From Deltaproteobacteria bacterium (GTDB taxonomy: Bacteria > Desulfobacterota > DSM-4660 > Desulfatiglandales > HGW-15), in assembly GCA_020060215.1 (NCBI GenBank), contig JAGVAP010000132.1:62001-126000 (forward strand): a stretch of DNA of 64,000 nucleotides, in the 5' to 3' direction. Every line of letters starts with the position of its first letter. The first letter of the stretch is position 1. The position numbers and the translations under genes are program-made. This document shows positions 1 through 64,000 of this stretch, piece by piece. The notes under the pieces are model-generated. The model made no database searches and was not told the origin of the DNA. It saw nothing but the letters and a program-made list of their open reading frames with translations.

Positions 1-1968
1 ATCAACCGGTACATGTATGAGGATGACCGGATGCGGTCCGGGAAGGGCTCCAGACTGAGGTCCGACCTGATCCGGGACGTGCTCTTCGCCCCTGAGCTGC
101 GGCCCTCGGTCTCTTCCGATCTGGTCAGGGTGTTTGAACGGAAACGGAAGCGTGTTGCCGTCGGCTATGCTCCGGACACGCCTCAGGACCTCCTGGAGTG
201 GGTAAAAGAGCGCGTGCTGATCCCGTGGGCCGAGTGGGAAACCCTCCTGGAGGCCGTTCGGAGGGATCATGGCATCGACCCTGACGCCATCCTCTCTCCC
301 ATCGGACGAAAACTGATCCGGATCCTCCCGCCCCGGGCTGCCGGTCCCCTGGTCGGTTCCGTCGAGCAGTTCCCCGACCTCCTGAAGGGGTTCTACGAGG
401 GAGAAGAGGTGGCCACGGCGCCCGTCGCGCCTGCCGAAACAGATCCTGTCTCGCGCCCGCGAGATCCCTCGAAGCCGGACGCCGATGACACCTTCACCTC
501 CCTCCTCTCCAGCTGGCTCTCCTTCCTGGGGCCGGCGACCCCCGACCATCTTCAAACGACCTTGGGGTTGGACCCGGTTCGGCTCGAGGCGGCGTTGGGG
601 GATCTTGCAGATGCCGAGAGGCTCGTTACCGGCGCGCTGATCAAGGACTCCACCGAAGAAACCCTCTGCGACGCCGAGAATTTTGAAATCCTCCTCAGGA
701 TGGCCCGTGCGGAGGCGCGGCCCGCATTCGAGCCGCTGCAGCCGCAGCAGCTCCAGCTCTTCCTGGCCATGCACCAGGGACTCGTGCGCAGGCAGACCGG
801 CACAGACGCGCTCTTCCGGAGGCTCGAGCAGCTTATGTGCTACTGTGCACCTGCAGGCGCATGGGAGTCGGAGATCCTTCCCGCCCGGATGGGAGGGTAC
901 GACCCTTCGTGGCTCGACTCCATCCTCCAGACGAGCGACCTGGCCTGGCGAGGCGGGGAGAATCGCCGGGTCTGCTTTTTCTTCAAGAACGACCTGGACC
1001 TGATCGGACCCGGGGCAGGGGAAAAGCCCCTGGATGAGACCGGCCCCCGGGGTTTGTTCCCGGACGCGAGGGCGAAGTACGACTTCTCGACCCTCCTCAG
1101 GATGACGGGATCGAGACCCTCGGAGCTGTCCGAGAGACTCTGGGCCGGAGTGTGGAAGGGCAGGCTGAGCAACGATTCTTTCATGGCCCTTCGCCGAGGT
1201 ATCGAGAGCGGCTTCGAGGTGTTTGAATCAGCGATGCAGGAACGGCAGGGGGTTCAAGCCGGCCTCCGGTCCCGCTTCTCACGTTGGAGGGCGGGCCTCC
1301 CCTTCCCGGGGAACTGGTACCTGCTGGCCGCACCGCCCATGGAAGAAGACCTGATCGGGAAGGAGGAGCGGAACAAGGACCGGGCGCGGATCCTGCTCGA
1401 CCGCTACGGGATCCTCTTCAAGGAACTGCTCCGGAACGAGCTTCCTCCGTTTCGCTGGTCATCGGTCTTTCGGGCGCTCCGGTTGATGGAGCTTTCCGGG
1501 GAGGTGCTGACCGGGTATTTTTTTCATGGGATCCCCGGTCCTCAATTCATCTCCCACGAGGCCTTTCGGGCCCTTCAGAGGATCTCGGGGGAAGATTCCG
1601 TTTACTGGATCTCCGCCACCGACCCCGCCTCCCTGTGCGGAGTCCCCCTGCCGCCCCTGAAAGGGAGGTTCCCCAGGAGGTTGGCAGGGACTCACCTCGT
1701 CTACAGGGGAGACCTTCCGCTCCTGGTTTCCCATCAGAACGGCAAGAAACTCACCTTCCAAGTTCCGCCGGACGATCCCTCCGTCCCGGCCTGCCTCGAG
1801 TTCCTCCGTCTCCTCTTGAACCGGAGCTTCCAGCCCCTGCGCCGTATCGCCGTTGAAAGCATCAATGGGAGACCCGCAGGGAAGAGCCCCTACCTGGCGG
1901 TCCTGCGCACCCTCTTCGACCTGTCGGTCGATCACCGGAAAGTCATCCTCTACGCCAGACATGCCTGA
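1..1968 (+). CDS. lhr: Lhr-type ATP-dependent helicase, C-terminal part (5' end outside window)
   Basis: The frame is open from base 1, with four sense codons before the first ATG at 13, so this is the 3' part of a longer gene. No helicase motor motifs (Walker A, DEAH) are present. The visible 655 codons match the C-terminal region of large helicase-related (Lhr) proteins: a winged-helix segment around residues 165-215 of the visible part (SWLSFLGPATPDHL), then the long C-terminal domain with the ISATDPASLCGV segment near 540. Lhr proteins are DNA-repair 3'-5' helicases with a C-terminal domain of roughly this size. The family call rests on general resemblance, so another Lhr subfamily member is possible. 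The motor domains should lie immediately to the left of the window. Confidence 0.75.
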   Translation: MNRYMYEDDRMRSGKGSRLRSDLIRDVLFAPELRPSVSSDLVRVFERKRKRVAVGYAPDTPQDLLEWVKERVLIPWAEWETLLEAVRRDHGIDPDAILSPIGRKLIRILPPRAAGPLVGSVEQFPDLLKGFYEGEEVATAPVAPAETDPVSRPRDPSKPDADDTFTSLLSSWLSFLGPATPDHLQTTLGLDPVRLEAALGDLADAERLVTGALIKDSTEETLCDAENFEILLRMARAEARPAFEPLQPQQLQLFLAMHQGLVRRQTGTDALFRRLEQLMCYCAPAGAWESEILPARMGGYDPSWLDSILQTSDLAWRGGENRRVCFFFKNDLDLIGPGAGEKPLDETGPRGLFPDARAKYDFSTLLRMTGSRPSELSERLWAGVWKGRLSNDSFMALRRGIESGFEVFESAMQERQGVQAGLRSRFSRWRAGLPFPGNWYLLAAPPMEEDLIGKEERNKDRARILLDRYGILFKELLRNELPPFRWSSVFRALRLMELSGEVLTGYFFHGIPGPQFISHEAFRALQRISGEDSVYWISATDPASLCGVPLPPLKGRFPRRLAGTHLVYRGDLPLLVSHQNGKKLTFQVPPDDPSVPACLEFLRLLLNRSFQPLRRIAVESINGRPAGKSPYLAVLRTLFDLSVDHRKVILYARHA

Positions 1969-2133
1969 AGGCTCCTAGGCCGCGCCCCCCCTCCTCCTCA
2001 TTTCTCCTGAACTCCACCAGAGCTTTGTCGTTCACGATCCACGCTTCACGTTCACGGTTCCACGATCTCCCCAAACCTTGACCTCACCCCAAGAGCGCTT
2101 ATCATTTATTCATCATTGAATTGAGGAGCGATT

Positions 2134-2514
2134 ATGGAGCGGAAGTGTCGGGGCCAAGTCTGCCTGGAATCGTGGGGTTCCGATGTCCAATGGACACGCT
2201 TCGGAAAGACCTGGCGCCCTCCCACGGATGTGTACGAGACCGACCTCAACATCGTGATCAAGGTCGAGCTGGCGGGGATGACCGAGGATGAGTTCGTGAT
2301 CCGTTTCGAGGGCCCCAACCTCGTTATCGCCGGCACCAGGCGCGACGTGACCCTGAAGCTGAGATATCGGCAGATGGAGATCTTCTGCGGGGATTTTCGC
2401 ACCAGTGTACCTGTGGAGGACATCGTCGACAAGAACGGGGTCACCGCCTCTTACGCGGACGGGTTCCTGATGGTGGTGCTGCCCAAGACGGGTACCCCGC
2501 TCAATCGGGAGTAA
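2134..2514 (+). CDS. Hsp20/alpha-crystallin small heat-shock protein
   Basis: A 126-residue protein with a single alpha-crystallin domain (about residues 30-120). It begins at the PPTDVYETD strand, has the VKVELAGM segment typical of Hsp20, and ends with the A-x-x-x-x-G-F-L-x-V-x-L-P-K strand (ADGFLMVVLPK). Family members are ATP-independent holdases that bind unfolding proteins in the cytoplasm. The N-terminal arm is short and contains two Cys (5 and 10), and the usual C-terminal I-x-I/V tail is missing, so large oligomers may be reduced. The start has GAGGAG a few bases upstream. It lies 81 bp before lon on the same strand, which suggests a joint proteostasis unit. Confidence 0.9.
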   Translation: MERKCRGQVCLESWGSDVQWTRFGKTWRPPTDVYETDLNIVIKVELAGMTEDEFVIRFEGPNLVIAGTRRDVTLKLRYRQMEIFCGDFRTSVPVEDIVDKNGVTASYADGFLMVVLPKTGTPLNRE

Positions 2515-2595
2515 TTCTCTTGCGGCGGCCGAAGCGGCCCGTTCTTGGACGCAAACGCTTCGCTCGTATTCCGCCCTCATGCAAGGAGGAAGAAA

Positions 2596-5040
2596 ATGCC
2601 GGCATCTGCGGCAGCCAACAAGCCGAACGACCCAGGGGGGGAGCAACATACCATGTCGCACCTGATCCCTGAGGAGTTGCCTATTCTGCCCGTGAGGGGT
2701 CTCGTCGTCTACCCGATGATGACCATCCCTCTAACGATCGGACAGCCTCGATCCATTCGACTGGTCGACGAGGTGGTCGTGGGTGACCGCCTCATCGGGC
2801 TGTTTGCATCCAAAGACCCTGCGGTGGAGCAGCCGTCGCCCGACCAGCTCTACACCATGGGCACGCTCGCCATGGTCCACCGCCTGATCAAGGCGCCCGA
2901 TGGGACCATGCGGGTCCTCTGCCACGGCGTGAAGCGGATCCGCATCGAACACTGGGCCACGGAGGAGCCGTTCCTCAAGGCCAAGGTATCCGAGGTGCCT
3001 GAACCTGCTGCGAGGGGGGGGGTGGAGACGGAGGCCCTGACACGCAACGTGATGGACCTCTTCAGCCGCCTCGTGGCCCTCATGCCGAACCTGCCCGAAG
3101 AGCTGATCACGGCGGCCTCCAACCTCGACGACCCGCTCCAACTGGCTTACCTGGTGAGCACCAGCATCCGCATGGAGATCACCGAGGCGCAGGCCATCCT
3201 GGAGATCGACCTGGTGACGGACAAACTGAGGCGTCTCTACTCCATCCTCCTGCGCGAGCTGGAGGTACTCGAACTGGGCAAGAAGATCGAAAACGAAGCC
3301 CAGTCGGAGATCGGAAAGGTGCAGCGCGAGTACTACCTGAGGGAGCAGCTCAAGGCCATCTACAAGGAGCTCGGCGAAGGGGGAGAGCAGCTGGCCGAGG
3401 TCGAGGACCTGCGCAAGAAGATCGAGGAAGCGCGAATGCACGAGGAGGCCGAAAAGGAAGCCATGCGGGAGTTGACCCGCATGGAGAGGCTCTCCCCTTC
3501 CTCCCCGGAGTACGGTGTGATCCGCAATTACCTGGATTGGATGATCTCGCTTCCCTGGGCCGTCTCCACCGAAGACGTGCTCGACATCGCCCATGCCCGG
3601 AGCATCCTGGACGAGGACCACTATGACCTCGAGAAGATCAAGGATCGCATCCTGGAGTTTCTCTCCATCCGGAAGCTGCGGTTGGAGAGGGTGGAGGAGC
3701 GAAAGAACGAACCGGCCGCGTCCGATCAGATCCGGCGGGAGCGCGAAGGGGTGATCCTCTGTTTCGTAGGCCCACCCGGCGTCGGGAAGACGTCCCTGGG
3801 GCAGTCCATTGCGCGGGCGCTGGGCCGAAAGTTCATGAGGATGAGTCTCGGCGGGGTGCATGACGAGGCCGAGGTCCGGGGCCACCGCCGGACCTATATC
3901 GGCGCCATGCCCGGGAGGATCATCCAGGCCATGCGGCGGGTGGGTTCCAAGAATCCGGTGATCATGCTGGACGAGGTGGACAAGCTGGGCGCAGACTGGC
4001 GGGGGGATCCTTCTTCGGCCCTCCTGGAGGTGCTCGACCCGGAGCAGAACCGCGATTTCCGGGACAACTACCTGGACGTCTCCTTTGACCTGAGCCAGGT
4101 GATGTTTATCACCACGGCCAATGTCCTGGACACCATTCCGGGCCCCCTGCGGGACCGTATGGAGATCCTGGAGCTGTCGGGATACACCGACGAGGAGAAG
4201 CTGCATATCGCGAAGGGATACCTGGTCCAGAGACAGATCCTCGAAAACGGGCTGCGTTCCGGAGAAGTGACCTTCAGCGATGAGGCGATCCTGCGAATCA
4301 TTCGCGATTACACCCGGGAGTCAGGGGTCCGGAACCTCGAGCGCAAGATCGGCGCAGTGTGCAGGAAGGTCGCCACCCGGATCGCCGAGGGGAAGGTCCG
4401 GTCGGCCCACGTCGATCCGTCGGACGTCTCGGAGTATCTGGGCAAACCGGGCTTCTTCTTCGAGGCGGCCGAACGGACCGAGATCCCCGGCGTTGCCACA
4501 GGTCTTGCGGTCACGCCGGTCGGAGGGGAGATCCTGTTCGTGGAAGCGGCCAAGATGCCGGGGCAGAAGGCATTGACCATCACGGGACAGCTGGGAGAGG
4601 TCATGAGGGAGTCCGCACAGGCCGCTCTGAGCCTGATCCGCTCCCAGGCGGGCAAGCTGGATTTCGACCCCGGCTTCTTCAGCACGAGCGACATCCATAT
4701 CCACGTGCCGACCGGCGCGGTGCCCAAGGACGGCCCTTCGGCCGGGGTGACGATTGCGACGGCCCTGGCCTCCCTCTTGACGGGCCGTCCTGTGAGGGCG
4801 GACGTGGGGATGACCGGCGAGATCACGCTGCGGGGGCAGGTGCTCCCGGTCGGAGGGATCAAGGAGAAGGTCCTGGCCGCGCACAGGGCGGGGCTCCGGA
4901 TCGTGATCCTTCCCAAGCGAAACGAGAAGGATCTGGACGATCTGCCGGAGGAGGTGAGGAAGGAGATGCAGTTCATCCTCGCCGACCGGGCCGAGGAGGT
5001 GCTCACGGCCGCGCTGAGGAACGAACACAGACAGAACTAA
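2596..5040 (+). CDS. lon: ATP-dependent Lon protease (endopeptidase La)
   Basis: An 814-residue LonA-type protease, full length for the family. It has an N-terminal substrate-binding LON domain (about 27-215) starting [13 protein letters not shown], a coiled middle region, then an AAA+ module with Walker A GPPGVGKT at 392-399, Walker B IMLDEVDK and a sensor-1 region. The C-terminal protease domain has the Ser-Lys dyad in PKDGPSAG (Ser-715) and GGIKEK (Lys-758). It degrades misfolded and regulatory proteins in the cytosol. I chose the ATG at 2596 because AAGGAGG lies 6 bases before it; an upstream TTG at 2545 is in frame but lacks a ribosome site. The stop overlaps the convergent cupin gene by 4 bp. 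Confidence 0.97.
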
Positions 5041-5375
5041 CCCTTCCGCAACATGGTCAGGAGCATCCTGAAACGCTTCTCGGCCCGGACCGCGTGCGGT
5101 ACGCCGGCGGGCATGAGCACGAGCTGCCCGCCGGCGACAATAACGGGTTTTCCCCCGATCACGAACTCGCCTTCCCCCTCGATCACCTGGACCAGCGCGT
5201 CAAAGGGCGCGGTGTGCTCGCTCAAGCCCTGGCCCCCGTCAAAGGCAAACAGGGTGACGGTGCCGGCGCTGTTTTCGATCAGGGTCCGGCTCACGACCGC
5301 CCCTTCGCCATAGTTCACGAGCCCCGACAGGTCGTAGGGCTGCGCCCCCTGAATCCTAGGTTTTTCTTCGGCCAT
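5037..5375 (-). CDS. Small single-domain cupin protein
   Basis: A 112-residue protein that is a single cupin barrel. The motif-1-like region [19 protein letters not shown] has only one His plus a Glu, and the motif-2-like region ends in PAGVPHAV with one His. Metal binding is therefore likely but with a reduced ligand set. Proteins of this size and pattern are often annotated as cupin-domain proteins of unknown substrate. The gene is convergent with lon and overlaps its stop by 4 bp. AAGGAAAGGAAG precedes the ATG. No function beyond the fold can be assigned. Confidence 0.85.
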
Positions 5376-5626
5376 CTTCCTTTCCTTTCCAGCCGCACCG
5401 CTCTGCGGCTTTGCTTCTCTTTAACCGTCACGTAAAGGATAGCTACAGATCGCCCTCTTGTCATCCTCACCTCTTTCCAAAGCCCGCTGGACCCGTTCAG
5501 AGGAATCGCTTGATTCACCGGCCTGCCCCCATTATATTTGCTGTGACTGAATGAGGTTGTCGGGTCATTCCTGGACGTCATGGCCGGGAATATTAGAAAA
5601 GTCTTGTATCCCAGATCGGAGGCAGC

Positions 5627-6508
5627 GTGAAAACCAAGTTTTTCGTCATCGGGGCGTCGGTGTTCGTGATCCTGGCGGGAGCCGCGATCTTTTATTTCCT
5701 CTTGGCGGGCGGGTCCGGCGGAAAGGCCCTGGCCAGCGTGAACGGGGAGAAGATTACCGTTGAGCAGTTTCTCCAGGAGGTGGAAAAGGTAGAGGAACCG
5801 ACGCGCGGGATGGTCAAGGAGAACCCCGCCGAATTCCTGGACATGATGATCATGAAAGCCCTCGTCCTCCAGGAGGCAAGAAAGCAGGGCTTCCACCCCG
5901 GCAAGGAAGAGAAAGGGGAAGAAGGGGCCATCCAGGGCTTCCTGCAGAAGAAGTTCTCCTCTCCGCCCGCCGTGAGCAAGGAAGAAGTGGACGAGTTTTA
6001 CGAACTGTACAAGGAACAGCTGGGTGGAGCAAACCGCGAGCAGATCGCACCCATGCTCGAGCAGGTCATCCAGCAGCAGAAGCAGGAACAGGAGTACGTC
6101 CGCTACCTCCAGGAGATCCGGGACAGGGCGGCGGTCGAGATCAACAAGGAACGCCTCGAAGCGATCACCCCGAAACCCTCGCCCGAAGCGGCCACCAACA
6201 CCCCGGAGGAACTCGCCGGCGCCCTCAAGAGCGGCAAGCCGGTGCTGGTCGATTTCGGGGCCAACTCATGCCCCCCCTGCCGACAGCTGCGCCCGATCCT
6301 CGATGAGATCAGGAAAGAACAGGCAGGGAGGCTGGAGGTCCTGGTGATCGACGTCTACAAGCATCAGAACCTCGCCGGTGACTACGGCATCCAGGTCATC
6401 CCCACCCTGGTCTTCTTCGACGCGAACGGTAAGGAAGTTCTACGCCAGCAGGGATTCATGCCCAAGACCGTTCTGATGGAGCAACTGGCCAAGATCGGGG
6501 TGAGCTAG
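5627..6508 (+). CDS. Membrane-anchored fusion: SurA/PpiC-type N-domain plus thioredoxin (CPPC)
   Basis: A 293-residue protein with one N-terminal membrane segment (about 5-27), so the rest should face the periplasm. Residues 33-175 resemble the N-terminal chaperone helix region of SurA/PpiC/PrsA foldases (LASVNGEKITVEQFLQEV is the typical start). No parvulin catalytic domain follows. Residues 190-293 are a thioredoxin fold with active site CPPC (215-218) and the cis-Pro segment VIPTL. It may be a periplasmic thiol-disulfide enzyme with its own substrate-holding arm. The start is GTG with CGGAGG upstream. It precedes thioredoxin reductase, which is cytosolic, so the two would need a transmembrane electron carrier if they work together. 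Confidence 0.8.
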   Translation: MKTKFFVIGASVFVILAGAAIFYFLLAGGSGGKALASVNGEKITVEQFLQEVEKVEEPTRGMVKENPAEFLDMMIMKALVLQEARKQGFHPGKEEKGEEGAIQGFLQKKFSSPPAVSKEEVDEFYELYKEQLGGANREQIAPMLEQVIQQQKQEQEYVRYLQEIRDRAAVEINKERLEAITPKPSPEAATNTPEELAGALKSGKPVLVDFGANSCPPCRQLRPILDEIRKEQAGRLEVLVIDVYKHQNLAGDYGIQVIPTLVFFDANGKEVLRQQGFMPKTVLMEQLAKIGVS

Positions 6509-6514
6509 TGCTCT

Positions 6515-6537
6515 TCCGGAGCGTCTACCGCTCCGGA
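6515..6537 (+). terminator. Perfect inverted repeat between the thioredoxin fusion and trxB
   Basis: Nine-base arms TCCGGAGCG and CGCTCCGGA flank a 5-base loop, giving a strong hairpin just after the stop codon at 6508. There is no T run, so it may be a weak terminator, a processing site or an mRNA stabiliser, not a canonical intrinsic terminator. Confidence 0.45.
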
Positions 6538-6587
6538 TTCGTGCGGTGAGATTTCAGGAATCAGCCTGAATTCAGAAGGAGTTCGAT

Positions 6588-7568
6588 ATGGATCCCAACG
6601 ACATCCATGATGTGATCATCCTGGGAGGAGGACCCGCGGGCCTTAGCGCAGGGATCTACGCCCTTCGCGCGACCTTGAAGACCGCCCTGGTTGAGAAAGG
6701 GCTTCCCGGCGGACAGATCGCCCTGACCGATACGGTGGAAAACTACCCCGGTTTTGAAAGCATTACCGGTATGGAGCTTTGCCAGAGGTTCCTGGATCAT
6801 GCCAAGTCCTATGGTCTCGAGGTCATACAGCAGGAAGCCACGGCGGTTGAACCGGGAATCGAATACCATAGCGTCCAACTGGCAGACGGCAGGACGCTGC
6901 GCTCCCACGCCGTGATCCTGGCGGTCGGAGGCTCCCACCGGAAGCTGAACGCACCGGGTGAAGATGATTATCTCGGCAAGGGCGTATCCTACTGTGCCAC
7001 CTGCGACGGTTTCTTCTATCGGGATAAAACGGTCGTGGTCGTGGGCGGCGGGGATACGGCTGCCGAAGAGGCCCTTTACCTGGCCAAGATCGCGGAGAAG
7101 GTCTACCTCGTTCACCGCCGCGACGAACTTCGGGCGAGCAGGATCCTGCAGCAGCGGCTCCTGGCGGAGTGCAAGATCGAGATCCTGTGGAACACGGTGG
7201 TGACCGCCATCAACGCGGATGCGGAAGGCGTGAACGGTATCGAACTGAAGGACGTCCGGACCGGCCAGACGCGCACCCTGCCCGCCTACGGCATCTTCAT
7301 ATTTGTGGGGTTCCTCCCCAACCGGTCGCTGGTGCCTGCCGGAGTCAAGTTGAATGCCGAAGGGTATGTCATGGCCGACGAGAAGTGCGAAACCAGTATC
7401 CCCGGGATCTTTGTCGTAGGCGACCTGAGAGAGAAGTACGCCAAGCAGATCGTGCTGGCCGCCGCAGACGGCTGCACCGCCGCCCTCGCCGCCGCCCACT
7501 ACGTGGAAGGCAAGAAGTCCGCCGCAGTGTGCGCCGTTCCTCCTTCCACGCAAACCGTCTCCGGTTGA
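6588..7568 (+). CDS. trxB: Thioredoxin reductase (TrxB-type FAD/NAD(P)H oxidoreductase)
   Basis: A 326-residue low-molecular-weight thioredoxin reductase family protein. FAD is bound by GGGPAG near residues 13-18, the redox pair is CATC at 136-139, and NAD(P)H is bound by VVGGGDTAAEEA followed by HRRDELRAS. The C-terminal FAD motif is VVGDLREKYAKQ. The HRR sequence after the second Rossmann fold is the usual NADPH-type signature. It would reduce thioredoxin-like proteins in the cytosol. AGAAGGAG lies just before the ATG. It sits 80 bp after a thioredoxin-domain gene and 5 bp before a J-domain gene, suggesting a thiol/folding operon. Confidence 0.93.
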   Translation: MDPNDIHDVIILGGGPAGLSAGIYALRATLKTALVEKGLPGGQIALTDTVENYPGFESITGMELCQRFLDHAKSYGLEVIQQEATAVEPGIEYHSVQLADGRTLRSHAVILAVGGSHRKLNAPGEDDYLGKGVSYCATCDGFFYRDKTVVVVGGGDTAAEEALYLAKIAEKVYLVHRRDELRASRILQQRLLAECKIEILWNTVVTAINADAEGVNGIELKDVRTGQTRTLPAYGIFIFVGFLPNRSLVPAGVKLNAEGYVMADEKCETSIPGIFVVGDLREKYAKQIVLAAADGCTAALAAAHYVEGKKSAAVCAVPPSTQTVSG

Positions 7569-7573
7569 GGGAC

Positions 7574-7927
7574 ATGAGCAAGTATCGGGAGATTACCGAA
7601 GCGAGGACATTGCTGGAGTTGCCTGAATCGGCGACCCTGGAAGAGGTCAAGTCCCATTACAGGATGCTCCTCACCAGGTGGCACCCCGACAGAAGCGGCG
7701 GCCGGAACAGGGAGCAATGCAACGACATGACGCGAAGAATCATAGCGGCTTACAGGACCCTCGTCGCCTACTGTGCCGAATACAGATTTTCTTTTGCGGA
7801 ACAAGAGGTCAAGAAGTACCTATCACCCGAAGAGTGGTGGTTCGAGCGTTTCAACGATCCTTTACACGGAGGGACGGCGAAAAGCGGTAATCCACGGCAG
7901 TCACCGCACAGGGGGGGAATGAAATGA
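7574..7927 (+). CDS. Small J-domain (DnaJ-like) protein
   Basis: A 117-residue protein whose middle is a J-domain: helix II SHYRMLLTRW, then the HPD tripeptide in WHPDRSGG, followed by helix III. J-domains stimulate the ATPase of an Hsp70 such as DnaK. It has no Gly/Phe region, zinc fingers or client-binding domain, so it resembles short J-proteins with a dedicated partner. The ATG is 5 bp after the trxB stop, so translational coupling is likely. The C-terminal 45 residues (SPEEWWFERF onward) are not recognised. Confidence 0.82.
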   Translation: MSKYREITEARTLLELPESATLEEVKSHYRMLLTRWHPDRSGGRNREQCNDMTRRIIAAYRTLVAYCAEYRFSFAEQEVKKYLSPEEWWFERFNDPLHGGTAKSGNPRQSPHRGGMK

Positions 7928-7989
7928 AGGTCCTGGACGGGCGACCTCTATGAGCTTGCCATGGAAGCCGACAAGGTGATCCCCTCTTC

Positions 7990-9279
7990 ATGAACAGACT
8001 CCTTCAAACCTGGGCCGAGCGGCTCGCGAATGCAGGCAGCCACGCCTCCGACACGCCGGACCAGCGACTCCGCAAAGCCATCCTGGTTTTTCTCGCGAGC
8101 ATCTACGGCATCGCCGGGCTGCTCTGGGGGATCTCGTACATGGCCCTGGACCTGACGATCCCCGCCATGATCCCCCTCGGCTATTCCGTCATCTCCGGGG
8201 CAAGTCTCTACTTCTTCTTCCGCACCAAACAATTCGAACGCTTCCGATTCATCCAGTTGCTGCTGATCCTTTTTCTGCCCTTTCTGGTCCAGTACAGCCT
8301 CGGCGGTTTTTCATCTTCGGGCACCGTGATGATCTGGTCCATCCTCTCCCCCATCGGCGCACTCATGTTTGCAGGAACGCGCCAGGCCCTGTTCTGGTTC
8401 ATCTCCTTCCTGGCCCTCATGCTCGCCTCCGGCATTCTTGCCTTCCGCGTGGAGGGGGATCCCGTCCCTGTTTCCGAGACGACGAAGACCATGTTCTTCA
8501 TCATGAACCTCGGAGGGGTATCCGTCATCTTCTACATCCTCCTTCGCTATTTCGTGCGGGAGCGGGAGCAGGCCATGGCCGTCCTGGATCAGGAACACCG
8601 CAGGGTGGTCCGGGAAAAGGAGCGGCTCGACAAGATCAAGAACGTGATGGCCAACTTCGTGCCGGAGACCATGAAGACGATCATCGAAAAGAATCCCGAA
8701 GAGACGCGCATGGACAGGTATGCTCAGGAAGCGACCGTCCTCTTCCTGGACATCGAAGGGTTTACGAACCTGCTGCAGACCCATTCCACGGAAAGGATCA
8801 CTCGGGCCATCGAGACCTATTTCTCCGTCTTCTACGACATCCTCCAGAAATACGGAGGCGACATTAATGAAACGGCAGGGGACGGCATGATGGTCATTTT
8901 TCTGGAAAGGGATCCCCTCACACGCGCACAAAACGCCATCCAGGCTGCGCGGGAGATCCGGGATCGATGTCTCGCTATATCCAAGTCGAACGAACAGGAC
9001 CTCTTTCCCATCCAGGTGAATATCGGCATCTGTTCGGGGGAGGTGCATATCGGTCCGACCAAGATCAAAGGGACCAGGGGAGACCGCTGGACGTTCACCG
9101 CCTCGGGCCCCGTCACGGTCATGGCTTCGCGGCTGTCCGACTACGCCGACGGCGGGCAGATCCTGGTGGGAGCCGGGACCGCGATGCTTGTCGAAAAGTT
9201 GTTACCCCTGGCGCCGCTCGGTAAGATCGAGTTGAAGAACTTCAAGCACCCCGTGAATGCCTATCAGGTCGTTGGTTAG
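7990..9279 (+). CDS. Membrane-bound class III nucleotide cyclase (adenylate/guanylate cyclase family)
   Basis: A 429-residue protein with about six N-terminal transmembrane helices (roughly 30-188), a short coiled linker (190-225) and a class III cyclase homology domain (about 245-429). The two metal-binding Asp are present: Asp-254 in FLDIEGFTN and Asp-298 in ETAGDGM. The position that sets purine choice carries Glu (294), as in guanylate cyclases. The conserved transition-state Asn of the V-T-N-x-A-x-R motif is replaced by Val in GPVTVMASRL. Product and activity are therefore uncertain. It should sense a membrane or periplasmic cue and make a cyclic nucleotide. No clear ribosome site was seen. 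Confidence 0.85.
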   Translation: MNRLLQTWAERLANAGSHASDTPDQRLRKAILVFLASIYGIAGLLWGISYMALDLTIPAMIPLGYSVISGASLYFFFRTKQFERFRFIQLLLILFLPFLVQYSLGGFSSSGTVMIWSILSPIGALMFAGTRQALFWFISFLALMLASGILAFRVEGDPVPVSETTKTMFFIMNLGGVSVIFYILLRYFVREREQAMAVLDQEHRRVVREKERLDKIKNVMANFVPETMKTIIEKNPEETRMDRYAQEATVLFLDIEGFTNLLQTHSTERITRAIETYFSVFYDILQKYGGDINETAGDGMMVIFLERDPLTRAQNAIQAAREIRDRCLAISKSNEQDLFPIQVNIGICSGEVHIGPTKIKGTRGDRWTFTASGPVTVMASRLSDYADGGQILVGAGTAMLVEKLLPLAPLGKIELKNFKHPVNAYQVVG

Positions 9280-9340
9280 ATCCCAAATCCACCGTCAAAC
9301 TTCCGCCTTGTTCCGTGAAACCTGCCGGTTGGGGGGTTTT

Positions 9341-9469
9341 CCCGATTCACCAGCAGGCGTCAGATGCAAGCAGCGCCCGACAGCCCGAGGAGCGAGTCGT
9401 ACAGGCCGGTACGTCGCAGCGACGAGGGACGAGGGCAACGGTGCAGATGACGCTTGATGGTGAATCGGG
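9341..9469. repeat. Large imperfect hairpin repeat (MITE/REP-like)
   Basis: Arms of 28 bases at 9341-9368 and 9442-9469 are inverted copies with about five mismatches (outer part CCCGATTCACCA / TGGTGAATCGGG). The core has a smaller inverted repeat (CGTAC...GTACG) and the phrase GACGAGGGACGAGGGCAACG. A related core occurs at 55096-55182, so this is a dispersed non-coding element. It fills most of the 278-base gap between the cyclase and the convergent transporter gene and may act as a bidirectional terminator. Confidence 0.7.
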
Positions 9470-9557
9470 GTAGATATCCATGTCTTGACGCCGGAGGCCT
9501 TCCGCGAAAGGACAAAGGCGGGGGGAGGGGGTAAAAGAGGCATTCGGCTGCCCTGGT

Positions 9558-10775
9558 TCATATTCTGATCTTGGCCTTGCGGATAAGCAGATCCGCGACG
9601 ATACCCGCCCCGAACGCCCACGCCATGTTCGGCACCGCCAGTGCGATCCCTGTGATCAGCAGGGCCACGAAATACTCTTCATTCGTCTTCAGGCTCCGCA
9701 CCAGAGGGCATAGCTCGAGGCCTGCGAACACCAGAAGCACCCCAAGGACGGAATTGGGAATCATGGCCAGGATGCTGAACCCCAGCTCCCCGAACGCCAG
9801 GGCCAGGATCACGAAGAAGGCCCCGATCATGACCGGGGCACCGCCGGTCCTCGCCCCGAAACGGTAGTGGGCGGCCAGGCCGCCGGTTCCATGGCACATG
9901 GGGACAGCCCCGAAGAAGCCCGCAGGCAGGTTGGCGAGCCCCATGGAGAGGGCGAACCTGCCCGCCCCGCACCTGTTCAGAAGGGGGCTCTTTGGGAAAA
10001 GCGTGGTGCACGTGTCGGCGGTCCCCACGCAGGCGTTCCCGATGGTCAGCGGCACCTGCGGCAGGATCAGCATCACGAAGGCGGTCCAGAAATCCTGAAT
10101 AGACGGTGAAATGAGCCGCACCTCGGTGGGGCCGAACGCAGGCTTCAACCCTTGGGCCCCGCCGAAGACCAGGCCCGCCAGGATGCCGGCGGCGAGCGCG
10201 ACCAGGGCGGCGGGGAACTTGCGGTTGTCCAGGAGGAGCAGAACCAGGGCAAACACACCGATGCCCAGAAACAGATTCAGTGGATAGGCGGAGAAGCTCC
10301 CGTCGGCACCGGACATGGAGAGCTTCCCGGCCACGATCAGTTCGATCCCTTTGATGAGAAAAATCAATCCCAGCGCCAGCTGAATGCCCCGCACCACAGG
10401 CGCCGTAAAGAGTTTCGCAAGCCTGTCCACCAGGCCCGTCAGATACAACACCAGGAGGAAGGCGCCGAAGATGATCCCGGCCGCGCCGATGACGGATTCC
10501 GTGATCTGAGCAGGGTAGGCGATGGCGATCGCGCCCACCGCCTTCAGGGGCTGCACCGGTATGGGAAGCCGATAGTAGAACCCCGTTCCGAGATAGAACA
10601 GGCCGAAACCGAGAAACACCACGGTCGGGCTCAGCCCGTTGATCAGGATCATGGCGACCACGATCGGGAGGAGCGTCCCCAAGTCCCCGAATGCACCGGC
10701 GAGCTCCACGCGATCCAGCCGCAAGGGAAAGGCAGCTGCCCCGGTGCCTTCCTTCTTCTTTTCTTCTCTTGCCAT
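9558..10775 (-). CDS. MOT1-type molybdate/sulfate transporter family protein
   Basis: A 405-residue polytopic membrane protein with about 10-11 hydrophobic segments. Its two halves carry the signatures of the MOT1 group within the SulP-related superfamily: GAFGDLGTLLPIV near residue 28 and PVQPLKAVGAIA near 73, with the later MCHGTGGLAAHYRFGARTGG segment. There is no STAS domain, as expected for MOT1. Characterised members move molybdate; some bacterial ones are annotated as sulfate transporters, so the anion is not certain. Molybdate or tungstate uptake would suit an anaerobe rich in metalloenzymes. The gene is convergent with the cyclase and divergent from the ABC operon. Confidence 0.82.
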   Translation of the reverse strand: MAREEKKKEGTGAAAFPLRLDRVELAGAFGDLGTLLPIVVAMILINGLSPTVVFLGFGLFYLGTGFYYRLPIPVQPLKAVGAIAIAYPAQITESVIGAAGIIFGAFLLVLYLTGLVDRLAKLFTAPVVRGIQLALGLIFLIKGIELIVAGKLSMSGADGSFSAYPLNLFLGIGVFALVLLLLDNRKFPAALVALAAGILAGLVFGGAQGLKPAFGPTEVRLISPSIQDFWTAFVMLILPQVPLTIGNACVGTADTCTTLFPKSPLLNRCGAGRFALSMGLANLPAGFFGAVPMCHGTGGLAAHYRFGARTGGAPVMIGAFFVILALAFGELGFSILAMIPNSVLGVLLVFAGLELCPLVRSLKTNEEYFVALLITGIALAVPNMAWAFGAGIVADLLIRKAKIRI

Positions 10776-10930
10776 CGTCTCTCCGGTTCGGTGGAAGGGT
10801 CTATATACACGTTAAAATAAAAAATCGTGTCGGTGTAAGAGGCTAACCTTTTGGGCCGAGCCTGTCAAGCCGATCCTGAAAGTCTCCACGCCTTTTCGCG
10901 GACCCCACGTGGACCGGCGCTGCCGTGATT

Positions 10931-10963
10931 GTCCGCCCTGGATACTCTCTATCCGGGACGGAC
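10931..10963. promoter_or_regulatory. Imperfect palindrome, possible activator site
   Basis: GTCCGCCCTGGATA and TATCCGGGACGGAC are inverted copies with two mismatches around a 5-base spacer (CTCTC). It lies about 110-145 bp upstream of the -24 element at 11075, a normal distance for a sigma-54 activator site. The binding protein is unknown. Confidence 0.45.
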
Positions 10964-11074
10964 TGCTCCCCTGATCCCTTTGTACCCATTCCATTCTAAT
11001 GATCCATCCAGGAAAATATTCCCGACGAGGTCTTTTATGTCAAATGTCGGCAGGTTATCATATGGGCCGAAAGG

Positions 11075-11090
11075 TGGCACTCACTTTGCT
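11075..11090 (+). promoter_or_regulatory. Sigma-54 (-24/-12) promoter for the ABC/FtsX/LolA-like/OMP operon
   Basis: TGGCAC-N5-TTGCT with the invariant GG and GC separated by 10 bases matches the RpoN consensus closely. Transcription would start near 11102, about 60 bp before the ABC gene start at 11162. Confidence 0.75.
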
Positions 11091-11161
11091 CTTATAGCAT
11101 CCCCAATCGGAAACAATTTATGACCACCAGAGGTCAGAGGTGGAGGGTTCATGGACAAATC

Positions 11162-11866
11162 ATGGAACTGATCATCGGTCAGCAGTTGAGCAAGGTTTAT
11201 CAGTCGGGAGAAGTGGCGATCCATGCGCTCCGGGATGTGAGTTTCTCCATCGAAGAGGGGGCCTTTGCCTCTTTTGTGGGCCCCTCCGGAAGCGGCAAGA
11301 CCACCTTGTTGAACCTGATCGGCTGCCTCGACAAACCCTCGGGCGGCCGGCTTGTCATTGCAGATATGGATGTGACGAGCTTTACCAAGACAGATGCCGC
11401 GATCTTCCGGGGCAGGCACATCGGGTTCATTTTCCAGGACTTCAACCTCATCCCCGTGCTTACGGTATTCGAGAACGTCGAATACCCCCTGCTCATGGTC
11501 CGGAATACCCCCTTAGGCGAAAGAAGACAAAGGGTCATGGACCTCCTGGAGGCGGTGGGGATGACCCGGCAGAAGGATAAATACCCCGATCAGATCTCGG
11601 GGGGGCAGAAGCAGCGGGTTGCGGTCGCGAGGGCGCTGGTGACGAATCCGAAGCTCGTCCTGGCCGATGAGCCGACCGCGAACCTCGACCACAAAACGGC
11701 GTACATGGTCATCGACCTGATGAAAAAGATGCGGAACGAGTCCAGGACCACCTTCATCTTCTCCACCCATGACCAGAAGATCGTCGGGGAAGCGGAGATC
11801 CTCTATCTGCTGGAGGACGGGGAACTGGTCAGGCGGGAGGAGAAGGGAGGGAAAGCCCATGCGTAA
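11162..11866 (+). CDS. ABC transporter ATP-binding protein (LolD/MacB type)
   Basis: A 234-residue ATPase subunit. Walker A is GPSGSGKT (40-47), the Q-loop is in GFIFQDFNL, the ABC signature is ISGGQKQRVAVARAL and Walker B is LVLADEPTANLD. Sequence and size fit the LolD/MacB/FtsE group that powers FtsX-type permeases. These are mechanotransmission machines acting on periplasmic lipoproteins, and need not be true importers or exporters. The ATG at 11162 begins MELI as in relatives. An in-frame ATG at 11120 would add 14 residues but has no ribosome site. The stop overlaps the permease start by 8 bp. A sigma-54 promoter lies upstream at 11075. Confidence 0.92.
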   Translation: MELIIGQQLSKVYQSGEVAIHALRDVSFSIEEGAFASFVGPSGSGKTTLLNLIGCLDKPSGGRLVIADMDVTSFTKTDAAIFRGRHIGFIFQDFNLIPVLTVFENVEYPLLMVRNTPLGERRQRVMDLLEAVGMTRQKDKYPDQISGGQKQRVAVARALVTNPKLVLADEPTANLDHKTAYMVIDLMKKMRNESRTTFIFSTHDQKIVGEAEILYLLEDGELVRREEKGGKAHA

Positions 11867-13097
11867 TCTCTTCAAGATCGCCGTGAGGAACCTGATGCGG
11901 TACAGGAGAAGGACCGCTCTTACTGCATCCCTGATCGCGATCGGGGTCGTTTTCGTCCTTGTCTTCGTCGCGGTCTCCGGTTCTTTCAAGAGCATGATCG
12001 TAACCCAGATTACGGGCTCGATGCTCGGGGACCTGGAGATCCACCGGAAGGGCTATGTGGCATCCATCGAAAACCTGCCCCTTACCCTGATGATGAACCG
12101 GGAACAGGTCAAGGCCGCGGAGCAGGCCATGGGGAGAATACCGGAGATCGAGTCCTACTCGCCTCGCATCAAGTTCGGCGGTCTCTTCAGCAACTTTACG
12201 GAGACGACCAACGTCAGGCTCAACGGCGTCGACCCGGATCTGGAGATGAAGACCCTTCCCCTCCTTGCTTCGAGGATCGTGGAGGGGGACAAGGCGATCA
12301 GGAAGGGGGAGATCCTGATACCGGAGCTGCTTGCAAAGGGCATGAAGGTGGCCGTAGGGGACCTGGTCGTGGTCATCGCCACGAACGTGGACGGCTCGGT
12401 CAACGGCAAGCAGCTCAAGGTGGGGGGTGTCCTCGAAAGCGCCACCGGCCCAGGGGGCCGGGACGGCTATCTCCATATCGAGGACGCAGCGGAGATCCTG
12501 AGGATGGAGGAGTTGGAGATCAGCGAGATCGCAGTCAGGGTCCGCGATTTCGGGAAACTCGACCGGGCCGCGGCGAGACTTGAAAGCGAGATCACGGGAC
12601 ATATGAACAAGCAGGGGAGACCGGTCTTTGAGGTCCACACCTGGGAGGCCCTCTCACCCTTCTACAACATTGCGCGGATGATCGATCTCATGACCCTCTT
12701 CATCAAGATCATGCTGATCGCGATCGTGCTGATCAGCATCATGAACGTCATGATCATGGCTGTCTACGAGAGGATCAGGGAGATCGGCACCATTGCCGCC
12801 ATCGGCACCCTGCCCGGAAGGATCCTCTCCATGTTCGTGATCGAAGGGCTTTGCCTCGGGATCCTCGGAGCCGCCGTGGGAAACGCGGTCGGGTCGCTGA
12901 TCGTGTTCATCCTCCACCAGGCCAGGCTCACTTTCGATTTCGGGAGGCAGACCGGGCTCGTCCTTTCACCGACCCTCCAGGTTTCGGACGTGCTGCTGAT
13001 TTCGATGATCGTGGTCGTGGTCGCCGTCCTCGGGAGTCTGCAGCCCGCAATCAAGGCATCCAAGATGGAGCCGATCACGGCGCTGCGACACGTATAG
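11859..13097 (+). CDS. FtsX-like permease (LolC/E-MacB family)
   Basis: A 412-residue permease. It has one N-terminal membrane helix (about 18-40), a large periplasmic domain (about 45-280) and three C-terminal helices (about 285-405) forming the FtsX domain; the ERIREIGTIAAIG segment is the typical coupling helix to the ATPase. It is the partner of the preceding ATPase, whose gene it overlaps. With the LolA-like protein and outer-membrane protein downstream, the set should move a lipoprotein or lipid-like substrate from the inner toward the outer membrane. The cargo is unknown. Confidence 0.88.
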   Translation: MRNLFKIAVRNLMRYRRRTALTASLIAIGVVFVLVFVAVSGSFKSMIVTQITGSMLGDLEIHRKGYVASIENLPLTLMMNREQVKAAEQAMGRIPEIESYSPRIKFGGLFSNFTETTNVRLNGVDPDLEMKTLPLLASRIVEGDKAIRKGEILIPELLAKGMKVAVGDLVVVIATNVDGSVNGKQLKVGGVLESATGPGGRDGYLHIEDAAEILRMEELEISEIAVRVRDFGKLDRAAARLESEITGHMNKQGRPVFEVHTWEALSPFYNIARMIDLMTLFIKIMLIAIVLISIMNVMIMAVYERIREIGTIAAIGTLPGRILSMFVIEGLCLGILGAAVGNAVGSLIVFILHQARLTFDFGRQTGLVLSPTLQVSDVLLISMIVVVVAVLGSLQPAIKASKMEPITALRHV

Positions 13098-13118
13098 GAG
13101 GGAGAATATCGGGAAGAG

Positions 13119-13153
13119 AATGTCCAATGTCCAATGCAGAATGTCCAATGTCC
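13119..13153. repeat. Five tandem 7-mers before the LolA-like gene
   Basis: The unit AATGTCC occurs twice, then one variant AATGCAG, then twice again, exactly five units in 35 bases. It sits in the 75-base gap between the permease and the LolA-like gene, 20 bases before that start codon. Confidence 0.8.
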
Positions 13154-13172
13154 AAGGGAAGAGGGAGGTATC

Positions 13173-13904
13173 ATGAAACGACTTCTTGCCACATTCCTTC
13201 TCCTTTTTGTCGCCGCGCCGGTGTATGGGGCGGACGGGACGCAGATCCTGGAGCGGGTCGACAAGAACCTTTCGCCCGAATCGTACGATTCGTACAGGAA
13301 GATCGTCAATGTCGAGCCCAGCGGGAGGAAGAAGGAGTACATTTACTACACCGCCAAGAAGGGAAAGGACCGGATCGCCGGACTGTTCCTCTCCCCGCCC
13401 AGTGAAAAAGGCAGAAGCACCCTGAGGCTCGGCGACAACATGTGGCTCCATGTCCCGAACGTGGGGAAGCCTGTCCGCATCACCAGCCTCCAGTCCGTGA
13501 TCGGCGGTGTGTTCAACAATGCCGACATCCTGGCCCTCGAGTATTCCGTCGAGTATAATGTGGAGAGCGTGGAGGAGCAGGGGAACGAATACCTCCTCCA
13601 CTGCAAGGCCAAGACCAAGACCGTAGCGTACGACCGGCTCAGGATCTGGGCGGACAAGCAGAAGATCCTTCCCACCAGGATCGAATGTCTAACCGAGTCG
13701 AACATGCTCATCAAGACCCTCTACTTCAAGGATGTGAAGGACTTCGGGGATGGGATCGTCAGGCCCGCAGCCATCGAGACCGACAGCCCCCTGTACAAGG
13801 GGTACAAGTCCGTGATGCTCTTCGCGAAGATCCAGAAGCGCCAGTTCCCGGATGAGGTGTTCACCCTTACCTTCATGCCCAAGATGGAAACTCTGCCGAA
13901 ATGA
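13173..13904 (+). CDS. LolA-like outer-membrane lipoprotein-sorting protein
   Basis: A 243-residue protein with a signal peptide (1-19, cleavage after VYG). The mature part has the incomplete beta-barrel pattern of the LolA-like group often found beside FtsX-type ABC systems. The strand GDNMWLHVPNVGKPVRI and the later ATPase-independent barrel strands are characteristic. It would act in the periplasm as carrier of the ABC system's substrate. ATG at 13173 is preceded by GAGGGAGG. Its stop overlaps the next start in an ATGA. Family membership is fairly clear; the cargo is not. Confidence 0.82.
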   Translation: MKRLLATFLLLFVAAPVYGADGTQILERVDKNLSPESYDSYRKIVNVEPSGRKKEYIYYTAKKGKDRIAGLFLSPPSEKGRSTLRLGDNMWLHVPNVGKPVRITSLQSVIGGVFNNADILALEYSVEYNVESVEEQGNEYLLHCKAKTKTVAYDRLRIWADKQKILPTRIECLTESNMLIKTLYFKDVKDFGDGIVRPAAIETDSPLYKGYKSVMLFAKIQKRQFPDEVFTLTFMPKMETLPK

Positions 13905-15202
13905 AGAGACTCTTACCGGCCGTTCTCCTTTTCTGGTCTTTCGCCGGAGCTGTGCAGGCGGCCGAGGAGTACACCTTCACGCTCGAGGAGATCGAGAAGA
14001 AGCCGTATCACGTCGGCGGCTTCGTGGAATTGCGGCCGATCCTGTTCGGCCTGGACAGGGAGGCTGCCTTCTACGAGCTCAACCTCTTCGATCAAGAACC
14101 GGGGGACACGGTCCTGGAGTACAACGGGAGGCTCTGGCTCGATGCAAGTGTCCAGAAAGGGATAGCCGCTTTCTATCTCCAGATGAACACGGACTACAGG
14201 CAGTCCGAGGTGGTCGATGCGACGAGCACGACCAGGCCCTACCAGGCCTTTCTCTCCCTGAAACCGACAATCCACTGGACGGTCGAGACAGGCAAAAAGA
14301 CCTCCAAATGGGGCAAGGGATACGCGTGGAACCCGGCCGCCTTCATCGACCGGCCCAAGGACCCCGATGACCCGGAACTCGCCCTGGAGGGTTTCACCAT
14401 CGCGTCCGCAGACTACATCAGGAGCTTTCCGTCGGGACCGCTGAAGACCTTCTCCTTCACCCCCGTCATCCTGCCCGTGTACGGGGACCTCAATGACGAT
14501 TTCGGAGAGAGCGGGGAGGTGAACTTCGCGGGCAAGGTCTACCTCCTGCTCTACGATACGGACATCGACCTCATGTTCCTGACCGGAGGCAGCAGGACCC
14601 CGCGATACGGCATGGATTTTTCCAGGAACCTCGGGACCAATCTGGAGGTGCACGGTGAAATTGCCCTGGTCGAAGATTTCACGAAGACGTCCATCGACGA
14701 GGCGGGAAACATCAGCCGGAGCACCCATGACGAGGTGAACTACCTCCTGGGCACGCGCTACCTGAGCAAACAGAACACCACCTATATCTTCGAGTACTAT
14801 TATCAGGGGACCGGTTTTTCCGAAGACGAGATCACCGACTACCTTACGTTCGTCCGGGCGGGCTACGATGCATTCTTCTCGGGAGGCGACACCCGGGGGC
14901 TGCGCAGGGCTGCGGCGGTTACCCAAGGCAATTACGGGCGCTTCACCCCGGGAAAGCACTACCTGTACCTGAGGGCAAGCCATCCCGACCCCTTCGATAT
15001 CCTCTACTTCACACCGGCGCTCACCTGGATCTTCCATCTGGAGGACCAGAGTTTCTCCATCTCGCCGGAGGTGCTCTACACGGGCGTCAAGAACCTGGAG
15101 CTCAGGCTGAAGGGAACGGTGCTTGCGGGAGAAGACCTCACGGAGTTCGGGGAAAAGCAGAGCGACTACCGGATCGAGCTGAGGGCCAGGTATTTCTTTT
15201 AG
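13901..15202 (+). CDS. Predicted outer-membrane beta-barrel protein
   Basis: A 433-residue protein with a signal peptide (1-20, ending VQAAEE). The mature part has alternating aromatic/hydrophobic strands, is rich in Tyr, Phe and Gly, and ends in Phe (RARYFF), the usual terminal signature of Bam-inserted barrels. Its last gene position in the ABC/FtsX/LolA-like operon and its 4-bp overlap with the LolA-like gene suggest it is the outer-membrane end of the same pathway. I do not recognise a named family. Confidence 0.75.
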   Translation: MKRLLPAVLLFWSFAGAVQAAEEYTFTLEEIEKKPYHVGGFVELRPILFGLDREAAFYELNLFDQEPGDTVLEYNGRLWLDASVQKGIAAFYLQMNTDYRQSEVVDATSTTRPYQAFLSLKPTIHWTVETGKKTSKWGKGYAWNPAAFIDRPKDPDDPELALEGFTIASADYIRSFPSGPLKTFSFTPVILPVYGDLNDDFGESGEVNFAGKVYLLLYDTDIDLMFLTGGSRTPRYGMDFSRNLGTNLEVHGEIALVEDFTKTSIDEAGNISRSTHDEVNYLLGTRYLSKQNTTYIFEYYYQGTGFSEDEITDYLTFVRAGYDAFFSGGDTRGLRRAAAVTQGNYGRFTPGKHYLYLRASHPDPFDILYFTPALTWIFHLEDQSFSISPEVLYTGVKNLELRLKGTVLAGEDLTEFGEKQSDYRIELRARYFF

Positions 15203-15206
15203 CTCT

Positions 15207-15791
15207 TCAAGGAATGTCCTTCAGCATCAGCCGGGCCCACTCCGGCAATGGATCGCCGGTCCATGCGCGCCGGCCTCTCTTCACAACGGCCACGGGCCTG
15301 AAGGGATCGCCCCGGAGCGAGTTGTCCAGTATCCGGGCTTCGTCCGCGAGCGGAAGGGCGGTAGCGATATTCTGCAGAGTACGGGGGAGGCGCGTGCTGA
15401 TCTTTTCAGAGGGCACGCCGTGACCCCCTTCGGAGACGCGCTGTTGAACGCGAGCCTCGTTCAGGGCCGGGGGTTCCAGGTGGATACAGAGCAGGATCAC
15501 CTCATAGCCCCGGGCCTTGGCGTCTGCAATGAAATCGATTTTGGAGGGGTGCGAGAAGACCGTCTCGAAACAGAAACTCACCCCTTCCCGCAGAAGCCGC
15601 TCCCGGATCACGTCAGCCACTCCTGCAGCCTCATAGCCGACGGATTCCGGTCTCTCCGGGTTGATGATCCTGGCGATCAGATCCGCATTGACCAGCAACA
15701 TCCCCCTGGGCTTGAGGAAATGGTGGTAAAAGGTCGACTTGCCGGCTCCATTTCCACCGGCCAAGACCCAGATCTGCCTGGGCGGGGTCAT
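15207..15791 (-). CDS. Zeta-toxin-like P-loop kinase
   Basis: A 194-residue protein with Walker A GGNGAGKST at about residues 12-20, LVNADLIAR (the Asp of zeta-type kinases) near 38, and the FCFETVFSHPSK segment, all typical of the zeta toxin/AAA_33 family. Zeta toxins phosphorylate UDP-N-acetylglucosamine or related sugars, but many chromosomal members of this family are uncharacterised. Its ATG overlaps the stop of the upstream gene in an ATGA, as in toxin-antitoxin operons. It is nearly adjacent to and convergent with the OMP gene. Confidence 0.8.
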   Translation of the reverse strand: MTPPRQIWVLAGGNGAGKSTFYHHFLKPRGMLLVNADLIARIINPERPESVGYEAAGVADVIRERLLREGVSFCFETVFSHPSKIDFIADAKARGYEVILLCIHLEPPALNEARVQQRVSEGGHGVPSEKISTRLPRTLQNIATALPLADEARILDNSLRGDPFRPVAVVKRGRRAWTGDPLPEWARLMLKDIP

Positions 15792-16186
15792 CCGACCACC
15801 TTGAACTTGCCGTTTTGGAATCTCCCTGTCCTGCGCTCGCCGGTCGAAGAATTCACCCGGTCGATCATGCCGGGACGGTTTCGACTGGATTCGTAGTAAA
15901 CGGCGGCCCTGGTGACCTCTTCCGCCAGGGCTCCCTTCTTCCTCCTTTTCTCCAAGTCGGCAAACACGTCGCCGGGGGCGGCCGGATGGGATTCGACCGG
16001 TTCGACGACGATCTTCTTGAGGCCCTGGGTCACGGCGACCACATCGCTGAAGTCGATCACCCCTTGAACGGCCTTGCCCAGGGTCGCCCAGAACTCGATC
16101 TGTTTGGGCACCGATCGTTTCTGGATCAGCGATTCCCGCTCTGCGGCCTCCACCAGCTCCGGGCTCAATCTCATGGGATTCGCCAT
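15788..16186 (-). CDS. ParD-like ribbon-helix-helix antitoxin partner
   Basis: A 132-residue protein. The first 50 residues (MRLSPELVEAAERESLIQ, then RSVPKQIEFWATLGKAV) resemble the ParD-like ribbon-helix-helix proteins, which bind operator DNA as dimers. The remaining 80 residues are charged and may wrap the toxin. It precedes and overlaps the zeta-like kinase gene, so it is the probable antitoxin and autoregulator. The start at 16186 fits the family; an in-frame ATG at 16246 would add 20 unlikely residues that read through the promoter. Toxin-antitoxin activity is inferred from arrangement. Confidence 0.7.
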   Translation of the reverse strand: MANPMRLSPELVEAAERESLIQKRSVPKQIEFWATLGKAVQGVIDFSDVVAVTQGLKKIVVEPVESHPAAPGDVFADLEKRRKKGALAEEVTRAAVYYESSRNRPGMIDRVNSSTGERRTGRFQNGKFKVVG

Positions 16187-16212
16187 GGTGCACCCCCTTA
16201 TGCTGCTTTTTG

Positions 16213-16224
16213 CTACAATAGTAG
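16213..16224. promoter_or_regulatory. Short palindrome upstream of the antitoxin gene
   Basis: CTAC-AATA-GTAG is a perfect inverted repeat 27 bases before the antitoxin start. On the minus strand it contains TACTAT, a plausible -10 element. Autoregulation by the ribbon-helix-helix protein at such a site is typical. Confidence 0.4.
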
Positions 16225-16415
16225 CGCATGACTGCATGCCTGTCAATCATCGGCGGCAATCCATGCATCATCGGTAAGCCCGAAGCGGACCAGCATGTCC
16301 TTGACACCCCGAATTCCCAACCCTATCCTAGGAGTTACGCCCTCTCTTTCGAGCCCGGGGAGTTCGACCGGCGTTGAACCCGCCATGCGCGTTCCCCCGG
16401 GTAGGAGAATGCCTT

Positions 16416-17789
16416 ATGAAAGGACCGTTGGAACAAAGCCGGGATCGGGGGGCCGGTCGCATCTTCGTGATCGACGATGACCCGGTAGCCCTGAAGAACC
16501 TGCGCCGGGTCCTGGAAAGGGCCGGCTATCGGGTCTCCGCGTTCGTAAATCCGCTTCAGGCCCTGCGGCGCCTCGAGGATGAAGAATGCGATCTGATCGT
16601 CAGTGACATCAAGATGCCTCACCTTGACGGGCTCGAACTCCTGGGCCGGGCCTCCAGCATCGCCCCCAATGTCGAAGTCATCCTGATCACCGGGTACGCT
16701 TCCCTCGAAGGAGCGGTCGAGGCGACGAAGAGCGGCGCCTTCCACTACCTCGCCAAACCTTTTACACCGGAGCAGCTTCGAAGCCTTGTCCAGGAGGCCC
16801 TGAACCAGAGATCCCTGAGGTGTGCCCCGCAGACGGACGGCGGGGACCCGCGGTTTGCACCCCTGATCGTGGGGAAGAGCCCAAAGATGGTCCGCATCGT
16901 CGAACTCGTGAAGCAGATCGCGCCCACAGACTGCAGCGTGCTCATACTGGGGAGTTCGGGCACGGGGAAGGAGCTTATTGCCCGGTCGATCCACGGCTAC
17001 AGTGCCCGCAGCAAGGGGCCCTTCGTGGCATTCAACTGCGGGGGATTCAACGAGGATCTTGTCGTCAACGAGCTCTTCGGTCACGAGAAGGAGGCTTTTA
17101 CCGGCGCCAGGAGCCGTAAAATCGGCCTTCTGGAGGCCGCCCACGGGGGGACCCTGTTCCTGGACGAAGTCGGGGACATGCCCCTTTCCATGCAATCGAA
17201 GCTCCTCCGTGTGATTCAGGAGAGGGAACTGATTCGAGTGGGAGGGACGAACCCTGTCCCCATAGACGTGAGAATTGTTGCAGCCACGGCAAAGAATCTC
17301 AAGGCGGCCGTGGAAGAGAACGGTTTTCGCCGTGACCTCTATTACCGTTTGAATGTGGTCAACGTGGTCCTGCCTCCCCTTTCCGAGCGCAGGGAAGACA
17401 TCCCCCTGCTCTCCTACCATTTCTTGGCCAAATGCAGGAGACGAACCCGAAAGCCGGTCACGGCGATCTCCGAAAAGGCCATGTCCCTGTTGGACCGGTA
17501 CGGTTTTCCCGGAAATCTGAGAGAGCTCGAGAACATCGTCGAACGCGCGGCGGCCGTCTGCCGGGGCCGAATCATCCAGCCCTCGGACCTCCCCCCGGAT
17601 CTGGCCAGAATCGAGTTGTATTCTTACCACCAGTCGGACGACCATCTGATGAGCCTGGAAGAGCTGGAACAGGACTATATCGCTCATATCCTCCAACTGA
17701 CCGGCGGCCTGCGCACCCGTGCGGCCGAGATCCTCGGGATCGATCGCGCCTCGTTATGGCGAAAGATCAAGAAGTACGGCCTGGACTAG
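16416..17789 (+). CDS. Sigma-54-dependent response regulator (NtrC family)
   Basis: A 457-residue activator: receiver domain (about 14-130, phosphoacceptor Asp-64 in VSDIKMP), AAA+ domain (about 150-385, Walker A GSSGTGKE at 179-186, Walker B GGTLFLDE at 244-251), and a C-terminal Fis-type helix-turn-helix (about 430-457). The sigma-54 contact loop reads EAFTGA at 226-231 with Glu in place of the usual first Gly. It should bind an upstream palindrome and open sigma-54 promoters. The operon just downstream has exactly such a promoter (17977) and palindrome (17883), so it is the likely target. GGAG lies 8 bases before the chosen ATG. Confidence 0.92.
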
Positions 17790-17882
17790 ACCGTTCCCTC
17801 CTGCAACGACACCGCTCGGTTTTGAAACGCTGCGCTCCTTCCCTTGCTCTCCGGCAGTTGGCGGCCCCGCATCCCCGCGAGT

Positions 17883-17899
17883 GGTTGCATTCTGCAACC
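17883..17899. promoter_or_regulatory. Perfect palindrome, candidate sigma-54 activator site
   Basis: GGTTGCA-TTC-TGCAACC is a perfect inverted repeat with 7-base arms. It lies about 80-95 bp upstream of the sigma-54 -24 element at 17977. Related TTGCA/TGCAA sites occur at 26840 and 32588, each at a similar distance from a sigma-54 promoter. Confidence 0.6.
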
Positions 17900-17976
17900 T
17901 TCCGCACCCCTCCGTCCTGCCCTGGGTTTCAGGCCTTTCCGCTTCGGCGACAGGCTCTTATCCCCATGGGGCCATT

Positions 17977-17992
17977 CGGCACGCTCCTTGCC
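17977..17992 (+). promoter_or_regulatory. Sigma-54 promoter of the stress-protein/SLC13/signalling operon
   Basis: CGGCACG-N4-TTGCC has GG and GC separated by 10 bases, matching the -24/-12 pattern except for the first base. Transcription would begin near 18003, 17 bases before the ATG at 18020. The gene immediately upstream encodes a sigma-54 response regulator. Confidence 0.7.
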
Positions 17993-18019
17993 TGTTACTC
18001 CCATTGAAAGGAAGGGCGC

Positions 18020-18514
18020 ATGTTCCGCAGGATTCTGGTCATATTCGAGAACGAAAAGATCTGTCCTCAAGCGCTTGCCTATGCCCGCGAACTGGCCATT
18101 CGCATGGATGCCGAAGTGACCTTGCTGATGCTCGTGGAAATGGCCTTTCCGAAGCGATCGTACCTGGGGACGAAGAGGAGCGACATGCGCAACCTGGAAA
18201 ACCGCATGAGCCGGGTCTTGGGGGGCCTGTCTTCCGAGTTCGTCAGGGAAGGGATTGCCGTTAGCGCGGCGCTTCGGGTCGGCGACGCCGCTCAGGAACT
18301 CTTGAAGTTCCTCGCAGAACGACGGCCGTTTCAGGCAGCCATCTGGGGAAGCAGCGAAGAGCTCCCGGATGGGGGCCGGCTGCGGCGGTCGCATTGGATG
18401 GCAAAGGCGGCGTCTACCCTGGACTGCCCGCTGCACGCGGTGAGCCCGAAGGAGAGACCCGGGTTCTCAAAGCCCGAAGAGAAGCGTGAAAAAGAGCCGG
18501 ACAGGAGTTTCTGA
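18020..18514 (+). CDS. Universal stress protein (UspA-like)
   Basis: A 164-residue protein with one UspA domain. The N-terminal strand FRRILVIFENEK, the LAIRMDAEVTLLMLVE helix-strand and the final strand before TLDCPLHAV follow the Usp fold. The usual ATP-binding G-2x-G-9x-G(S/T) loop is not clear (AIWGSSEELPDGGRLRRSHW), so it may be a non-ATP-binding type. It is the first gene of the sigma-54 operon and is 12 bp before the SLC13 gene. Universal stress proteins beside anion transporters often regulate or sense energy state, but the role here is inferred. Confidence 0.8.
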   Translation: MFRRILVIFENEKICPQALAYARELAIRMDAEVTLLMLVEMAFPKRSYLGTKRSDMRNLENRMSRVLGGLSSEFVREGIAVSAALRVGDAAQELLKFLAERRPFQAAIWGSSEELPDGGRLRRSHWMAKAASTLDCPLHAVSPKERPGFSKPEEKREKEPDRSF

Positions 18515-18526
18515 AGGGGAGGGCGA

Positions 18527-20341
18527 ATGCAGTCTCTGACGACGGATATGATCCTGGTAATGTCGATGATCGGCCTGGCCGTATTTCTCTTCATCGTGGA
18601 ATGGGTGCGCGTGGACGTGGTCGCGATCCTCATGATGGTCGCCCTCCCGCTCCTGGGCCTGGTCACCCCGGCGCAGGCCTTTGTCGGCTTGAGCAGCAAC
18701 GCGGTCGTATCGATTATCGCGGTCATCATCATCGGCGCGGGTCTGGACAAGACCGGGTTGATCAACAACCTGGTGGGGCCGATCGTCCGCATGGCCGGCA
18801 AGAGCCCTCTGAGGATCGTGGTCGCGATATCGCTGGCGATTGCGACCATCTCGAGCTTCATGCAGAACATCGGTGCGGCCGCCCTTTTCCTCCCTGCGGT
18901 ACAGCGCATCAGTCGGGCCATGAAGATCTCCATCAGCAAGCTCCTCATGCCGATCGGCTTCAGCGCCATCCTCGGCGGCACGGTCACGCTGGTCGGATCC
19001 AGTCCCCTGATCCTCCTGAACGACCTCCTTGCCCCGTTCCAGTTAAAACCGTTCGGCCTCTTCGATGTAACCCCCATCGGCCTCGCCCTGGTGGTGAGCG
19101 GAATCCTCTGCTTCATCCTGTTCGGGCGCTTCATCCTGCCTCAGGGGTCGCCTGATGCAGATGTGGCCGTGGAAAAGGGGAATCCGGGCCTGGGCGGGGT
19201 TCTGGTGGAGATCGGAGACGTTTATGAGCTCCGGACTCCCGACGACTTCACCCATTATCGCGAACCGTTGAGGGTCGAGGATCTGCAGAGAAGATACCTG
19301 GTGACCACCGTTGCCGCCACGGAGCCGCCGGACTACAAGCTCATTTCCCCCTGCCCGGGCACCGTCATCCGCTGTTGTGTGGACCTTGCCGTGCTGGGGC
19401 GCGAAGAGGACGTGAAACGGATGGCCGCATGCGAAGAGATGATCCTCAAGCGGCGACCCGAGGTCTTCAGCGAAGAGGTTGCGGCCAGCGTCTCCGGCAC
19501 GGTGGAGGCCGTTGTGGCACCCCGTTCTCCCCTGGCCGGGAAGACCCTGAACCAGATCAACCTGAACGACCGCTATCAGGTGACCCCCCTGGCCATTTAC
19601 AGGGAGGGGGAGATCTACCGGGCGCAAATCATGGACATGGCCCTAAGGGTCGGCGATGCGATTCTCATCCATGGGACATGGAAGCGACTGCAGCTCCTCC
19701 ACGGCGAGGGGTCTCTGCTCTTTACCACGCCCGTGGATGTGGAACTCCTGCGGCCTGAAAAGGCCTTGTTATCCGGCCTCTGGCTGGCCGTTGCACTCGC
19801 AATGATCCTGGTCTTCAAGATCCAGCTCTCGGTCTGCCTCATGACCGGGGCCCTGGGCATGGTGCTCACCCGGGTGCTCAGCATCGACGAGGCTTACCAG
19901 GCGGTCGACTGGCGGACGGTCTTCTTGCTGGCCGGCCTCATCCCCCTGGGGATTGCGACCGAGAAGACCGGGACCGCTGCCTGGATCGCCCAGACCGTGC
20001 TTGCCGCGATCGGGACCGTAAAGCCGATCGTTCTCCTTGCCGTGATCGGCCTCCTGACTTCCGCCTTCACCCTGGTCATCTCCAACGTAGGCGCCACCGT
20101 GCTGCTGGTGCCCCTGGTGGTGAATATGGCCGTTGCTGCACATGCCGATCCGAGGATGGCGGCGCTCGTGGTCGGACTCGCGGCGAGCAACTCTTTCCTT
20201 CTCCCCACCCACCAGGTGAATGCCTTCTACATGGGGCCGGGGAGGTATCGCAGCACCGACTTCGTAAAGGCAGGCGGGCTGATCAGTGTTGTCTTCATCC
20301 TGGTCATGATCGGGGCCATTTATATGATCTATGGTGTCTGA
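18527..20341 (+). CDS. SLC13/DASS-type anion permease with central RCK_C domain
   Basis: A 604-residue membrane protein. Both halves are hydrophobic transmembrane regions of the SLC13 (divalent anion:Na+ symporter) family; the first has SSFMQNIGAAALFLP and VGSSPLIL, the second TLVISNVGATVLLVP and ASNSFLLPTHQVNAF, the repeated S-N-T/V-type substrate loops. Between them is a soluble insert (about 210-400) that includes an RCK_C/TrkA-C domain (near 325-395, ending RVGDAILIHG). Likely substrates are sulfate or dicarboxylates. The gene lies between the stress protein and two cytidylate-kinase-like genes, suggesting those proteins regulate or read out transport. Confidence 0.85.
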   Translation: MQSLTTDMILVMSMIGLAVFLFIVEWVRVDVVAILMMVALPLLGLVTPAQAFVGLSSNAVVSIIAVIIIGAGLDKTGLINNLVGPIVRMAGKSPLRIVVAISLAIATISSFMQNIGAAALFLPAVQRISRAMKISISKLLMPIGFSAILGGTVTLVGSSPLILLNDLLAPFQLKPFGLFDVTPIGLALVVSGILCFILFGRFILPQGSPDADVAVEKGNPGLGGVLVEIGDVYELRTPDDFTHYREPLRVEDLQRRYLVTTVAATEPPDYKLISPCPGTVIRCCVDLAVLGREEDVKRMAACEEMILKRRPEVFSEEVAASVSGTVEAVVAPRSPLAGKTLNQINLNDRYQVTPLAIYREGEIYRAQIMDMALRVGDAILIHGTWKRLQLLHGEGSLLFTTPVDVELLRPEKALLSGLWLAVALAMILVFKIQLSVCLMTGALGMVLTRVLSIDEAYQAVDWRTVFLLAGLIPLGIATEKTGTAAWIAQTVLAAIGTVKPIVLLAVIGLLTSAFTLVISNVGATVLLVPLVVNMAVAAHADPRMAALVVGLAASNSFLLPTHQVNAFYMGPGRYRSTDFVKAGGLISVVFILVMIGAIYMIYGV

Positions 20342-20355
20342 GCGAGAGGAGGAAC

Positions 20356-21165
20356 ATGGCGATCATCACGATCTCACGGGGATCCTATAGCAAGGGGAAG
20401 GAAGTGGCCGAAGGGGTTGCGCAGCAGTTGGGGTATCGCTGCATCAGCCGCGAGGTCGTCCTGGAGGCGAGCGATCATTACCGGATACCGGAGATCCGGC
20501 TGATCAGGGCCATACACGATGCGCCCACCATCCTGGAGCGTTTCGGTCACGGGAAGCTCGCCTTCGTCGCGTACTACCAGGCCGCGCTTGCGCAGCTCTG
20601 CCGGAGCGATAACATCGTCTACCACGGCCTGGCCGGGCACCTGCTGCTCAAAGGGGTGCCTCACCTCCTGAAGGTTCGGATCATTGCGGATCTGGGGGAT
20701 CGCGTGCTTCATGAGATGGAGCGGGAAGGCATTGGAGAACAGGAGGCCCGCTCCCTGATCCTGAGAGACGACCTGGAGCGCCGGAGGTGGACGCAGGCCC
20801 TATACGGCGTGGACCCGTGGGACAGCACCCTCTATGATCTCGTGATCCACATCCACCGATATCGGGTCTCGGACGCGGTCAACTTCATCTGTGAGTCTGC
20901 GCGGCTCGATCCGTTTAGAACCACCAGGGAATCCCGGCAGCAAATGGAGGACCTTTTTCTGGCAACCCAGGTGAAAGCGGCCATGGTGGCGTATCATCCG
21001 GAGGTGGCCGTCACCAGCGAGTATGGGAATGTCTTGATCTACACGAAGGCTGACCAGCGGATCGTCCGAAGGATCAGGGACAAAGCCAAGGAGCTGAGCC
21101 GGCGGGAGGGGGTCAACAACATCGAAGTGCATCCCGGAGCGACGCCCCCTGAAAACGCCGTGTAA
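20356..21165 (+). CDS. Cytidylate-kinase-like protein with C-terminal BON-like domain
   Basis: A 269-residue protein. Residues 1-195 resemble the cytidylate-kinase-like family: ITISRGSYSKGKEVAEGVAQ replaces the usual G-S-G-G-R/K P-loop, followed by LGYRCISREVV and the DNIVYHGLAGHLL and LKVRIIAD segments. The C-terminal 65 residues (VKAAMVAYHPEVAVTS... GVNNIEVH) follow a BON-like pattern. The P-loop is weak, so true kinase activity is doubtful. It is the first of three related proteins in the window (next at 21216; fused form at 35491), each next to an anion transporter and two-component genes. A signalling role is inferred. Confidence 0.75.
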   Translation: MAIITISRGSYSKGKEVAEGVAQQLGYRCISREVVLEASDHYRIPEIRLIRAIHDAPTILERFGHGKLAFVAYYQAALAQLCRSDNIVYHGLAGHLLLKGVPHLLKVRIIADLGDRVLHEMEREGIGEQEARSLILRDDLERRRWTQALYGVDPWDSTLYDLVIHIHRYRVSDAVNFICESARLDPFRTTRESRQQMEDLFLATQVKAAMVAYHPEVAVTSEYGNVLIYTKADQRIVRRIRDKAKELSRREGVNNIEVHPGATPPENAV

Positions 21166-21215
21166 GCCCCAGGGGTGAGATCGATGGAAACCTCTAGAAC
21201 GAAAGGATTCGACCC

Positions 21216-22040
21216 ATGTCCATGATCTTCATTTCGTCAGATGACCCGGAGGACGGCCGAGAAATCGCCGAATCCGTCGCCAGGGGCCTGGGATACGCCT
21301 GTCTGGGCAGGGACATCCTGCCCGCCGTGGCCGGGCGGTACAGGATTCCCGAGGCCGATCTCATGCGGGCCCTGGATCAAAACCCCTCCTTTCTCGGCCT
21401 CTCGTCGAAGCGGAGGGACCGATATCTGGCCTATGTCCAGGAGGCCGTGCTCGATCAGTTGGAGAAGGACAATATCGTGTGCCATGGCCTGGCCGCACAC
21501 CTTTATGTACGAGGGGTCTCTCATGCATTGAAGGTAAGACTGCTCTCGGATGTGGAAAGATGCACCCGGACACTGGCTTCCCGGGAGGGAATCCCGGAGT
21601 CGAAGGCGAAGAGAAAACTGGATGGGCAGATGAAAGCCCGACGTCAGTGGTCTTTGTCCGCATTTCGTCTGGATGAGACGGATGCGTCCTATTACGACAT
21701 GGTGATCTCTCTCGGGCAAACGGCGCCCGAACGAGCCGTCCGGGAGATCGCAGAAACCGTGGCGTACCGACGTTTCAGGCCCATGAGCTACTCCTTGCAG
21801 TGCGTCCACGACCTTGCCCTCGCATGCAGGGTCAGGGCCGCCCTTCTGGAGCGGTTCCCGGACGTGAAGGTGACTGCCAGGACCGGGACCCTGGTCATCG
21901 AGACGACCGCCCTGAAGCGGGAGAAGGCGGCCAGGGCCAGACACATCAAGGAGCTGGCCGGAACGGTCCCGGGGGTGGAATACGTCGAAGTCCATGTCCA
22001 TAACGACATCTTCCGGCAGGCTGCGGAGTCTTTCCGGTAG
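21216..22040 (+). CDS. Cytidylate-kinase-like/BON protein, paralog with lost P-loop
   Basis: A 274-residue paralog of the preceding protein. They share YRIPE, the DNIV-HGLA-HL segment, LKVRL and the C-terminal BON-like region (VRAALLERFPDVKVTARTG...VPGVEYVEVH). Where the P-loop should be it reads SSDDPEDGREIAE, with no G-x-x-G-K/R, so nucleotide binding by this loop is unlikely. This points to a structural or sensory role, perhaps as a heterodimer with the upstream paralog. It lies 50 bp after that gene and 87 bp before a receiver-domain gene. Confidence 0.7.
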   Translation: MSMIFISSDDPEDGREIAESVARGLGYACLGRDILPAVAGRYRIPEADLMRALDQNPSFLGLSSKRRDRYLAYVQEAVLDQLEKDNIVCHGLAAHLYVRGVSHALKVRLLSDVERCTRTLASREGIPESKAKRKLDGQMKARRQWSLSAFRLDETDASYYDMVISLGQTAPERAVREIAETVAYRRFRPMSYSLQCVHDLALACRVRAALLERFPDVKVTARTGTLVIETTALKREKAARARHIKELAGTVPGVEYVEVHVHNDIFRQAAESFR

Positions 22041-22127
22041 GGAGTCACCCCCGCAACCCCTTTGCCCCCTTTTGTTGCACCCGTGAGCAAAAGGCGCTAA
22101 CCTGATAACGATGAAAGGAGGCTGGGT

Positions 22128-22541
22128 ATGTCATCAGGGATGGAGGTTCTTATTCTGGACGATGAGCCGATCGTGGGCAGGAGGCTCAAGCCGGCCCTTG
22201 CAAAGATGGGCTGCAATGTCGAAACGTTTGAGAATCCCTCAGCCGCGCTGGAGCGGATCCAGATGAAGGAATTCGACATCGTCGTGACCGACATTCGGAT
22301 GGACGAAATCGACGGGATCCAGGTCCTTGAACACGTGGCCAAGAAGTCCCCGCGGACAAAGGTCATTATGATCACCGGCTATGCGATGATGGCCCTCGCC
22401 AGAGAGGCCATGGAAAAAGGCGCCTTCGACTTCCTCGCCAAACCTTTCCAGCCGAACGACATCCGGTGCATCATCACAAAGGCCGCCAAGGCGCTGGGGT
22501 TCCCCGTCGACCCGGACAACGGGTCAATCGGTCCCGGCTGA
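22128..22541 (+). CDS. Single-domain response regulator (CheY-like)
   Basis: A 137-residue protein that is one receiver domain: acidic pair Asp-11/Asp-12, phosphoacceptor Asp-55 in VVTDIRMDE, Thr in MITGYA, and Lys in LAKPFQ. No output domain is present. It is 22 bp before the histidine kinase gene, which is its likely phosphodonor. AAAGGAGG lies 8 bases before the ATG. The likely role is a phosphorylation relay to the sigma-54 regulator or to the transporter module. Confidence 0.9.
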   Translation: MSSGMEVLILDDEPIVGRRLKPALAKMGCNVETFENPSAALERIQMKEFDIVVTDIRMDEIDGIQVLEHVAKKSPRTKVIMITGYAMMALAREAMEKGAFDFLAKPFQPNDIRCIITKAAKALGFPVDPDNGSIGPG

Positions 22542-22563
22542 AACCTCGAGGCGTCGAGACGAC

Positions 22564-24144
22564 ATGGATCAGACCACCATCCCTCAGGCCGGTTCGGACG
22601 AGATCGCGAAGACCCTCCAAGGACACTATGAGCATATCAGGGCTGCGGAATCGGCCCGCAAGGCCCTGCTCCAAAGACGCAGGGTCAGCCTGCGGCTCCA
22701 GATCTTTATCTGCTTCTTTCTGGTATTCCTCTTCGCCGCCGGGATCGCCACCCTCCTCATGGTCACCACCTATCGAGTGGAGCAGAAGCTCCGGCTCCTG
22801 GAGATCGTCAACGACTATGTGATCGAGATCCAGCAGGCCCGCCGCTTCGAAAAAAACTACTTTCTTTATGGGACGAACCTCAGCGATGCGCTGGAGAATA
22901 TCTACCAGGCCAAGGAGGTGTTCGATCGGAATGCCGAGGAGCTGAAGAAGATCCTGCGCCAGCACGGGCCCGGGATCGTGACTCCGGACATCCGTCGCTA
23001 CGAAGGGTTGTTGAAGCGATTGTTTGAACTCGACCTGCAGGGAAAGGACGAGCCGGAATACAGGAGGACGAAGAACGAACTGGAGCTGGAGCTGCGCAGA
23101 CACGGACAGCAGCTGGTCTCTTTCGCCCAGGAACTGATGAAGAAGGAAAAGGCGGCTGTCGCCCAGGCCCTTCGAGGCTCCAGGAATATCCATCTTTACT
23201 CCCTCATTTTCCTTCTCTTTTTCATATCTTTCATCGCCTACCTCCTGGGCAGCCGGGTCATGGGCAACATCAATCGATTTGAGCAATACGCGCGGCGCAT
23301 CGCATCCGGGGACTTTACGCCCATTACCCCGATCAAGCGTTTCCGTGACGAGTTCACCGACCTGGCGATTTCGATCAATCACATGATCCAGGAACTGGAA
23401 ACCCGCGAGGCGGTATTGATCCAGTCGCACAAGATGCGCGCGGTCGGCACCCTGACTGCAGGGATAGCGCATGAGCTGAACAATCCGCTGAACAATATCA
23501 CCCTCAGCGCCCACATGCTGATGGAGGACTATGAAAGCCTGCCGGATGCGGAACGCAAGGAGATCATTGCCGACGTGATCTCCGAGTCCAACAGATCCAA
23601 GAACATCATCAGCAACCTCTTGGATTTCGCAAGGGAGAGCAGTTCGCAGTTGGAGCCCCTCGATTTGAACAGGCTCCTTCAAGACACGATCAGCCTGGCC
23701 GCGAATCAGATCAAACTCTCCGGCATTCGGCTCGAGTTCCAGGCCACCGACAACCTGCCTCGCATCCACGGAGACAGCCAGCAACTCAGGCAGGTGTTTC
23801 TGAACATCCTGTTGAATGCCATCGATGCCTCTTCCAAGGGGGACAAGATCCAGGTGCTTGTCCTCCCGGCCGATGAACCCAACTATATCGCGGTCAAGGT
23901 CATCGATTCCGGAAAAGGGATACCCGATCACATTCTCGGCTCCATCTTCGATCCTTTCTTCACCACCAAAGGCAAGGGGAAGGGAACGGGGCTGGGGCTT
24001 AGCGTTTCCCAGGGGATCGTGGCCAAGCATGGAGGGCAGATACGGGTGACCAGCCGGGAGGGAAAGGGCGCGGCCTTTACAGTGACCTTGCCGGTAACGA
24101 CCATCCCTGCGAAGATCGCAGGGAAACATCCCGATTTTTCCTGA
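22564..24144 (+). CDS. Membrane sensor histidine kinase (HAMP, HisKA, HATPase)
   Basis: A 526-residue kinase with transmembrane helices near 45-68 and 210-230. Between them is a 140-residue, mostly helical periplasmic sensor region, followed by HAMP (about 231-285). The HisKA domain holds the phosphoacceptor His-303 in IAHELNNPLN, and the HATPase domain has an N box (LLNAIDAS), G1 (DSGKGIP) and G2 (GKGTGLGLS). It is complete and likely active. It closes the stress protein/SLC13/cytidylate-kinase-like operon. Probable partners are the preceding receiver and the NtrC-type regulator at 16416. Confidence 0.92.
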   Translation: MDQTTIPQAGSDEIAKTLQGHYEHIRAAESARKALLQRRRVSLRLQIFICFFLVFLFAAGIATLLMVTTYRVEQKLRLLEIVNDYVIEIQQARRFEKNYFLYGTNLSDALENIYQAKEVFDRNAEELKKILRQHGPGIVTPDIRRYEGLLKRLFELDLQGKDEPEYRRTKNELELELRRHGQQLVSFAQELMKKEKAAVAQALRGSRNIHLYSLIFLLFFISFIAYLLGSRVMGNINRFEQYARRIASGDFTPITPIKRFRDEFTDLAISINHMIQELETREAVLIQSHKMRAVGTLTAGIAHELNNPLNNITLSAHMLMEDYESLPDAERKEIIADVISESNRSKNIISNLLDFARESSSQLEPLDLNRLLQDTISLAANQIKLSGIRLEFQATDNLPRIHGDSQQLRQVFLNILLNAIDASSKGDKIQVLVLPADEPNYIAVKVIDSGKGIPDHILGSIFDPFFTTKGKGKGTGLGLSVSQGIVAKHGGQIRVTSREGKGAAFTVTLPVTTIPAKIAGKHPDFS

Positions 24145-24310
24145 AACCCCCCGTCCCATGGATCGGAGGATCAACAGGAGTGTTCCTGTACGGCGGCATG
24201 AGCGTCCTGTCCCTTGCGGTTTTTATCGTTTCCTTCGGCATCCGAAGAAGCGCGCGCGCCCTCAAGGGATGCGCCGGGCAGATCAGTCTTTGATTTAGGG
24301 GAGGTCCAAA

Positions 24311-25564
24311 TTGGAGGTGTCCAAGGGCCGTCTGGTTGTGGTGGGCGGAGGTCCTGCGGGTTTCTTTTGCGCGGTCAATGCCGCCCGGATGAATCCGTCC
24401 CTGGAGGTGACCATCGCAGAGAAGACCGCCCATGTGCTCTCCAAGGTGAAACGGAGCGGCGGCGGCCGGTGCAACCTGACCCACGCATGTTCCGAGATCT
24501 CCGAAATGGCGGAGCGGTACCCGCGCGGGAAGAGTTTTGTCAGGAAGGGGTTTCACCGGTTCTTTACCACGGACACGGTGCAGTGGTTCGAACAACGGGG
24601 GGTGAGGATCAAGGAGGAACCGGATGGAAGGATGTTCCCCGAGACGGACTCTTCCCAGACCGTCATCGACTGCCTGCTGCGCGAAGCTCGCCGCCACCAC
24701 GTCCGGGTAGTGACCGGCAAGGGAGTTACCCGTCTGAATTCCGCAGGCGGCAGGTGGCTCGTTGGATTCGAAGGGGGTGAGGTGGAGGCCGATTTCGTAT
24801 GTCTCGCCTGCGGGGGTTACAGGAGCAAAATGTCCGGGTTGCTGCAGGGTCTGGGGCACAACATCGTGGAGCCCGTGCCATCCCTGTTCACCTTCAGACT
24901 GCATGAGAGCGGTCTCACCACCCTGATGGGCGTAACGGTCCAGGATGTCTCGGTCGGTCTGGTCGGAACCCGCTTCCGGGAGCGGGGCCCGCTGCTCATC
25001 ACCCATTGGGGGTTGAGCGGCCCCGCCGTCCTGGGACTGAGCTCCAGGGCCGCACGGGAACTGGCAGCCATGGGGTATCGTTTTCAGATCCGGATCAGCT
25101 GGGTGCCCGGATCGCACGAAGGTGAGTTGCGCTCGCAGTTGCAGGTCCTGCAACTCCATAACCCGGGCCGAAAGATCCGCAACGGGAATCCCTTCGCCAT
25201 CCCTCAGCGGCTGTGGGAGTTTCAACTCGATGAGTCCGGCGTCGATCGGGATCTGCACTGGGGCCGGCTGCCCGCAAGACAGAGGGAAAAGCTGATCAGG
25301 AACCTCGCCGCTCAGGAGTTCCCGATCAAAGGCAGGGGTGCTCACAAGGGGGAGTTCGTGACGGCGGGCGGCATCAGCCTGAGCGAGGTCGACGTGAATA
25401 CGATGATGAGCAAGATCCATCCCCGTCTCTTTTTCGCAGGGGAGATCCTGGACGTGGACGGCCTCACCGGCGGGTACAACCTGCAGCACGCATGGACAAG
25501 CGGATACATTGCAGCGCTGGGCGTTTCCGCCGCGGCCGGGAGCAATCTGTTCCGGAACCGATGA
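24311..25564 (+). CDS. HI0933/YhiN-family FAD flavoprotein
   Basis: A 417-residue flavoprotein. FAD is bound by VVGGGPAGFFCAVNAAR near the N-terminus, followed by the family signature KRSGGGRCNLTH (about 50-61), and the C-terminus has FFAGEILDVDGLTGGYNLQHAWTSG. These are hallmarks of the HI0933 family, flavoproteins of unknown substrate. The start is TTG, chosen because GGGAGG lies 7 bases before it and the sequence then fits the family. The gene stands alone, 166 bp after the kinase gene. Confidence 0.88.
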   Translation: MEVSKGRLVVVGGGPAGFFCAVNAARMNPSLEVTIAEKTAHVLSKVKRSGGGRCNLTHACSEISEMAERYPRGKSFVRKGFHRFFTTDTVQWFEQRGVRIKEEPDGRMFPETDSSQTVIDCLLREARRHHVRVVTGKGVTRLNSAGGRWLVGFEGGEVEADFVCLACGGYRSKMSGLLQGLGHNIVEPVPSLFTFRLHESGLTTLMGVTVQDVSVGLVGTRFRERGPLLITHWGLSGPAVLGLSSRAARELAAMGYRFQIRISWVPGSHEGELRSQLQVLQLHNPGRKIRNGNPFAIPQRLWEFQLDESGVDRDLHWGRLPARQREKLIRNLAAQEFPIKGRGAHKGEFVTAGGISLSEVDVNTMMSKIHPRLFFAGEILDVDGLTGGYNLQHAWTSGYIAALGVSAAAGSNLFRNR

Positions 25565-25620
25565 TCCGCCACCGTGCTCCGCTCGACACCTCATCCCCTT
25601 CTCGTCCCTCGTCCCCAATC

Positions 25621-25643
25621 GCAAGCAGAGCTTGCTCCTACAG
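25621..25643. repeat. Short REP-like inverted repeat
   Basis: GCAAGC-AGA-GCTTGC followed by TCCTACAG resembles a common dispersed bacterial palindrome (TGTAGGAGCAAGC...). It overlaps the 3' end of the DUF488 gene and supplies its stop codon. A related, degraded copy lies at 44641-44677. Confidence 0.55.
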
Positions 25644-26192
25644 GGCCTGAGACTCCTCGGCAGCTGGATAAACAATGCCGTACTCCGTCCGGACGGCCCC
25701 TGGGGTGAGCGTGTGGTCGGCTGTTTTCCCGGGTTCCAGGATATGGATCACTTCGGCACCCAGGACCGCCGCCAGGTAATCGCTCAGGATCCGGCGGTGG
25801 CATCTCCAGAAGAGCCGCTCCGCGCACATGATCGCCGTCCGCTTTACGGCTGCCAGACGCAAGAGCTCCGCGGCCGCAACGCGGAATGCCTCCGTTCCCA
25901 TGTGGTCGGCGTAGTTTCGAAAGCCTGGGGAGGTGAGCCCCGGGTTCAGGGACTCCCGGCCGGGCCTTTTCCGATAGCCCCCCAGATCCTTGTACCACTC
26001 GTATCCAATCCCCTCGGCCGACAGAAGCTCCTCAAGCCGGTCCCGGCCGAAGTGAGGAAACTTCCGGGACGATGGGAAACTCCGTATGTCGCCGACCACC
26101 TCGATCCCGTGCGCCTTCAGAAGAGCGATGAACTCCTCGATGGGACGGGTGGAATGGCCGACGGTAAAGATCCTGGAAAGCGGCGGTTTCAT
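25638..26192 (-). CDS. DUF488-family protein
   Basis: A 184-residue protein with the DUF488 signature: FTVGHSTRPIEEFIALL near the N-terminus, then GDIRSFPSSRKFPHF, and later AIMCAERLFWRCHRRILSDYL. The last segment holds conserved Cys, Glu and His residues of the family, whose function is unknown. It is convergent with the HI0933-type gene. Its final residues lie within a REP-like palindrome, so the C-terminus may have been altered by the repeat. Confidence 0.88.
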   Translation of the reverse strand: MKPPLSRIFTVGHSTRPIEEFIALLKAHGIEVVGDIRSFPSSRKFPHFGRDRLEELLSAEGIGYEWYKDLGGYRKRPGRESLNPGLTSPGFRNYADHMGTEAFRVAAAELLRLAAVKRTAIMCAERLFWRCHRRILSDYLAAVLGAEVIHILEPGKTADHTLTPGAVRTEYGIVYPAAEESQAL

Positions 26193-26379
26193 GGGTCGCG
26201 AAAGGAATCCCTTTGCACCCGGCTCTGTGAGCGAGTGCTCTTTTCATTTGACGGCATCTCCCCCGCGGAGACCAGCGGGACGTGCCACCGGCAAGTGAAA
26301 AAACTCTTATGGTCCCGAGTCACCTGCTTCCAATACGGCACTATCAATATGCACCCTGTACCGGTTTCGAGACGCGATA

Positions 26380-26742
26380 CTAGAACGTAAAAACCTTGTA
26401 CTCGGGACTGGTCATCATATCCACCAGCACGGAGGCGCCGGAGATCTTGGATCCCTCGATACACTCATCCGGAGAAACGAGGCGCTTGTCCGCACAGGCC
26501 TTGCACACATGGATGGGCGTCTTCCTGGATATGAGCTGATCCAGGAGATCCTTCATGTGTTCCCCTGTAGAAGATCGGATCCCTTCGGCCATCCCCAGCT
26601 GAGCCCAGTGTATGGCATCATCGATCAGGAAGACCTCAACCGGGAGCCCCCTCTCCGCTGTAATGCTGGCAAACTGAAATGCACGGGTAGCGCCTCCTGA
26701 TTTTTCAAACCCCTTCGAAATCACGAAAAGATACTTTTCCAT
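26380..26742 (-). CDS. DsrE/DsrF-like protein
   Basis: A 120-residue protein with the DsrE-like fold pattern: KYLFVISKGFEKSGGATRAFQFA, VEVFLIDDAIHWA, and a later Cys pair in HVCKACADKR. Many DsrE-family proteins are sulfur carriers or peroxiredoxin-like sulfur-handling proteins. The conserved Cys here (CKAC, near residue 80) could carry persulfide. ATAGGAGG lies 4 bases before the ATG. It is divergent from the MinD-like/ferredoxin/oxidoreductase operon, with which it may share sulfur or redox control. Confidence 0.82.
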   Translation of the reverse strand: MEKYLFVISKGFEKSGGATRAFQFASITAERGLPVEVFLIDDAIHWAQLGMAEGIRSSTGEHMKDLLDQLISRKTPIHVCKACADKRLVSPDECIEGSKISGASVLVDMMTSPEYKVFTF

Positions 26743-26790
26743 CGCAACCTCCTATGCTTTTCTTCACCACCCTGTTTTTATACCATGGTT

Positions 26791-26805
26791 TGCCGCGAAG
26801 CGGCA
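26791..26805. promoter_or_regulatory. Perfect palindrome upstream of the DsrE-like gene
   Basis: TGCCGC-GAA-GCGGCA is a perfect inverted repeat about 50 bases upstream of the DsrE-like start. It could be an operator; no T run supports a terminator. Confidence 0.35.
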
Positions 26806-26839
26806 TTACCCCCATACGATTGCCGGGCCTCCGCTCTCT

Positions 26840-26853
26840 TTGCAGCAATGCAA
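26840..26853. promoter_or_regulatory. Candidate sigma-54 activator site TTGCA-N4-TGCAA
   Basis: The palindrome TTGCA-GCAA-TGCAA lies about 108-121 bp upstream of the sigma-54 promoter at 26961. It has the same half-sites as those at 17883 and 32588. Confidence 0.55.
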
Positions 26854-26960
26854 CGTTCCGTTCTCATGGCTTTCAATTCTGCAATCGTATCCGGAAGAGA
26901 ACCGGCCAAAAGTCCTCCCATTTATGAATAACTTGCCGATTAAATGGAGCTTTACCTTTC

Positions 26961-26976
26961 TGGCATACCCCTTGCT
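26961..26976 (+). promoter_or_regulatory. Sigma-54 promoter of the MinD-like/ferredoxin/oxidoreductase operon
   Basis: TGGCAT-N5-TTGCT with GG and GC separated by 10 bases fits the -24/-12 consensus. Transcription should start near 26988, about 50 bp before the ATG at 27037. Confidence 0.75.
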
Positions 26977-27036
26977 CACCTGGCAAACAGAACGCCTGAA
27001 TATAGTCGAATCATAAAAGCGGCGTGAAACGCAATC

Positions 27037-27813
27037 ATGAAAGAACTGGTTTTTCTCAGTGGGCATAAAGGGGCGGGTCAGACGACCCTGCTTGCCGTCT
27101 TCGCTTCCCTCCTTCGGAAAAAGGTCATCTGCAGTGCGGACGTGAGTGCGGGCGCTCGCCCGCCGATCCTGTCCCCGCAGTTGAAGGAAAGGCACGCATT
27201 CGAGGGCGGAGGCGAGTGGTTCGTCTCGGATACGAGGTTTGGGCCCATGATGCACTTCAGCAGGAACGGTGCGCAAGTGGATGATGCGGCCGTGGTCACG
27301 CTGATTCGGCAGGAGGGACGCAGGCTCGCCAAGGCAAGGGGAGTGGACCTGCTGCTCACGGACGGGCCGCCGGTTCCGGATTGTCCTGTGACCGCCGCTG
27401 CAGGCGGCGCTACGGCGGTCCTCATGCTCGTTGAGCCTACGGGCTCAGGAAGGCGCGATTGGGAGAGGACGGCCGATCTGTGCGCCTCCTCCGGGATCCC
27501 TGCGATGGTGTGCGTGAACAGATTCGATCTGGATCTCGAACTCACCCGAACCATCGAGGCCGATGCGGACAGGAGGAAGATCAGCCGGGCGGGTAGAATT
27601 CCTTTCGACCCGGCATTCGCAGAGGCTGCGGCCGCAGGAAAGACGATCCTGGAGTACGATCGCGATTCCAAGGGCTGCAGCGGTGCAATGGATGTATGCA
27701 GGAGGGTGATCCTGGAGCTCGAATTCCTGTACGGGAACCCCATTCATGACTGGTTCACAACGGGGTTGCGTTCCAGGCTAGGGTCTGTGGGGTTCGACCT
27801 GACATGGCAATGA
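27037..27813 (+). CDS. MinD-like P-loop protein with altered Walker A
   Basis: A 258-residue protein like the MinD-superfamily ATPases of anaerobes. The DGPPVPDCPVTAAAGGATAVLMLVEPT region, the SGRRDWERTADLC helix and VCVNRFDLD match that group. Two features are odd. The P-loop reads GHKGAGQTT, with Gln-15 in place of the invariant GK-T/S Lys, although the first (deviant) Lys-11 is kept. The two-[4Fe-4S] ferredoxin insert common in these proteins is missing. It begins a sigma-54 operon and overlaps a separate ferredoxin gene by 4 bp, which may replace the lost insert. ATP hydrolysis is doubtful. Confidence 0.72.
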   Translation: MKELVFLSGHKGAGQTTLLAVFASLLRKKVICSADVSAGARPPILSPQLKERHAFEGGGEWFVSDTRFGPMMHFSRNGAQVDDAAVVTLIRQEGRRLAKARGVDLLLTDGPPVPDCPVTAAAGGATAVLMLVEPTGSGRRDWERTADLCASSGIPAMVCVNRFDLDLELTRTIEADADRRKISRAGRIPFDPAFAEAAAAGKTILEYDRDSKGCSGAMDVCRRVILELEFLYGNPIHDWFTTGLRSRLGSVGFDLTWQ

Positions 27814-28331
27814 GCCGTCCCGGGACAACAACGGACGGCGTCGGCTTTTTCTTCGATGCGATGCGCTGCTGCGGCTGCATGGCTTGCGTCGTTGCCTGCC
27901 TGGACGAGAAAGACATGCCGGACCACGGTACATCCTTTCGCCGGGTCACGTGCCTGGAAGAAGGGGAGCATCCTCAGGTGAGGTTGCTCTTCCTTTCCAT
28001 GGCCTGCCATCACTGCGGGGATGCACCATGCGTGATGGTCTGCCCGAGCGGCGCCTTGAACAGATCTCCCGAAAACGGCATCGTGCAGGTGGACCGGGAT
28101 AGATGCGTAGGGTGTCACAGCTGCGGTTTGGCCTGTCCTTTCGGGGTCCCCCAGTTTCAGGACGACGGGAAGATGCACAAGTGCGACTTCTGCCGGGACC
28201 GCCTAGAGCACGGATTGGAGCCGGCCTGCGTCCGGGTCTGCCCCACACGGGCACTTGGATTCGGGTCCATGGACGATCTTTCGAGGAAAAAGGGTCATGA
28301 TGCCTCGATGAAGATCGTGGCGTCCTCTTGA
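27810..28331 (+). CDS. Multi-[4Fe-4S] ferredoxin-like electron-transfer subunit
   Basis: A 173-residue iron-sulfur protein of the DmsB/HybA/NrfC type. Cys groups are CCGCMACVVAC, CHHCGDAPCVMVCPSG, CVGCHSCGLACPFG, and CDFCRDR...CVRVCPTRAL, enough for four clusters. There is no signal peptide or membrane anchor, so it is cytosolic. It lies between a MinD-like gene and an FAD oxidoreductase gene, overlapping both, so it probably passes electrons between them. I chose ATG 27810 for the ATGA overlap; an ATG at 27804 is also possible. Confidence 0.88.
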   Translation: MSRPGTTTDGVGFFFDAMRCCGCMACVVACLDEKDMPDHGTSFRRVTCLEEGEHPQVRLLFLSMACHHCGDAPCVMVCPSGALNRSPENGIVQVDRDRCVGCHSCGLACPFGVPQFQDDGKMHKCDFCRDRLEHGLEPACVRVCPTRALGFGSMDDLSRKKGHDASMKIVASS

Positions 28332-29617
28332 TGCGGAGGGAAATGAGTTCCAAGAGCCTCCTGATCCTCGGGAACGGAGGGGCCGCCGTACACGCCATGG
28401 CCGCAGCCCGATCGGCCGGTTACTCCGGAACCATACAGCTGGTCTCCGACACCGAAGGTCCTGCCTACAATCCGATGCTCTCGCCCTATTACCTGAAGGG
28501 GAAGATACCATGGCATCGATGTTTCCCGTTCGGGGAAGGGATCTACTCCAGGTGCGAGGCGGTTTGCCACTGGGATATGCGGGTCGAGTTTCTGGATGCC
28601 TTGAACAGGACCGTCTATGCGACGGGCAATCGCAAGTTCCACTATGACCGCTGTCTCGTCGCAACGGGGGCCAGTCCGGTCATCCCCCCGGTGCCCGGCC
28701 TCAGGGATGCGCCGGCCGTTTATACGCTCCGCACGGCAGCGCAAGCGAGGGCACTGGATGCGGCCATCGGCTCGGCAACGAAGGTGGTCGTGCTGGGAGC
28801 CTCGCTGGTCGGGGTGAAGGTGGCGGAGATTCTGCGGCAGCGGGATGTCCGAGTGGTGCTGATGGATGTAGCCGAACAGATCCTCCCCCACAGCGCCCAT
28901 CCCCGGGCCGCAGCCGTATTGCAGGACGACTTCCGGCGAAAGGGCATCGACCTGCGTCTCGGCTGCAGCATCGAGGGGTTCGAAAACGATCGCGGCGGAG
29001 TGAGCTGTTTTCTCCCGGATCATGCTGTTGAATCGGCCGATTGGGTGGCCGTCTGCACCGGTGTCAGGCCGAACCTCGATTTCATCGACCGGGATCAGGT
29101 GGCGGTGGACAAGGCGATCCTGGTCGACGAGAGACTGGAGACTTCGGCACCGGGTCTCTATGCGGCCGGAGACGTCAGCCAGGGGGCCAACCTCCTCACC
29201 GGCAAGAAGGAGTGGCTCGGACTTTGGGCCAACGGCTGCTACCAGGGCAGGGCGGCCGGGATGAACATGGGAGGTGGAGAGCTGTCATACCCCGGCACCA
29301 TCTCGCAGCATGTGAGCCCTCTCTTCGATCTGACCTTCATTCAGATCGGTGATCCCGGAAGGAAGGGATCCGACATCCGGCTGATCTCAGGTGGCGACCC
29401 GGACCAGGGGAGCCTCCATTTCCTCGTCTTTGAAGACGATGTCCTGGTAGGCGTCAACATGATCAATGGGGACCGCTGGGCAGGCCGGTTGGGTGCCGTC
29501 CTCATGAAGAAGATCCCATGGGGAAAATGGATGCCCGATGCCGAATCCCGTTCGTTCCGGCAGATCGAGCGGGGTTTGAACGCGCTGGATCACGTGGGCA
29601 AGCGGTTTTTCATGTGA
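28331..29617 (+). CDS. FAD-dependent pyridine nucleotide-disulfide-type oxidoreductase
   Basis: A 428-residue flavoprotein. FAD is bound by LILGNGGAAVHAMAAAR, a non-canonical G-N-G-G-A-A loop, and by APGLYAAGDVSQG. A second Rossmann fold, VVVLGASLVGVKVAEIL, binds NAD(P)H. No CxxxxC redox disulfide follows the first Rossmann fold, so it resembles NADH:ferredoxin/rubredoxin or nitrite-reductase-type FAD subunits. The C-terminal 100 residues resemble the extension of those enzymes. It is the third gene of a sigma-54 operon and would exchange electrons between NAD(P)H and the adjacent ferredoxin. TGATG overlaps the previous stop. Confidence 0.85.
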   Translation: MRREMSSKSLLILGNGGAAVHAMAAARSAGYSGTIQLVSDTEGPAYNPMLSPYYLKGKIPWHRCFPFGEGIYSRCEAVCHWDMRVEFLDALNRTVYATGNRKFHYDRCLVATGASPVIPPVPGLRDAPAVYTLRTAAQARALDAAIGSATKVVVLGASLVGVKVAEILRQRDVRVVLMDVAEQILPHSAHPRAAAVLQDDFRRKGIDLRLGCSIEGFENDRGGVSCFLPDHAVESADWVAVCTGVRPNLDFIDRDQVAVDKAILVDERLETSAPGLYAAGDVSQGANLLTGKKEWLGLWANGCYQGRAAGMNMGGGELSYPGTISQHVSPLFDLTFIQIGDPGRKGSDIRLISGGDPDQGSLHFLVFEDDVLVGVNMINGDRWAGRLGAVLMKKIPWGKWMPDAESRSFRQIERGLNALDHVGKRFFM

Positions 29618-29765
29618 AAACGAGCATCTTTCCAGTGTTCAGGGGCCCCCGATCGGTCCGCAGGCGCCGGTCACGCCGGTTGCGACAGGAAGGGTCGGGA
29701 TCCTCATGAATTGCAGATATGCAAAATAGAGAGGAAAACATGCTGCGGAGATGCAGTACCCTCAT

Positions 29766-30890
29766 CTAGAATTCGGCGGTGACCCGGGCACCGAGGATCC
29801 ACCCCTTGCGCTCACCGCCTTCGATAAATTCATCCTTCAAGTATTGAACGTCCGCCGTGGCGGAGAGGATCTCATTGAAAACGAAGCGGTAGTACGTCTC
29901 GAATACCTGGGTTTTGTCGATCTCCACGTTGCCCCTGTTCAGGGATGCGTAGCCGATCCCGATGTTGTCTTTTTCCCGGCCCCACCACCTGCCCTTGAGA
30001 TCGATGCCCCCGGAGTAGAGGTTCTTCCATACGAGGACCGGCGCATCGTCGCCCCATCCGAAGCGGATCCACGCGCCCAGGACCTCCCCCAGTTCCTGGT
30101 CAAAGGACAGGAGGATGGACTGCCGGGCCTCCTTCTTCTCCTGGGCCGGGTCCAGGAAGTCCTCCGAGGTGGTTGCGAAGATCACCCGGTAGTTGCCCGC
30201 GCCCAGCCGGGTCTGCGGATGGTAGCCGATCTGCGCCGCATAGTAGTTATAGGCGTTCCCGTCTTCGTTCTCGCCCACACCCATGCCCACCCCCTTCACC
30301 GAAAAAAGGCCGACCGCCCACTCCACCGTGCCGCCGATATCGTAGGAGGGAGCAAAGACGTTGGGTCCATTGACCAGGGCCTCGTTCATGAACTGGGTGA
30401 ACTCATCGTTGGCATAGGCGTTCTCATCCACGTACTCGGTCGCATCGATGATTCCGCCCGTAATCCCCAGGGTGTGGTCCTCGCTGAACCGGAAGGTGTG
30501 CCTGTACCAGGCCGTGAGCAGGTAATCGCGGTTTCGGCCGTTGACATCCTTCACATCATCTTCCAGGTCCGCGGCCCATGGGGTGAGCGCGAAAGCAGGC
30601 GCCTCGGGGTCGGTCTGCTTCAGCCCGTTTCCGGCCGCGAAGCCGAACTTGGCAAAGATCGTGTCCTGTTCGGTAGGCTCGAAGGTCACCTCCGGCTGGA
30701 TGGCCACGGCCCCACGACCCTCATTCTCGAAATCCCGGATCTCCTCATCCAGGCTTCGGTACTGGTAGGCGCCCGCAATGACACCGCCTATGGAGAGTTT
30801 ATCGCTGATCTCATAGGCCCATACGGGCGAACCCAACCACAAGGCCAGGGCCGGAAGGCAGCAGAGACTCCATTTCATCCACATGTTCAT
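29766..30890 (-). CDS. OprB-like outer-membrane porin
   Basis: A 374-residue protein with a signal peptide (1-25, ending SPVWA). The mature part has barrel strands of the OprB-type carbohydrate-selective porin family (IGGVIAGAYQY, then NYRVIFATTSEDF, ending ARVTAEF with a terminal Phe). It would be an outer-membrane channel. It lies 159 bp downstream of cbiK on the same strand, so it may share the cobalamin-regulated transcript, but substrate is unknown. Some bacteria keep such proteins in metal or cofactor uptake loci; here that is inference only. Confidence 0.75.
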   Translation of the reverse strand: MNMWMKWSLCCLPALALWLGSPVWAYEISDKLSIGGVIAGAYQYRSLDEEIRDFENEGRGAVAIQPEVTFEPTEQDTIFAKFGFAAGNGLKQTDPEAPAFALTPWAADLEDDVKDVNGRNRDYLLTAWYRHTFRFSEDHTLGITGGIIDATEYVDENAYANDEFTQFMNEALVNGPNVFAPSYDIGGTVEWAVGLFSVKGVGMGVGENEDGNAYNYYAAQIGYHPQTRLGAGNYRVIFATTSEDFLDPAQEKKEARQSILLSFDQELGEVLGAWIRFGWGDDAPVLVWKNLYSGGIDLKGRWWGREKDNIGIGYASLNRGNVEIDKTQVFETYYRFVFNEILSATADVQYLKDEFIEGGERKGWILGARVTAEF

Positions 30891-31049
30891 TGCTCTTTCT
30901 CCCTTTGCGTTCTATGTGAGGATTTAGTCGCAGATAGGTTCTTGTCAAGCCTCTCGAAGATTCCCCCTGCCCCCCCTTTCTAATTGGTGTACCTCCCCCC
31001 CCTTTTTAAAGGGTGTATGGACCGGGGTCAAGGGGGACCGCGGGGGACT

Positions 31050-31934
31050 TTACTGCAGGCGCGAAACCGCTTCCCTCAGGTGCTCCATCCACACCTTGAG
31101 GATCTCCGGGTTCTGGGCCGTTCCCCTGAGGACGGCCTCGCATTCGAAACCGTTCCTGGTGAGGATGGACTTCCAGCTCTCCGGCTCCTCTCCGGCCATG
31201 TCGTTTCGGGCGTGGTCCCCGGCCACGGACATCAGGGGGACGAGATAGACCTTCCGGATCTTGCGACTACGCAGCTTGGGCAGCATGGTTTCAAGGGAAA
31301 GCCTACCCTCCACAGTGCAGACGAAGGCATTCGGATCAAGGTCCTGCAGTACCTGGTTCATGGCCAGATAGATCGCGTCGGCCGGGTGCTTCTCCGTGCC
31401 ATGCCCCATGAAGAGGACGCCGTCGGTGGGTTTTCTTCCGGGGATGTTTCCCAGGAGCGCGGCTGCGACGGCATCCATGTCCCTGGGCGAGGAGAGGAGG
31501 GGCCTGGCCACCTCGACCTTCTCGAATCCGCCTTCCATCTGCCCGAACAGACGGGCATTCCGGTAAAGTTCATGGTACTCCTCGCCCGGGATCGTGTGGA
31601 GAGAAAGCACGGCCACCCGGGTGGTCCCGCCATCCATCAACCTTGCCAGGGCGACCTCGGGGGAGTCCAGCACCTTTCCCTCCTTCGCCAGTTTTGTCCG
31701 GATCACCTTTGACGTATAGGCCCAGCGGACCTCTTCCACACCTGCAATGGTTTTTCTTGCCTGTTCCTCCACAAGGGCAAAGTCTTTCTGCGCCTCCGGA
31801 TCGCTCGTCCCGAAGGCGACCAGGAGAATGGCATTCCGCACCGCCTTCTCTCCTCGCTGCGCAGCGAGCGAGAGGTCTGCACATAGCGAAAGCCCAAGAA
31901 CCCACGCCAGAACCAAGGCCCATCTCCTCTTCAT
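31050..31934 (-). CDS. cbiK: Sirohydrochlorin cobaltochelatase CbiK, predicted periplasmic form
   Basis: A 294-residue protein with an N-terminal signal-like segment (about 5-25, WALVLAWVLGLSLCADL) and then the CbiK chelatase fold. The start of the domain is AILLVAFGTSDPEA and the second lobe has FMGHGTEKHPADAIY, whose His is the metal-handling residue. CbiK inserts Co2+ (or Fe2+) into sirohydrochlorin. Periplasmic CbiK proteins are known from Desulfovibrio, where they may serve metal transport or a haem pathway. Start 31934 is chosen for AGGAGGGAG upstream; an in-frame start at 32033 would read through the leader. A cobalamin riboswitch precedes it. Confidence 0.92.
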   Translation of the reverse strand: MKRRWALVLAWVLGLSLCADLSLAAQRGEKAVRNAILLVAFGTSDPEAQKDFALVEEQARKTIAGVEEVRWAYTSKVIRTKLAKEGKVLDSPEVALARLMDGGTTRVAVLSLHTIPGEEYHELYRNARLFGQMEGGFEKVEVARPLLSSPRDMDAVAAALLGNIPGRKPTDGVLFMGHGTEKHPADAIYLAMNQVLQDLDPNAFVCTVEGRLSLETMLPKLRSRKIRKVYLVPLMSVAGDHARNDMAGEEPESWKSILTRNGFECEAVLRGTAQNPEILKVWMEHLREAVSRLQ

Positions 31935-32083
31935 CACGGATCTCCCTCCTTTGTCATTGGCAGCACCAGTGAAACTCACCCACAAAAAAAATTCCCTAGA
32001 GCTTTTGGCCCTAGGGACTGCACCCTGATTCACTTCATCCCAGGTCGGCTCGCCGGCATGCCTCGCACCGGTTCACCTCTTCT

Positions 32084-32247
32084 CATCAGGCAGGTCTTCT
32101 GACTCCCCCGCCCTCCCGGCGGCCTTCCCATTCCCTGGAACGGAACAGTGGCGATTACTGCCGGGAGAGTTCCCTTTTCACGATCTGCAAAAGGGCGGGG
32201 TCACAGCGGCGGGACCGTTCCCGAGTCGCACGGGATTCCCTTTTGAA
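32084..32247 (-). ncRNA. Cobalamin (B12) riboswitch
   Basis: Read on the minus strand, the leader contains the B12 box AGTCAGAAGACCTGCC (32090-32105), the conserved GCCACTG core segment, and the 5' AAAAGGGAATCCCGTGCGAC element. These are in the right order and spacing for an adenosylcobalamin-type aptamer. It ends about 150 bases before the cbiK start. Ligand binding should lower cbiK expression. Confidence 0.92.
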
Positions 32248-32487
32248 CAAAATGTACCTGATGGGATCGATAACGCACAATGATGCTCTTGCTTACCTCA
32301 GGCCGCCGGTGCTTGTCAAAGGTTTTTCTCCGGGCTCCCTGCGGGAAGGAAGCCTTGGGTGGGAAATGCCGGCGGTTGTCTGGAGGCAATGGAAGGTAAA
32401 ACAGCTTCCCACCCAAGGTCACTCTCGCTCTATTAGGCGCATCGCGAAAAAAGGCGCTCCACACAGTCCCGCCTCAAAGCCAAATAC

Positions 32488-32502
32488 GCAAACCCTGTGC
32501 CA
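32488..32502 (-). promoter_or_regulatory. Sigma-54 promoter for the riboswitch-cbiK transcript
   Basis: On the minus strand TGGCAC-N5-TTGC has the GG and GC separated by 10 bases, an excellent -24/-12 match. Transcription would begin near 32476 and enter the riboswitch about 230 bases later. A TTGCA/TGCAA palindrome lies about 85-100 bp upstream. Confidence 0.65.
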
Positions 32503-32587
32503 GAGGCCAGCGAACTGAAATATTCTCAGAAACAGGCAGGTTAGGCAAAATGGCAGGTTGTGTCCATGAATCCGCTGGGCTGAAAGG

Positions 32588-32601
32588 TTGCACTTATGCA
32601 A
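32588..32601. promoter_or_regulatory. Candidate sigma-54 activator site TTGCA-N4-TGCAA
   Basis: The palindrome TTGCA-CTTA-TGCAA lies about 86-100 bp upstream (minus strand) of the -24 element at 32502. Half-sites are identical to those at 17883 and 26840. Confidence 0.55.
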
Positions 32602-32674
32602 TGACTTCTCCCGGCCAACCCCAATTTGGGTTCCCTCATGAAGTCGACGACACGTGAATTCTATTTTTTTATCA

Positions 32675-32704
32675 TTGACAACATTGTTCAAAGTTCCATA
32701 TACT
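32675..32704 (+). promoter_or_regulatory. Sigma-70-type promoter of the TetR/SulP operon
   Basis: TTGACA (32675-32680), an 18-base spacer, and TATACT (32699-32704) form a near-consensus promoter. It lies 27 bases before the TetR start and directly abuts a palindromic operator. Confidence 0.75.
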
Positions 32705-32721
32705 GACTGAGCACTCAGTTA
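32704..32721. promoter_or_regulatory. Palindromic operator, probable TetR-family autoregulation
   Basis: TGACTGAG-CA-CTCAGTTA is an inverted repeat with one mismatch. It begins at the last base of the -10 element and ends 9 bases before the regulator's ATG, an ideal place for repression. Confidence 0.65.
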
Positions 32722-32730
32722 GGGGATCTC

Positions 32731-33324
32731 ATGCCGACACGCAAAGAAGCAATCCTGGACGCTGCGACCAACCTTTTTGCAGAAAAAGGCTTCAATGAGA
32801 CCTCGATGGCGGAGCTTGCCAAGGCCACCGGAGTGGCGCAGGGGACCATCTTCTATCATTTCAACAGCAAGGAGAAATTGTTCCTCTCTATCCTGGACGA
32901 CTTCAAGACCAGCATCATGAAGGAGTTCGATGCCCACATCCGGCAAGAGGGAGCCAAGACAGGGCTCCAGATGGTACAGGAGGCACTGGGCTTCTATCTC
33001 CAACTCGCCGGCTCCATGGAGGATCGGTTCAGGATTCTGCACAGGCACCACGCCTATGAGCTGGCCAGGATCAACCCTGTTTGCCGGGCTCATCTCGAAG
33101 CCATTTACAACTGTTTTCTGGACATCTTTGAAAAAGCGATCTTATTGGGGCAGGAGGACGGCTCCATCCGACAGATGCCTGCCAGGAAGGCTGCGCTGAT
33201 CATCTATACCATGGTGGATGGACTGGTTCGTTTCAACACGTATGACCTTTATGACGGGGGCGTGCTGTTCAATGAGCTATTCGAATCATGCCGGAGGATA
33301 TTGGAAGACCATCAATCCTGTTGA
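32731..33324 (+). CDS. TetR/AcrR-family transcriptional regulator
   Basis: A 197-residue regulator. The N-terminal HTH (about 5-50) reads AATNLFAEKGFNETSMAELAKATGVAQGTIFYHFNSKEKL with the usual TetR consensus positions. The C-terminal helical domain binds an unknown ligand. It probably represses its own operon, which includes the SulP transporter, through the operator at 32704. The gene's 3' end overlaps the likely SulP start, so the two are co-expressed. Confidence 0.93.
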   Translation: MPTRKEAILDAATNLFAEKGFNETSMAELAKATGVAQGTIFYHFNSKEKLFLSILDDFKTSIMKEFDAHIRQEGAKTGLQMVQEALGFYLQLAGSMEDRFRILHRHHAYELARINPVCRAHLEAIYNCFLDIFEKAILLGQEDGSIRQMPARKAALIIYTMVDGLVRFNTYDLYDGGVLFNELFESCRRILEDHQSC

Positions 33325-35470
33325 CTGGGGGAAGAATCTGCTGCGGAGCGCCTTCCCCTTCGTGAGGTGGTTCGAGGGATACGGGACGGACAAGATCCGG
33401 CAGGATGCGCTTTCGGGTCTGACGGTGGCCCTGGTTCTTATCCCTCAGTCCATGGCCTATGCACAACTGGCCGGACTGCCGGTTTATTACGGCCTTTACG
33501 CATCTTTTCTCCCGCCCATGCTTGCGGCCCTCTTCGGGTCCAGCCGCCAGCTGGCGACCGGTCCTGTCGCGGTTGTCTCGCTCATGACCTCCGCCTCGCT
33601 GGAGCCCATGGCCACGGCCGGGAGCGAGGGATATATCGCCTACGCGATCCTGCTCGCCCTCATGGTCGGGGGGTTCCAGTTCGCACTCGGGGTCTTGAGG
33701 CTCGGCCTGGTCGTCAATTTCCTCTCCCACCCTGTGGTCAACGGGTTCACCAACGCGGCCGCCATCATCATCGCCACCTCACAGCTGTCCAAGATATTCG
33801 GCGTTTCCGTCGATAACGCCCAACACCACTACGAAACCATTCTCCGGGTCCTCCAGGCCGCCTATCATTATACGCATTGGCCCACCTTCTTCCTGGGGGC
33901 ATTCGCGTTCCTCGTGATGTACGGGCTCAGACGCCTCAACCCGAGAATCCCGAATGTCCTCATCGCCGTGGCCGTGACCACCACCGTCTCCTGGGCCATC
34001 GGGTTCCAGCACAATGCCCGGGTGCCCATCGAGGCCGTTCATTCGGAGGAGGTTCGCGGTTTGGTGGTCGACTTCAACCGTACCTTTGAAGAGATCAACA
34101 GGCTGGCCCAGGAGCGCACCCATATCTACAAGGCCATGGACAAGGTCGCGGCAGGCCACGACATCGTGGCGGTCCTCGGCATCGAGCACGCCGCCTCCGT
34201 CCTCTCCATCCATCAGGAGAAGTCGAAGGCCAGACTGCAGGGGATCAAGAACAGGATCCGGGGCCTTCTCCTGAGAAATGTCCCCGGGCCGGACGGGAGC
34301 ATGGCCTTGTATCCGAGTCAGGGTCTGCCAGCGGGGGCGAAACACGACGGCCGCACCTGGCGCATACGGGTAGGCAACAAACCCATTGATCCCGGCGCAC
34401 TCGTCCTCAGGGGAGGTGGAGCGGTGGTCGGAGAAATCCCGAGCGGACTCCCCTCCTTTACCATCCCCCATGTGGATTTCCGGATCCTGGGCCGCCTGTT
34501 CCCTTTTGCCGTGATCATCTCCCTCCTGGGCTTCATGGAGGCGATCTCCATCGCAAAGGCCATGGCGGCGAAGACCGGGCAGAGGCTCGACCCGAACCAG
34601 GAGTTGATCGGACAGGGGGTTGCAAACATCTTCGGTTCCTTTTCCGGGAGTTACCCCACGTCCGGCTCGTTCTCGAGGTCGGCGGTCAACCTCCAGTCCG
34701 GGGCGGTCTCCGGCATGTCGAGCGTGTTCACCAGCCTGGCGGTCGTGATCGTTCTCCTGTTCTTCACGCCTCTTCTCTACCACCTTCCCCAGTCCGTGCT
34801 GGCCGCGGTGATCATGATGGCGGTGATCGGTCTCATCAATATCTCCGGGTTTGTGCACGCATGGCGCGCCCAATGGTACGACGGCGCCATCTCCGTCATC
34901 TCTTTCGTATGCACGCTGGCATTCGCCCCGCATCTGGACAAGGGGATCATGGTGGGGGTGGTCCTCTCGCTGCTTGTATTTCTCTACAAGAGCATGAGAC
35001 CGAAGGTGGTCTCCCTGTCCAGGGCCCAGGATCAGGCATTGAGGTGCGTGAACACCCATGGCCTCCGGGAGTGCGAGTACATCGCCATGGTGCGCTTCGA
35101 CGGCCCGCTCTTCTTCGCCAACGCGAGTTACCTGGAAGACAAAATCATGGAGGTCATGCGGAACAGGAAGAGGTTGAAACATATCGTACTCGTGTCCAAC
35201 GGCATCAACGACATCGACGCATCCGGGGAAGAGATCCTTTCCCTGCTCATCGACAGGGTCCGGAGCGCGGGGGTGGACATCTCCATGAGCGGGGTCAATG
35301 AGTCGGTCATGAAGGTTCTGGAACGCACGCACTTCCCGGAAAAGATCGGGGAAGACCACCTCTACCCGACCATGGAAAAGGCGATCAGCATGATACATCG
35401 AAGCACGCACGATTCGGCCGAGGAAGCAAGCTGTCCGCTCGTGACCGCCTGCAGCATCGTCTCCCCTTGA
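33272..35470 (+). CDS. SulP-family anion transporter with STAS domain and large inserted loop
   Basis: About 732 residues. The SulP core (about 40-245 and 400-555) has ALVLIPQSMAYAQLAGLPVYYGLY and TGPVAVVSLM, and the later SYPTSGSFSRSAVN. The C-terminal STAS domain is about 600-715 with NGINDIDASGEE. Unusual is a polar insert of about 130 residues (about 248-385) just before VGEIPSGLPSF; the usual loop is about 10-15 residues. Likely substrates are sulfate or bicarbonate. The start is uncertain: in-frame ATGs are at 33218, 33242, 33251 and 33272, all inside the TetR gene, and none has a strong ribosome site. Confidence 0.88.
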   Translation: MSYSNHAGGYWKTINPVDWGKNLLRSAFPFVRWFEGYGTDKIRQDALSGLTVALVLIPQSMAYAQLAGLPVYYGLYASFLPPMLAALFGSSRQLATGPVAVVSLMTSASLEPMATAGSEGYIAYAILLALMVGGFQFALGVLRLGLVVNFLSHPVVNGFTNAAAIIIATSQLSKIFGVSVDNAQHHYETILRVLQAAYHYTHWPTFFLGAFAFLVMYGLRRLNPRIPNVLIAVAVTTTVSWAIGFQHNARVPIEAVHSEEVRGLVVDFNRTFEEINRLAQERTHIYKAMDKVAAGHDIVAVLGIEHAASVLSIHQEKSKARLQGIKNRIRGLLLRNVPGPDGSMALYPSQGLPAGAKHDGRTWRIRVGNKPIDPGALVLRGGGAVVGEIPSGLPSFTIPHVDFRILGRLFPFAVIISLLGFMEAISIAKAMAAKTGQRLDPNQELIGQGVANIFGSFSGSYPTSGSFSRSAVNLQSGAVSGMSSVFTSLAVVIVLLFFTPLLYHLPQSVLAAVIMMAVIGLINISGFVHAWRAQWYDGAISVISFVCTLAFAPHLDKGIMVGVVLSLLVFLYKSMRPKVVSLSRAQDQALRCVNTHGLRECEYIAMVRFDGPLFFANASYLEDKIMEVMRNRKRLKHIVLVSNGINDIDASGEEILSLLIDRVRSAGVDISMSGVNESVMKVLERTHFPEKIGEDHLYPTMEKAISMIHRSTHDSAEEASCPLVTACSIVSP

Positions 35471-35490
35471 GACGAAAAGGAGGAAAACAA

Positions 35491-36711
35491 ATGCCAGTGC
35501 TCACTGTCTTCAGCGGTACCTTCTGCCGGGAAGAGATTTTGGTCAGGGAGATCTGCGCCGGAATCGGCTACAGGAACATCGGCGACCAAGAGATCGTCGA
35601 GAAGGCGGCCGCGCTCTCCGGCATGCCTGCCGCCAAGATCGGCCGGGTCTTCTCGGCCAAGACCTCGGTCTTCAACAAGTTCACGCACGAGAGGGAGCGC
35701 TCCCTCGCCTATCTCAAGCTTGCCCTGGCGCAGCTCCTTTCCGGCGATGACCTGCTGATCGAGGGGTTCAGCGCCATGCTCGCACCCATGGAACTGAACC
35801 ATATCCTCCGGGTCTGTCTCATTGCCGACCTCCCCTTCAGGACATCGGTGGCCACCCAGGCCCACAGCCTCGAGCCGGGAGAGGCGGCCAGGCTGATCCG
35901 CAGACAGGATGAGGAGAGGGCCGCATGGGTACAGATGCTCCTGAACAAGAAAGACCCCTGGGACCCTTCGATCTACGATCTTCTGATCCCCACGGATAAG
36001 ACACGACCCGACCGGGTCCTGTCCCTCGTTCGGGAGAATCTCGGGAAGGACATCTTCCACCCATCGAAACAGTCCCGGAATGCCGTCGACGACTTCCTTC
36101 TCTCCTCGGAAGTGGAGGTCGCCCTGGCCCAGGAAGGGCACCATGTGGGCGTCGTAGCCAGGGCCGGCCGGGTCACCCTGACCATCAACAAGCACGTCCT
36201 CATGCTCAGCCGTCTGGAGGGCGAGCTCAAGGCCATTGCAGGCAAGGTCCCGGGTGTACGCGAGGTCGCCACCAAGGTCGGACCCGCCTTCTACCAGGCC
36301 GATATTTACAGGAAGTACGATTTTGAGCTCCCTTCCAAGATCCTGCTGGTGGACGACGAACGGGAGTTTGTAGAGACGCTCTCCGAGAGACTGTACATGA
36401 GGGACATGGGATCGGCCGTAGCCTATGACGGCGAGTCCGCACTGGAGCTGATCAAGGAGGACGAGCCCGAGGTGATGATCCTCGACCTGAGGATGCCGGG
36501 CATCGACGGCATCGAGGTCCTTCGGAGGGTCAAGGCCAAGCAGCCGGAGATCGAGGTGATCATCCTCACGGGGCATGGATCCGACGCCGACCGGGAGACG
36601 TGCATGAGCCTGGGCGCCTTCGCCTACCTTCAGAAACCCGTGGATATCGAACTCCTGAGTGAAACCATTCAGAAGGCCAATGAAGAGATAAGGCGCAGGA
36701 AAAAGGCTTGA
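35491..36711 (+). CDS. Fusion: cytidylate-kinase-like + BON-like + receiver domain
   Basis: A 406-residue protein. Residues 1-195 align with the cytidylate-kinase-like proteins at 20356 and 21216 (GYRNIGDQEIV, YLKLALAQLL, LRVCLIADL, WDPSIYDLLI), but the P-loop reads SGTFCREEILV and lacks the Gly/Lys pattern. Residues about 200-270 are BON-like (VPGVREVATKVG). Residues 283-400 are a receiver domain: Asp-288/289, phosphoacceptor Asp-332 in LDLRMPG, Thr in LTGHG and Lys in LQKPVD. The fusion ties this family directly to phosphorelay signalling. AGGAGG is 7 bases before the ATG. It lies 20 bp after SulP and overlaps the kinase gene. Confidence 0.82.
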   Translation: MPVLTVFSGTFCREEILVREICAGIGYRNIGDQEIVEKAAALSGMPAAKIGRVFSAKTSVFNKFTHERERSLAYLKLALAQLLSGDDLLIEGFSAMLAPMELNHILRVCLIADLPFRTSVATQAHSLEPGEAARLIRRQDEERAAWVQMLLNKKDPWDPSIYDLLIPTDKTRPDRVLSLVRENLGKDIFHPSKQSRNAVDDFLLSSEVEVALAQEGHHVGVVARAGRVTLTINKHVLMLSRLEGELKAIAGKVPGVREVATKVGPAFYQADIYRKYDFELPSKILLVDDEREFVETLSERLYMRDMGSAVAYDGESALELIKEDEPEVMILDLRMPGIDGIEVLRRVKAKQPEIEVIILTGHGSDADRETCMSLGAFAYLQKPVDIELLSETIQKANEEIRRRKKA

Positions 36712-38501
36712 GTCACGCAACCCGCCATAACGTGAAACCGACCGGTTCGGCGGATCCGGGCCGACTCGCGGCGGTGAAACGTTTTTTGAAAAGGATCAAA
36801 GGACCCCCGCCGGAGGAACAGTCGGCCCTCTACGGGTACCGGCATCAGTTCAACTACCGGCGCATCTGGAAGCTTGCGGTCCTGTTGACGGGCGGGGTTT
36901 CGCTGATTCCCCTCATCATCATCACCAGTCTGGACTACCGGGTCACCCAGCATGCCATCGAGTCTGAACATCACCTGCGCACCACCCAGATCGTCTCCAA
37001 CACGCGGCAGTCCATCTCCTTCTTCCTCTCCGAAAGAAAGTCGGCCCTGGAGTTCATTGTACATCAAAACACCTTCGAGGACTTAAACGACTCGGAAAGA
37101 CTCGGGAGGATGCTGGAGGACCTCAAGCGGAGCTTCTCCGGCGGGTTCGTGGACCTCGGCGTGATCGATCCCCTGGGGCACCAGAGGAATTATGTGGGGC
37201 CTTACGCACTCGAAGGAAAGGACTACGGCGAGCAGGAGTGGTTCAAGCAGGTGGTCGATCATGGAGTCCACATCAGCGACGTCTTCCTGGGATTTCGAAA
37301 GGTCCCGCACATCGTGATCGCGGTGAAGCGAACCCTGCCGAACGGCATCTTTTACATCCTCCGATCCGCCATCGGGATCGGCCCCTTTGAAAAGCTCCTC
37401 TCCAGCCTGGAAATGGGCGGGAAGGGAGACGCGTTCATGGTCAACCGCGAAGGCACGCTCCAGACCTCTTCCCGTAATTACGGCCACGTGCTGGAGAGGT
37501 TCCCCCTGGCCGTCCCCGATTACTCCCACAGGACAGAGGTATTCAGCACCAAGGACGTCGATGGGGCCGACCTGCTGCTCGGCTACCGCTACGTCGACGA
37601 GACTCCCTTCATCCTCATGATCGTGAAAAAGAAGCAAGAGCTGATGAAGCCCTGGTTCAGTACACGTCTGAAGCTTGTCGTTTTCCTGCTCTTCAGCATC
37701 ACGGTCATCCTGACCGCCATTCTCGGCACGGCCACATACATGGTCAGGAGAATCCGTGTCGCGGACCAAAAACGATTGATGAGCCTCCACGAGGTGGAGT
37801 ATTCAAACAAGTTGGCTTCGATCGGCCGCCTGGCCGCCAGTGTGGCCCATGAGATCAACAACCCTCTGGCGATCATCAACGAAAAGGCCGGCCTGATCCG
37901 GGACCTCTTCACGTACAAGAAGATGTATGCAAAGGACGAGAAGCTTATGGGTCTGGTGGACGCCATCCTCCATTCCGTAAAGCGGGCCGGCACCATCACC
38001 AAGAGACTCCTTGCCTTTGCCCGGAACCTGGAGACCTCCATCGGGCCTATCCATGTGAAGGAGGTACTGCAGGAAGTACTCAGTTTTCTGGGCAAGGAAG
38101 CGGATCACCGTGACATATCCGTCCATGTGGACGTCCCCCCGGGCGTTCCCGTGTTCGAGAGCGACCGCGGGAAACTCCAGCAGGTTTTCCTGAACATCAT
38201 CAACAATGCCATGGCGGCCGTAAGCGATGGAGGGCGCATCGATATCACCGCCCGGGAGGAAGAGAATCGAACGCTCGCCATCACGTTCGAAGACGACGGG
38301 TGCGGGATCTCTGCCGAAGATCTGAAGCATATCTTTGAACCCTTTTTCTCGACCAGGGCGAACCAGGGCGGAACGGGCCTGGGCCTGTCCATCACCTACA
38401 ATCTCGTTCAGGAAGTCGGAGGCTCGATCTCGGTGGAGAGTGCCCTGGGGCAAGGCACACGTTTCACCGTGACCCTGCCCCTGGAAAGAAAAGGAGCGTA
38501 A
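36708..38501 (+). CDS. Membrane sensor histidine kinase with Cache-like sensor
   Basis: A 597-residue kinase. After a 55-residue cytoplasmic tail it has a TM helix (about 58-78), a 230-residue periplasmic domain with a Cache-like pattern (LGVIDPLGHQRNYVGPYALEGKDYG), and a second TM helix (about 320-345). HisKA has His-381 in SVAHEINNPLA; HATPase has IINNAMAA, DDGCGIS and GGTGLGLS. It looks active. The start is TTG, overlapping the previous stop in TTGA, with no ATG near; GTG at 36732 is the alternative. Likely partners are the fused receiver upstream and the receivers at 38505 and 39620. Confidence 0.88.
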   Translation: MSHATRHNVKPTGSADPGRLAAVKRFLKRIKGPPPEEQSALYGYRHQFNYRRIWKLAVLLTGGVSLIPLIIITSLDYRVTQHAIESEHHLRTTQIVSNTRQSISFFLSERKSALEFIVHQNTFEDLNDSERLGRMLEDLKRSFSGGFVDLGVIDPLGHQRNYVGPYALEGKDYGEQEWFKQVVDHGVHISDVFLGFRKVPHIVIAVKRTLPNGIFYILRSAIGIGPFEKLLSSLEMGGKGDAFMVNREGTLQTSSRNYGHVLERFPLAVPDYSHRTEVFSTKDVDGADLLLGYRYVDETPFILMIVKKKQELMKPWFSTRLKLVVFLLFSITVILTAILGTATYMVRRIRVADQKRLMSLHEVEYSNKLASIGRLAASVAHEINNPLAIINEKAGLIRDLFTYKKMYAKDEKLMGLVDAILHSVKRAGTITKRLLAFARNLETSIGPIHVKEVLQEVLSFLGKEADHRDISVHVDVPPGVPVFESDRGKLQQVFLNIINNAMAAVSDGGRIDITAREEENRTLAITFEDDGCGISAEDLKHIFEPFFSTRANQGGTGLGLSITYNLVQEVGGSISVESALGQGTRFTVTLPLERKGA

Positions 38502-38504
38502 GGC

Positions 38505-38873
38505 ATGCGAGTCCTGCTCGTGGATGATGAAAACGAATTCGTCTCTACCCTTGCCGAGCGTCTGTCCCTTCGGGGGATTGAGGCGGCGTGGGCGACCAAC
38601 AGCCTTGATGCGCTTCGCATGGCGGAATCAGGGTGGTTCGATGTAGCCGTTCTCGATATGAAAATGCCTGCAATGGGCGGACTGAAGCTGAAGGAGACGC
38701 TGCAGGAGAAGTATCCTGCGATGAGGTTTATCTTTCTGACCGGGTACGGTTCGGAAACCGACTTCCGTGCGTTGACCTGCCATGCGGGCGAGGAATTCTG
38801 CCTGGTGAAGCCGGTGGACATCGACGTCCTGATTGGAAGAATGGAAGAGCTTCTTCACCGGGGGGAACAGTGA
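38505..38873 (+). CDS. Single-domain response regulator
   Basis: A 122-residue receiver. Asp-7/Asp-8 and phosphoacceptor Asp-51 in VLDMKMPA are present, with Thr in LTGYGS and Lys in VKPVD. It is 3 bp after the kinase gene and its stop overlaps the next start in TGATG. There is no output domain, so it likely passes phosphate on, perhaps to the degenerate kinase-like protein that follows. Confidence 0.9.
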   Translation: MRVLLVDDENEFVSTLAERLSLRGIEAAWATNSLDALRMAESGWFDVAVLDMKMPAMGGLKLKETLQEKYPAMRFIFLTGYGSETDFRALTCHAGEEFCLVKPVDIDVLIGRMEELLHRGEQ

Positions 38874-39571
38874 TGAGCGATCGTATCACAGCAGCCGAGG
38901 ATGGATTGCGGTTTTTCGGCAAGGTCACCGCTTCCATATCCCACGAGATCAGCAACGTCCTGGCCACGATCTACGAGAACGCCGGACTGGTGGAGGATCT
39001 CCTTGCCGCCGCGGAAAGGGGGAGACCCCTCGACCCGTTCCGGCTCAAGGATCTTGCGTCCAGGGTGAAGACCCAGGTGAGGCGGGGGAGGGAGATCGTG
39101 GAAAACATGAACCGGTTCGCCCACAGTGCGGACGAGCCCCTGCGTGCCGTCGATCTTTCCGAAATGCTCTCCCTCTCTGCGTCCCTTGCGCAGAGGACGG
39201 CCTCAATGCACGGGGCCGTCCTGGAGCCGGAGCGCGCGGCCAAGGCCCTACAGGTGCGGACCGATCCCTTTCTCCTCCAGAACCTGATCTGGTCATGCCT
39301 GATCTTCCTTGTGGAGGCGGACAATTCGTCCAAGCGAATACGGCTGACCGCCGAAGCCGGTCCGGACGGTCCATGCATTCGGTTTACGGGGGTGGACAGC
39401 CTGCCTCCCGAAACCCTTTTTCCAACTTCGGCGCAGGAAATCCTCAGTCAGGCCGTCGGCGCTCGACTTTCCATGGTCGAGGGGGGGATCCTCCTGTCCA
39501 TCCCCAAGGATGAACAAAACAATTCCATTTCGCCACAAAGAGACGAAGGCACAAAGAAGGAAACGGGGTAA
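38873..39571 (+). CDS. Degenerate histidine-kinase-like protein (possible phosphotransferase)
   Basis: A 232-residue soluble protein. It keeps a DHp-like helical hairpin with His-24 in SISHEISNVLATIYENAGLVEDLL, matching the phosphoacceptor region of the neighbouring kinase. The C-terminal half is ATPase-like by position, but the N box Asn is gone (QNLIWSCLIFLVEAD) and no DxGxG or GxGxGL boxes are seen. It therefore cannot be an ordinary kinase. It may work as a dimeric phosphotransferase in the manner of ChpT or Spo0B. It lies between two single receivers, which fits a relay. Confidence 0.72.
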   Translation: MSDRITAAEDGLRFFGKVTASISHEISNVLATIYENAGLVEDLLAAAERGRPLDPFRLKDLASRVKTQVRRGREIVENMNRFAHSADEPLRAVDLSEMLSLSASLAQRTASMHGAVLEPERAAKALQVRTDPFLLQNLIWSCLIFLVEADNSSKRIRLTAEAGPDGPCIRFTGVDSLPPETLFPTSAQEILSQAVGARLSMVEGGILLSIPKDEQNNSISPQRDEGTKKETG

Positions 39572-39619
39572 TCGTCTTCGTGTCTCAGTGGGGCTCTTAC
39601 ATTCAAAAGGAGGGTTGTT

Positions 39620-40078
39620 ATGCGGACACGGATCCTGATGGTGGACGATGAAAAGGAGTTCTTGGAGACCCTGGCGGAGCGGCTGGCCATGCGTGACTAT
39701 GACGTGACCACATCGCTCAGCGGCGAGGATGCCGTCGCAAGGATCAAGGCCTCCCGATTCGACGTGGTGATCCTCGATGTCTCCATGCCCGGCATGGACG
39801 GGGTCGACACGCTGCGGGAGATCAAGAGACTCGCCCCGTTGATCGAGGTGATCATGCTCACCGGCCATGCCACCGTGGATTCGGCCATTGACGGGATGAA
39901 GCTCGGGGCCTTTGATTACCTGAAGAAGCCCTGTGAGACCGAGGATCTGGTGGTCAAGATCGAGCAGGCCTACAGGCAGAAATCCGCTCACGAGGATCGC
40001 ATCCGTCAGGCCAGGATCAAGGAGATCATTCAATCTCCGAGGGCGGCCTTGAAAAGCAAATCCCCGCTGGATGTCTGA
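39620..40078 (+). CDS. Single-domain response regulator with C-terminal extension
   Basis: A 152-residue receiver: Asp-9/Asp-10, phosphoacceptor Asp-53 in ILDVSMPG, Thr in LTGHA, Lys in LKKPCE. The last 30 residues are basic and probably unstructured. GGAGG precedes the ATG. It ends the SulP-linked signalling cluster. The 3' end overlaps the convergent protease gene by 53 bp. Confidence 0.88.
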   Translation: MRTRILMVDDEKEFLETLAERLAMRDYDVTTSLSGEDAVARIKASRFDVVILDVSMPGMDGVDTLREIKRLAPLIEVIMLTGHATVDSAIDGMKLGAFDYLKKPCETEDLVVKIEQAYRQKSAHEDRIRQARIKEIIQSPRAALKSKSPLDV

Positions 40079-40586
40079 TCTTGGTGGTCGGGGAAGGAAC
40101 CCCTTCGATGGACTGCACAATACGGTCGCAGGCTTCTACGACCGCCGACCGGAGGGGTTCGGAGAGGCCGCATCTGACTTCAGCCGGGATGGAATCGACC
40201 TGGGCCACGAGGATCCTTATGTCGATCCCTGTATGATCTCTGAGCTCTTTGAGGAGATTCACGGTTGGAAACTGATGGAGGGAGAAATCGGCGCTCTTGT
40301 TGGTCGGGATCTCCTCGACCCGCAGCTCGAACACCTCACCGGGTTTGCGGCATGGAGAATCGACCGCATCGATGATCACGAGCTTCTGCGGCCTCTTCGG
40401 GCTCAATGCCAGATCAAAGAGGATGTCCCGGATACCGGTGCCGACATCCATCAAGAACACTTGGGATGGAAGTACGTAGTGCTTTTGAAGATGATCGATC
40501 ACCGAAGGTCCGAAGCCGTCATCCCCAAACAGGACATTCCCGCAGCCGAAGATGAGAATGGATTTCTCGTAGATCTCGCCCAGCAT
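40026..40586 (-). CDS. Hydrogenase maturation protease (HyaD/FrhD type)
   Basis: A 186-residue peptidase of the HycI/HyaD/FrhD family: FGCGNVLFGDDGFGPSV near the N-terminus with the nickel-sensing Glu/Asp position (the Asp of DDGFG), then MDVGTG and IIDAVD. Such enzymes cut the C-terminal peptide off the large subunit after nickel insertion. It is the last gene of the minus-strand hydrogenase cluster, 122 bp after mvhA, and should process MvhA after His-456. ATG 40586 follows GGGGAGG; ATG 40601 is an alternative. Confidence 0.88.
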   Translation of the reverse strand: MLGEIYEKSILIFGCGNVLFGDDGFGPSVIDHLQKHYVLPSQVFLMDVGTGIRDILFDLALSPKRPQKLVIIDAVDSPCRKPGEVFELRVEEIPTNKSADFSLHQFPTVNLLKELRDHTGIDIRILVAQVDSIPAEVRCGLSEPLRSAVVEACDRIVQSIEGVPSPTTKIRHPAGICFSRPPSEIE

Positions 40587-40617
40587 GCTCCTCCCCGCCA
40601 TCAGGAAGATAGAGTCC

Positions 40618-40687
40618 CGTAGGATGGGAGCGGCCCAAGAGCGCACGCGCTTGCGCGCGAGCTGCGGTCGCCGGACCCATCCCGCGG
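40618..40687. repeat. GTAGGATGGG-type dispersed inverted repeat
   Basis: GGATGGG (40622-40628) and CCCATCC (40676-40682) form the ends of a hairpin-like element, with a GC-rich inner palindrome (GCGCACGCGCTTGCGCGC). Related sequences occur at 43281-43310 and 51171-51258. It fills most of the gap between mvhA and the protease gene. Confidence 0.55.
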
Positions 40688-40708
40688 TGAGTGGTTCTCA
40701 GAAATCGA

Positions 40709-42154
40709 CTACCGCACGAACTGATCGAGTACCCGTGCGCCGGCGTCGACTATCGATACTTCCAGGTTCAGACCGCCGTCCAGGCGGTGGGTGGCGCAGC
40801 TCAGTCAGGGATCGTAGGCGCGTATGGCCATCTCCACTTTGTTCAGGATCCCTTCATCGTACTTCCCTTCACGGATCAATTCGGTAGCCGCCTTCTTCAC
40901 CGAGAGGTTCATGGCCGCATTGTTGTGCGTCGTCCCCACAATGAGGTTGAGTTGGGTGATGAGGCCTTCGGCGTCGGTTTCGTACTCATGGATCAGGGTG
41001 CCCCGAGGCGCCTCCACGCAACCCACACCCCGGGCCGCCCTGGGCTGGATCTTCACCCGCACCTCCGGGTGGGTGATCTCCGGGTCCTGCAGCAGTTCCA
41101 CGGCGTGCTCGGCGCACTGGACCATTTCGATCAGCCGGGCATAGTGATAGAGGAGGGTGTAGTGGGCCGGCCTGCCGAAGGCCGCGCGGAACTCCTCCAG
41201 CTCGGCCTGGGCCAAGGGCGTGGCCATCTTGTCGGCCACGTTGACGCGGGCCAGGGCATTGCTCCTGTACACCCCTTTGGGGCTCGCCAGGTCCATGGAC
41301 AGGCCGTCTCCCCATCTCCTGGCGTAAGGGAACTTCTGGTAGGACCAGGGCTCCACATGCTCTCCGATGTAGTCCCGGTACCGGTCGCAGGGAAAGTCCT
41401 CGAAGACGCCGTCGGCTTGCATCAGCCTGAGGTTGCCGTCATAAAAATCCAGGGCGCCGTCGGCGGTCACGGTTCCCAGGTAGCCGACCTCGATCACCCC
41501 GATGGACTTGATGGCGTCGATGTATTTGGGAAAGACATTCTTCTTGGCGAAGTCCAGGCTGAACACCGAGAAATCCAGCAGCTCTCTGGCCGGACCGAGC
41601 ATCTCCTGCCGCTCGGCCTCGCTCATGGGTTTGCTGACCCCTCCGGGGAGGGAGAAGGTGGGATGGATGGCCCGACCGGAGAACCCCTCCAGGAGCTTTG
41701 CCCCGAGGTGGCGCATGTGCACGACCTGTTTTGCCAGCTCCGGGGCTGCCTTGACGATTCCGATCACGTTTCGAACGGAGTAGTCCGAGTCCGGTCCTAT
41801 GACGAAATCGGGTGCCGCCAGAAAGTAGAAATTCAGGATTTTGTCGCTGATGTAGGCAATGCTCTGCATGAGTCTCCGCAGCTTCACGGCGGCCGGGGGC
41901 GGAGTGACGCCGAAGAGCGCATCCCCCGCCTTGGATGAGGCCAGGTGGTGCGCCCACGGGCAGATCCCGCAGATGTGGCAGACGATCCGGGGCATCTCTT
42001 CTGCGGGCCTTCCTTCACAGAACTTCTCGAACCCTCTCAGCGTCTGGACATGCAGGCGGGTATCTGCGACATTTCCCGCATCGTCGAGGTGGATGGCCAC
42101 CTTGGCGTGGCCTTCGATCCGGGTAACCGGCTGTATGTTGATCACGTTTCCCAT
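40709..42154 (-). CDS. mvhA: [NiFeSe] hydrogenase large subunit, Sec-containing (MvhA/VhuA type)
   Basis: A 481-residue large subunit of the methyl-viologen/F420-non-reducing hydrogenase group, if the in-frame UGA at 40805-40807 is read as Sec-450. The N-terminal ligand motif is CHICGIC (Cys-62 and Cys-65 as nickel ligands). The C-terminal motif is DP-U-LSCATH, in which UGA stands exactly where the first Cys of DPCxxC should be. Reading through adds 31 codons, including Cys-453 and His-456, the cleavage site, then a 25-residue tail. A hairpin 16 bases after UGA fits a bacterial SECIS. The enzyme oxidises H2 and passes electrons via MvhG and MvhD. Confidence 0.93.
40772..40788 (-). promoter_or_regulatory. 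Candidate SECIS hairpin in mvhA
   Basis: ACCGCC-TGGAC-GGCGGT (minus strand) forms a perfect 6-bp stem with a 5-base loop whose second base is G. The stem starts 17 bases after the UGA, matching bacterial SECIS geometry, and is the same as in the mvhD genes. Confidence 0.7.
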
Positions 42155-42168
42155 GCTGTCATCCCTCC

Positions 42169-43113
42169 TTATCTGGCCGGCCGGGCCGGAAGTGCGGTCA
42201 GAAAACCATGGGCGCCGATATAGCGGTTCATGATCGCCCTCCTGTCCACCACGGTTTTGGGATCGAGTCCGACCGAGCTGAGAGAGCCCATCATGTCCAC
42301 CATGGGTCGCGCCCCTTTGCGAATGGGTCCGAAACAACCCCGGCAGGGCGTTCGGGCCTGGACGCAGCGAGGCACCCCGCTCTTGCCGGCGCAGCCGGCC
42401 AGGGTTACCGGCCCAAGACAGAGCACGCCCTGCTCATTGATGCAGCGCATCTTGTCGAGACCCTCTTCAGGGTTGAACTGCAGGTTCTCGAGACATCTCT
42501 TGACGGGCCCGCCCCCCGATTTTTTTTCCCGTACCACCGGACAGGTGTCGCAGACGCTGCGCTCCGGGAGTTTCCAGGAGCCTTTGCCTTCGAGGAGTGC
42601 CGAGAGTCCATCCACGATCCAGTCCGGGTGAGGCGGACAGCCGGGGATGGTGATGTCGACCTTCACGACCTCGTCGAGGGCTGCGCAGGTGGGGGTCCAG
42701 GCCGGGATGTTCGGGTCTTTCGGGTCCGGCGAGGGCTCCGTGGAGGGGCTTTGCCGAAACACCTTCTCGAACACGTCCTCGTTCTTCCACATGTTGGCAT
42801 GGGCGGGGACCCCTCCGTAAGCGGCGCAGCTGCCCAAGGCAATCAGGACCTTCGCCTTCTTGCGTATCTCCTCCAGTTCGTGCTTGTGCTCGGCGTTGCG
42901 CACCCCCCCGGAGACGATCGCCACATCCGCCTCGGGGAGATCCATGGCCGTTTTCTCGCCCCGTTGCCCGAAGAACTTGTGATCCACCAGGGCCGTCATG
43001 TGGACGAATTCGAGCCGGGGCAACAGGTCGAGCAGCGGATCTCCGATATTGAGGATGGAGATCTCACAGCCTGAACAGGAATTCAACCAATCCTCCAGGA
43101 CTTTTACCGCCAT
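42169..43113 (-). CDS. mvhG: [NiFe]-hydrogenase small subunit (MvhG type)
   Basis: A 314-residue iron-sulfur subunit. The proximal cluster motif CSGCE is at 13-17, with GSCAAYGGVPA and IPGCPPHPDW in the middle, followed by further Cys near 190-255 for medial and distal clusters (CPVVREKK, CLGPVTLAGC, CRGCFGP). There is no twin-arginine signal, so the enzyme is cytosolic like Mvh. It lies 14 bp before mvhA. AAGGAGG is 7 bases before the start ATG; an upstream ATG at 43191 has no such site. It connects MvhA to MvhD. Confidence 0.92.
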   Translation of the reverse strand: MAVKVLEDWLNSCSGCEISILNIGDPLLDLLPRLEFVHMTALVDHKFFGQRGEKTAMDLPEADVAIVSGGVRNAEHKHELEEIRKKAKVLIALGSCAAYGGVPAHANMWKNEDVFEKVFRQSPSTEPSPDPKDPNIPAWTPTCAALDEVVKVDITIPGCPPHPDWIVDGLSALLEGKGSWKLPERSVCDTCPVVREKKSGGGPVKRCLENLQFNPEEGLDKMRCINEQGVLCLGPVTLAGCAGKSGVPRCVQARTPCRGCFGPIRKGARPMVDMMGSLSSVGLDPKTVVDRRAIMNRYIGAHGFLTALPARPAR

Positions 43114-43280
43114 CTTGAGCCCTCCTTTCTTTGCGCCCCGTGGTTCGGGCGTGATCGTGATTTGTTGCATCGACCAAATCGCAGGGATCAACTTAGAGCG
43201 AAGCCGTCGTCCGGCAGCAGGGGCCGTAAACCTCGGGACCGATGGGCTCCGCTCCTGCCGCGCGGAGCCTTGCGTACGCC

Positions 43281-43310
43281 TGCGCTTCGGGTCGCTCCAC
43301 CCATCCTACG
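43281..43310. repeat. GGGT-CGCTCCACCCATCCTAC-type repeat fragment
   Basis: The stretch ending in CTCCACCCATCCTACG matches the right end of the element at 51171-51258 and the inverted ends at 40618. It overlaps the region between mvhG and the small protein gene. Confidence 0.45.
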
Positions 43311-43500
43311 GGGATGGCTGCACGGTCACGACTCGTCTGGTATAGACGAGACACCGGCCGTCTTCGGCCACGATTTCCCCTTCAAACCCCTCCTTCCTGT
43401 AAGCGCCGAGGGCCGCCTCTGCCAGATCCCTGCTCTGGTAATCCGTCCCGTTCCACATGAACTTCTTTCCTTCGAACTTCATGGATGCGGCTGGTGCCAT
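43306..43500 (-). CDS. Small uncharacterised protein in the hydrogenase operon
   Basis: A 64-residue protein with the sequence pattern MKFEGKKFMWNGTDYQSRD, then a helix and a two-strand end. It has one Cys (in DGRCLVY). GGAGGCAGGAG lies directly before the ATG. It sits between mvhD and mvhG on the same strand, so it is probably translated with them. I do not recognise the family; a small regulator or assembly factor is possible. The 3' end touches a dispersed repeat, so the last residues may be strain-specific. Confidence 0.55.
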   Translation of the reverse strand: MAPAASMKFEGKKFMWNGTDYQSRDLAEAALGAYRKEGFEGEIVAEDGRCLVYTRRVVTVQPSP

Positions 43501-43613
43501 GATCTCCTGCCTCCTCCAACGACGATTCCCCTGGCCTGCAGCCAATCGGCATACGGGTGGTTGTTTGTTCGATGCTCCAAATTCGACTTTTCATACCGAG
43601 ATGGCGAACTTCT

Positions 43614-44033
43614 TCACCCTCTGTGGTTGTAGGGGCTCGGCCCGAGGCTCCTCAGGGTCTCGGTCATCTCGGTCACGACGTCGGCGAACTTCTGCGCCTC
43701 GGAGGAAGCGATCCACTCGAGGCGGAAGCGCTCGGGCTCCAACCCGAAATCCTCCAGCATCAACTCAATCCCCTCGGCCCTGTTCTTTGCTTTTTGATTA
43801 CCTTCCAGGTAATGGCATTCCCCAAGGTGTCAGCCGCACATCAGGACCCCATCGGCACCCTTGGTGAAGGCATCCATGACCAGGTTTGCGTGCACCATCC
43901 CCGAACACATCACCCGGATGATGCGGCCGTTGGGGGGATACTGAATCCTGGATACCCCGGCCAGGTCCGCCCCGGCATAGGAGCACCAGTTGCACAGGAA
44001 GGCGATGATCAAGGGCTCGAATTGCTCGTTCAT
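43614..44033 (-). CDS. mvhD: MvhD-type electron-transfer subunit, Sec-containing
   Basis: A 139-residue [2Fe-2S] protein if the in-frame UGA at 43830-43832 is read as Sec-68. The N-terminal half has [16 protein letters not shown] and [11 protein letters not shown], the second half [14 protein letters not shown] replaces the Cys expected in the VLVCGC-HPGDC motif, here MCG-U-HLGEC. Reading on gives a normal MvhD C-terminus ending 72 codons later. MvhD passes electrons from hydrogenase to HdrA. A hairpin 16 bases after UGA fits a SECIS. It lies between a receiver gene and a small protein gene in the hydrogenase cluster. Confidence 0.93.
43797..43813 (-). promoter_or_regulatory. Candidate SECIS hairpin in mvhD (module A)
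   Basis: ATTACC-TGGAA-GGTAAT (minus strand) is a perfect 6-bp stem with a 5-base loop, starting 17 bases after the UGA. It is identical in the second mvhD at 54630-54646. Confidence 0.72.
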
Positions 44034-44100
44034 CTTCCTCTTCTCTCCTTTCGAGAGGCCGGAAAATACACGCTGTAACAGGTTCGAGGAAATGGGGTTG

Positions 44101-44119
44101 GAGGAAGAATACCTTCCTC
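44101..44119. terminator. Inverted repeat between receiver gene and mvhD
   Basis: GAGGAAG-AATAC-CTTCCTC is a perfect 7-bp stem with a 5-base loop in the 105-base gap. It has no T run and may be a processing or attenuating hairpin in the operon. Confidence 0.35.
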
Positions 44120-44138
44120 GCTCCTGGATCCTCGCACC

Positions 44139-44534
44139 TCACTCCTGAAGTAACTTCTCGTTTTTCATCCTGTGTTCATAGGCCAGGTCGATCTTCTCGA
44201 TCAGCTCATCCATGGGAACCGGCTTCAAAACGTAGTCGAAGGCGCCGAGCTGCAGGCCTTCGATTCCGGACTCCACGGTTCCGTGGCCGGTGAGCAGGAC
44301 CACCTCCACCAGCGGCTTCGCTGCCTTCACCTGCTTGAGGCACGCCAAACCGTCCATCCCCGGCATCCGTATGTCGAGGACGACCACATCGAAGTCCCGC
44401 TCTCCCAGGACTTCCAGCCCCTTCTCGCCCGTGGGGGCTGCATCGACGGCATATCCACGCAACTGCAACCGGTCTCGAAGGGAGTCCCGGAAGTCGTCTT
44501 CATCGTCCACGACCAGAACGCTGAACTTATTCAT
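44139..44534 (-). CDS. Single-domain response regulator inside the hydrogenase operon
   Basis: A 131-residue receiver: Asp-10/Asp-11, phosphoacceptor Asp-54 in VLDIRMPG, Thr in LTGHGT, Lys in LKPVP. It closely resembles the receivers at 38505, 39620 and the one fused at 35491. AGGAGG is 8 bases before the ATG. It lies between the NuoG-HdrA gene and mvhD on the same strand, 105 bp before mvhD. A receiver in a bifurcating-hydrogenase operon suggests control of enzyme activity or expression by the nearby kinases, but no direct evidence exists here. Confidence 0.9.
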   Translation of the reverse strand: MNKFSVLVVDDEDDFRDSLRDRLQLRGYAVDAAPTGEKGLEVLGERDFDVVVLDIRMPGMDGLACLKQVKAAKPLVEVVLLTGHGTVESGIEGLQLGAFDYVLKPVPMDELIEKIDLAYEHRMKNEKLLQE

Positions 44535-44640
44535 GACCATCGCCTCCTCTCTGCGGGCATGATGATCTCCGTTCATGAGAGGCATCGAACCATGAATGGA
44601 ATTCGTAGCTCATTTCTATCCCGCCCCCCGTGAGATCTCG

Positions 44641-44677
44641 CAGGAGCAAGCTCCCCGGTTGCGGCTCGCCCCTACAG
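44641..44677. repeat. Degraded REP-like repeat
   Basis: CAGGAGCAAGCTCC...GCGGCTCGCCCCTACAG is a degraded relative of the palindrome at 25621. It lies in the 210-base gap between the receiver gene and the NuoG-HdrA gene, which otherwise shows nothing recognisable. Confidence 0.4.
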
Positions 44678-44744
44678 ACCCGCATTCCACATGCCCTTTC
44701 CCCGGTTCTCCTCGTTGTTGAAAAAGACCCCCCATGGCTTCGTG

Positions 44745-47700
44745 TCAAACAAGACCGAGGGCCGCATCCACCTGCGCCCCCAACTGATCGAGCGAGAAGC
44801 CGGACACGTAGATGCCCTTCTTGGGGCATGTCGCCATGCAGGAGCCGCATCCCTTGCACACGGTCTCGTCGACATCCACCGTCTTCTTGACAGCTCCCTC
44901 CCATATGTACTCCATCAGGGTGATGGCCTTAAAGGGGCAGGCATCCACGCAGAAGGCACACCCGTCGCAGTTCTCATCGATGGGGTGGGACACCGTCGAG
45001 TCCAGCTCCAGATGGGTCCTGGAGAGGATGGTGTTGGCCCGGGATGCGGTGGCCAGGGCCTCTGCGATGGATTCCTGGATGGGCTTGGGGTAGTGACAGA
45101 GCCCGGCCAGGAAGATCCCGGCGCTGGAGGCGTCGACGGGTCTGATCTTGGCGTGGGCTTCCGTGAAAAAACCCTCTGCATTCAGAGGGACCTTGTAGAG
45201 CTCCGCCAGGGGGGCATTCTGATGGGGGACGATGGCCGTGGCCAGGGTGAGAAGGTCCACGACCAGTTCCACGGGCCTTCTGAGGACATGATCCGTGAGG
45301 CTGATCCGGATCCTGTCTTCGAAGTAATCGACCCTGGGCGGATCATCGAGATCGTAGCGGAAGAACATAACACCCCTTCGCCTGGCCTCCCTGAAGAGTT
45401 CTTCCCTCTGCCCGATGGTGCGCATATCGCGGTAGAGGATGTACACATCCATATCCGGGTCCATATCCTTGAGTCGAAGAGCGTTTTCCACCGCATGAGT
45501 GCAGCATACTTTGTTGCAGTAGGGCCTCTCCGGGATTCGGGAGCCCACACACTGGATGAAGGCCACGGCTTCGGCCGCCTGAACCCGCCGGCTCTGTCGG
45601 GCCAGTTCTCGATCCAGATCCAGGGAGAGGATCACATTGGGATGTCTCTTGTACAGGTACTGACCCTCGGGCCTCAGCGGTTCGGCGCCGATACAGATGA
45701 TCACGATTCCGTGCCTGATCTCGATTCCGTTGGAGAGCCTGCTCTTGAAGTTCCCCACCGTCCCTTCCACGCCGACGACGATATTTCCCAGGTGAACCGT
45801 AATCTTGTCATGGTTCTCCACATTGGCGATCAGTTCGTAGACGAAGGGGTGGATCCTCTCCTTCCTCCAGGAGGTGTGCAGTTTGAGGGCGTTGCCTCCC
45901 AGGCGGTCTTTTCTTTCCACCAGATCGACGTAATAGCCCTGATCCGCCAGTGCCATGGCACTCGTCAAACCGGCTACACCGCCCCCGATGACCAGGGCCT
46001 TACGATGGATCGGGACCGTGATGTACTCCAGGGACTCGATCAGGCGGGCCTTGGCAACCGCCATGCGGATCAGGTCTTTGGACTTCTCGGTGGCCTTTTG
46101 CGGCGCGTTCTGGTGGACCCAGGTGCACTGGTTCCGGATATTGGCCATCTCGAAGAGGTACTTGTTCAGACCGGCGTTCCTGAGCATATCCTGAAAAATG
46201 GGCTGGTGCGTGGAAGGGGTGCACGCTGCAACGACCACGCGGTTGAGGTCCTGCTCGCGGATTCTCTCCGCCATCTGCTTCTGCGCGTCCTGGGAGCAGC
46301 TGAAAAGGTTCTCCTGGACAAATTCCACATTGGGAATGGTGCGGGCATATTCGGCAATGGCCGGGACATCGGCCACCCCACCGATGTTGATGCCGCAGTG
46401 GCAGATGAAGACACCGATTCGCGGAGTCTGGCCCGCTACGTCTTTTTCGGGCGGGTAGCTCTTTTCCTTCAAGAGGCTGCCGCGAGAGACAGCAAGGTTG
46501 CGCGTAGCCTGGGCCGCCGCCGCGCTCCCTTCGGTCACCGTCTGGGGGATATCCTTGGGGCCGGTGAAAACACCGCACGCGTAGACTCCCGGGCGGGAAG
46601 TGCCCACCGGCTCAAAGCAGCTTGCGGACACGAAATGGTTGGGATCAAGTTCAATGCCCAACCGTTCGGCCATCTCCCTGGTCTCCGGGGATATGCTGAG
46701 CCCGGTGGCGAGAACCACCATCTCGAAGGTTTCCTCCCTGGTCTCGCCATGCTCGGTGACATACTGGAGAAACAGATCTCCGGTGTCCCTCTGCGGAAGA
46801 ACGGAGTGCACCCGGGATCGGATCAATCGTCCTCCCAGGTCCTGTGCCCTCTGGTAGTATTTTTCGAAGTCTTTCCTGTGGGTGCGCATGTCCATGAAAA
46901 AGACCGCCGTGTCGAGATCCGGCCCGAGGTGCTCCTTGGCGATCATGGTCTGCTTCAGAGAAGCCATGCAGCAGAAACCGGAACAGTACGGATGGAATCC
47001 CTCCTGTTCGCTTCGGGAGCCCACGCACTGGATCCAGGCTATCTTCCTGGGTTCCTTGCCGTCGGATCGCCTGGCGATGTGGCCTTTCAAGGGACCGCCC
47101 GGACTCAACATGCGCTCGAACTCCAGGGTCGTGACCACGTTGGGGTGATGATAAGCGAACCGCTCATATCCGGTGGGGTCGAACGGTTGGAAGCCGGGAG
47201 CCAGAATGACCGAGCCCACGTTGAGGGAGACCTCCTGCGGTTTCTGGTCGTAGTCGACGGCGCCGGCCTCACAGACCTCTGCGCAGACCCCGCAGTCTCC
47301 GGTGAGGATCCGGATGCAGTTCTTCCCGTCGATGGTGGGGGTGCTCGGCACCGCCTGGGGATAGAGGCGATGGATGTTGCCTCGGGTGGACAGGCCGACA
47401 TTGAATTCCGAGAGCTTGGGGATGGGGGTCTTGCCGCTGATCTTGGCAAGGTCTGCGATGTGGCCCGTCGGGCAGACAAAGGCGCATGCACCACAGGTCC
47501 TGCAGACCGGGCTGACTTCCCCGAAGGGGGTAGTCACTTCTCTCCCGGCCCCCCGGCCCATGAAGCCGATCGCCCCCACGTGCTGGAGCTCATGACAGAC
47601 CCTGACACACTTGCCGCACAGGATGCACGTCTCCTTGTGGGTCGAAAAACCCGGGCCGCAGACCCCGAGCTGCCGGGCCATTTCCTGCAAAGCAGGCACC

Positions 47701-47993
47701 TCGGGGGAACGGGACAAGATCAGGTCCATGACGAATCGACGCGCCTCCGCCACCTCCTCCGTATCGGTGAGTACCTTCAGGTCCGGCGCCACCGGGTAGG
47801 TACACGCGGTGGTGAGCTGCGTCCGCCCTGCCTGGGTCACTTCCACCAGACACAGGCGGCACCCGCCGTAAGGCTTGATAGGCTCGTAGTGGCAAAGGGT
47901 CGGGATGTGGAACCCTGCCCGTCGCGAGGCCTCCAGAACGGTGGCTCCTTCGCGAGCCTCGATCGGCCTCTCATTGATCACGATCCTGATCAT
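44745..47993 (-). CDS. NuoG N-terminal / double HdrA fusion protein (module A)
   Basis: A 1082-residue iron-sulfur flavoprotein. Residues 1-215 are NuoG-like: [2Fe-2S] Cys in LCHYEP...GGCRLCLVEV, then [4Fe-4S] groups CILCGKCVRVC and CRTCGACAFVCPTG. Residues about 230-510 are the C-terminal half of an HdrA (YPQAVPSTPTID, VGSVILAPGFQPFDP, AWIQCVGSR), without its FAD/Cys N-terminal half. From about 535 a second, fuller HdrA follows (FICHCGINIGG, ALVIGGGVAGL, AFIQCVGSR), and the end has two [4Fe-4S] motifs. It is probably the bifurcating core with the NuoF and HdrA' proteins. ATG 47993 follows GGGGAA, 16 bp after nuoF. Confidence 0.88.
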   Translation of the reverse strand: MIRIVINERPIEAREGATVLEASRRAGFHIPTLCHYEPIKPYGGCRLCLVEVTQAGRTQLTTACTYPVAPDLKVLTDTEEVAEARRFVMDLILSRSPEVPALQEMARQLGVCGPGFSTHKETCILCGKCVRVCHELQHVGAIGFMGRGAGREVTTPFGEVSPVCRTCGACAFVCPTGHIADLAKISGKTPIPKLSEFNVGLSTRGNIHRLYPQAVPSTPTIDGKNCIRILTGDCGVCAEVCEAGAVDYDQKPQEVSLNVGSVILAPGFQPFDPTGYERFAYHHPNVVTTLEFERMLSPGGPLKGHIARRSDGKEPRKIAWIQCVGSRSEQEGFHPYCSGFCCMASLKQTMIAKEHLGPDLDTAVFFMDMRTHRKDFEKYYQRAQDLGGRLIRSRVHSVLPQRDTGDLFLQYVTEHGETREETFEMVVLATGLSISPETREMAERLGIELDPNHFVSASCFEPVGTSRPGVYACGVFTGPKDIPQTVTEGSAAAAQATRNLAVSRGSLLKEKSYPPEKDVAGQTPRIGVFICHCGINIGGVADVPAIAEYARTIPNVEFVQENLFSCSQDAQKQMAERIREQDLNRVVVAACTPSTHQPIFQDMLRNAGLNKYLFEMANIRNQCTWVHQNAPQKATEKSKDLIRMAVAKARLIESLEYITVPIHRKALVIGGGVAGLTSAMALADQGYYVDLVERKDRLGGNALKLHTSWRKERIHPFVYELIANVENHDKITVHLGNIVVGVEGTVGNFKSRLSNGIEIRHGIVIICIGAEPLRPEGQYLYKRHPNVILSLDLDRELARQSRRVQAAEAVAFIQCVGSRIPERPYCNKVCCTHAVENALRLKDMDPDMDVYILYRDMRTIGQREELFREARRRGVMFFRYDLDDPPRVDYFEDRIRISLTDHVLRRPVELVVDLLTLATAIVPHQNAPLAELYKVPLNAEGFFTEAHAKIRPVDASSAGIFLAGLCHYPKPIQESIAEALATASRANTILSRTHLELDSTVSHPIDENCDGCAFCVDACPFKAITLMEYIWEGAVKKTVDVDETVCKGCGSCMATCPKKGIYVSGFSLDQLGAQVDAALGLV

Positions 47994-48009
47994 GGCGTTC
48001 CCCAATCGT

Positions 48010-49911
48010 CTATTGCACGGCAATGGCTTCGAATCTGCAGGATTCGAAGCACGTCCCGCACTTCGTGCACCTGTCCTGCATGATCCTGTGGATCTGTCTC
48101 TTCGACCCCTCGACGGCTCCCACCGGACATTTGACCCGGCAGAGTTGGCATCCGTTGCACTTCTCTTCGAGAACGGTGTAGGTGATGAGCGCCTTGCAGA
48201 CCTTGGCGGGACATCTCCTGTCCCTGATATGCGCCTCGTATTCGTCTCGGAAGTACTTGATGGTGGTCAGCACGGGGTTGGGTGCGGTTGCGCCCAGCCC
48301 GCAAAGGGATGTCTTCTTGATGAGCCGGGCCATGCGTTCGAGCTCTTCGATGTCCCCTTCGCGGCCGCGCCCTTCTGTGACGGCTTCGAGCATCTCATAG
48401 AGCCGGAGGGTCCCTTCCCGGCAGGGTGTGCATTTGCCGCAGGACTCGTCCCTGGTGAACTCCAGGAAGTACTTGGCCACGTTGACCATGCAGTCCTGAT
48501 CATCCATGACGATCATGCCGCCTGAGCCCATGATGGACCCGAGGGCCGCCAGGGAGTCGTAGTTGACCGGTGTGTCCAGGTACTCCGCCGGGATACACCC
48601 CCCGGAAGGGCCGCCGGTCTGTACGGCCTTGAAGGCTCGGTCCTTGGAGATCCCTCCGCCCAGCCCGAAGATCATCTCCCTCAACGTGATGCCCAAAGGT
48701 ACTTCCACCAGGCCGGAGTTCCTGACCTTCCCGACCAGGGAAAAGACCGTGGTGCCCTTGCTGTTTCCCTCTCCGAGGGACGCATACCATTGGGCTCCCC
48801 TGGCGACGATGGGTGAGATCTGGGACCAGGTCTTGACATTGTTGATGACCGTGGGTTTTCCCCAAAGCCCGCTCTGAGCAGGGAAAGGAGGCCGGGGACG
48901 AGGCTCTCCCGCCCGACCCTCGATGGAGGCGATCAACGCGGTCTCTTCCCCGCAGACGAACGCCCCGGCGCCCTCCCGGATGATCACATCGAGAGAGAAG
49001 GGACGGCCGAAGATCTGCTCTCCCAGCACTCCATAGGATCTAGCCTGTGCGATGGCGGTCTTCAGGTGGGAAACGGCCATCGGATATTCGGCCCGGCAGT
49101 AGATATAACCCTGGTTCGCCCCCATGGCGTAACCGCCTATGGCCATACCCTCCAGCACGCTGTGCGGATCGCCTTCCAGGATGCTACGATCCATGAAGGC
49201 CCCCGGGTCGCCTTCATCGGCGTTACAGATAACGTATTTCAGATCTCCGGAGGCTTGGCGGCAAAAGTCCCACTTCACCCCGGTTGGGAAACCCGCCCCG
49301 CCCCGGCCCCGGAGGCCTGATTCCTTGATCCGGGCGATCACTTCATCAGGTGTCATTTCCGTGATGGCGCTAAACAGCGCGTGGTATCCCCCCCGGGAGA
49401 TATATTCCTCGATGTTTTCGGGATCGATGAACCCGCAGTTTCTGAGGGAGATCTTTTTCTGTTTCCCGAAGAATTCGAGCTCTCCATATCTCGGCGCTCC
49501 CGGCCCCGGGAAAGGGCCGGGATAAGCCTTGACGGTCCCCTCCACCAGGAACTCCTCCCTGTCGATGCAGCAGAGAGGAGGTTCTTCGAACGAGCGCTCC
49601 TCTTTGAGCGCCTTGGCCAATCTCGCGGCCTTTTCCTCGGTCATGGCCTGGTAGGTCACCCGGCCCTGCCCGGGATAGACCACGTCCACGAGCGGCTCCA
49701 TCTGACAGAAACCGATACAGCCGGTCTTCGTCAGGACGGCATTCAGACCGTACTCCGAGATTTTTTCGCCAAGCGCTCGATACACCTTGTCGGCCCCGGC
49801 CGAGATACCGCAGGTGGCCATGCCCACCATCACCTTGATCCTGTCGGGATAGGAATGGTGAAGCCCTCTTTCCTTGACCTCCGCCAGATGATCCAGACTG
49901 GTTATCTTCAT
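48010..49911 (-). CDS. NuoF-type NADH-binding subunit with extra ferredoxin domains (module A)
   Basis: A 633-residue subunit. The N-terminal ~110 residues form a thioredoxin-like [2Fe-2S] domain (CGISAG, CIGFCQMEP). The FMN/NADH core has GLRGRGGAGFPTGVKW, CNADEGDPGAFMDR and CGEETALIASIEG. The [4Fe-4S] site is ESCGKCTPCREG, and the C-terminus has two more ferredoxin motifs (CNGCQLCRVKCPVG, CTKCGTCFESCRF). This is the HndC/HydB/NuoF layout of soluble NADH-dependent hydrogenases. It oxidises or reduces NAD(H). The ATG overlaps the HdrA'-NuoE stop in an ATGA. Confidence 0.93.
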   Translation of the reverse strand: MKITSLDHLAEVKERGLHHSYPDRIKVMVGMATCGISAGADKVYRALGEKISEYGLNAVLTKTGCIGFCQMEPLVDVVYPGQGRVTYQAMTEEKAARLAKALKEERSFEEPPLCCIDREEFLVEGTVKAYPGPFPGPGAPRYGELEFFGKQKKISLRNCGFIDPENIEEYISRGGYHALFSAITEMTPDEVIARIKESGLRGRGGAGFPTGVKWDFCRQASGDLKYVICNADEGDPGAFMDRSILEGDPHSVLEGMAIGGYAMGANQGYIYCRAEYPMAVSHLKTAIAQARSYGVLGEQIFGRPFSLDVIIREGAGAFVCGEETALIASIEGRAGEPRPRPPFPAQSGLWGKPTVINNVKTWSQISPIVARGAQWYASLGEGNSKGTTVFSLVGKVRNSGLVEVPLGITLREMIFGLGGGISKDRAFKAVQTGGPSGGCIPAEYLDTPVNYDSLAALGSIMGSGGMIVMDDQDCMVNVAKYFLEFTRDESCGKCTPCREGTLRLYEMLEAVTEGRGREGDIEELERMARLIKKTSLCGLGATAPNPVLTTIKYFRDEYEAHIRDRRCPAKVCKALITYTVLEEKCNGCQLCRVKCPVGAVEGSKRQIHRIMQDRCTKCGTCFESCRFEAIAVQ

Positions 49912-50798
49912 GAGACCGCCGCCTGCTGATAGTCGTCGATGATCTTGTTCATATGGTTCGGAGTCAGACGGCCGAAGGTAGCTTCTCCGATGCGCATCGC
50001 CGGCGCAAGGGCGCAGCAGCCGATGCATCGGACCACCTCCAGGGTGAAGAGGGAATCCTCGGTGGTCTGGCCGTTCCTGATCGCCAACCTCCTCTCGAGC
50101 TCCTCCAAGAGGCGCAGGGACCCTTTGACGAAGCAGCCCGTACCGAGGCAGACATTGATGATGTACCTGCCGCGAGGCACAAGGCTGAAGGCATTGTAGA
50201 AGCTCGCCACCCGCAGTATCTCCGAGAGGGGCAACTTGAGCTCGGCGGACACATGCTCCAGGGCGGAACGGGGCAGCCATCTGAAATGCCGATGGATGTC
50301 CAGCAGGATGGGGAGCAGATTGCCGGGTTCATCCCCATGACGCACGATCATCTCCGCCACGGCTTGCTCGTCGGTGGCCTTGGAATAGGCGGTGCGGGCG
50401 GCAGCCTGGGTTTCCGGCAGCTGCACCTCGTGTCGGACCGGGCACGCCTCCAGGCACGTGCCGCATCCGGTGCACTTGGCTGCATCCACATATCGTGGAT
50501 GCTTCAAAAGGGTGGCGGTGAGGTTTCCGGGTTTGCCGCTCACCCTCGTCAATTCCGTCAAGGTATGGATTTCGATGTTGTTGTGCCGGCCGACCTCGAC
50601 CAGTTTAGGAGAGATGACTCACATGGCGCAGTCGTTGGTCGGGAAGGTCTTGTCGATCTGGGCCATTTTGCCGCCGATGGCAGAACCCTTTTCTACTAAG
50701 TGGACATAGTACCCTGAGTTGGCGGCATCCAACGCAGCCTGGATTCCGGCGATACCACCTCCCACGACCATGACGGATCCAAGGACTCTTCCGGCCAT
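49908..50798 (-). CDS. HdrA N-terminal half (Sec) fused to NuoE domain (module A)
   Basis: A 296-residue protein if the in-frame UGA at 50619-50621 is Sec-60. Residues 1-60 are the HdrA FAD loop [16 protein letters not shown] and [11 protein letters not shown], where UGA replaces the second Cys of NDCxMC. It continues [12 protein letters not shown] and a ferredoxin motif [13 protein letters not shown] (about 97-112). Residues about 135-290 are NuoE-like with the [2Fe-2S] Cys in [10 protein letters not shown] and CIGCCALAP. The HdrA' part equals the separate small protein of module B (60892), so fusion confirms they work together. GAGGTG precedes the ATG; GTG 50807 is less likely. Confidence 0.88.
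50586..50603 (-). promoter_or_regulatory. Candidate SECIS hairpin in hdrA'-nuoE
   Basis: CTGGTC-GAGGTC-GGCCGG (minus strand) forms a 6-bp stem with two G-U pairs and a 6-base loop starting with G. The loop starts 22 bases after the UGA, and the same sequence is in the module B copy at 61078-61095. Confidence 0.6.
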
Positions 50799-51304
50799 AT
50801 CATGCACCTCTTGGAATGTTCTTCAGAAGGGGTTGAACCGGGTGGCGAAATTAGGGTGTGCGCTGCAGTCGAATAAGGGATAATGCGCTCATCGTTGATC
50901 TCTTAACGTGAAGACACCAACATCGACCTCCCTTCACATAGATCGATGCGAAGGAAGACGTTCCGCATTACAGTTAGGTTACAAATGTGGTTTTGGTTTG
51001 AGCGAGGAAGATACCCGTTACAGGCCTGCTTCGCTGATGGACCATGCCTTCCACGAAAAAGGAAGCACGCCAATAGGGGTAAGATGGGCTTACCACGACA
51101 GGAAGACCCTGTCAAGTGTCAAAGCTTTCTCTCAGAACGAGTGGACCGGAACGGGTCCTCACCTGTCGCTCGTAGGATCGGTGGAGCTCCGCCACACCCA
51201 TCTCTTGAACCCGCCCCTGGAAACGGAATGGGTTTCGCTCCGCCACACCCATCCTACGCACTGAAGGGAGAAAAGGCCAAGGCCGCGGAGGGGCGTTTTG
51301 CCCG
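50799..51304. other. Intergenic region between modules A and B
   Basis: This 506-base gap lies between the hdrA'-nuoE gene (left) and the Flx-A-like gene (right), both on the minus strand. Its right part holds a dispersed repeat (51171-51258). The rest has no recognisable gene or strong promoter; a promoter for module A is expected here but I cannot identify one. Confidence 0.5.
51171..51258. repeat. 88-bp dispersed repeat with CGTAGGAT/ATCCTACG ends
   Basis: The 8-base ends are perfect inverted repeats. The inner part has two copies of CTCCGCCACACCCATC and the phrase ATGGGTTTCGCTCCGCCAC. It resembles a widespread non-coding bacterial repeat. Related sequences are at 40618 and 43281. Confidence 0.65.
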
Positions 51305-52147
51305 CTAATACTCGGGAGGCAACTGCTTGAGTTGGGCCAGGGAAAAGACCGGTCCGTCCTTGCACACGTACTGGTCTCCGATATTGCACCTGCCGCATAT
51401 CCCGATGCCGCACTTCATGCGCATCTCCAGGGAGAGGATGATCCGCTCCGGAGGAAAGCCCAGCTTCACCAGCACGGGCTGGGTGAACTTGATCATGATC
51501 GGAGGCCCGCACACGATGGCGATACCGTTCTCCGCGCTCTTGATCTTCTGTTCCGTGATGGCCGGGACGAACCCTACGTTGTATTTCCAGTCCGGGTCCT
51601 TGGTCGCGTCCACCGTGATGTGCATGTGGATGTCGTCCCTCTTCTCCCACGCCGCCAGCTCCTCCCTGTAGAGAAGCATGCCGGGACTCCGGGCCCCGTA
51701 CACGACGGTGAGGTCCTTGAAACGGGAACGGTTGGCCGGATCGAGCATGTACACGATGCTGGAGCGGAGGGTGGTGAAGGCGAACCCGCCTCCGATGATC
51801 ACCACGTTCTTGCCTTCCATCTGGTCCCACGGGTACCAGTTCCCCAGCGGGCCGCGTATGCCCATGACATCCCCCTCCCGCATGTCATGGAGATAGGAGG
51901 TCACGTGACCGACCTTGTTGACCGTAAAGGCGACGAAGCCCTTCTCGGTCGGAGAAGAGGCGATGCCGATCGGGATCTCCCCCTTGCCCGCAATGGAGAG
52001 CTCTGCAAACTGTCCCGGGATGTAGGAGAACCTCTTCTCGTCTTCAGGATCCAGGAAGACGAATCTGAAGGTCTTCAGGTTCCTGTCCTCGGTCTCCGTC
52101 ACGATCCGATCGATTCTTACCGGATAGGGTAGGTATGGATTTTTCAA
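51305..52147 (-). CDS. FAD/NAD(P)-binding subunit (FlxA / sulfhydrogenase gamma type)
   Basis: A 280-residue flavoprotein of the ferredoxin-NADP reductase/PyrK group. The FAD part has FSYIPGQFAELSIAG and GIASSP, the NAD(P) part VVIIGGGFAFTTLR and IVCGPPIMIKF, and the C-terminal [2Fe-2S] motif is CGIGICGRCNIGDQYVC. Such subunits are FlxA in Flx-Hdr complexes and HydG in sulfhydrogenase. It would deliver electrons between NAD(P)H and module B. The start is TTG, supported by GGGGGTGAT just upstream; no ATG is near. It is the last gene of module B. Confidence 0.85.
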   Translation of the reverse strand: MKNPYLPYPVRIDRIVTETEDRNLKTFRFVFLDPEDEKRFSYIPGQFAELSIAGKGEIPIGIASSPTEKGFVAFTVNKVGHVTSYLHDMREGDVMGIRGPLGNWYPWDQMEGKNVVIIGGGFAFTTLRSSIVYMLDPANRSRFKDLTVVYGARSPGMLLYREELAAWEKRDDIHMHITVDATKDPDWKYNVGFVPAITEQKIKSAENGIAIVCGPPIMIKFTQPVLVKLGFPPERIILSLEMRMKCGIGICGRCNIGDQYVCKDGPVFSLAQLKQLPPEY

Positions 52148-52200
52148 CGAATCACCCCCTGCGAGGTATGGGATAACTGGTTCAAATCAAATTCGAACGC

Positions 52201-52250
52201 CGAAATCCGAATCTTCGGATTTCGCCTGCCTTGCGTCACGCGAAGGCAGG
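52201..52250. repeat. Two adjacent inverted repeats
   Basis: CGAAATCCGAA-TC-TTCGGATTTCG (52201-52224) is a perfect 11-bp stem with a 2-base loop. Directly after it CCTGCCTT...AAGGCAGG (52225-52250) is a second hairpin with 8-bp arms. A third partial copy of TTCGGATTTCG follows at 52254-52264. They lie between the FlxC-like and FlxA-like genes. Confidence 0.7.
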
Positions 52251-52302
52251 TGCTTCGGATTTCGGATTTACCGCCTCTTTGAATTCGGATTCGATGAAAG
52301 GA

Positions 52303-53367
52303 TCAGAGATCGTTCATCAACTGCGCGACCCGCCGTATGTCGATGTTCACCGGGCAGGCCTGAACGCACCGGCCGCATCCGACGCACGCCACGCCGTTCT
52401 TGTACTTGTCCACGTAGTACTTCAATTTGTGCATGAACCGCTGCCGCACCCGCTGCATCTTCTTGTCCCGGGGGTTGTGCCCGGAACCGTGGAGGGTGAA
52501 GAGCGGGAACATGCATCCGTCCCAGTTCCTGATCCGGTCCCCCTCTTTTCCGCAGACCTCGTCCTGGATGTCGAAGCACCAGCACGTGGGGCAGATATAG
52601 GTGCAGGTGCCGCAATTGATGCAGGCGAAAGCGACGTTCTCCCAGAACGGCGCGTCGAAGAGCTTGATCGGGTCCTTCCCCTGCAGGCCGCCGGTCGGGA
52701 TCCGCGAGGGGATCCTTTTCTCTGCCGCTTCGGAGAGGGACCGGGCCTTTTTCATGGCCGGTTCATCGGCCTCCGATCCTTTGCCGATCTTACCCATCTT
52801 ACCCAGAAACTCCTCCCCCTTGGAGGTGACGCTCCTCACCAGGAAGCGGTCCCCCAGATCCACCATGAGCGCATCCAGCCCCTTCTCGCTGAAGGGTCCG
52901 CTTCCCACGCTGGTACAGAAGCAGGTGGCGCAAGGTTCGTTGCAGCCGAAGCCGACCAGGGTCGTCGCCTCCATGCGCTGGACCCACCAGGGATCCCGAT
53001 ACTCGGGATTGTCGAAGTTCACCTTCACGAGTTGAAAGGCGTAGGCATCGCAGGGCCGGATCCCGGCTATGACCTGAGGAGAATAGTCCTTCGGCGACTC
53101 CTTCAGGATATGCGCATCCGGTGCCTGCCCGTCGAGGGTGTATTCGAACATCCGCTCGGACTGGGGATAGACGACGGACTTTGGAGAGAGCCGGGTGTTG
53201 CGGAAATCGAAATCCGGGCGGACCCCGTCTCGGAGCAGGACGAATTGATGATGATCCCCTTCCTTGGCGGGCGCAAAGATCCTGTACTGCTCCCTGAGCC
53301 CTTCCAACGCCTTCAGCCACTCTTCCTTGGCAAAAATCCTCTTGATCATAAGTAACCCTTTTGTCAT
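52303..53367 (-). CDS. Iron-sulfur subunit (FlxC / sulfhydrogenase beta type)
   Basis: A 354-residue protein. Residues about 100-180 carry GIRPCDAYAF and FGCNEPCATCFCTSVG; the C-terminal part has two [4Fe-4S] motifs, CINCGTCTYICPTCWCFD and CVGCGRCVQACPVNIDI. This is the layout of the sulfhydrogenase beta/AsrA-like family, which also supplies Flx iron-sulfur subunits. It should link the FAD subunit downstream to the other iron-sulfur subunit. ATG 53367 has GAGGTG upstream; GTG 53379 or ATG 53349 are alternatives. Confidence 0.82.
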   Translation of the reverse strand: MTKGLLMIKRIFAKEEWLKALEGLREQYRIFAPAKEGDHHQFVLLRDGVRPDFDFRNTRLSPKSVVYPQSERMFEYTLDGQAPDAHILKESPKDYSPQVIAGIRPCDAYAFQLVKVNFDNPEYRDPWWVQRMEATTLVGFGCNEPCATCFCTSVGSGPFSEKGLDALMVDLGDRFLVRSVTSKGEEFLGKMGKIGKGSEADEPAMKKARSLSEAAEKRIPSRIPTGGLQGKDPIKLFDAPFWENVAFACINCGTCTYICPTCWCFDIQDEVCGKEGDRIRNWDGCMFPLFTLHGSGHNPRDKKMQRVRQRFMHKLKYYVDKYKNGVACVGCGRCVQACPVNIDIRRVAQLMNDL

Positions 53368-53481
53368 GTCGGTTGTCACCTCGACCGAAGGGAGCGACCT
53401 TGTAGCCGGTTCGAAGGATCAGGTTTTTCACTTCGTTCGATGACAGAAAAACTGGCCCACTCCAGAGGCACGATTCCCGAT

Positions 53482-54432
53482 CTATTTCACGAAATCATTG
53501 TAGTCGTTCACCCGGTACACATCCAGCGGGGGCCGCTGCTTGGTGTCGAGACCGGCCTCCCAGCCGTAGAGCTGGAAGACATCCTTGTTGAGCTTCCGGG
53601 TCAGCTCCCTGACAGGGATCCCCACCGGGCAGACCCTCTCGCACGCCCCGCAGTCCGTGCACCTCCCCGCACAGTGGTATGCCCGCAGAAAATGAAAGGT
53701 CATGGTATCCACGGGATCGATGCTCTTTCCCACCCACTGGGGCCTGGATTCGTCCACGAAGCAGGTGGGGCAGTAACAGAGGGGGCAACCGTTCCGACAG
53801 GCATAGCAGCGGATGCACGGCGAAAGGATCTCTCTGAAGTACTGCTGTTTTTCTTCCGCGCTCTTCCCCTCGACGGCCTCCACACCCTGAAAAGGATCGA
53901 TCCCTTTCTGCTCTTCCACCGGGTCTGCCACCATCTCGTCGTATTCCACAGGATTGCGGTGGATGCAGAGGCTGCAGTTGCTCCTCAGAACCTGCCTTTT
54001 CTCGAAGGTCTCCCGGAATCCGTCTCCCGACACCGTGATGGACCCGCCGTCTTCCGAGACCTCGAGGATCTCCCGCTCCCCGAGTCTCCTCTTCACGGCC
54101 CTGTGGTCGATCATCCCGGTACAGGGGATGCCCACGATGTAGAGCTGTTCTCTCTTGATCTGGTTTTCCACCATGTGGGTGACGATGTTCCTGGAGTTGC
54201 AGCCGTTGGCCACTATGCCCACCCTGTCGGTCCTCTTGGTCAGGTAGTTGCAGAGGTTCAGTCCGCAGTGGCTGTCCCAATGCAGACGGTCGCTCTCGGA
54301 GGGGTCCTTGATCAGGACGGGCTCGTTCATCATGGGCACGGTGCCCTTCCTGTAACCGATGAAGACGTCGACCTTCCCCCCTTCCAGGAGCTTTCGGGCA
54401 ATCGTTCTGATCTTTTCTGTATACGCGAGCAT
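53482..54432 (-). CDS. Iron-sulfur subunit (FlxB / F420-hydrogenase-beta or HdrC-like)
   Basis: A 316-residue protein. The N-terminal half resembles F420-hydrogenase/formate dehydrogenase beta subunits (VDVFIGYRKGTVP, VGIVANGCNSRN, GIPCTGMID). The C-terminal half has Cys-rich segments CIRCYACRNGCPLCYC and CTDCGACERVCPVGIPV. No clear F420 or FAD site is seen. It lies between MvhD and the FlxC-like gene, and its ATG overlaps the mvhD stop by one base (TGATG). It probably relays electrons within the Flx-like part of module B. Confidence 0.8.
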   Translation of the reverse strand: MLAYTEKIRTIARKLLEGGKVDVFIGYRKGTVPMMNEPVLIKDPSESDRLHWDSHCGLNLCNYLTKRTDRVGIVANGCNSRNIVTHMVENQIKREQLYIVGIPCTGMIDHRAVKRRLGEREILEVSEDGGSITVSGDGFRETFEKRQVLRSNCSLCIHRNPVEYDEMVADPVEEQKGIDPFQGVEAVEGKSAEEKQQYFREILSPCIRCYACRNGCPLCYCPTCFVDESRPQWVGKSIDPVDTMTFHFLRAYHCAGRCTDCGACERVCPVGIPVRELTRKLNKDVFQLYGWEAGLDTKQRPPLDVYRVNDYNDFVK

Positions 54433-54863
54433 CACGCCACCTCGGCTCTTCGCTTGACGAGGACCCTTGCGGGGCCCGAATCCTTGACCGCCTGGATCAC
54501 CTTGTTTGCGACGTCCACGAATTTGGTCGCCTCGGCAGAGGAGATCCACGAAAAATGCAGCCGCCCCGGCTCCAGACCGATATGTTCGAGCAGGTTCTTG
54601 AGCAGGGCGAATCTTCTTCTTGCGTAGTAATTACCTTCCAGGTAATGGCAGTCTCCGGGGTGTCACCCCGAGACCCAGACGCCGTCCGCGCCGTGCCGGA
54701 AGGAGGCAAGAATCAGCTTCGGGCTCACCCGGGCCGAACAGGGGACGCGGATGACCCGGATGTTCGGCGGATACTGGAGACGGCTGACACCGGCGAGGTC
54801 CGCGGCGCCGTAGCTGCACCAGTTGCACAGGAATGCGGTGATCTTGGGTTGCCAATCGTTCAT
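54432..54863 (-). CDS. mvhD: Second MvhD/FlxD-type subunit, Sec-containing (module B)
   Basis: A 143-residue protein if the in-frame UGA at 54663-54665 is Sec-67. N-terminal [16 protein letters not shown] and RVIRVPCSA match MvhD, and after UGA the frame gives [13 protein letters not shown]. In the usual VCGC motif this copy has WVSG-U, with Ser in place of the first Cys, so its cluster ligands differ from the module A copy. Reading through gives 76 further residues of normal MvhD C-terminus. GGAG lies 6 bases before the ATG chosen. It links the HdrA part of module B to the Flx-like subunits. Confidence 0.92.
54630..54646 (-). promoter_or_regulatory. Candidate SECIS hairpin in mvhD (module B)
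   Basis: ATTACC-TGGAA-GGTAAT (minus strand), a perfect 6-bp stem and 5-base loop, begins 17 bases after the UGA. It is identical to the hairpin at 43797 and encodes the same conserved HYLEGN stretch. Confidence 0.72.
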
Positions 54864-55052
54864 TTTCATCTCCACGTGCGGATCGTTGGTTTCTGTTGGA
54901 GCTTGCCGAAGGAGACCGGTGCCCCGCGACTAATGGTAATAGGGCCAACCCCCTTCTGCATCCTCTTTCATGTCATTTCCACGAACGCAGTGCGAAACCC
55001 TTGTTCGCATATTGCTCAAAATGCCGAGATGCATAACGCCCACCAAATTGGA

Positions 55053-55092
55053 CCCACCCCCCAGGGGTGGGGTGTCCGTATTCATACGGACA
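55053..55092. terminator. Two adjacent hairpins between nuoG-hdrA and mvhD (module B)
   Basis: CCCACCCC-CCA-GGGGTGGG (55053-55071) and TGTCCGTAT-TC-ATACGGACA (55073-55092) are perfect inverted repeats with 8- and 9-base arms. They lie in the 316-base gap 54864-55179. Neither is followed by a clear T run, so they may attenuate or stabilise the operon transcript. Confidence 0.5.
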
Positions 55093-55095
55093 AAT

Positions 55096-55182
55096 CCTGA
55101 GGAGTGAGGCGTACCACTCGTACGCCGCAACGACGAAGGATGCGGGCAACGCCGCAGATGGCGTTTTTCAGCAACCTGCTCA
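55096..55182. repeat. Dispersed repeat related to the 9341 element
   Basis: TGAGGAGTGAGGCGTAC...GTACGCCGCAACGACGAAGGATGCGGGCAACGCCGCAGATGG resembles the core of the element at 9341-9469. It contains GGCGTAC-CACTC-GTACGCC, a perfect stem. It fills the right end of the gap before the nuoG-hdrA stop codon. Confidence 0.6.
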
Positions 55183-58100
55183 CATCTCGTTGATCATCGC
55201 CATCAACTGCCTCTCCTCGAACCCCTTGAGGTTGAGGGCCCCCGATCGGCACGAGGCCACGCAGAGCCCGCACCCCTTGCAGAGGACCGGGTTGATCTCG
55301 GCCCTGCCTGCAAAACGTCCATCCCTGATAAGGGAAGGCGCGGAGTAGGGGCAGACCTGAACGCAGACCCCGCAGCTGCTGCAGCTCATGGGGTCTGCGG
55401 CCGCGACCATGCCGCTCACGGAGATCTTCTTCCTCGCGAGGAGGGTGACCGCCCTGGAGGCGGCCGCCTGGGCCTGGGCCACGGACTCGTCGATGGGCTT
55501 GGGGTAATGGGCCATGCCGCAGAGGAAGACGCCGTCCGTGGCGAACTGCGACGGACCGAGCTTGGCGTGCGCCTCCACGAAGAACCCGTCCTCGTTCATG
55601 GGCACCTTGAAGAACTGCGCGATCTTCTCGTCCCGATAAGGGACAATGGCGGCGGCCAGGGTGAGGAGATCGGCCTTGAGGGCGATCGGGCGGGCCAGCA
55701 CATGGTCGGTCACCTGGATCGACAGACCGTCCTTCCCGGCCGTGACCACCGGCTTCGCGTCGCGCGAGTACCGGATGAAAAAGACCCCTGACTGGCGCGC
55801 CTTTCGGTATAGAAGCTCCCGCTCCCCGAAGGTCCGGATGTCCCGGTAGAGGATGTAGACATTCATCTCCGGGTTGATCTCCTTCAGACGGACGGCACTC
55901 TCCACGGAGTGCGTGCAGCAGACCCTGGAACAATAGGGCCGATCAGGCTCCCTGGAGCCCACGCACTGGATGAAGACCGCGGAGTTGAGCCCCTTCAGAG
56001 AGGGGTCGTTTTCCATGAACCTGCGGTCCAGCTGCTGGTGGGTCAGGACGCGGGGGTCGTCGCCGTAGAGGTATTCTTTGGGCTTGTACTCATAGGCCCC
56101 GGTGGCCACCACCGCGATCCCGTGCTCGATGGTCGCCGCGTTGCCGCCCGACTCCAAGGTGGACTTGAAGTTGCCCACGAACCCCTCCACCCTGCTCAGT
56201 TCCGAGTTGAGGAAGAGATCGATGTTGCGGTCCGCCTTCACGGACTCGATCAGCTGCGCAACCTCCTTCTGGATCTCCTCGCCCTTCCAGCTCCTGAAGA
56301 GGTTCAGGGCCTGGCCCCCGAGGACCGGCTCCCTCTCCACCAGGCTGACCTGGTACCCCTGATCGCTCAGGGACCTCGCGGCGACCATGCCCGATATGCC
56401 TCCGCCGAGCACCAGCGTTTTCTGGTTCACATCGAGGGGCGGTTCGGGAAGGGGCTCCATGAGCGCGACCTTGGCCGCAGCCATCCGGACCAGGTCCTTG
56501 GCCTTTTCCGTGGCCTCGCCCGGATCGGACTTGTGGACCCAGGAGTCGTGATTCCGGATATTGGTCATCTCGAAGAGGTACTTGTTCAACCCTGCGTTCA
56601 CGAGCGTCTCCTGGAAGAGGGGCTCATGCGTCTTGGGGGTGCAGGCGGCGACCACGATCCGGTTCAGGTTGTTGGCCTTGATCACCTGGGCCATGGTGTC
56701 CTGGGTGTCCTGGGAGCAGGAGTAGAGGTTGTCCGCGACGTACTCGACATAGGGAAGGGTCTTGGCATAGTCCCGAACCGCGGCCACGTTGACCACGCCC
56801 CCGATGTTGATGCCGCAGTTGCAGACGAATACGCCGATCCTGGGCCTCTCGCCGCGCACGTCCCTCTGCTCCGGGATCTCCCTGGACCTGGTCAGGGTGT
56901 TGCGGGACTTGCTGAGAAGGGCGCCGGCCCGGGCCGCTGCCGAGCTGGCCTCGATGACGGACTGGGGGATGTCCTTGGGCCCCTGGAAGGCGCCGCACAC
57001 ATAGACCCCCTCCCGGGAGGTGGCGACCGGCTGGAAGGAGCCGGTCCTGCAGAAACCGGATTCCGTGAGCTCGATGCCGAACTTCTTTGCGAGATCCATG
57101 ACGTCCGGAGAGGATTCGAGCCCCACCGACAGGACCACCATGTCGAAGGGTTCGGTCCTGGCCTCGCCGTCCTCGCTCGCGTACTTGATGAGGAGGGCGC
57201 CGTTGCTCGCAGCGGGCTCGACCGAGTGCACCCGCGAACGGATGAAGCGGACCCCGTGCTTGTTCCTGGCATCCTCGTAGTACCGCTCGAACTCCTTCCC
57301 ATGGGTCCGCATGTCCATGTAGAAGACGGCGCAGTCCAGCCCGTCTCCGGAGTGCTCCTTGGCGATCACCGCCTCCTTGATGGCGTACATGCAGCAGACC
57401 GAGGAGCAGTAAGGATGGTCGCAGCGGTTCACGTCCCTGGACCCGACGCACTGCAGCCAGGCGATCTTCCTGGGCGCCTTGTGGTCGGAGAGTCGGACCA
57501 GGTGGCCGGAGGTGGGACCCGATGCGGAGAGGATCCGCTCGAACTCCATGGAGGTGACCACGTTCGGCAGCTTGGAATAGCCGTACGCAACGTACTTGGA
57601 CGGATCGAAGGGCTGAAAACCGGGTGCGAGGATGACCGCCCCCACGTCGAGCTCGACGATCTCGTCCTTCTGCGTGTGATCGATGGCCCCCACGCCGCAG
57701 AATTCCGTGCAGATCTTGCACCCGCCGGTCTTGAAGTGGACGCACTGGCTCCGGTCGATGGCCGGGGTGTTCGGGATGGCCTGCGCATAGGGGACGTAGA
57801 TCGGCTTGCGGCCCTTCAACCCCATGTCGTATTCCGACGGGATGCGCTTGATCGCGTGCTTTGCGATATCCTCCAGCCTGATGTGGCCGGTGGGGCAGAC
57901 CGAAACGCAGGCACCGCACCCCATGCAGAACTCCGTCTGCACATGGAAGGGGGTGTCCACCTTCATCTCCGTGCCGCGGCCGGTCAGGCTGATGGCGGCG
58001 TTCCCCATCCTCTCGCAGATCCGGGTGCAGAGGCCGCAGAGGATGCAGTCGTCGTCCTCTTTCCGGAAGCGCGGCTCCCCGATCCCGTACTTTGCGGCGA

Positions 58101-58413
58101 GCTCCTTGAGGAGGGGGACCTCCGGGCAGCGGGCCAGGAGCATCTCCACGATCAGCTTGCGGCCCTTGTGCACCGGTTCCGTGTCCGTCTTGACCTCCAT
58201 GCCCTCCCAGATCGGGTAGTTGCACGAGGTGACGAACCGCGTCCTTCGGCCGTCAAACACCTCGACCGTGCACAACCGGCACATCCCGGCAGGCTCCAGC
58301 GCCTTGTGGTAACAAAGGGTCGGGATCTCCACCCCGTACTTCTGGGCGACCTGCAGGATGTATTGTCCCTCTTCCCCCTGGACCGTCTTGCCATTCAGTT
58401 TGAACGTAATCAT
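55180..58413 (-). CDS. NuoG N-terminal / double HdrA fusion protein (module B)
   Basis: A 1077-residue paralog of the module A protein with the same order. A NuoG-like front (Cys in LCYHKALEPAGMCRLCTVEV, CILCGLCTRIC, CMGCGACVSVCPTG) is followed by an HdrA C-terminal half (YAQAIPNTPAID, VGAVILAPGFQPFDP, AWLQCVGSR). A second HdrA comes next (FVCNCGINIGG, LVLGGGISGMVAARSL, VFIQCVGSR), and two terminal ferredoxin motifs (CSSCGVCVQVCPYS, CKGCGLCVASCRSG). The FAD/Sec N-terminal half of the first HdrA is a separate gene at 60892. It lies 25 bp after nuoF. Confidence 0.9.
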   Translation of the reverse strand: MITFKLNGKTVQGEEGQYILQVAQKYGVEIPTLCYHKALEPAGMCRLCTVEVFDGRRTRFVTSCNYPIWEGMEVKTDTEPVHKGRKLIVEMLLARCPEVPLLKELAAKYGIGEPRFRKEDDDCILCGLCTRICERMGNAAISLTGRGTEMKVDTPFHVQTEFCMGCGACVSVCPTGHIRLEDIAKHAIKRIPSEYDMGLKGRKPIYVPYAQAIPNTPAIDRSQCVHFKTGGCKICTEFCGVGAIDHTQKDEIVELDVGAVILAPGFQPFDPSKYVAYGYSKLPNVVTSMEFERILSASGPTSGHLVRLSDHKAPRKIAWLQCVGSRDVNRCDHPYCSSVCCMYAIKEAVIAKEHSGDGLDCAVFYMDMRTHGKEFERYYEDARNKHGVRFIRSRVHSVEPAASNGALLIKYASEDGEARTEPFDMVVLSVGLESSPDVMDLAKKFGIELTESGFCRTGSFQPVATSREGVYVCGAFQGPKDIPQSVIEASSAAARAGALLSKSRNTLTRSREIPEQRDVRGERPRIGVFVCNCGINIGGVVNVAAVRDYAKTLPYVEYVADNLYSCSQDTQDTMAQVIKANNLNRIVVAACTPKTHEPLFQETLVNAGLNKYLFEMTNIRNHDSWVHKSDPGEATEKAKDLVRMAAAKVALMEPLPEPPLDVNQKTLVLGGGISGMVAARSLSDQGYQVSLVEREPVLGGQALNLFRSWKGEEIQKEVAQLIESVKADRNIDLFLNSELSRVEGFVGNFKSTLESGGNAATIEHGIAVVATGAYEYKPKEYLYGDDPRVLTHQQLDRRFMENDPSLKGLNSAVFIQCVGSREPDRPYCSRVCCTHSVESAVRLKEINPEMNVYILYRDIRTFGERELLYRKARQSGVFFIRYSRDAKPVVTAGKDGLSIQVTDHVLARPIALKADLLTLAAAIVPYRDEKIAQFFKVPMNEDGFFVEAHAKLGPSQFATDGVFLCGMAHYPKPIDESVAQAQAAASRAVTLLARKKISVSGMVAAADPMSCSSCGVCVQVCPYSAPSLIRDGRFAGRAEINPVLCKGCGLCVASCRSGALNLKGFEERQLMAMINEM

Positions 58414-58438
58414 GCGTGAAATCCCTCTTGGTCCTCGA

Positions 58439-60334
58439 TCATCTCACGACCACGGCGTTGAACTTACAGGCATCGAAACAGATCCCGCACTTGATGCACT
58501 TTTCCGTGTCCAGGACGTGCGGCTCCTTCTTCTCCCCGGTGATGGCTTCCTGAGGGCACTTGGGACCGCACACATGGCAGCCGGTGCAGGCCTGCTCGTC
58601 GATCTCGTAATGGAAGAGCGGCTTGCAGACGCCCGCCGGGCACTTCTTGTCGCGGATATGGGCCACATATTCGTCGTGGAAGTACAGGATGGTGGTCAGG
58701 ACCGGGTTCGGCGCCGAGGTGCCCAGCCCGCAGAGGGAGAACTTCTGGACCATCTCCCCGATCTCCTCGAGGAGCTCGATGTCGCCCTCCTTGCCGTTTC
58801 CTTCGCAGATCCCGGTCAGGATCTCGAGCATGCGCTTGATCCCTTCCCTGCAGGGGTTGCACTGACCGCACGACTCCTCCTTGAGGAACTCCAGGAAGTA
58901 GCGGGCGAGATCCACCATGCAGGTGGTCTCATCCATGACGATCATCCCGCCGGAGCCCATCATGGACCCGACCTTGGTGAGCTCGTCGAAATCCACCCCC
59001 AGGTCCAGGAAGAGCTCCGGGATGCAGCCGCCCGAAGGACCTCCGGTCTGCACCGCCTTGAAATCGCGCTTCCTCGGGATCCCCCCGCCCATCTCGAAGA
59101 TGATGTTGCGCAGGGAAGTCCCCATGGGCACCTCCACCAGACCCGTGTTCTTCACCTTACCCACCAGGCTGAATACCTTCGTGCCCTTGCTGCGCGGGGT
59201 GCCCATGCCCGAAAACCAGTCCGCGCCCTTGAGCAGGACCACCGGGACATTGGCGTAGGTCTCGACGTTGTTGAGGTTGGAGGGGCTCTCCCGGAACCCC
59301 TTCTCGACGGTATGGACGTACTTGGCCCTCGGCCTCCCGACCAGCCCCTGGAGCGAGGCCATCAGGGCCGTGGACTCCCCGCAGACAAAGGCCCCTGCGC
59401 CCGTGGAGATCTTGATCCGAAAACTGAAATCCGACCCGGCGATCCGGTCCCCGAGGAGACCCATTGCCTCCGCCTGTCGGATGGCGGTGACCAGCCTCCT
59501 CACGGCCAGCGGGTATTCGTTCCGCACATAGATGAACCCCTGGCTGGAACCGATGGCATAACCGGCGATCAGCATCCCCTCGATCACGCTGTGGGGGTCG
59601 CCTTCCAGGACGCTCCGGTCCATATAAGCGCCGGGGTCGCCTTCATCGGCATTGCAGATGACGTATCGCTCTCCATGATGTTTTGCGCAGGTTTCCCATT
59701 TGATCCCCGTGGGAAAGCCTCCGCCCCCCCGTCCTCTCAGCCCGGACTTCTTGATCGCCGCGATGATCTCCTTCGGCTCCATCTCGTCCAGGGCGCGGGC
59801 CAGGGCGAAGTAGCCGCCCCTGGCGATATACTCCTCGATGCTGTCGGGGTCGATAAAGCCGCAGTTGCGCAACGCGATCTTGACCTGCCGTGCGTAGAAC
59901 GGGATCTCCTCCAGGAAGGGGACCTTTTCCAGTTTGGCGCCATTGACCGGGTTCGGGATGTGCTCTTCCAGGAGAGAGCGGGGGTCCCGTATCTGGCCCA
60001 GGATTCCCTTCCTGTCGAACTTCCCGTCCATGTAGCCGCTGATGATCCCGGTGATCTTGTCCTGCGTTGCGCGCTTGTAGACCAGGCGCGGTCGATCCTT
60101 TGCCAGGACCTCGACCAACGGCTCTTCCTCGCAGAAGCCGATACAGCCCGTCTGGCGGACGCGGACAGGCCCGCCAGGGAATTCCGCCATCGCCTTCTCG
60201 AAGGTCTCCTTCCCGCCCGCGGCTATCCCGCAGGAGGCCATCCCGACGTTGACCACGAACCCTTCGGGGTGGTACAGCCTCCTGCTGGTCTCCGCGCTGA
60301 TCTTCTCGAGATCCTTCAAAGATCGAATTCTCAT
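58439..60334 (-). CDS. NuoF-type NADH-binding subunit (module B)
   Basis: A 631-residue paralog of the module A subunit. It has an N-terminal thioredoxin-like [2Fe-2S] domain (CGIAAG, CIGFCEEEP), FMN/NADH motifs GLRGRGGGGFPTGIKW, CNADEGDPGAYMDR and CGESTALMASLQG, the [4Fe-4S] site ESCGQCNPCREG, and two C-terminal ferredoxin motifs. FMN- and NADH-binding residues appear intact. It is 21 bp after nuoE and should be the NAD(H) entry or exit point of module B. Confidence 0.93.
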   Translation of the reverse strand: MRIRSLKDLEKISAETSRRLYHPEGFVVNVGMASCGIAAGGKETFEKAMAEFPGGPVRVRQTGCIGFCEEEPLVEVLAKDRPRLVYKRATQDKITGIISGYMDGKFDRKGILGQIRDPRSLLEEHIPNPVNGAKLEKVPFLEEIPFYARQVKIALRNCGFIDPDSIEEYIARGGYFALARALDEMEPKEIIAAIKKSGLRGRGGGGFPTGIKWETCAKHHGERYVICNADEGDPGAYMDRSVLEGDPHSVIEGMLIAGYAIGSSQGFIYVRNEYPLAVRRLVTAIRQAEAMGLLGDRIAGSDFSFRIKISTGAGAFVCGESTALMASLQGLVGRPRAKYVHTVEKGFRESPSNLNNVETYANVPVVLLKGADWFSGMGTPRSKGTKVFSLVGKVKNTGLVEVPMGTSLRNIIFEMGGGIPRKRDFKAVQTGGPSGGCIPELFLDLGVDFDELTKVGSMMGSGGMIVMDETTCMVDLARYFLEFLKEESCGQCNPCREGIKRMLEILTGICEGNGKEGDIELLEEIGEMVQKFSLCGLGTSAPNPVLTTILYFHDEYVAHIRDKKCPAGVCKPLFHYEIDEQACTGCHVCGPKCPQEAITGEKKEPHVLDTEKCIKCGICFDACKFNAVVVR

Positions 60335-60355
60335 CTCTTCGCCTCTTCTCCCGGC

Positions 60356-60853
60356 TTATTCATACCCGTCCAGCACCTTCTTCATTTCGTCCGGCGATAT
60401 CCGGGCGTGGACATCTTCATTGATCTTCACGACAGGCCCGAGGCTGCAGCAGCCGATACAACGCACCGATTCCAGGGTATATCGACCGTCCTCGGTGGTT
60501 TCACCGTCTCTGACGGCCAGATGCTCCTTGATCGTATCGTGCACGCGGCCGGCGCCGCGGACATGGCAAGCGGTGCCCAGACAGATGGAGATGACGTTCC
60601 GTCCCCTGGGTTCCAGGCTGAAACCGGCATAAAAGGTCGCGATGCCGTAGATGCGGCTGATCGGAAGCGAGACCTTCTCCGCGACATAGTACAGCGTAGC
60701 CTCAGGAAGGAAGTTGTAGCGCCTTTGGATGGCCTGGAGAATCATGATGAGATTCTCCTTGTCGCTGCCGAACTCCTTTTCGATGAGATCGTCCAGCTCG
60801 AGAAAATCGATCTCTACAGGCTGTGTGGCCTGAGCGGGGCTTGCCGCTCTCAT
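60356..60853 (-). CDS. NuoE-type [2Fe-2S] subunit (module B)
   Basis: A 165-residue thioredoxin-like [2Fe-2S] protein. Cluster Cys are in ICLGTACHVRG and VRCIGCCSLGP; the helical front has ILQAIQRRYNFLPEATLYYVAE, typical for NuoE/HndA/HydC. It pairs with NuoF. In module A the same domain is fused to HdrA'. GGGGAGG lies 7 bases before the ATG at 60853; the frame extends upstream to 60895 but overlaps hdrA' without a ribosome site. Confidence 0.92.
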   Translation of the reverse strand: MRAASPAQATQPVEIDFLELDDLIEKEFGSDKENLIMILQAIQRRYNFLPEATLYYVAEKVSLPISRIYGIATFYAGFSLEPRGRNVISICLGTACHVRGAGRVHDTIKEHLAVRDGETTEDGRYTLESVRCIGCCSLGPVVKINEDVHARISPDEMKKVLDGYE

Positions 60854-60891
60854 AGGGTTTCCTCCCCTCTTCCGGAACCGGTCCGACCCGA

Positions 60892-61290
60892 TCAAGCGAC
60901 GTCGGACACCGGTTTAGGTTGATTGACGACAGGGCAGTTCTCCACGCAGACGCCGCACCCGGTGCAGAGCTCCGTGTTGATGCTTCGGGCCCGCTTCCGG
61001 ATCTTCACCTTGAAGTGACCGGGGGTCCCTTCGATGGACTCGATATCGGAGTAGGTAATAAGCTCTATATTGAGATGCCGGCCGACCTCGACCAGTTTGG
61101 GCGAGATGATTCACATGGCGCAGTCGTTGGTGGGAAAGGTCTTGTCCAACTGGGACATGACGCCGCCAATGGCCGGAGACTTCTCGAGGAGGTAAACATA
61201 ATAACCGGAATCGGCCAGATCGAGGGCCGACTGCATCCCGGCTATACCTCCGCCGACGACAAGAACCGAGCCTTTCACCTGGTCAGACAT
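60892..61290 (-). CDS. Stand-alone HdrA N-terminal half, Sec-containing (module B)
   Basis: A 132-residue protein if the in-frame UGA at 61111-61113 is Sec-60. It begins [19 protein letters not shown] (FAD loop) and has [11 protein letters not shown], then [12 protein letters not shown], and a single ferredoxin motif [13 protein letters not shown] near the C-terminus. This is exactly the first half of a normal HdrA, ending where the HdrA half in the 55180 protein begins. Sec stands at residue 60 in both this protein and the module A copy, supporting the starts. It is the first gene of module B, 220 bases after a promoter. Confidence 0.88.
61078..61095 (-). promoter_or_regulatory. Candidate SECIS hairpin in hdrA' (module B)
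   Basis: CTGGTC-GAGGTC-GGCCGG (minus strand), identical to 50586-50603, with the loop starting 22 bases after the UGA. Confidence 0.6.
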
Positions 61291-61611
61291 ATCTCTTCTC
61301 CTTGAACGGGAAAGCTGAACTGAACAAGAGGCTTTGGATGGACCTCACCGGAACGATCGACGATTCTCAAGGTTGGCCGGGCGGGATCATCGGTCGAAAC
61401 CTTTGCGGCCGGGCGTCCCCCGACGAGCCCCTTGCAGGAGCGCCTTCGGGACGGCCTAATCCGTACGTTCCGGAAACGGCATGTATATCGATTTAATGCA
61501 CCCCTGTACGAATAGAAAAGATAGCTTGCAGGGAGAGAAGCTGTCAACCCTTTTTGAATATTTGTAAGACTTTGGAATCCCGGCCCCCTTCGGGGACCGG
61601 GAAGCAGCATC
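61291..61611. other. Intergenic leader of module B
   Basis: This 321-base gap lies before hdrA'. It contains a sigma-70-type promoter (61518-61547) giving a leader of about 220 bases. No riboswitch or terminator is recognisable. No gene was seen. Confidence 0.5.
61518..61547 (-). promoter_or_regulatory. Sigma-70-type promoter of module B
   Basis: On the minus strand TTGACA (61547-61542), an 18-base spacer and TATCTT (61523-61518) form a good promoter in the gap before hdrA'. It could drive the whole minus-strand cluster as far as 51.3 kb or beyond. Confidence 0.55.
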
Positions 61612-63291
61612 TCATGCAGCAAGAAGGAAGGCCTTTTCTGCGGCAGTGCGGATTTCATCGGGGGTAAAAGGCTTGGGAAGGTAGTCGATAGCCCCTAGCC
61701 GGGCGCTCTCGACGGCCGTTTCGATGCTGGCGTATCCGGTGATGATGATGACAAGGGCCTGCGGGAGTTTTTCACGGATCGCCTGGAGGAGTTCCAGCCC
61801 TTTCACGCCCGGGATCTTCAGGTCCAGCAGGACCAGCTTGAAAGACTTCTTCCCGATGACCTGCAGGGCTTCCTCCCTGGTCATCGCCTGCTCGACGGCG
61901 TAACCCTTCTTGGAAAGGATCTTCCGTATATTGTTGTTCACGGCCACTTCGTCGTCCACCACCAGGACATCCGCCTGGTCGAGCTTCCCGGGGAGTCCAA
62001 CCACCTTTTCCGTTCGATCGGTTTTTTTCGCTTTCAGTTGGGCGTACCGGGCCTTCAACTCCTCGTAAGGCATCTGCGCAACCCCCTCCCCCCGAAGGTA
62101 ACGGAGGTATTCCGGCCCGGTCACCGCAGCCACCTCCTCATAGTCGAAAGGCAGGTCCACGCCCACGAACTTCTTCAGGTCCCGAGACCTTTTCTCTTTC
62201 CCGGCCGCCGCCTTCTTCCCCTTGGCCTGGGGGCACACATTGCTCTTCACGCCCGCCTTGCAGGTAGCGCCCAGCTTCCTGTAGATGTCGCAGACCTTGG
62301 CGCCGACCAGGCAATAGTGATCGAGGGTCTCCGGTGCAGGAGCCGACGCGGCAGGCATATCCGAGGGCCCCATTCCATCCGCATAGGCCTCCCCGGCAAC
62401 CCGGGCCACCTCGTCCCTTGAAAAGGGCACGTCCACATCGATGACTTCCCTCTTCTGTTTCACCAGGGCGGCGTACCTCGCCTTGAGCTCCTCATAAGGC
62501 ATGAACGAGAATCCTTCCCCTTTCAGGTTCATGACGTACTCGGGGCCTGTCACCGAGGCGACCTCGTCGTAGCTGAACGGCAGGTCGATCCCGATGAGTT
62601 TCTTCACGTCGGCCCTCTTCTCTCCGGCCGCCGCCTTCTTCGCTTTCTCCCCCTTCTTGGCCTGGGGACAACCGCTGGTCTTGAGGCCCGCCTTGCAGGT
62701 AGCGCCGAGCTTCTTGTAGATGTCGCAGACCTTGGCGCCTACCTTGCAGTAGAATTCGAGGACCTCGGGTGAGGGCACCTCCACGACAGGCATGTCGGAA
62801 GGACCCAGGCTGTCGGCGTATTCCTCGCCCGCGACCTTCGCCACCTCCTGCCGGTCGAACGGGATGTCCAGGTCGATGACATCGATGGCCTTTTTCTCCT
62901 TTTCAGGGACATGGGTCTCCGTCAACTCGCCGGAAAAGGCCTTCCCCACCTTCTCCCTCATCTCGTCCGGGGTGAAGGGTTTCGGCAGGTAATCCAGGGC
63001 GCCAAGTCGGATGGCCTTCATGGCCGTGTCGGTGGAAGCGTACGCGGTCATGATGATCACCTTGGTGAGGGGCCACTGCTCCTTGACGAGCCTCAGCAGT
63101 TCGAGCCCGTTCTTCTCAGGCATCACGATGTCTGAGATCAGGAGCGAAAAGGACTCCTGGGCCATCTTCTCCAGGGCCTCCTTGGCGCTGGAGGCCTGAG
63201 CCACCACATAGTTTCTCTTGCCGAGGATCTTCTGCACGCTCTCGCAGATCCCCTTCTCGTCATCGACCACCAGGATCTTGTTTGCACTCAT
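61612..63291 (-). CDS. Receiver / Cys-rich tandem repeat / receiver protein
   Basis: A 559-residue protein. Receiver 1 is about 4-120 (phosphoacceptor Asp-54), receiver 2 about 440-556 (Asp-490), both complete. Between them are two tandem repeats of about 145 residues (136-283 and 284-426). Each has four Cys in the identical spacing C-x6-C-x9-C-x8-C (182, 189, 199, 208 and 327, 334, 344, 353). Each also has two copies of a motif like D-x-P-F-x-x-x-E-V-A-x-V-x-G-x-E-Y. I do not recognise the middle domain; the Cys could bind Fe-S or metal or sense redox. GGGAGG precedes the ATG. A sigma-54 promoter is upstream. Confidence 0.85.
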   Translation of the reverse strand: MSANKILVVDDEKGICESVQKILGKRNYVVAQASSAKEALEKMAQESFSLLISDIVMPEKNGLELLRLVKEQWPLTKVIIMTAYASTDTAMKAIRLGALDYLPKPFTPDEMREKVGKAFSGELTETHVPEKEKKAIDVIDLDIPFDRQEVAKVAGEEYADSLGPSDMPVVEVPSPEVLEFYCKVGAKVCDIYKKLGATCKAGLKTSGCPQAKKGEKAKKAAAGEKRADVKKLIGIDLPFSYDEVASVTGPEYVMNLKGEGFSFMPYEELKARYAALVKQKREVIDVDVPFSRDEVARVAGEAYADGMGPSDMPAASAPAPETLDHYCLVGAKVCDIYRKLGATCKAGVKSNVCPQAKGKKAAAGKEKRSRDLKKFVGVDLPFDYEEVAAVTGPEYLRYLRGEGVAQMPYEELKARYAQLKAKKTDRTEKVVGLPGKLDQADVLVVDDEVAVNNNIRKILSKKGYAVEQAMTREEALQVIGKKSFKLVLLDLKIPGVKGLELLQAIREKLPQALVIIITGYASIETAVESARLGAIDYLPKPFTPDEIRTAAEKAFLLAA

Positions 63292-63332
63292 CGTCTTCCT
63301 CCCTGCTTTGATCGCGTCCGAACTCTTCCATG

Positions 63333-63347
63333 GCATGATCCGTGCCA
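63333..63347 (-). promoter_or_regulatory. Sigma-54 promoter of the receiver/Cys-rich/receiver gene
   Basis: On the minus strand TGGCACG-N4-ATGC keeps the GG and GC with 10 bases between them; the only deviation is A for the first T of TTGC. It would start transcription near 63321, 30 bases before the ATG. Confidence 0.6.
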
Positions 63348-63409
63348 AAGGAATCAGGTGTCCGATATTCAATGGCATTCCGGATTAGGCGCTATGGGGG
63401 CGGCATCTT

Positions 63410-63430
63410 GTGTATAGATCCATTATACAC
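63410..63430. promoter_or_regulatory. Palindrome GTGTATA-N7-TATACAC, candidate activator site
   Basis: A perfect 7-bp inverted repeat with a 7-base spacer, about 65-85 bp upstream of the sigma-54 -24 element at 63347. A similar site with the same spacer is at 63547. Confidence 0.55.
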
Positions 63431-63546
63431 CAGCCGACCGGATCCGGAATGGGGAGATGGACAGTAAGCCCTTGTTTTTGCGGATCAAGCAGGCAAGGCT
63501 TCGGGGCTTTTAAGCAGTGGGGGCATGCGTTCGGCAGGATATGAAG

Positions 63547-63567
63547 GTGTATATTGAGTTCATACAG
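63547..63567. promoter_or_regulatory. Second related palindrome GTGTATA-N7-CATACAG
   Basis: The left half-site is identical to that at 63410 and the right half matches in 5 of 7 bases, with the same 7-base spacer. It lies 26 bases after the stop of the sigma-54 activator gene, in the gap that separates it from the receiver/Cys-rich gene. Confidence 0.4.
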
Positions 63568-63592
63568 GATGGATGGACCTCCCGTCTTTGCC

Positions 63593-64000
63593 TTACTGAT
63601 CAGACGGGAGATCTCCGTCGGGGTTGACGGTGCGGGTCGACGCGGAGATACCGTACTTCTTCATCAGGTTCTGAAAATTCGGCCTCTGGAGGCCCACCTT
63701 CTTTGCAGCTCGTGTGACGTTCCAGTCGTTTTTCATCAATGCCTGGAGCACGAAGTTTTTCTCCACCTCCTTGACGGCCGTCTCCCGCATCTCCTTCTTG
63801 ATCTTTTTCAGCTCCTCGTTGTTTTCCGGGATATAGGGCGCCAGGGGACCGACCTCATCCAGCACCGGCAGGTCCTTGAGCGTGATCTCCTCCCCATCAC
63901 AGAGGATCACCGCCCGCTCGATGACGTTCTTCAACTGGCGCACGTTGCCAGGCCAGTCGTAGGAGGTCAGCCTGGCCAGGCCTTCCTTGCTGAAGCTCCG
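63593..64000 (-). CDS. Sigma-54-dependent activator, C-terminal end (5' end outside window)
   Basis: The frame is open to base 64000, so only the last 135 residues are seen. They begin in the final part of the AAA+ domain (YDWPGNVRQLKNVIERAVIL, the standard sensor-2 region). They end in a Fis-type helix-turn-helix (about 90-120 of the visible part: VTRAAKKVGLQRPNFQNLMKKYGI). It should recognise a palindrome near a sigma-54 promoter. The neighbouring receiver/Cys-rich gene has such a promoter and two palindromes, making it the likely target. The input domain is not in the window. Confidence 0.9.
   Translation of the reverse strand, partial: RSFSKEGLARLTSYDWPGNVRQLKNVIERAVILCDGEEITLKDLPVLDEVGPLAPYIPENNEELKKIKKEMRETAVKEVEKNFVLQALMKNDWNVTRAAKKVGLQRPNFQNLMKKYGISASTRTVNPDGDLPSDQ

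Follow-up and report, generated by a model that had tools for sequence, protein, structure and literature searches.

Which enzyme is encoded where HdrA, an apparent NuoEF pair and a hydrogenase share one operon? The original prediction for the 64-kb stretch of deltaproteobacterial DNA analysed here (the window) was a new type of H2/NAD/ferredoxin bifurcating enzyme, with NuoEF in place of HdrB and HdrC. The genes it named were found at their predicted positions. They form two co-directional operons on the minus strand, module B (61290-51305) and module A (50798-40026), and all features below lie on that strand.

A bfuCBA cassette nested within hdrA

In both modules, bfuC-bfuB-bfuA is nested within the hdrA gene. 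The first gene of module A (49908..50798; 297 aa; TGA for predicted selenocysteine (Sec) at 50619-50621) joins the HdrA 5' piece to BfuC. In PDB alignments, its residues 8-122 correspond to HdrA 145-259 (5odc_A) and its residues 145-291 to HydC (7t2r_C). In module B, the 5' piece is a separate gene (60892..61290; 132 aa) with predicted Sec at the HdrA Cys197 position (TGA 61111-61113), assigned by comparison with the mapped module A copy; BfuC/HydC (NuoE-like) has its own gene (60356..60853; Pfam 2Fe-2S_thioredx, 7e-47). BfuB/HydB is encoded at 48010..49911 in module A and at 58439..60334 in module B, the latter with an FMN, NAD and ferredoxin core. The predicted 'NuoG/HdrA' and 'HdrA'' are present, but not as separate subunits: each module encodes them in one protein of 1077-1082 aa. 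The module A protein (44745..47993) comprises BfuA (1-185), the 3' half of HdrA1 (190-500) and a second HdrA, HdrA2 (523-1082), resulting in an HdrA pseudo-dimer. The module B protein (55180..58413; 1077 aa) has the same three parts.

The cut in HdrA falls between the two Cys motifs that the inserted ferredoxin domain carries, and the fusion restarts at HdrA 257. Sec60 of the module A 5' piece aligns gap-free to HdrA 197, which is described as a trans ligand (PMC9012536). Neither HdrA piece has a complete FAD domain. In a predicted model of the fusion, low-confidence stretches cluster at 121-246, the region that would need partner chains and Fe-S clusters. The VIA-align listing consisted mainly of HdrA2 and was uninformative on BfuA.

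The search of genome contigs covered the best 80 of 593 stretches. Among the matches listed, 41 rows have a full-length BfuA-HdrA-HdrA protein: two from the window, two from duplicate contigs and 37 others. Chance or an assembly artefact was rejected, since the fusion recurs in these 37 rows. The recurrence of the gene order had been proposed as a check, and the order was found in eight other hydrogenase-linked and ten other Flx-linked loci among these rows; it is therefore not due to chance. The eight split hydrogenase loci share the order at 46-70% identity, and the two distant ones among them have Cys for Sec. A frameshift or pseudogene as the origin of the short HdrA piece was rejected, because the same piece, separate or fused to BfuC, recurs in relatives.

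The genes called NuoE and NuoF exist at the predicted place, but they do not encode complex I subunits. The best PDB match of module A BfuB is 7t2r_B with 771 bits; the next two, also Bfu-type chains, score 766 and 761, and the nearest complex I chain, 2fug_1, only 408. Judged by sequence, the pair is BfuC/BfuB, which form the NAD/ferredoxin core in bifurcating enzymes of the HydABC type. BfuB has the FMN/NAD domain and the C-terminal 2[4Fe-4S] that define the Bfu family (Schut et al. 2022). The ligand set of the B2 cluster, His525, Cys438, Cys531 and Cys536 with Cys or Thr at 476, is present in both modules. Module B BfuB has all five (C,C,H,C,C); in module A BfuB, His525 and three of the four Cys are kept and Thr takes the place of the fourth (C,T,H,C,C). 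Thr at position 476 is found in about two thirds of BfuB (PMC9304861), and a loss of bifurcation in module A was dropped as an explanation for this reason. The BfuA part has 12 Cys (34, 45, 48, 64, 123, 126, 129, 133, 164, 167, 170 and 174) that are invariant over 39 sequences, a pattern of one [2Fe-2S] and two [4Fe-4S] motifs. Module A is predicted to perform a Bfu-type bifurcation between NAD, ferredoxin and a third substrate.

Hydrogenase, Flx-like subunits and HdrBC

The remaining genes of module A include those of a hydrogenase. MvhD (43614..44033; TGA 43830-43832 for predicted Sec), the hydrogenase small subunit MvhG (42169..43113) and the Mvh/Vhu-type large subunit MvhA (40709..42154), which has a C-terminal extension, are encoded together with a HycI/HyaD-type hydrogenase maturation protease (40026..40586; Pfam HycI, 3.6e-22). 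The C-terminal DPxxxC motif of MvhA reads DP-TGA-LSCATH (TGA 40805-40807), that is DPULSCATH with predicted Sec, as in [NiFeSe] hydrogenases of the Vhu/Mvh type. Among solved structures, MvhA is closest to 9sw2_F, subunit A of an F420-non-reducing hydrogenase, at 421 bits, and the large subunit of the 7t2r complex scores 392 bits; NCBIfam Vhu models match below their curated cut-offs. The interior of the operon also holds a single-domain response regulator (44139..44540) and a 64-aa orphan between mvhD and mvhG (43306..43500). The orphan had no Pfam or NCBIfam match; it is conserved, with tblastn matches in other loci and 30 protein clusters, the window's own counted in.

Five in-frame TGA codons were found (lowest plus-strand coordinates 61111, 54663, 50619, 43830 and 40805). 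Their reading as Sec is supported by relatives, in which all five positions align with TGA or Cys; Cys occupies the HdrA, MvhD and MvhA sites in three loci (L078, L123 and L124). Hairpins 3' of the five codons scored no better than those of shuffled sequences (z -1.2 to 1.0), so SECIS elements are unproved.

Module B would use the same NAD/ferredoxin front end and HdrA pair, with a Flx-like NAD(P)H module replacing the hydrogenase. MvhD/FlxD is clear (FlpD; 54432..54863; TGA 54663-54665 for predicted Sec; Pfam FlpD, 2.7e-53). The FlxA/B/C-like assignments follow from sulfhydrogenase, Asr and Fer4 matches only: a 4Fe-4S dicluster protein, FlxC-like by position (53482..54432), a sulfhydrogenase-beta/AsrA-like Fe-S protein resembling FlxB (52303..53349) and a FAD/NAD(P)-binding sulfhydrogenase-gamma/AsrB-like reductase resembling FlxA (51305..52147).

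The expected absence of HdrB and bam genes from the window held. A regex for the CCG (HdrB-type) domain found none on either strand of the 64 kb, and neither HdrB nor a BamB-type tungsten enzyme (AFOR family) was among the 48 window proteins scanned with Pfam. HdrA, MvhA, MvhG and MvhD of the HdrABC-MvhAGD complex are encoded, and HdrB was not found in the window by these two tests; HdrBC may be supplied in trans from elsewhere in the genome. A replacement of HdrBC by NuoEF is nevertheless unlikely from the domain positions. In the solved HdrABC-MvhAGD, the inserted ferredoxin domain is the presumed ferredoxin exit and another cluster serves HdrBC (PMC9012536); BfuA is grafted at the former. 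Moreover, in six other loci (L006, L012, L126, L128, L129 and L130) the Bfu genes are accompanied by an upstream gene of the HdrB type, so the two are not alternatives. HdrB or HdrC just outside the window had been named as a possible refutation, and in relatives it is partly borne out. In L112 (split HdrA) and L136 (HdrL form), a gene that fuses HdrC and HdrB and contains an in-frame TGA lies directly downstream of hycI, so the complex may include a third partner. The CCG regex found none downstream in L113, L133/L134 and L123 (3.7-5.2 kb). What stands of the predicted new enzyme type is the hydrogenase, HdrA and NAD module without HdrB or bam in the window, a combination that is conserved elsewhere and of which no description was found in open-access literature searched by terms.

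Several known systems share parts of this combination. NiFe-HydABCSL (NiFe-Bfu) of Acetomicrobium mobile (PDB 7t2r) has BfuB, BfuC, a group 3 NiFe hydrogenase, NAD(H) and ferredoxin in common with module A. In NiFe-Bfu Type 3, electrons from the hydrogenase reach BfuA by way of cluster A3 (PMC9304861). In contrast, the ligands in module A BfuA account for one [2Fe-2S] and two [4Fe-4S] clusters only, without an A3 cluster fed by NiFe subunits; MvhD and two HdrA units are interposed, and the active site has a predicted Sec. HdrABC-MvhAGD of methanogens and sulfate reducers (PDB 5odc, 9sw2) shares HdrA, MvhD, MvhG and MvhA, but has a homodimer of HdrA instead of a split, Bfu-fused pseudo-dimer, and HdrB, which was not found in the operon or the window. 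The Bam class II benzoyl-CoA reductase (Bam-Bfu) combines an HdrA-type module with the BfuABC homologues BamI, H and G (PMC9304861). There, the BfuA homologue BamI is a separate subunit; here, a hydrogenase or Flx-like module is present and no tungsten BamB was found. Module B resembles FlxABCD-HdrABC in having MvhD/FlxD and FlxA/B/C-like subunits beside HdrA, the Flx-like ones by resemblance only; it differs in a second NAD site in BfuB and in HdrB, not found in the window.

An insert in the ferredoxin domain of HdrA has precedents. In HdrL of Desulfobacterium autotrophicum, HdrA is combined with an NAD(P)H module (PMC2702500), and ANME-1 HdrA 9-11 have an NfnB insert in the ferredoxin domain, for which possibly two bifurcation sites were already noted (PMC9012536). 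The same insert position was seen in P0037. Those inserts are one in-frame flavoprotein domain of ~441-452 aa in an unsplit HdrA, whereas three genes are inserted here. Fused tandem HdrA 3/4 of ANME archaea show a complementary presence of Cys197 and the N-terminal domain (PMC9012536). The complementarity is alike in the window, but the order is reversed (Cys197/Sec unit first), the gene is split, Sec is at 197 and Bfu is grafted.

Changes of HdrA form among relatives

In relatives, the same HdrA domain occurs in three states: split by bfuCBA, plain without insert, or with an NfnB/GltD-like domain (HdrL form; P0037 by domain search, L115 and L136 by insert length). The window has the split form and no in-frame NfnB/GltD-like domain. 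HdrA modules are reportedly also the subject of a study by Appel et al. 2021. On the HdrA tree, at least 28 changes among the three states were counted, including changes among orthologous hydrogenase operons. All split forms compared could be aligned over the BfuA-HdrA junction. This disfavours repeated fresh insertions and favours, from sequence comparison, one origin of the split form followed by exchange.

Counted by segments of the alignment, residues 233-308 gave 12 changes, the two segments that follow 28 and 31, and the other 13 of 16 segments 38-52. With split and HdrL forms only, there were 7 in the first segment and 18-28 everywhere else. The signal depends mainly on the first segment, and its cluster motif may be co-adapted to the insert. 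Co-resident split and HdrL paralogues with gene conversion are probably not the main cause of exchange. In G309, G347, G247 and G202, the second fusion match is only 50-52% identical, with two matches scored per genome from MAGs that may be incomplete. G329, however, combines an HdrL form (67%) with a plain one (63-64%), and L031 has split and plain forms in tandem. The 5' piece of the HdrL-form locus L115 is nearest to those of the split loci L113 and L114, which argues against the front end always moving as a unit.

A proposed electron path and its alternatives

We infer that module A encodes a [NiFeSe] hydrogenase that reversibly bifurcates between H2, NAD+ and ferredoxin, as a single cytoplasmic complex with the hydrogenase connected to a BfuABC core through MvhD and the HdrA pseudo-dimer, and give this a probability of about 0.55. 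H2 would be oxidised at MvhA, and electrons would pass through the MvhG clusters, MvhD and the C-terminal ferredoxin domain of HdrA2 to the FAD of HdrA1, where the Lys409-type residue is kept. Next would come a cluster coordinated jointly by the HdrA2 N-terminal domain and Sec197 of the HdrA1 5' piece, then the inserted ferredoxin domain of HdrA, rebuilt from two chains, the BfuA clusters and the FMN of BfuB, which would reduce NAD+ and ferredoxin. The reversible net reaction would be 2 H2 + NAD+ + 2 Fdox = NADH + 2 Fdred + 3 H+. Splitting most likely takes place at the Bfu FMN/Fe-S core, with HdrA1 as a conduit. Lys409 is located at N5 of the bifurcating FAD, and its equivalent, residue 347 of the fusion, is present in all 110 HdrA1 cores derived from the loci (window and duplicates included), while HdrA2 has Lys in only 35 of 110. 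HdrA1 also retains the Cys-rich motif of the TrxR domain. Both speak against a mere conduit, which would not need them. HdrA1 keeps a free HdrBC port and may therefore be a second, conditional branch point.

The conserved Lys409 also fits bifurcation at the HdrA1 FAD itself, with a high-potential branch to an HdrBC/HdrD-type partner acting in trans and a low-potential branch through Bfu to ferredoxin and NAD+. The HdrB-type genes upstream of six split loci and the HdrC/B-fused genes behind hycI in two further loci agree with this, but the CCG regex was empty in the window and downstream in L113, L123 and L133/L134, and low-potential electrons spent on NAD+ would be wasted energy; this reading is doubtful. 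A mainly backward enzyme is unlikely: NADH and reduced ferredoxin would be confurcated in Bfu, and the electrons would be passed via HdrA to Mvh and released as H2 in syntrophy. NiFe-Bfu is reversible, and BfuABC of Bam-Bfu are proposed to draw on NADH and ferredoxin and feed HdrA (Schut et al.; PMC9304861), but the sequence holds nothing that sets the direction. Mvh, HdrA and Bfu genes are found apart in other loci, as would be the case for separate known enzymes merely sharing an operon. Such a neighbourhood is very improbable here: HdrA is split into pieces without a complete FAD domain, these are joined to BfuA in both modules and also to BfuC in module A, and the gene order holds down to 46% identity.

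The bifurcating hydrogenase remains the preferred reading. An NfnB/GltD-like NAD(P)H domain at the same HdrA domain in relatives suggests that the site serves NAD(P)H coupling. As a tentative generalisation, the inserted ferredoxin domain of HdrA could be a socket for NAD(P)H machines, holding none, an NfnB/GltD-like domain or a nested Bfu, swapped by recombination beside the junction. The nested form would then have two bifurcation sites in series with a trans-Sec cluster, coupling H2, NAD(H), ferredoxin and, where HdrBC is present, a fourth partner. Because the third substrate of the hydrogenase version is as simple as H2, the action of HdrA and Bfu in series becomes testable. Sec at the Cys197 site predicts a selenium-ligated Fe-S cluster. 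That one gene has repeatedly traded a single in-frame domain for a cassette of three genes is an unusual case of modular evolution. The frequent exchange of the NAD(P)H part of hdrA suggests that energy-saving enzymes are put together from a kit of plug-in parts.

Operon anatomy and in-frame TGA codons

Two operons on the minus strand fill the region 40026-61290 of the window. Module B (61290-51305) is transcribed first and encodes an HdrA 5' piece, BfuC, BfuB, a BfuA-HdrA-HdrA fusion and MvhD, then three Flx-like subunits. Module A (50798-40026) encodes an HdrA 5' piece joined to BfuC, BfuB, the BfuA-HdrA-HdrA fusion, a response regulator, MvhD, a 64-aa orphan, MvhG, MvhA and a maturation protease. 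The modules adjoin in the same direction, meeting at 50798-51305. This adjacency was not found in the other loci, whose sequence extends no more than about 10 kb to each side. The orphan (43306-43500, minus strand; motif KKFMWDG...Y...LVYSRRV) is conserved between mvhD and mvhG. Its 30 protein clusters include the window's own, and no family model matched it. In the related locus L006 it precedes hypB/hypD-like genes. Common regulation of both modules is possible by the response regulator in module A (44139-44540, minus strand) and, upstream of module B, a two-receiver-domain protein (61612-63291, minus strand) and the C-terminus of a sigma-54-type activator (63593-64000, minus strand).

Five codons are in-frame TGA: in both HdrA 5' pieces, both MvhD and MvhA. 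In readable alignments, relatives mostly show TGA or Cys at the same residue, with a few truncated 5' pieces aligning elsewhere. Cys occupies the HdrA, MvhD and MvhA sites in three distant loci, L078, L123 and L124. This residue pattern supports a reading of the five codons as selenocysteine. Hairpins 3' of these codons were no better than shuffles.

Identity of the Bfu subunits and distribution of the loci

The original prediction named two subunits NuoE and NuoF. They are better assigned to the Bfu family. The top match of module A BfuB among solved structures was HydB of the bifurcating NiFe hydrogenase HydABCSL (771 bits), followed by further Bfu-type chains (766 and 761 bits); the closest complex I chain reached 408. 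Module A BfuB also has a C-terminal 2[4Fe-4S] part. The B2-cluster ligands are a mark of the Bfu family (PMC9304861), and equivalents of Cys438, His525, Cys531 and Cys536 occur in BfuB of both modules. The residue at position 476 differs: module B has Cys, and module A has Thr, which is reported for about two thirds of BfuB (PMC9304861). Across 39 sequences, 12 Cys are invariant in the BfuA part. They would suffice for one [2Fe-2S] cluster and two [4Fe-4S] clusters, a set like that of the A1/A2/A4 enzymes (PMC9304861).

Among 395 sampled genomes of one phylum, 276 matched at E ≤ 1e-150. The matches listed include an almost complete fusion in at least 20 genomes (two matches scored per genome). 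The fusion comparison comprised 41 rows: two from the window, two contigs taken as duplicates from their length, and 37 others. The same gene order was found elsewhere in eight other hydrogenase-linked loci (L111-L114, L123, L124, L131, L133) and ten with Flx-like genes (L009, L012, L014, L015, L020, L117-L121); many of the remaining rows stop near a contig end. L001 (7091-20426) represents a formate-dehydrogenase-like variant: the split HdrA/Bfu fusion and MvhD are joined there by genes for a molybdopterin enzyme and then an FrhB-like protein, beyond which lies another BfuCBA set, this one unfused. In L006 (7100-10000) and L012 (7150-10000), BfuB is separated from the fusion by regulatory-type genes that look CBS-domain-like and PHP-like on visual inspection. 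In L113 (14120-15850, minus strand), BfuB is in two pieces (two HSPs), probably an assembly frameshift.

By record names among the best 80 loci of a GTDB genome contig scan, the split form, with bfuC-bfuB-bfuA nested in hdrA, belongs mostly to deltaproteobacterial groups, and also to Spirochaetes, Aerophobetes, Stahlbacteria and an Altiarchaeales single cell. The last is L013, where contamination or transfer is possible. In the order of genome G309, 20 of 29 genomes had an MvhG match at E ≤ 1e-60. Twelve of these were 75-84% identical: six with the split form, two with the HdrL form and four ending at contig ends.

HdrA states and a probable front-end exchange

Unsplit relatives are of two kinds, a plain form without insert (51 loci, two deviating by -16 and 40 aa) and the HdrL form, whose insert measures 441-452 aa (14 loci). 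In the HdrL-form protein P0037, whose HdrA core is 84.7% identical to module A, the insert is an NfnB/GltD/dihydropyrimidine-dehydrogenase-type FAD domain with 9bov_A as top solved match. It is similar to HdrL of Desulfobacterium autotrophicum (PMC2702500) and to the NfnB insert in HdrA 9-11 from ANME-1 (PMC9012536). In L031 (7126-19900), tandem pairs of HdrA, split and plain, share a single operon ahead of MvhD and Flx-like genes.

State changes were counted on a FastTree tree of the HdrA core. Its 229 rows, including a few duplicates, comprise 207 with a state (108 split, 59 plain, 40 HdrL) and 22 stateless rows left uncounted. It required 33 state changes (mean of 200 shuffles 84, minimum 76), and at least 28 after collapse of nodes under 99. 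For a selection of 67 rows, an IQ-TREE tree gave 17 changes, and 14 with bootstrap values under 99 collapsed. In the MvhG+MvhA tree, the two HdrL-form operons, L132 and L136, branch apart from each other within the split forms, with L132 next to split L133 (support 99/99). Among short-segment trees for 16 windows, residues 233-308 required 12 changes, the next two 28 and 31, and the remaining 13 required 38-52; for split versus HdrL alone, 7 changes at residues 233-308 were followed by 18-28. Across 97 loci, the HdrA 5' piece tracks the state better than the core (8 versus 18 changes), and L115, an HdrL form, has a 5' piece closest to split ones. Compared with module A, L116 shares 68-70% identity in HdrA-N, BfuC and BfuB and 59% in BfuA, and only 48-54% in the HdrA core and 45% in MvhD. 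The opposite pattern is seen in L123/L124 (BfuB 48-54%, BfuA 41%, MvhD 75%, MvhA 62%). These results favour a front end exchanged by recombination near the junction. Co-adaptation of the cluster motif beside the junction to the insert is a partial alternative.

Proposed electron path and bifurcation site

For Bam, a combination of Bfu with HdrA has been proposed (PMC9304861); for HdrA with an NfnB insert, two bifurcation sites were already noted as possible (PMC9012536). Term searches of the open-access literature turned up no account of bfu/nuoEF genes lying within hdrA and none of the present hydrogenase complex, a scope that does not establish absence in print; nor did passages of PMC5109826, PMC6129605, PMC5736913, PMC6305446 and PMC13101534 contain one.

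BfuA is grafted into the inserted ferredoxin domain of HdrA, the presumed exit for ferredoxin in the solved HdrABC-MvhAGD (PMC9012536), so Bfu would be wired to that exit rather than to the one serving HdrBC. A role of NuoEF as acceptor in place of HdrBC does not fit this position, and the loci in which HdrB and Bfu coexist argue against it. An HdrB-type CCG domain is encoded upstream of the Bfu/fusion genes in six loci (L006, L012, L126, L128, L129, L130) and downstream in L112. Directly 3' of the protease gene hycI, L112 (17388-18788, plus strand) and L136 (4191-5529, minus strand) carry an HdrC/HdrB-fused gene, which we take to be DsrK/HdrD-like, whose Fe-S and CCG halves are separated by an in-frame TGA. 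This gene keeps alive the alternative that HdrA itself is the splitting site. We prefer an H2:NAD+:ferredoxin enzyme in which the Bfu core would be the splitting site and HdrA would serve as a conduit and possibly as a second branch point.
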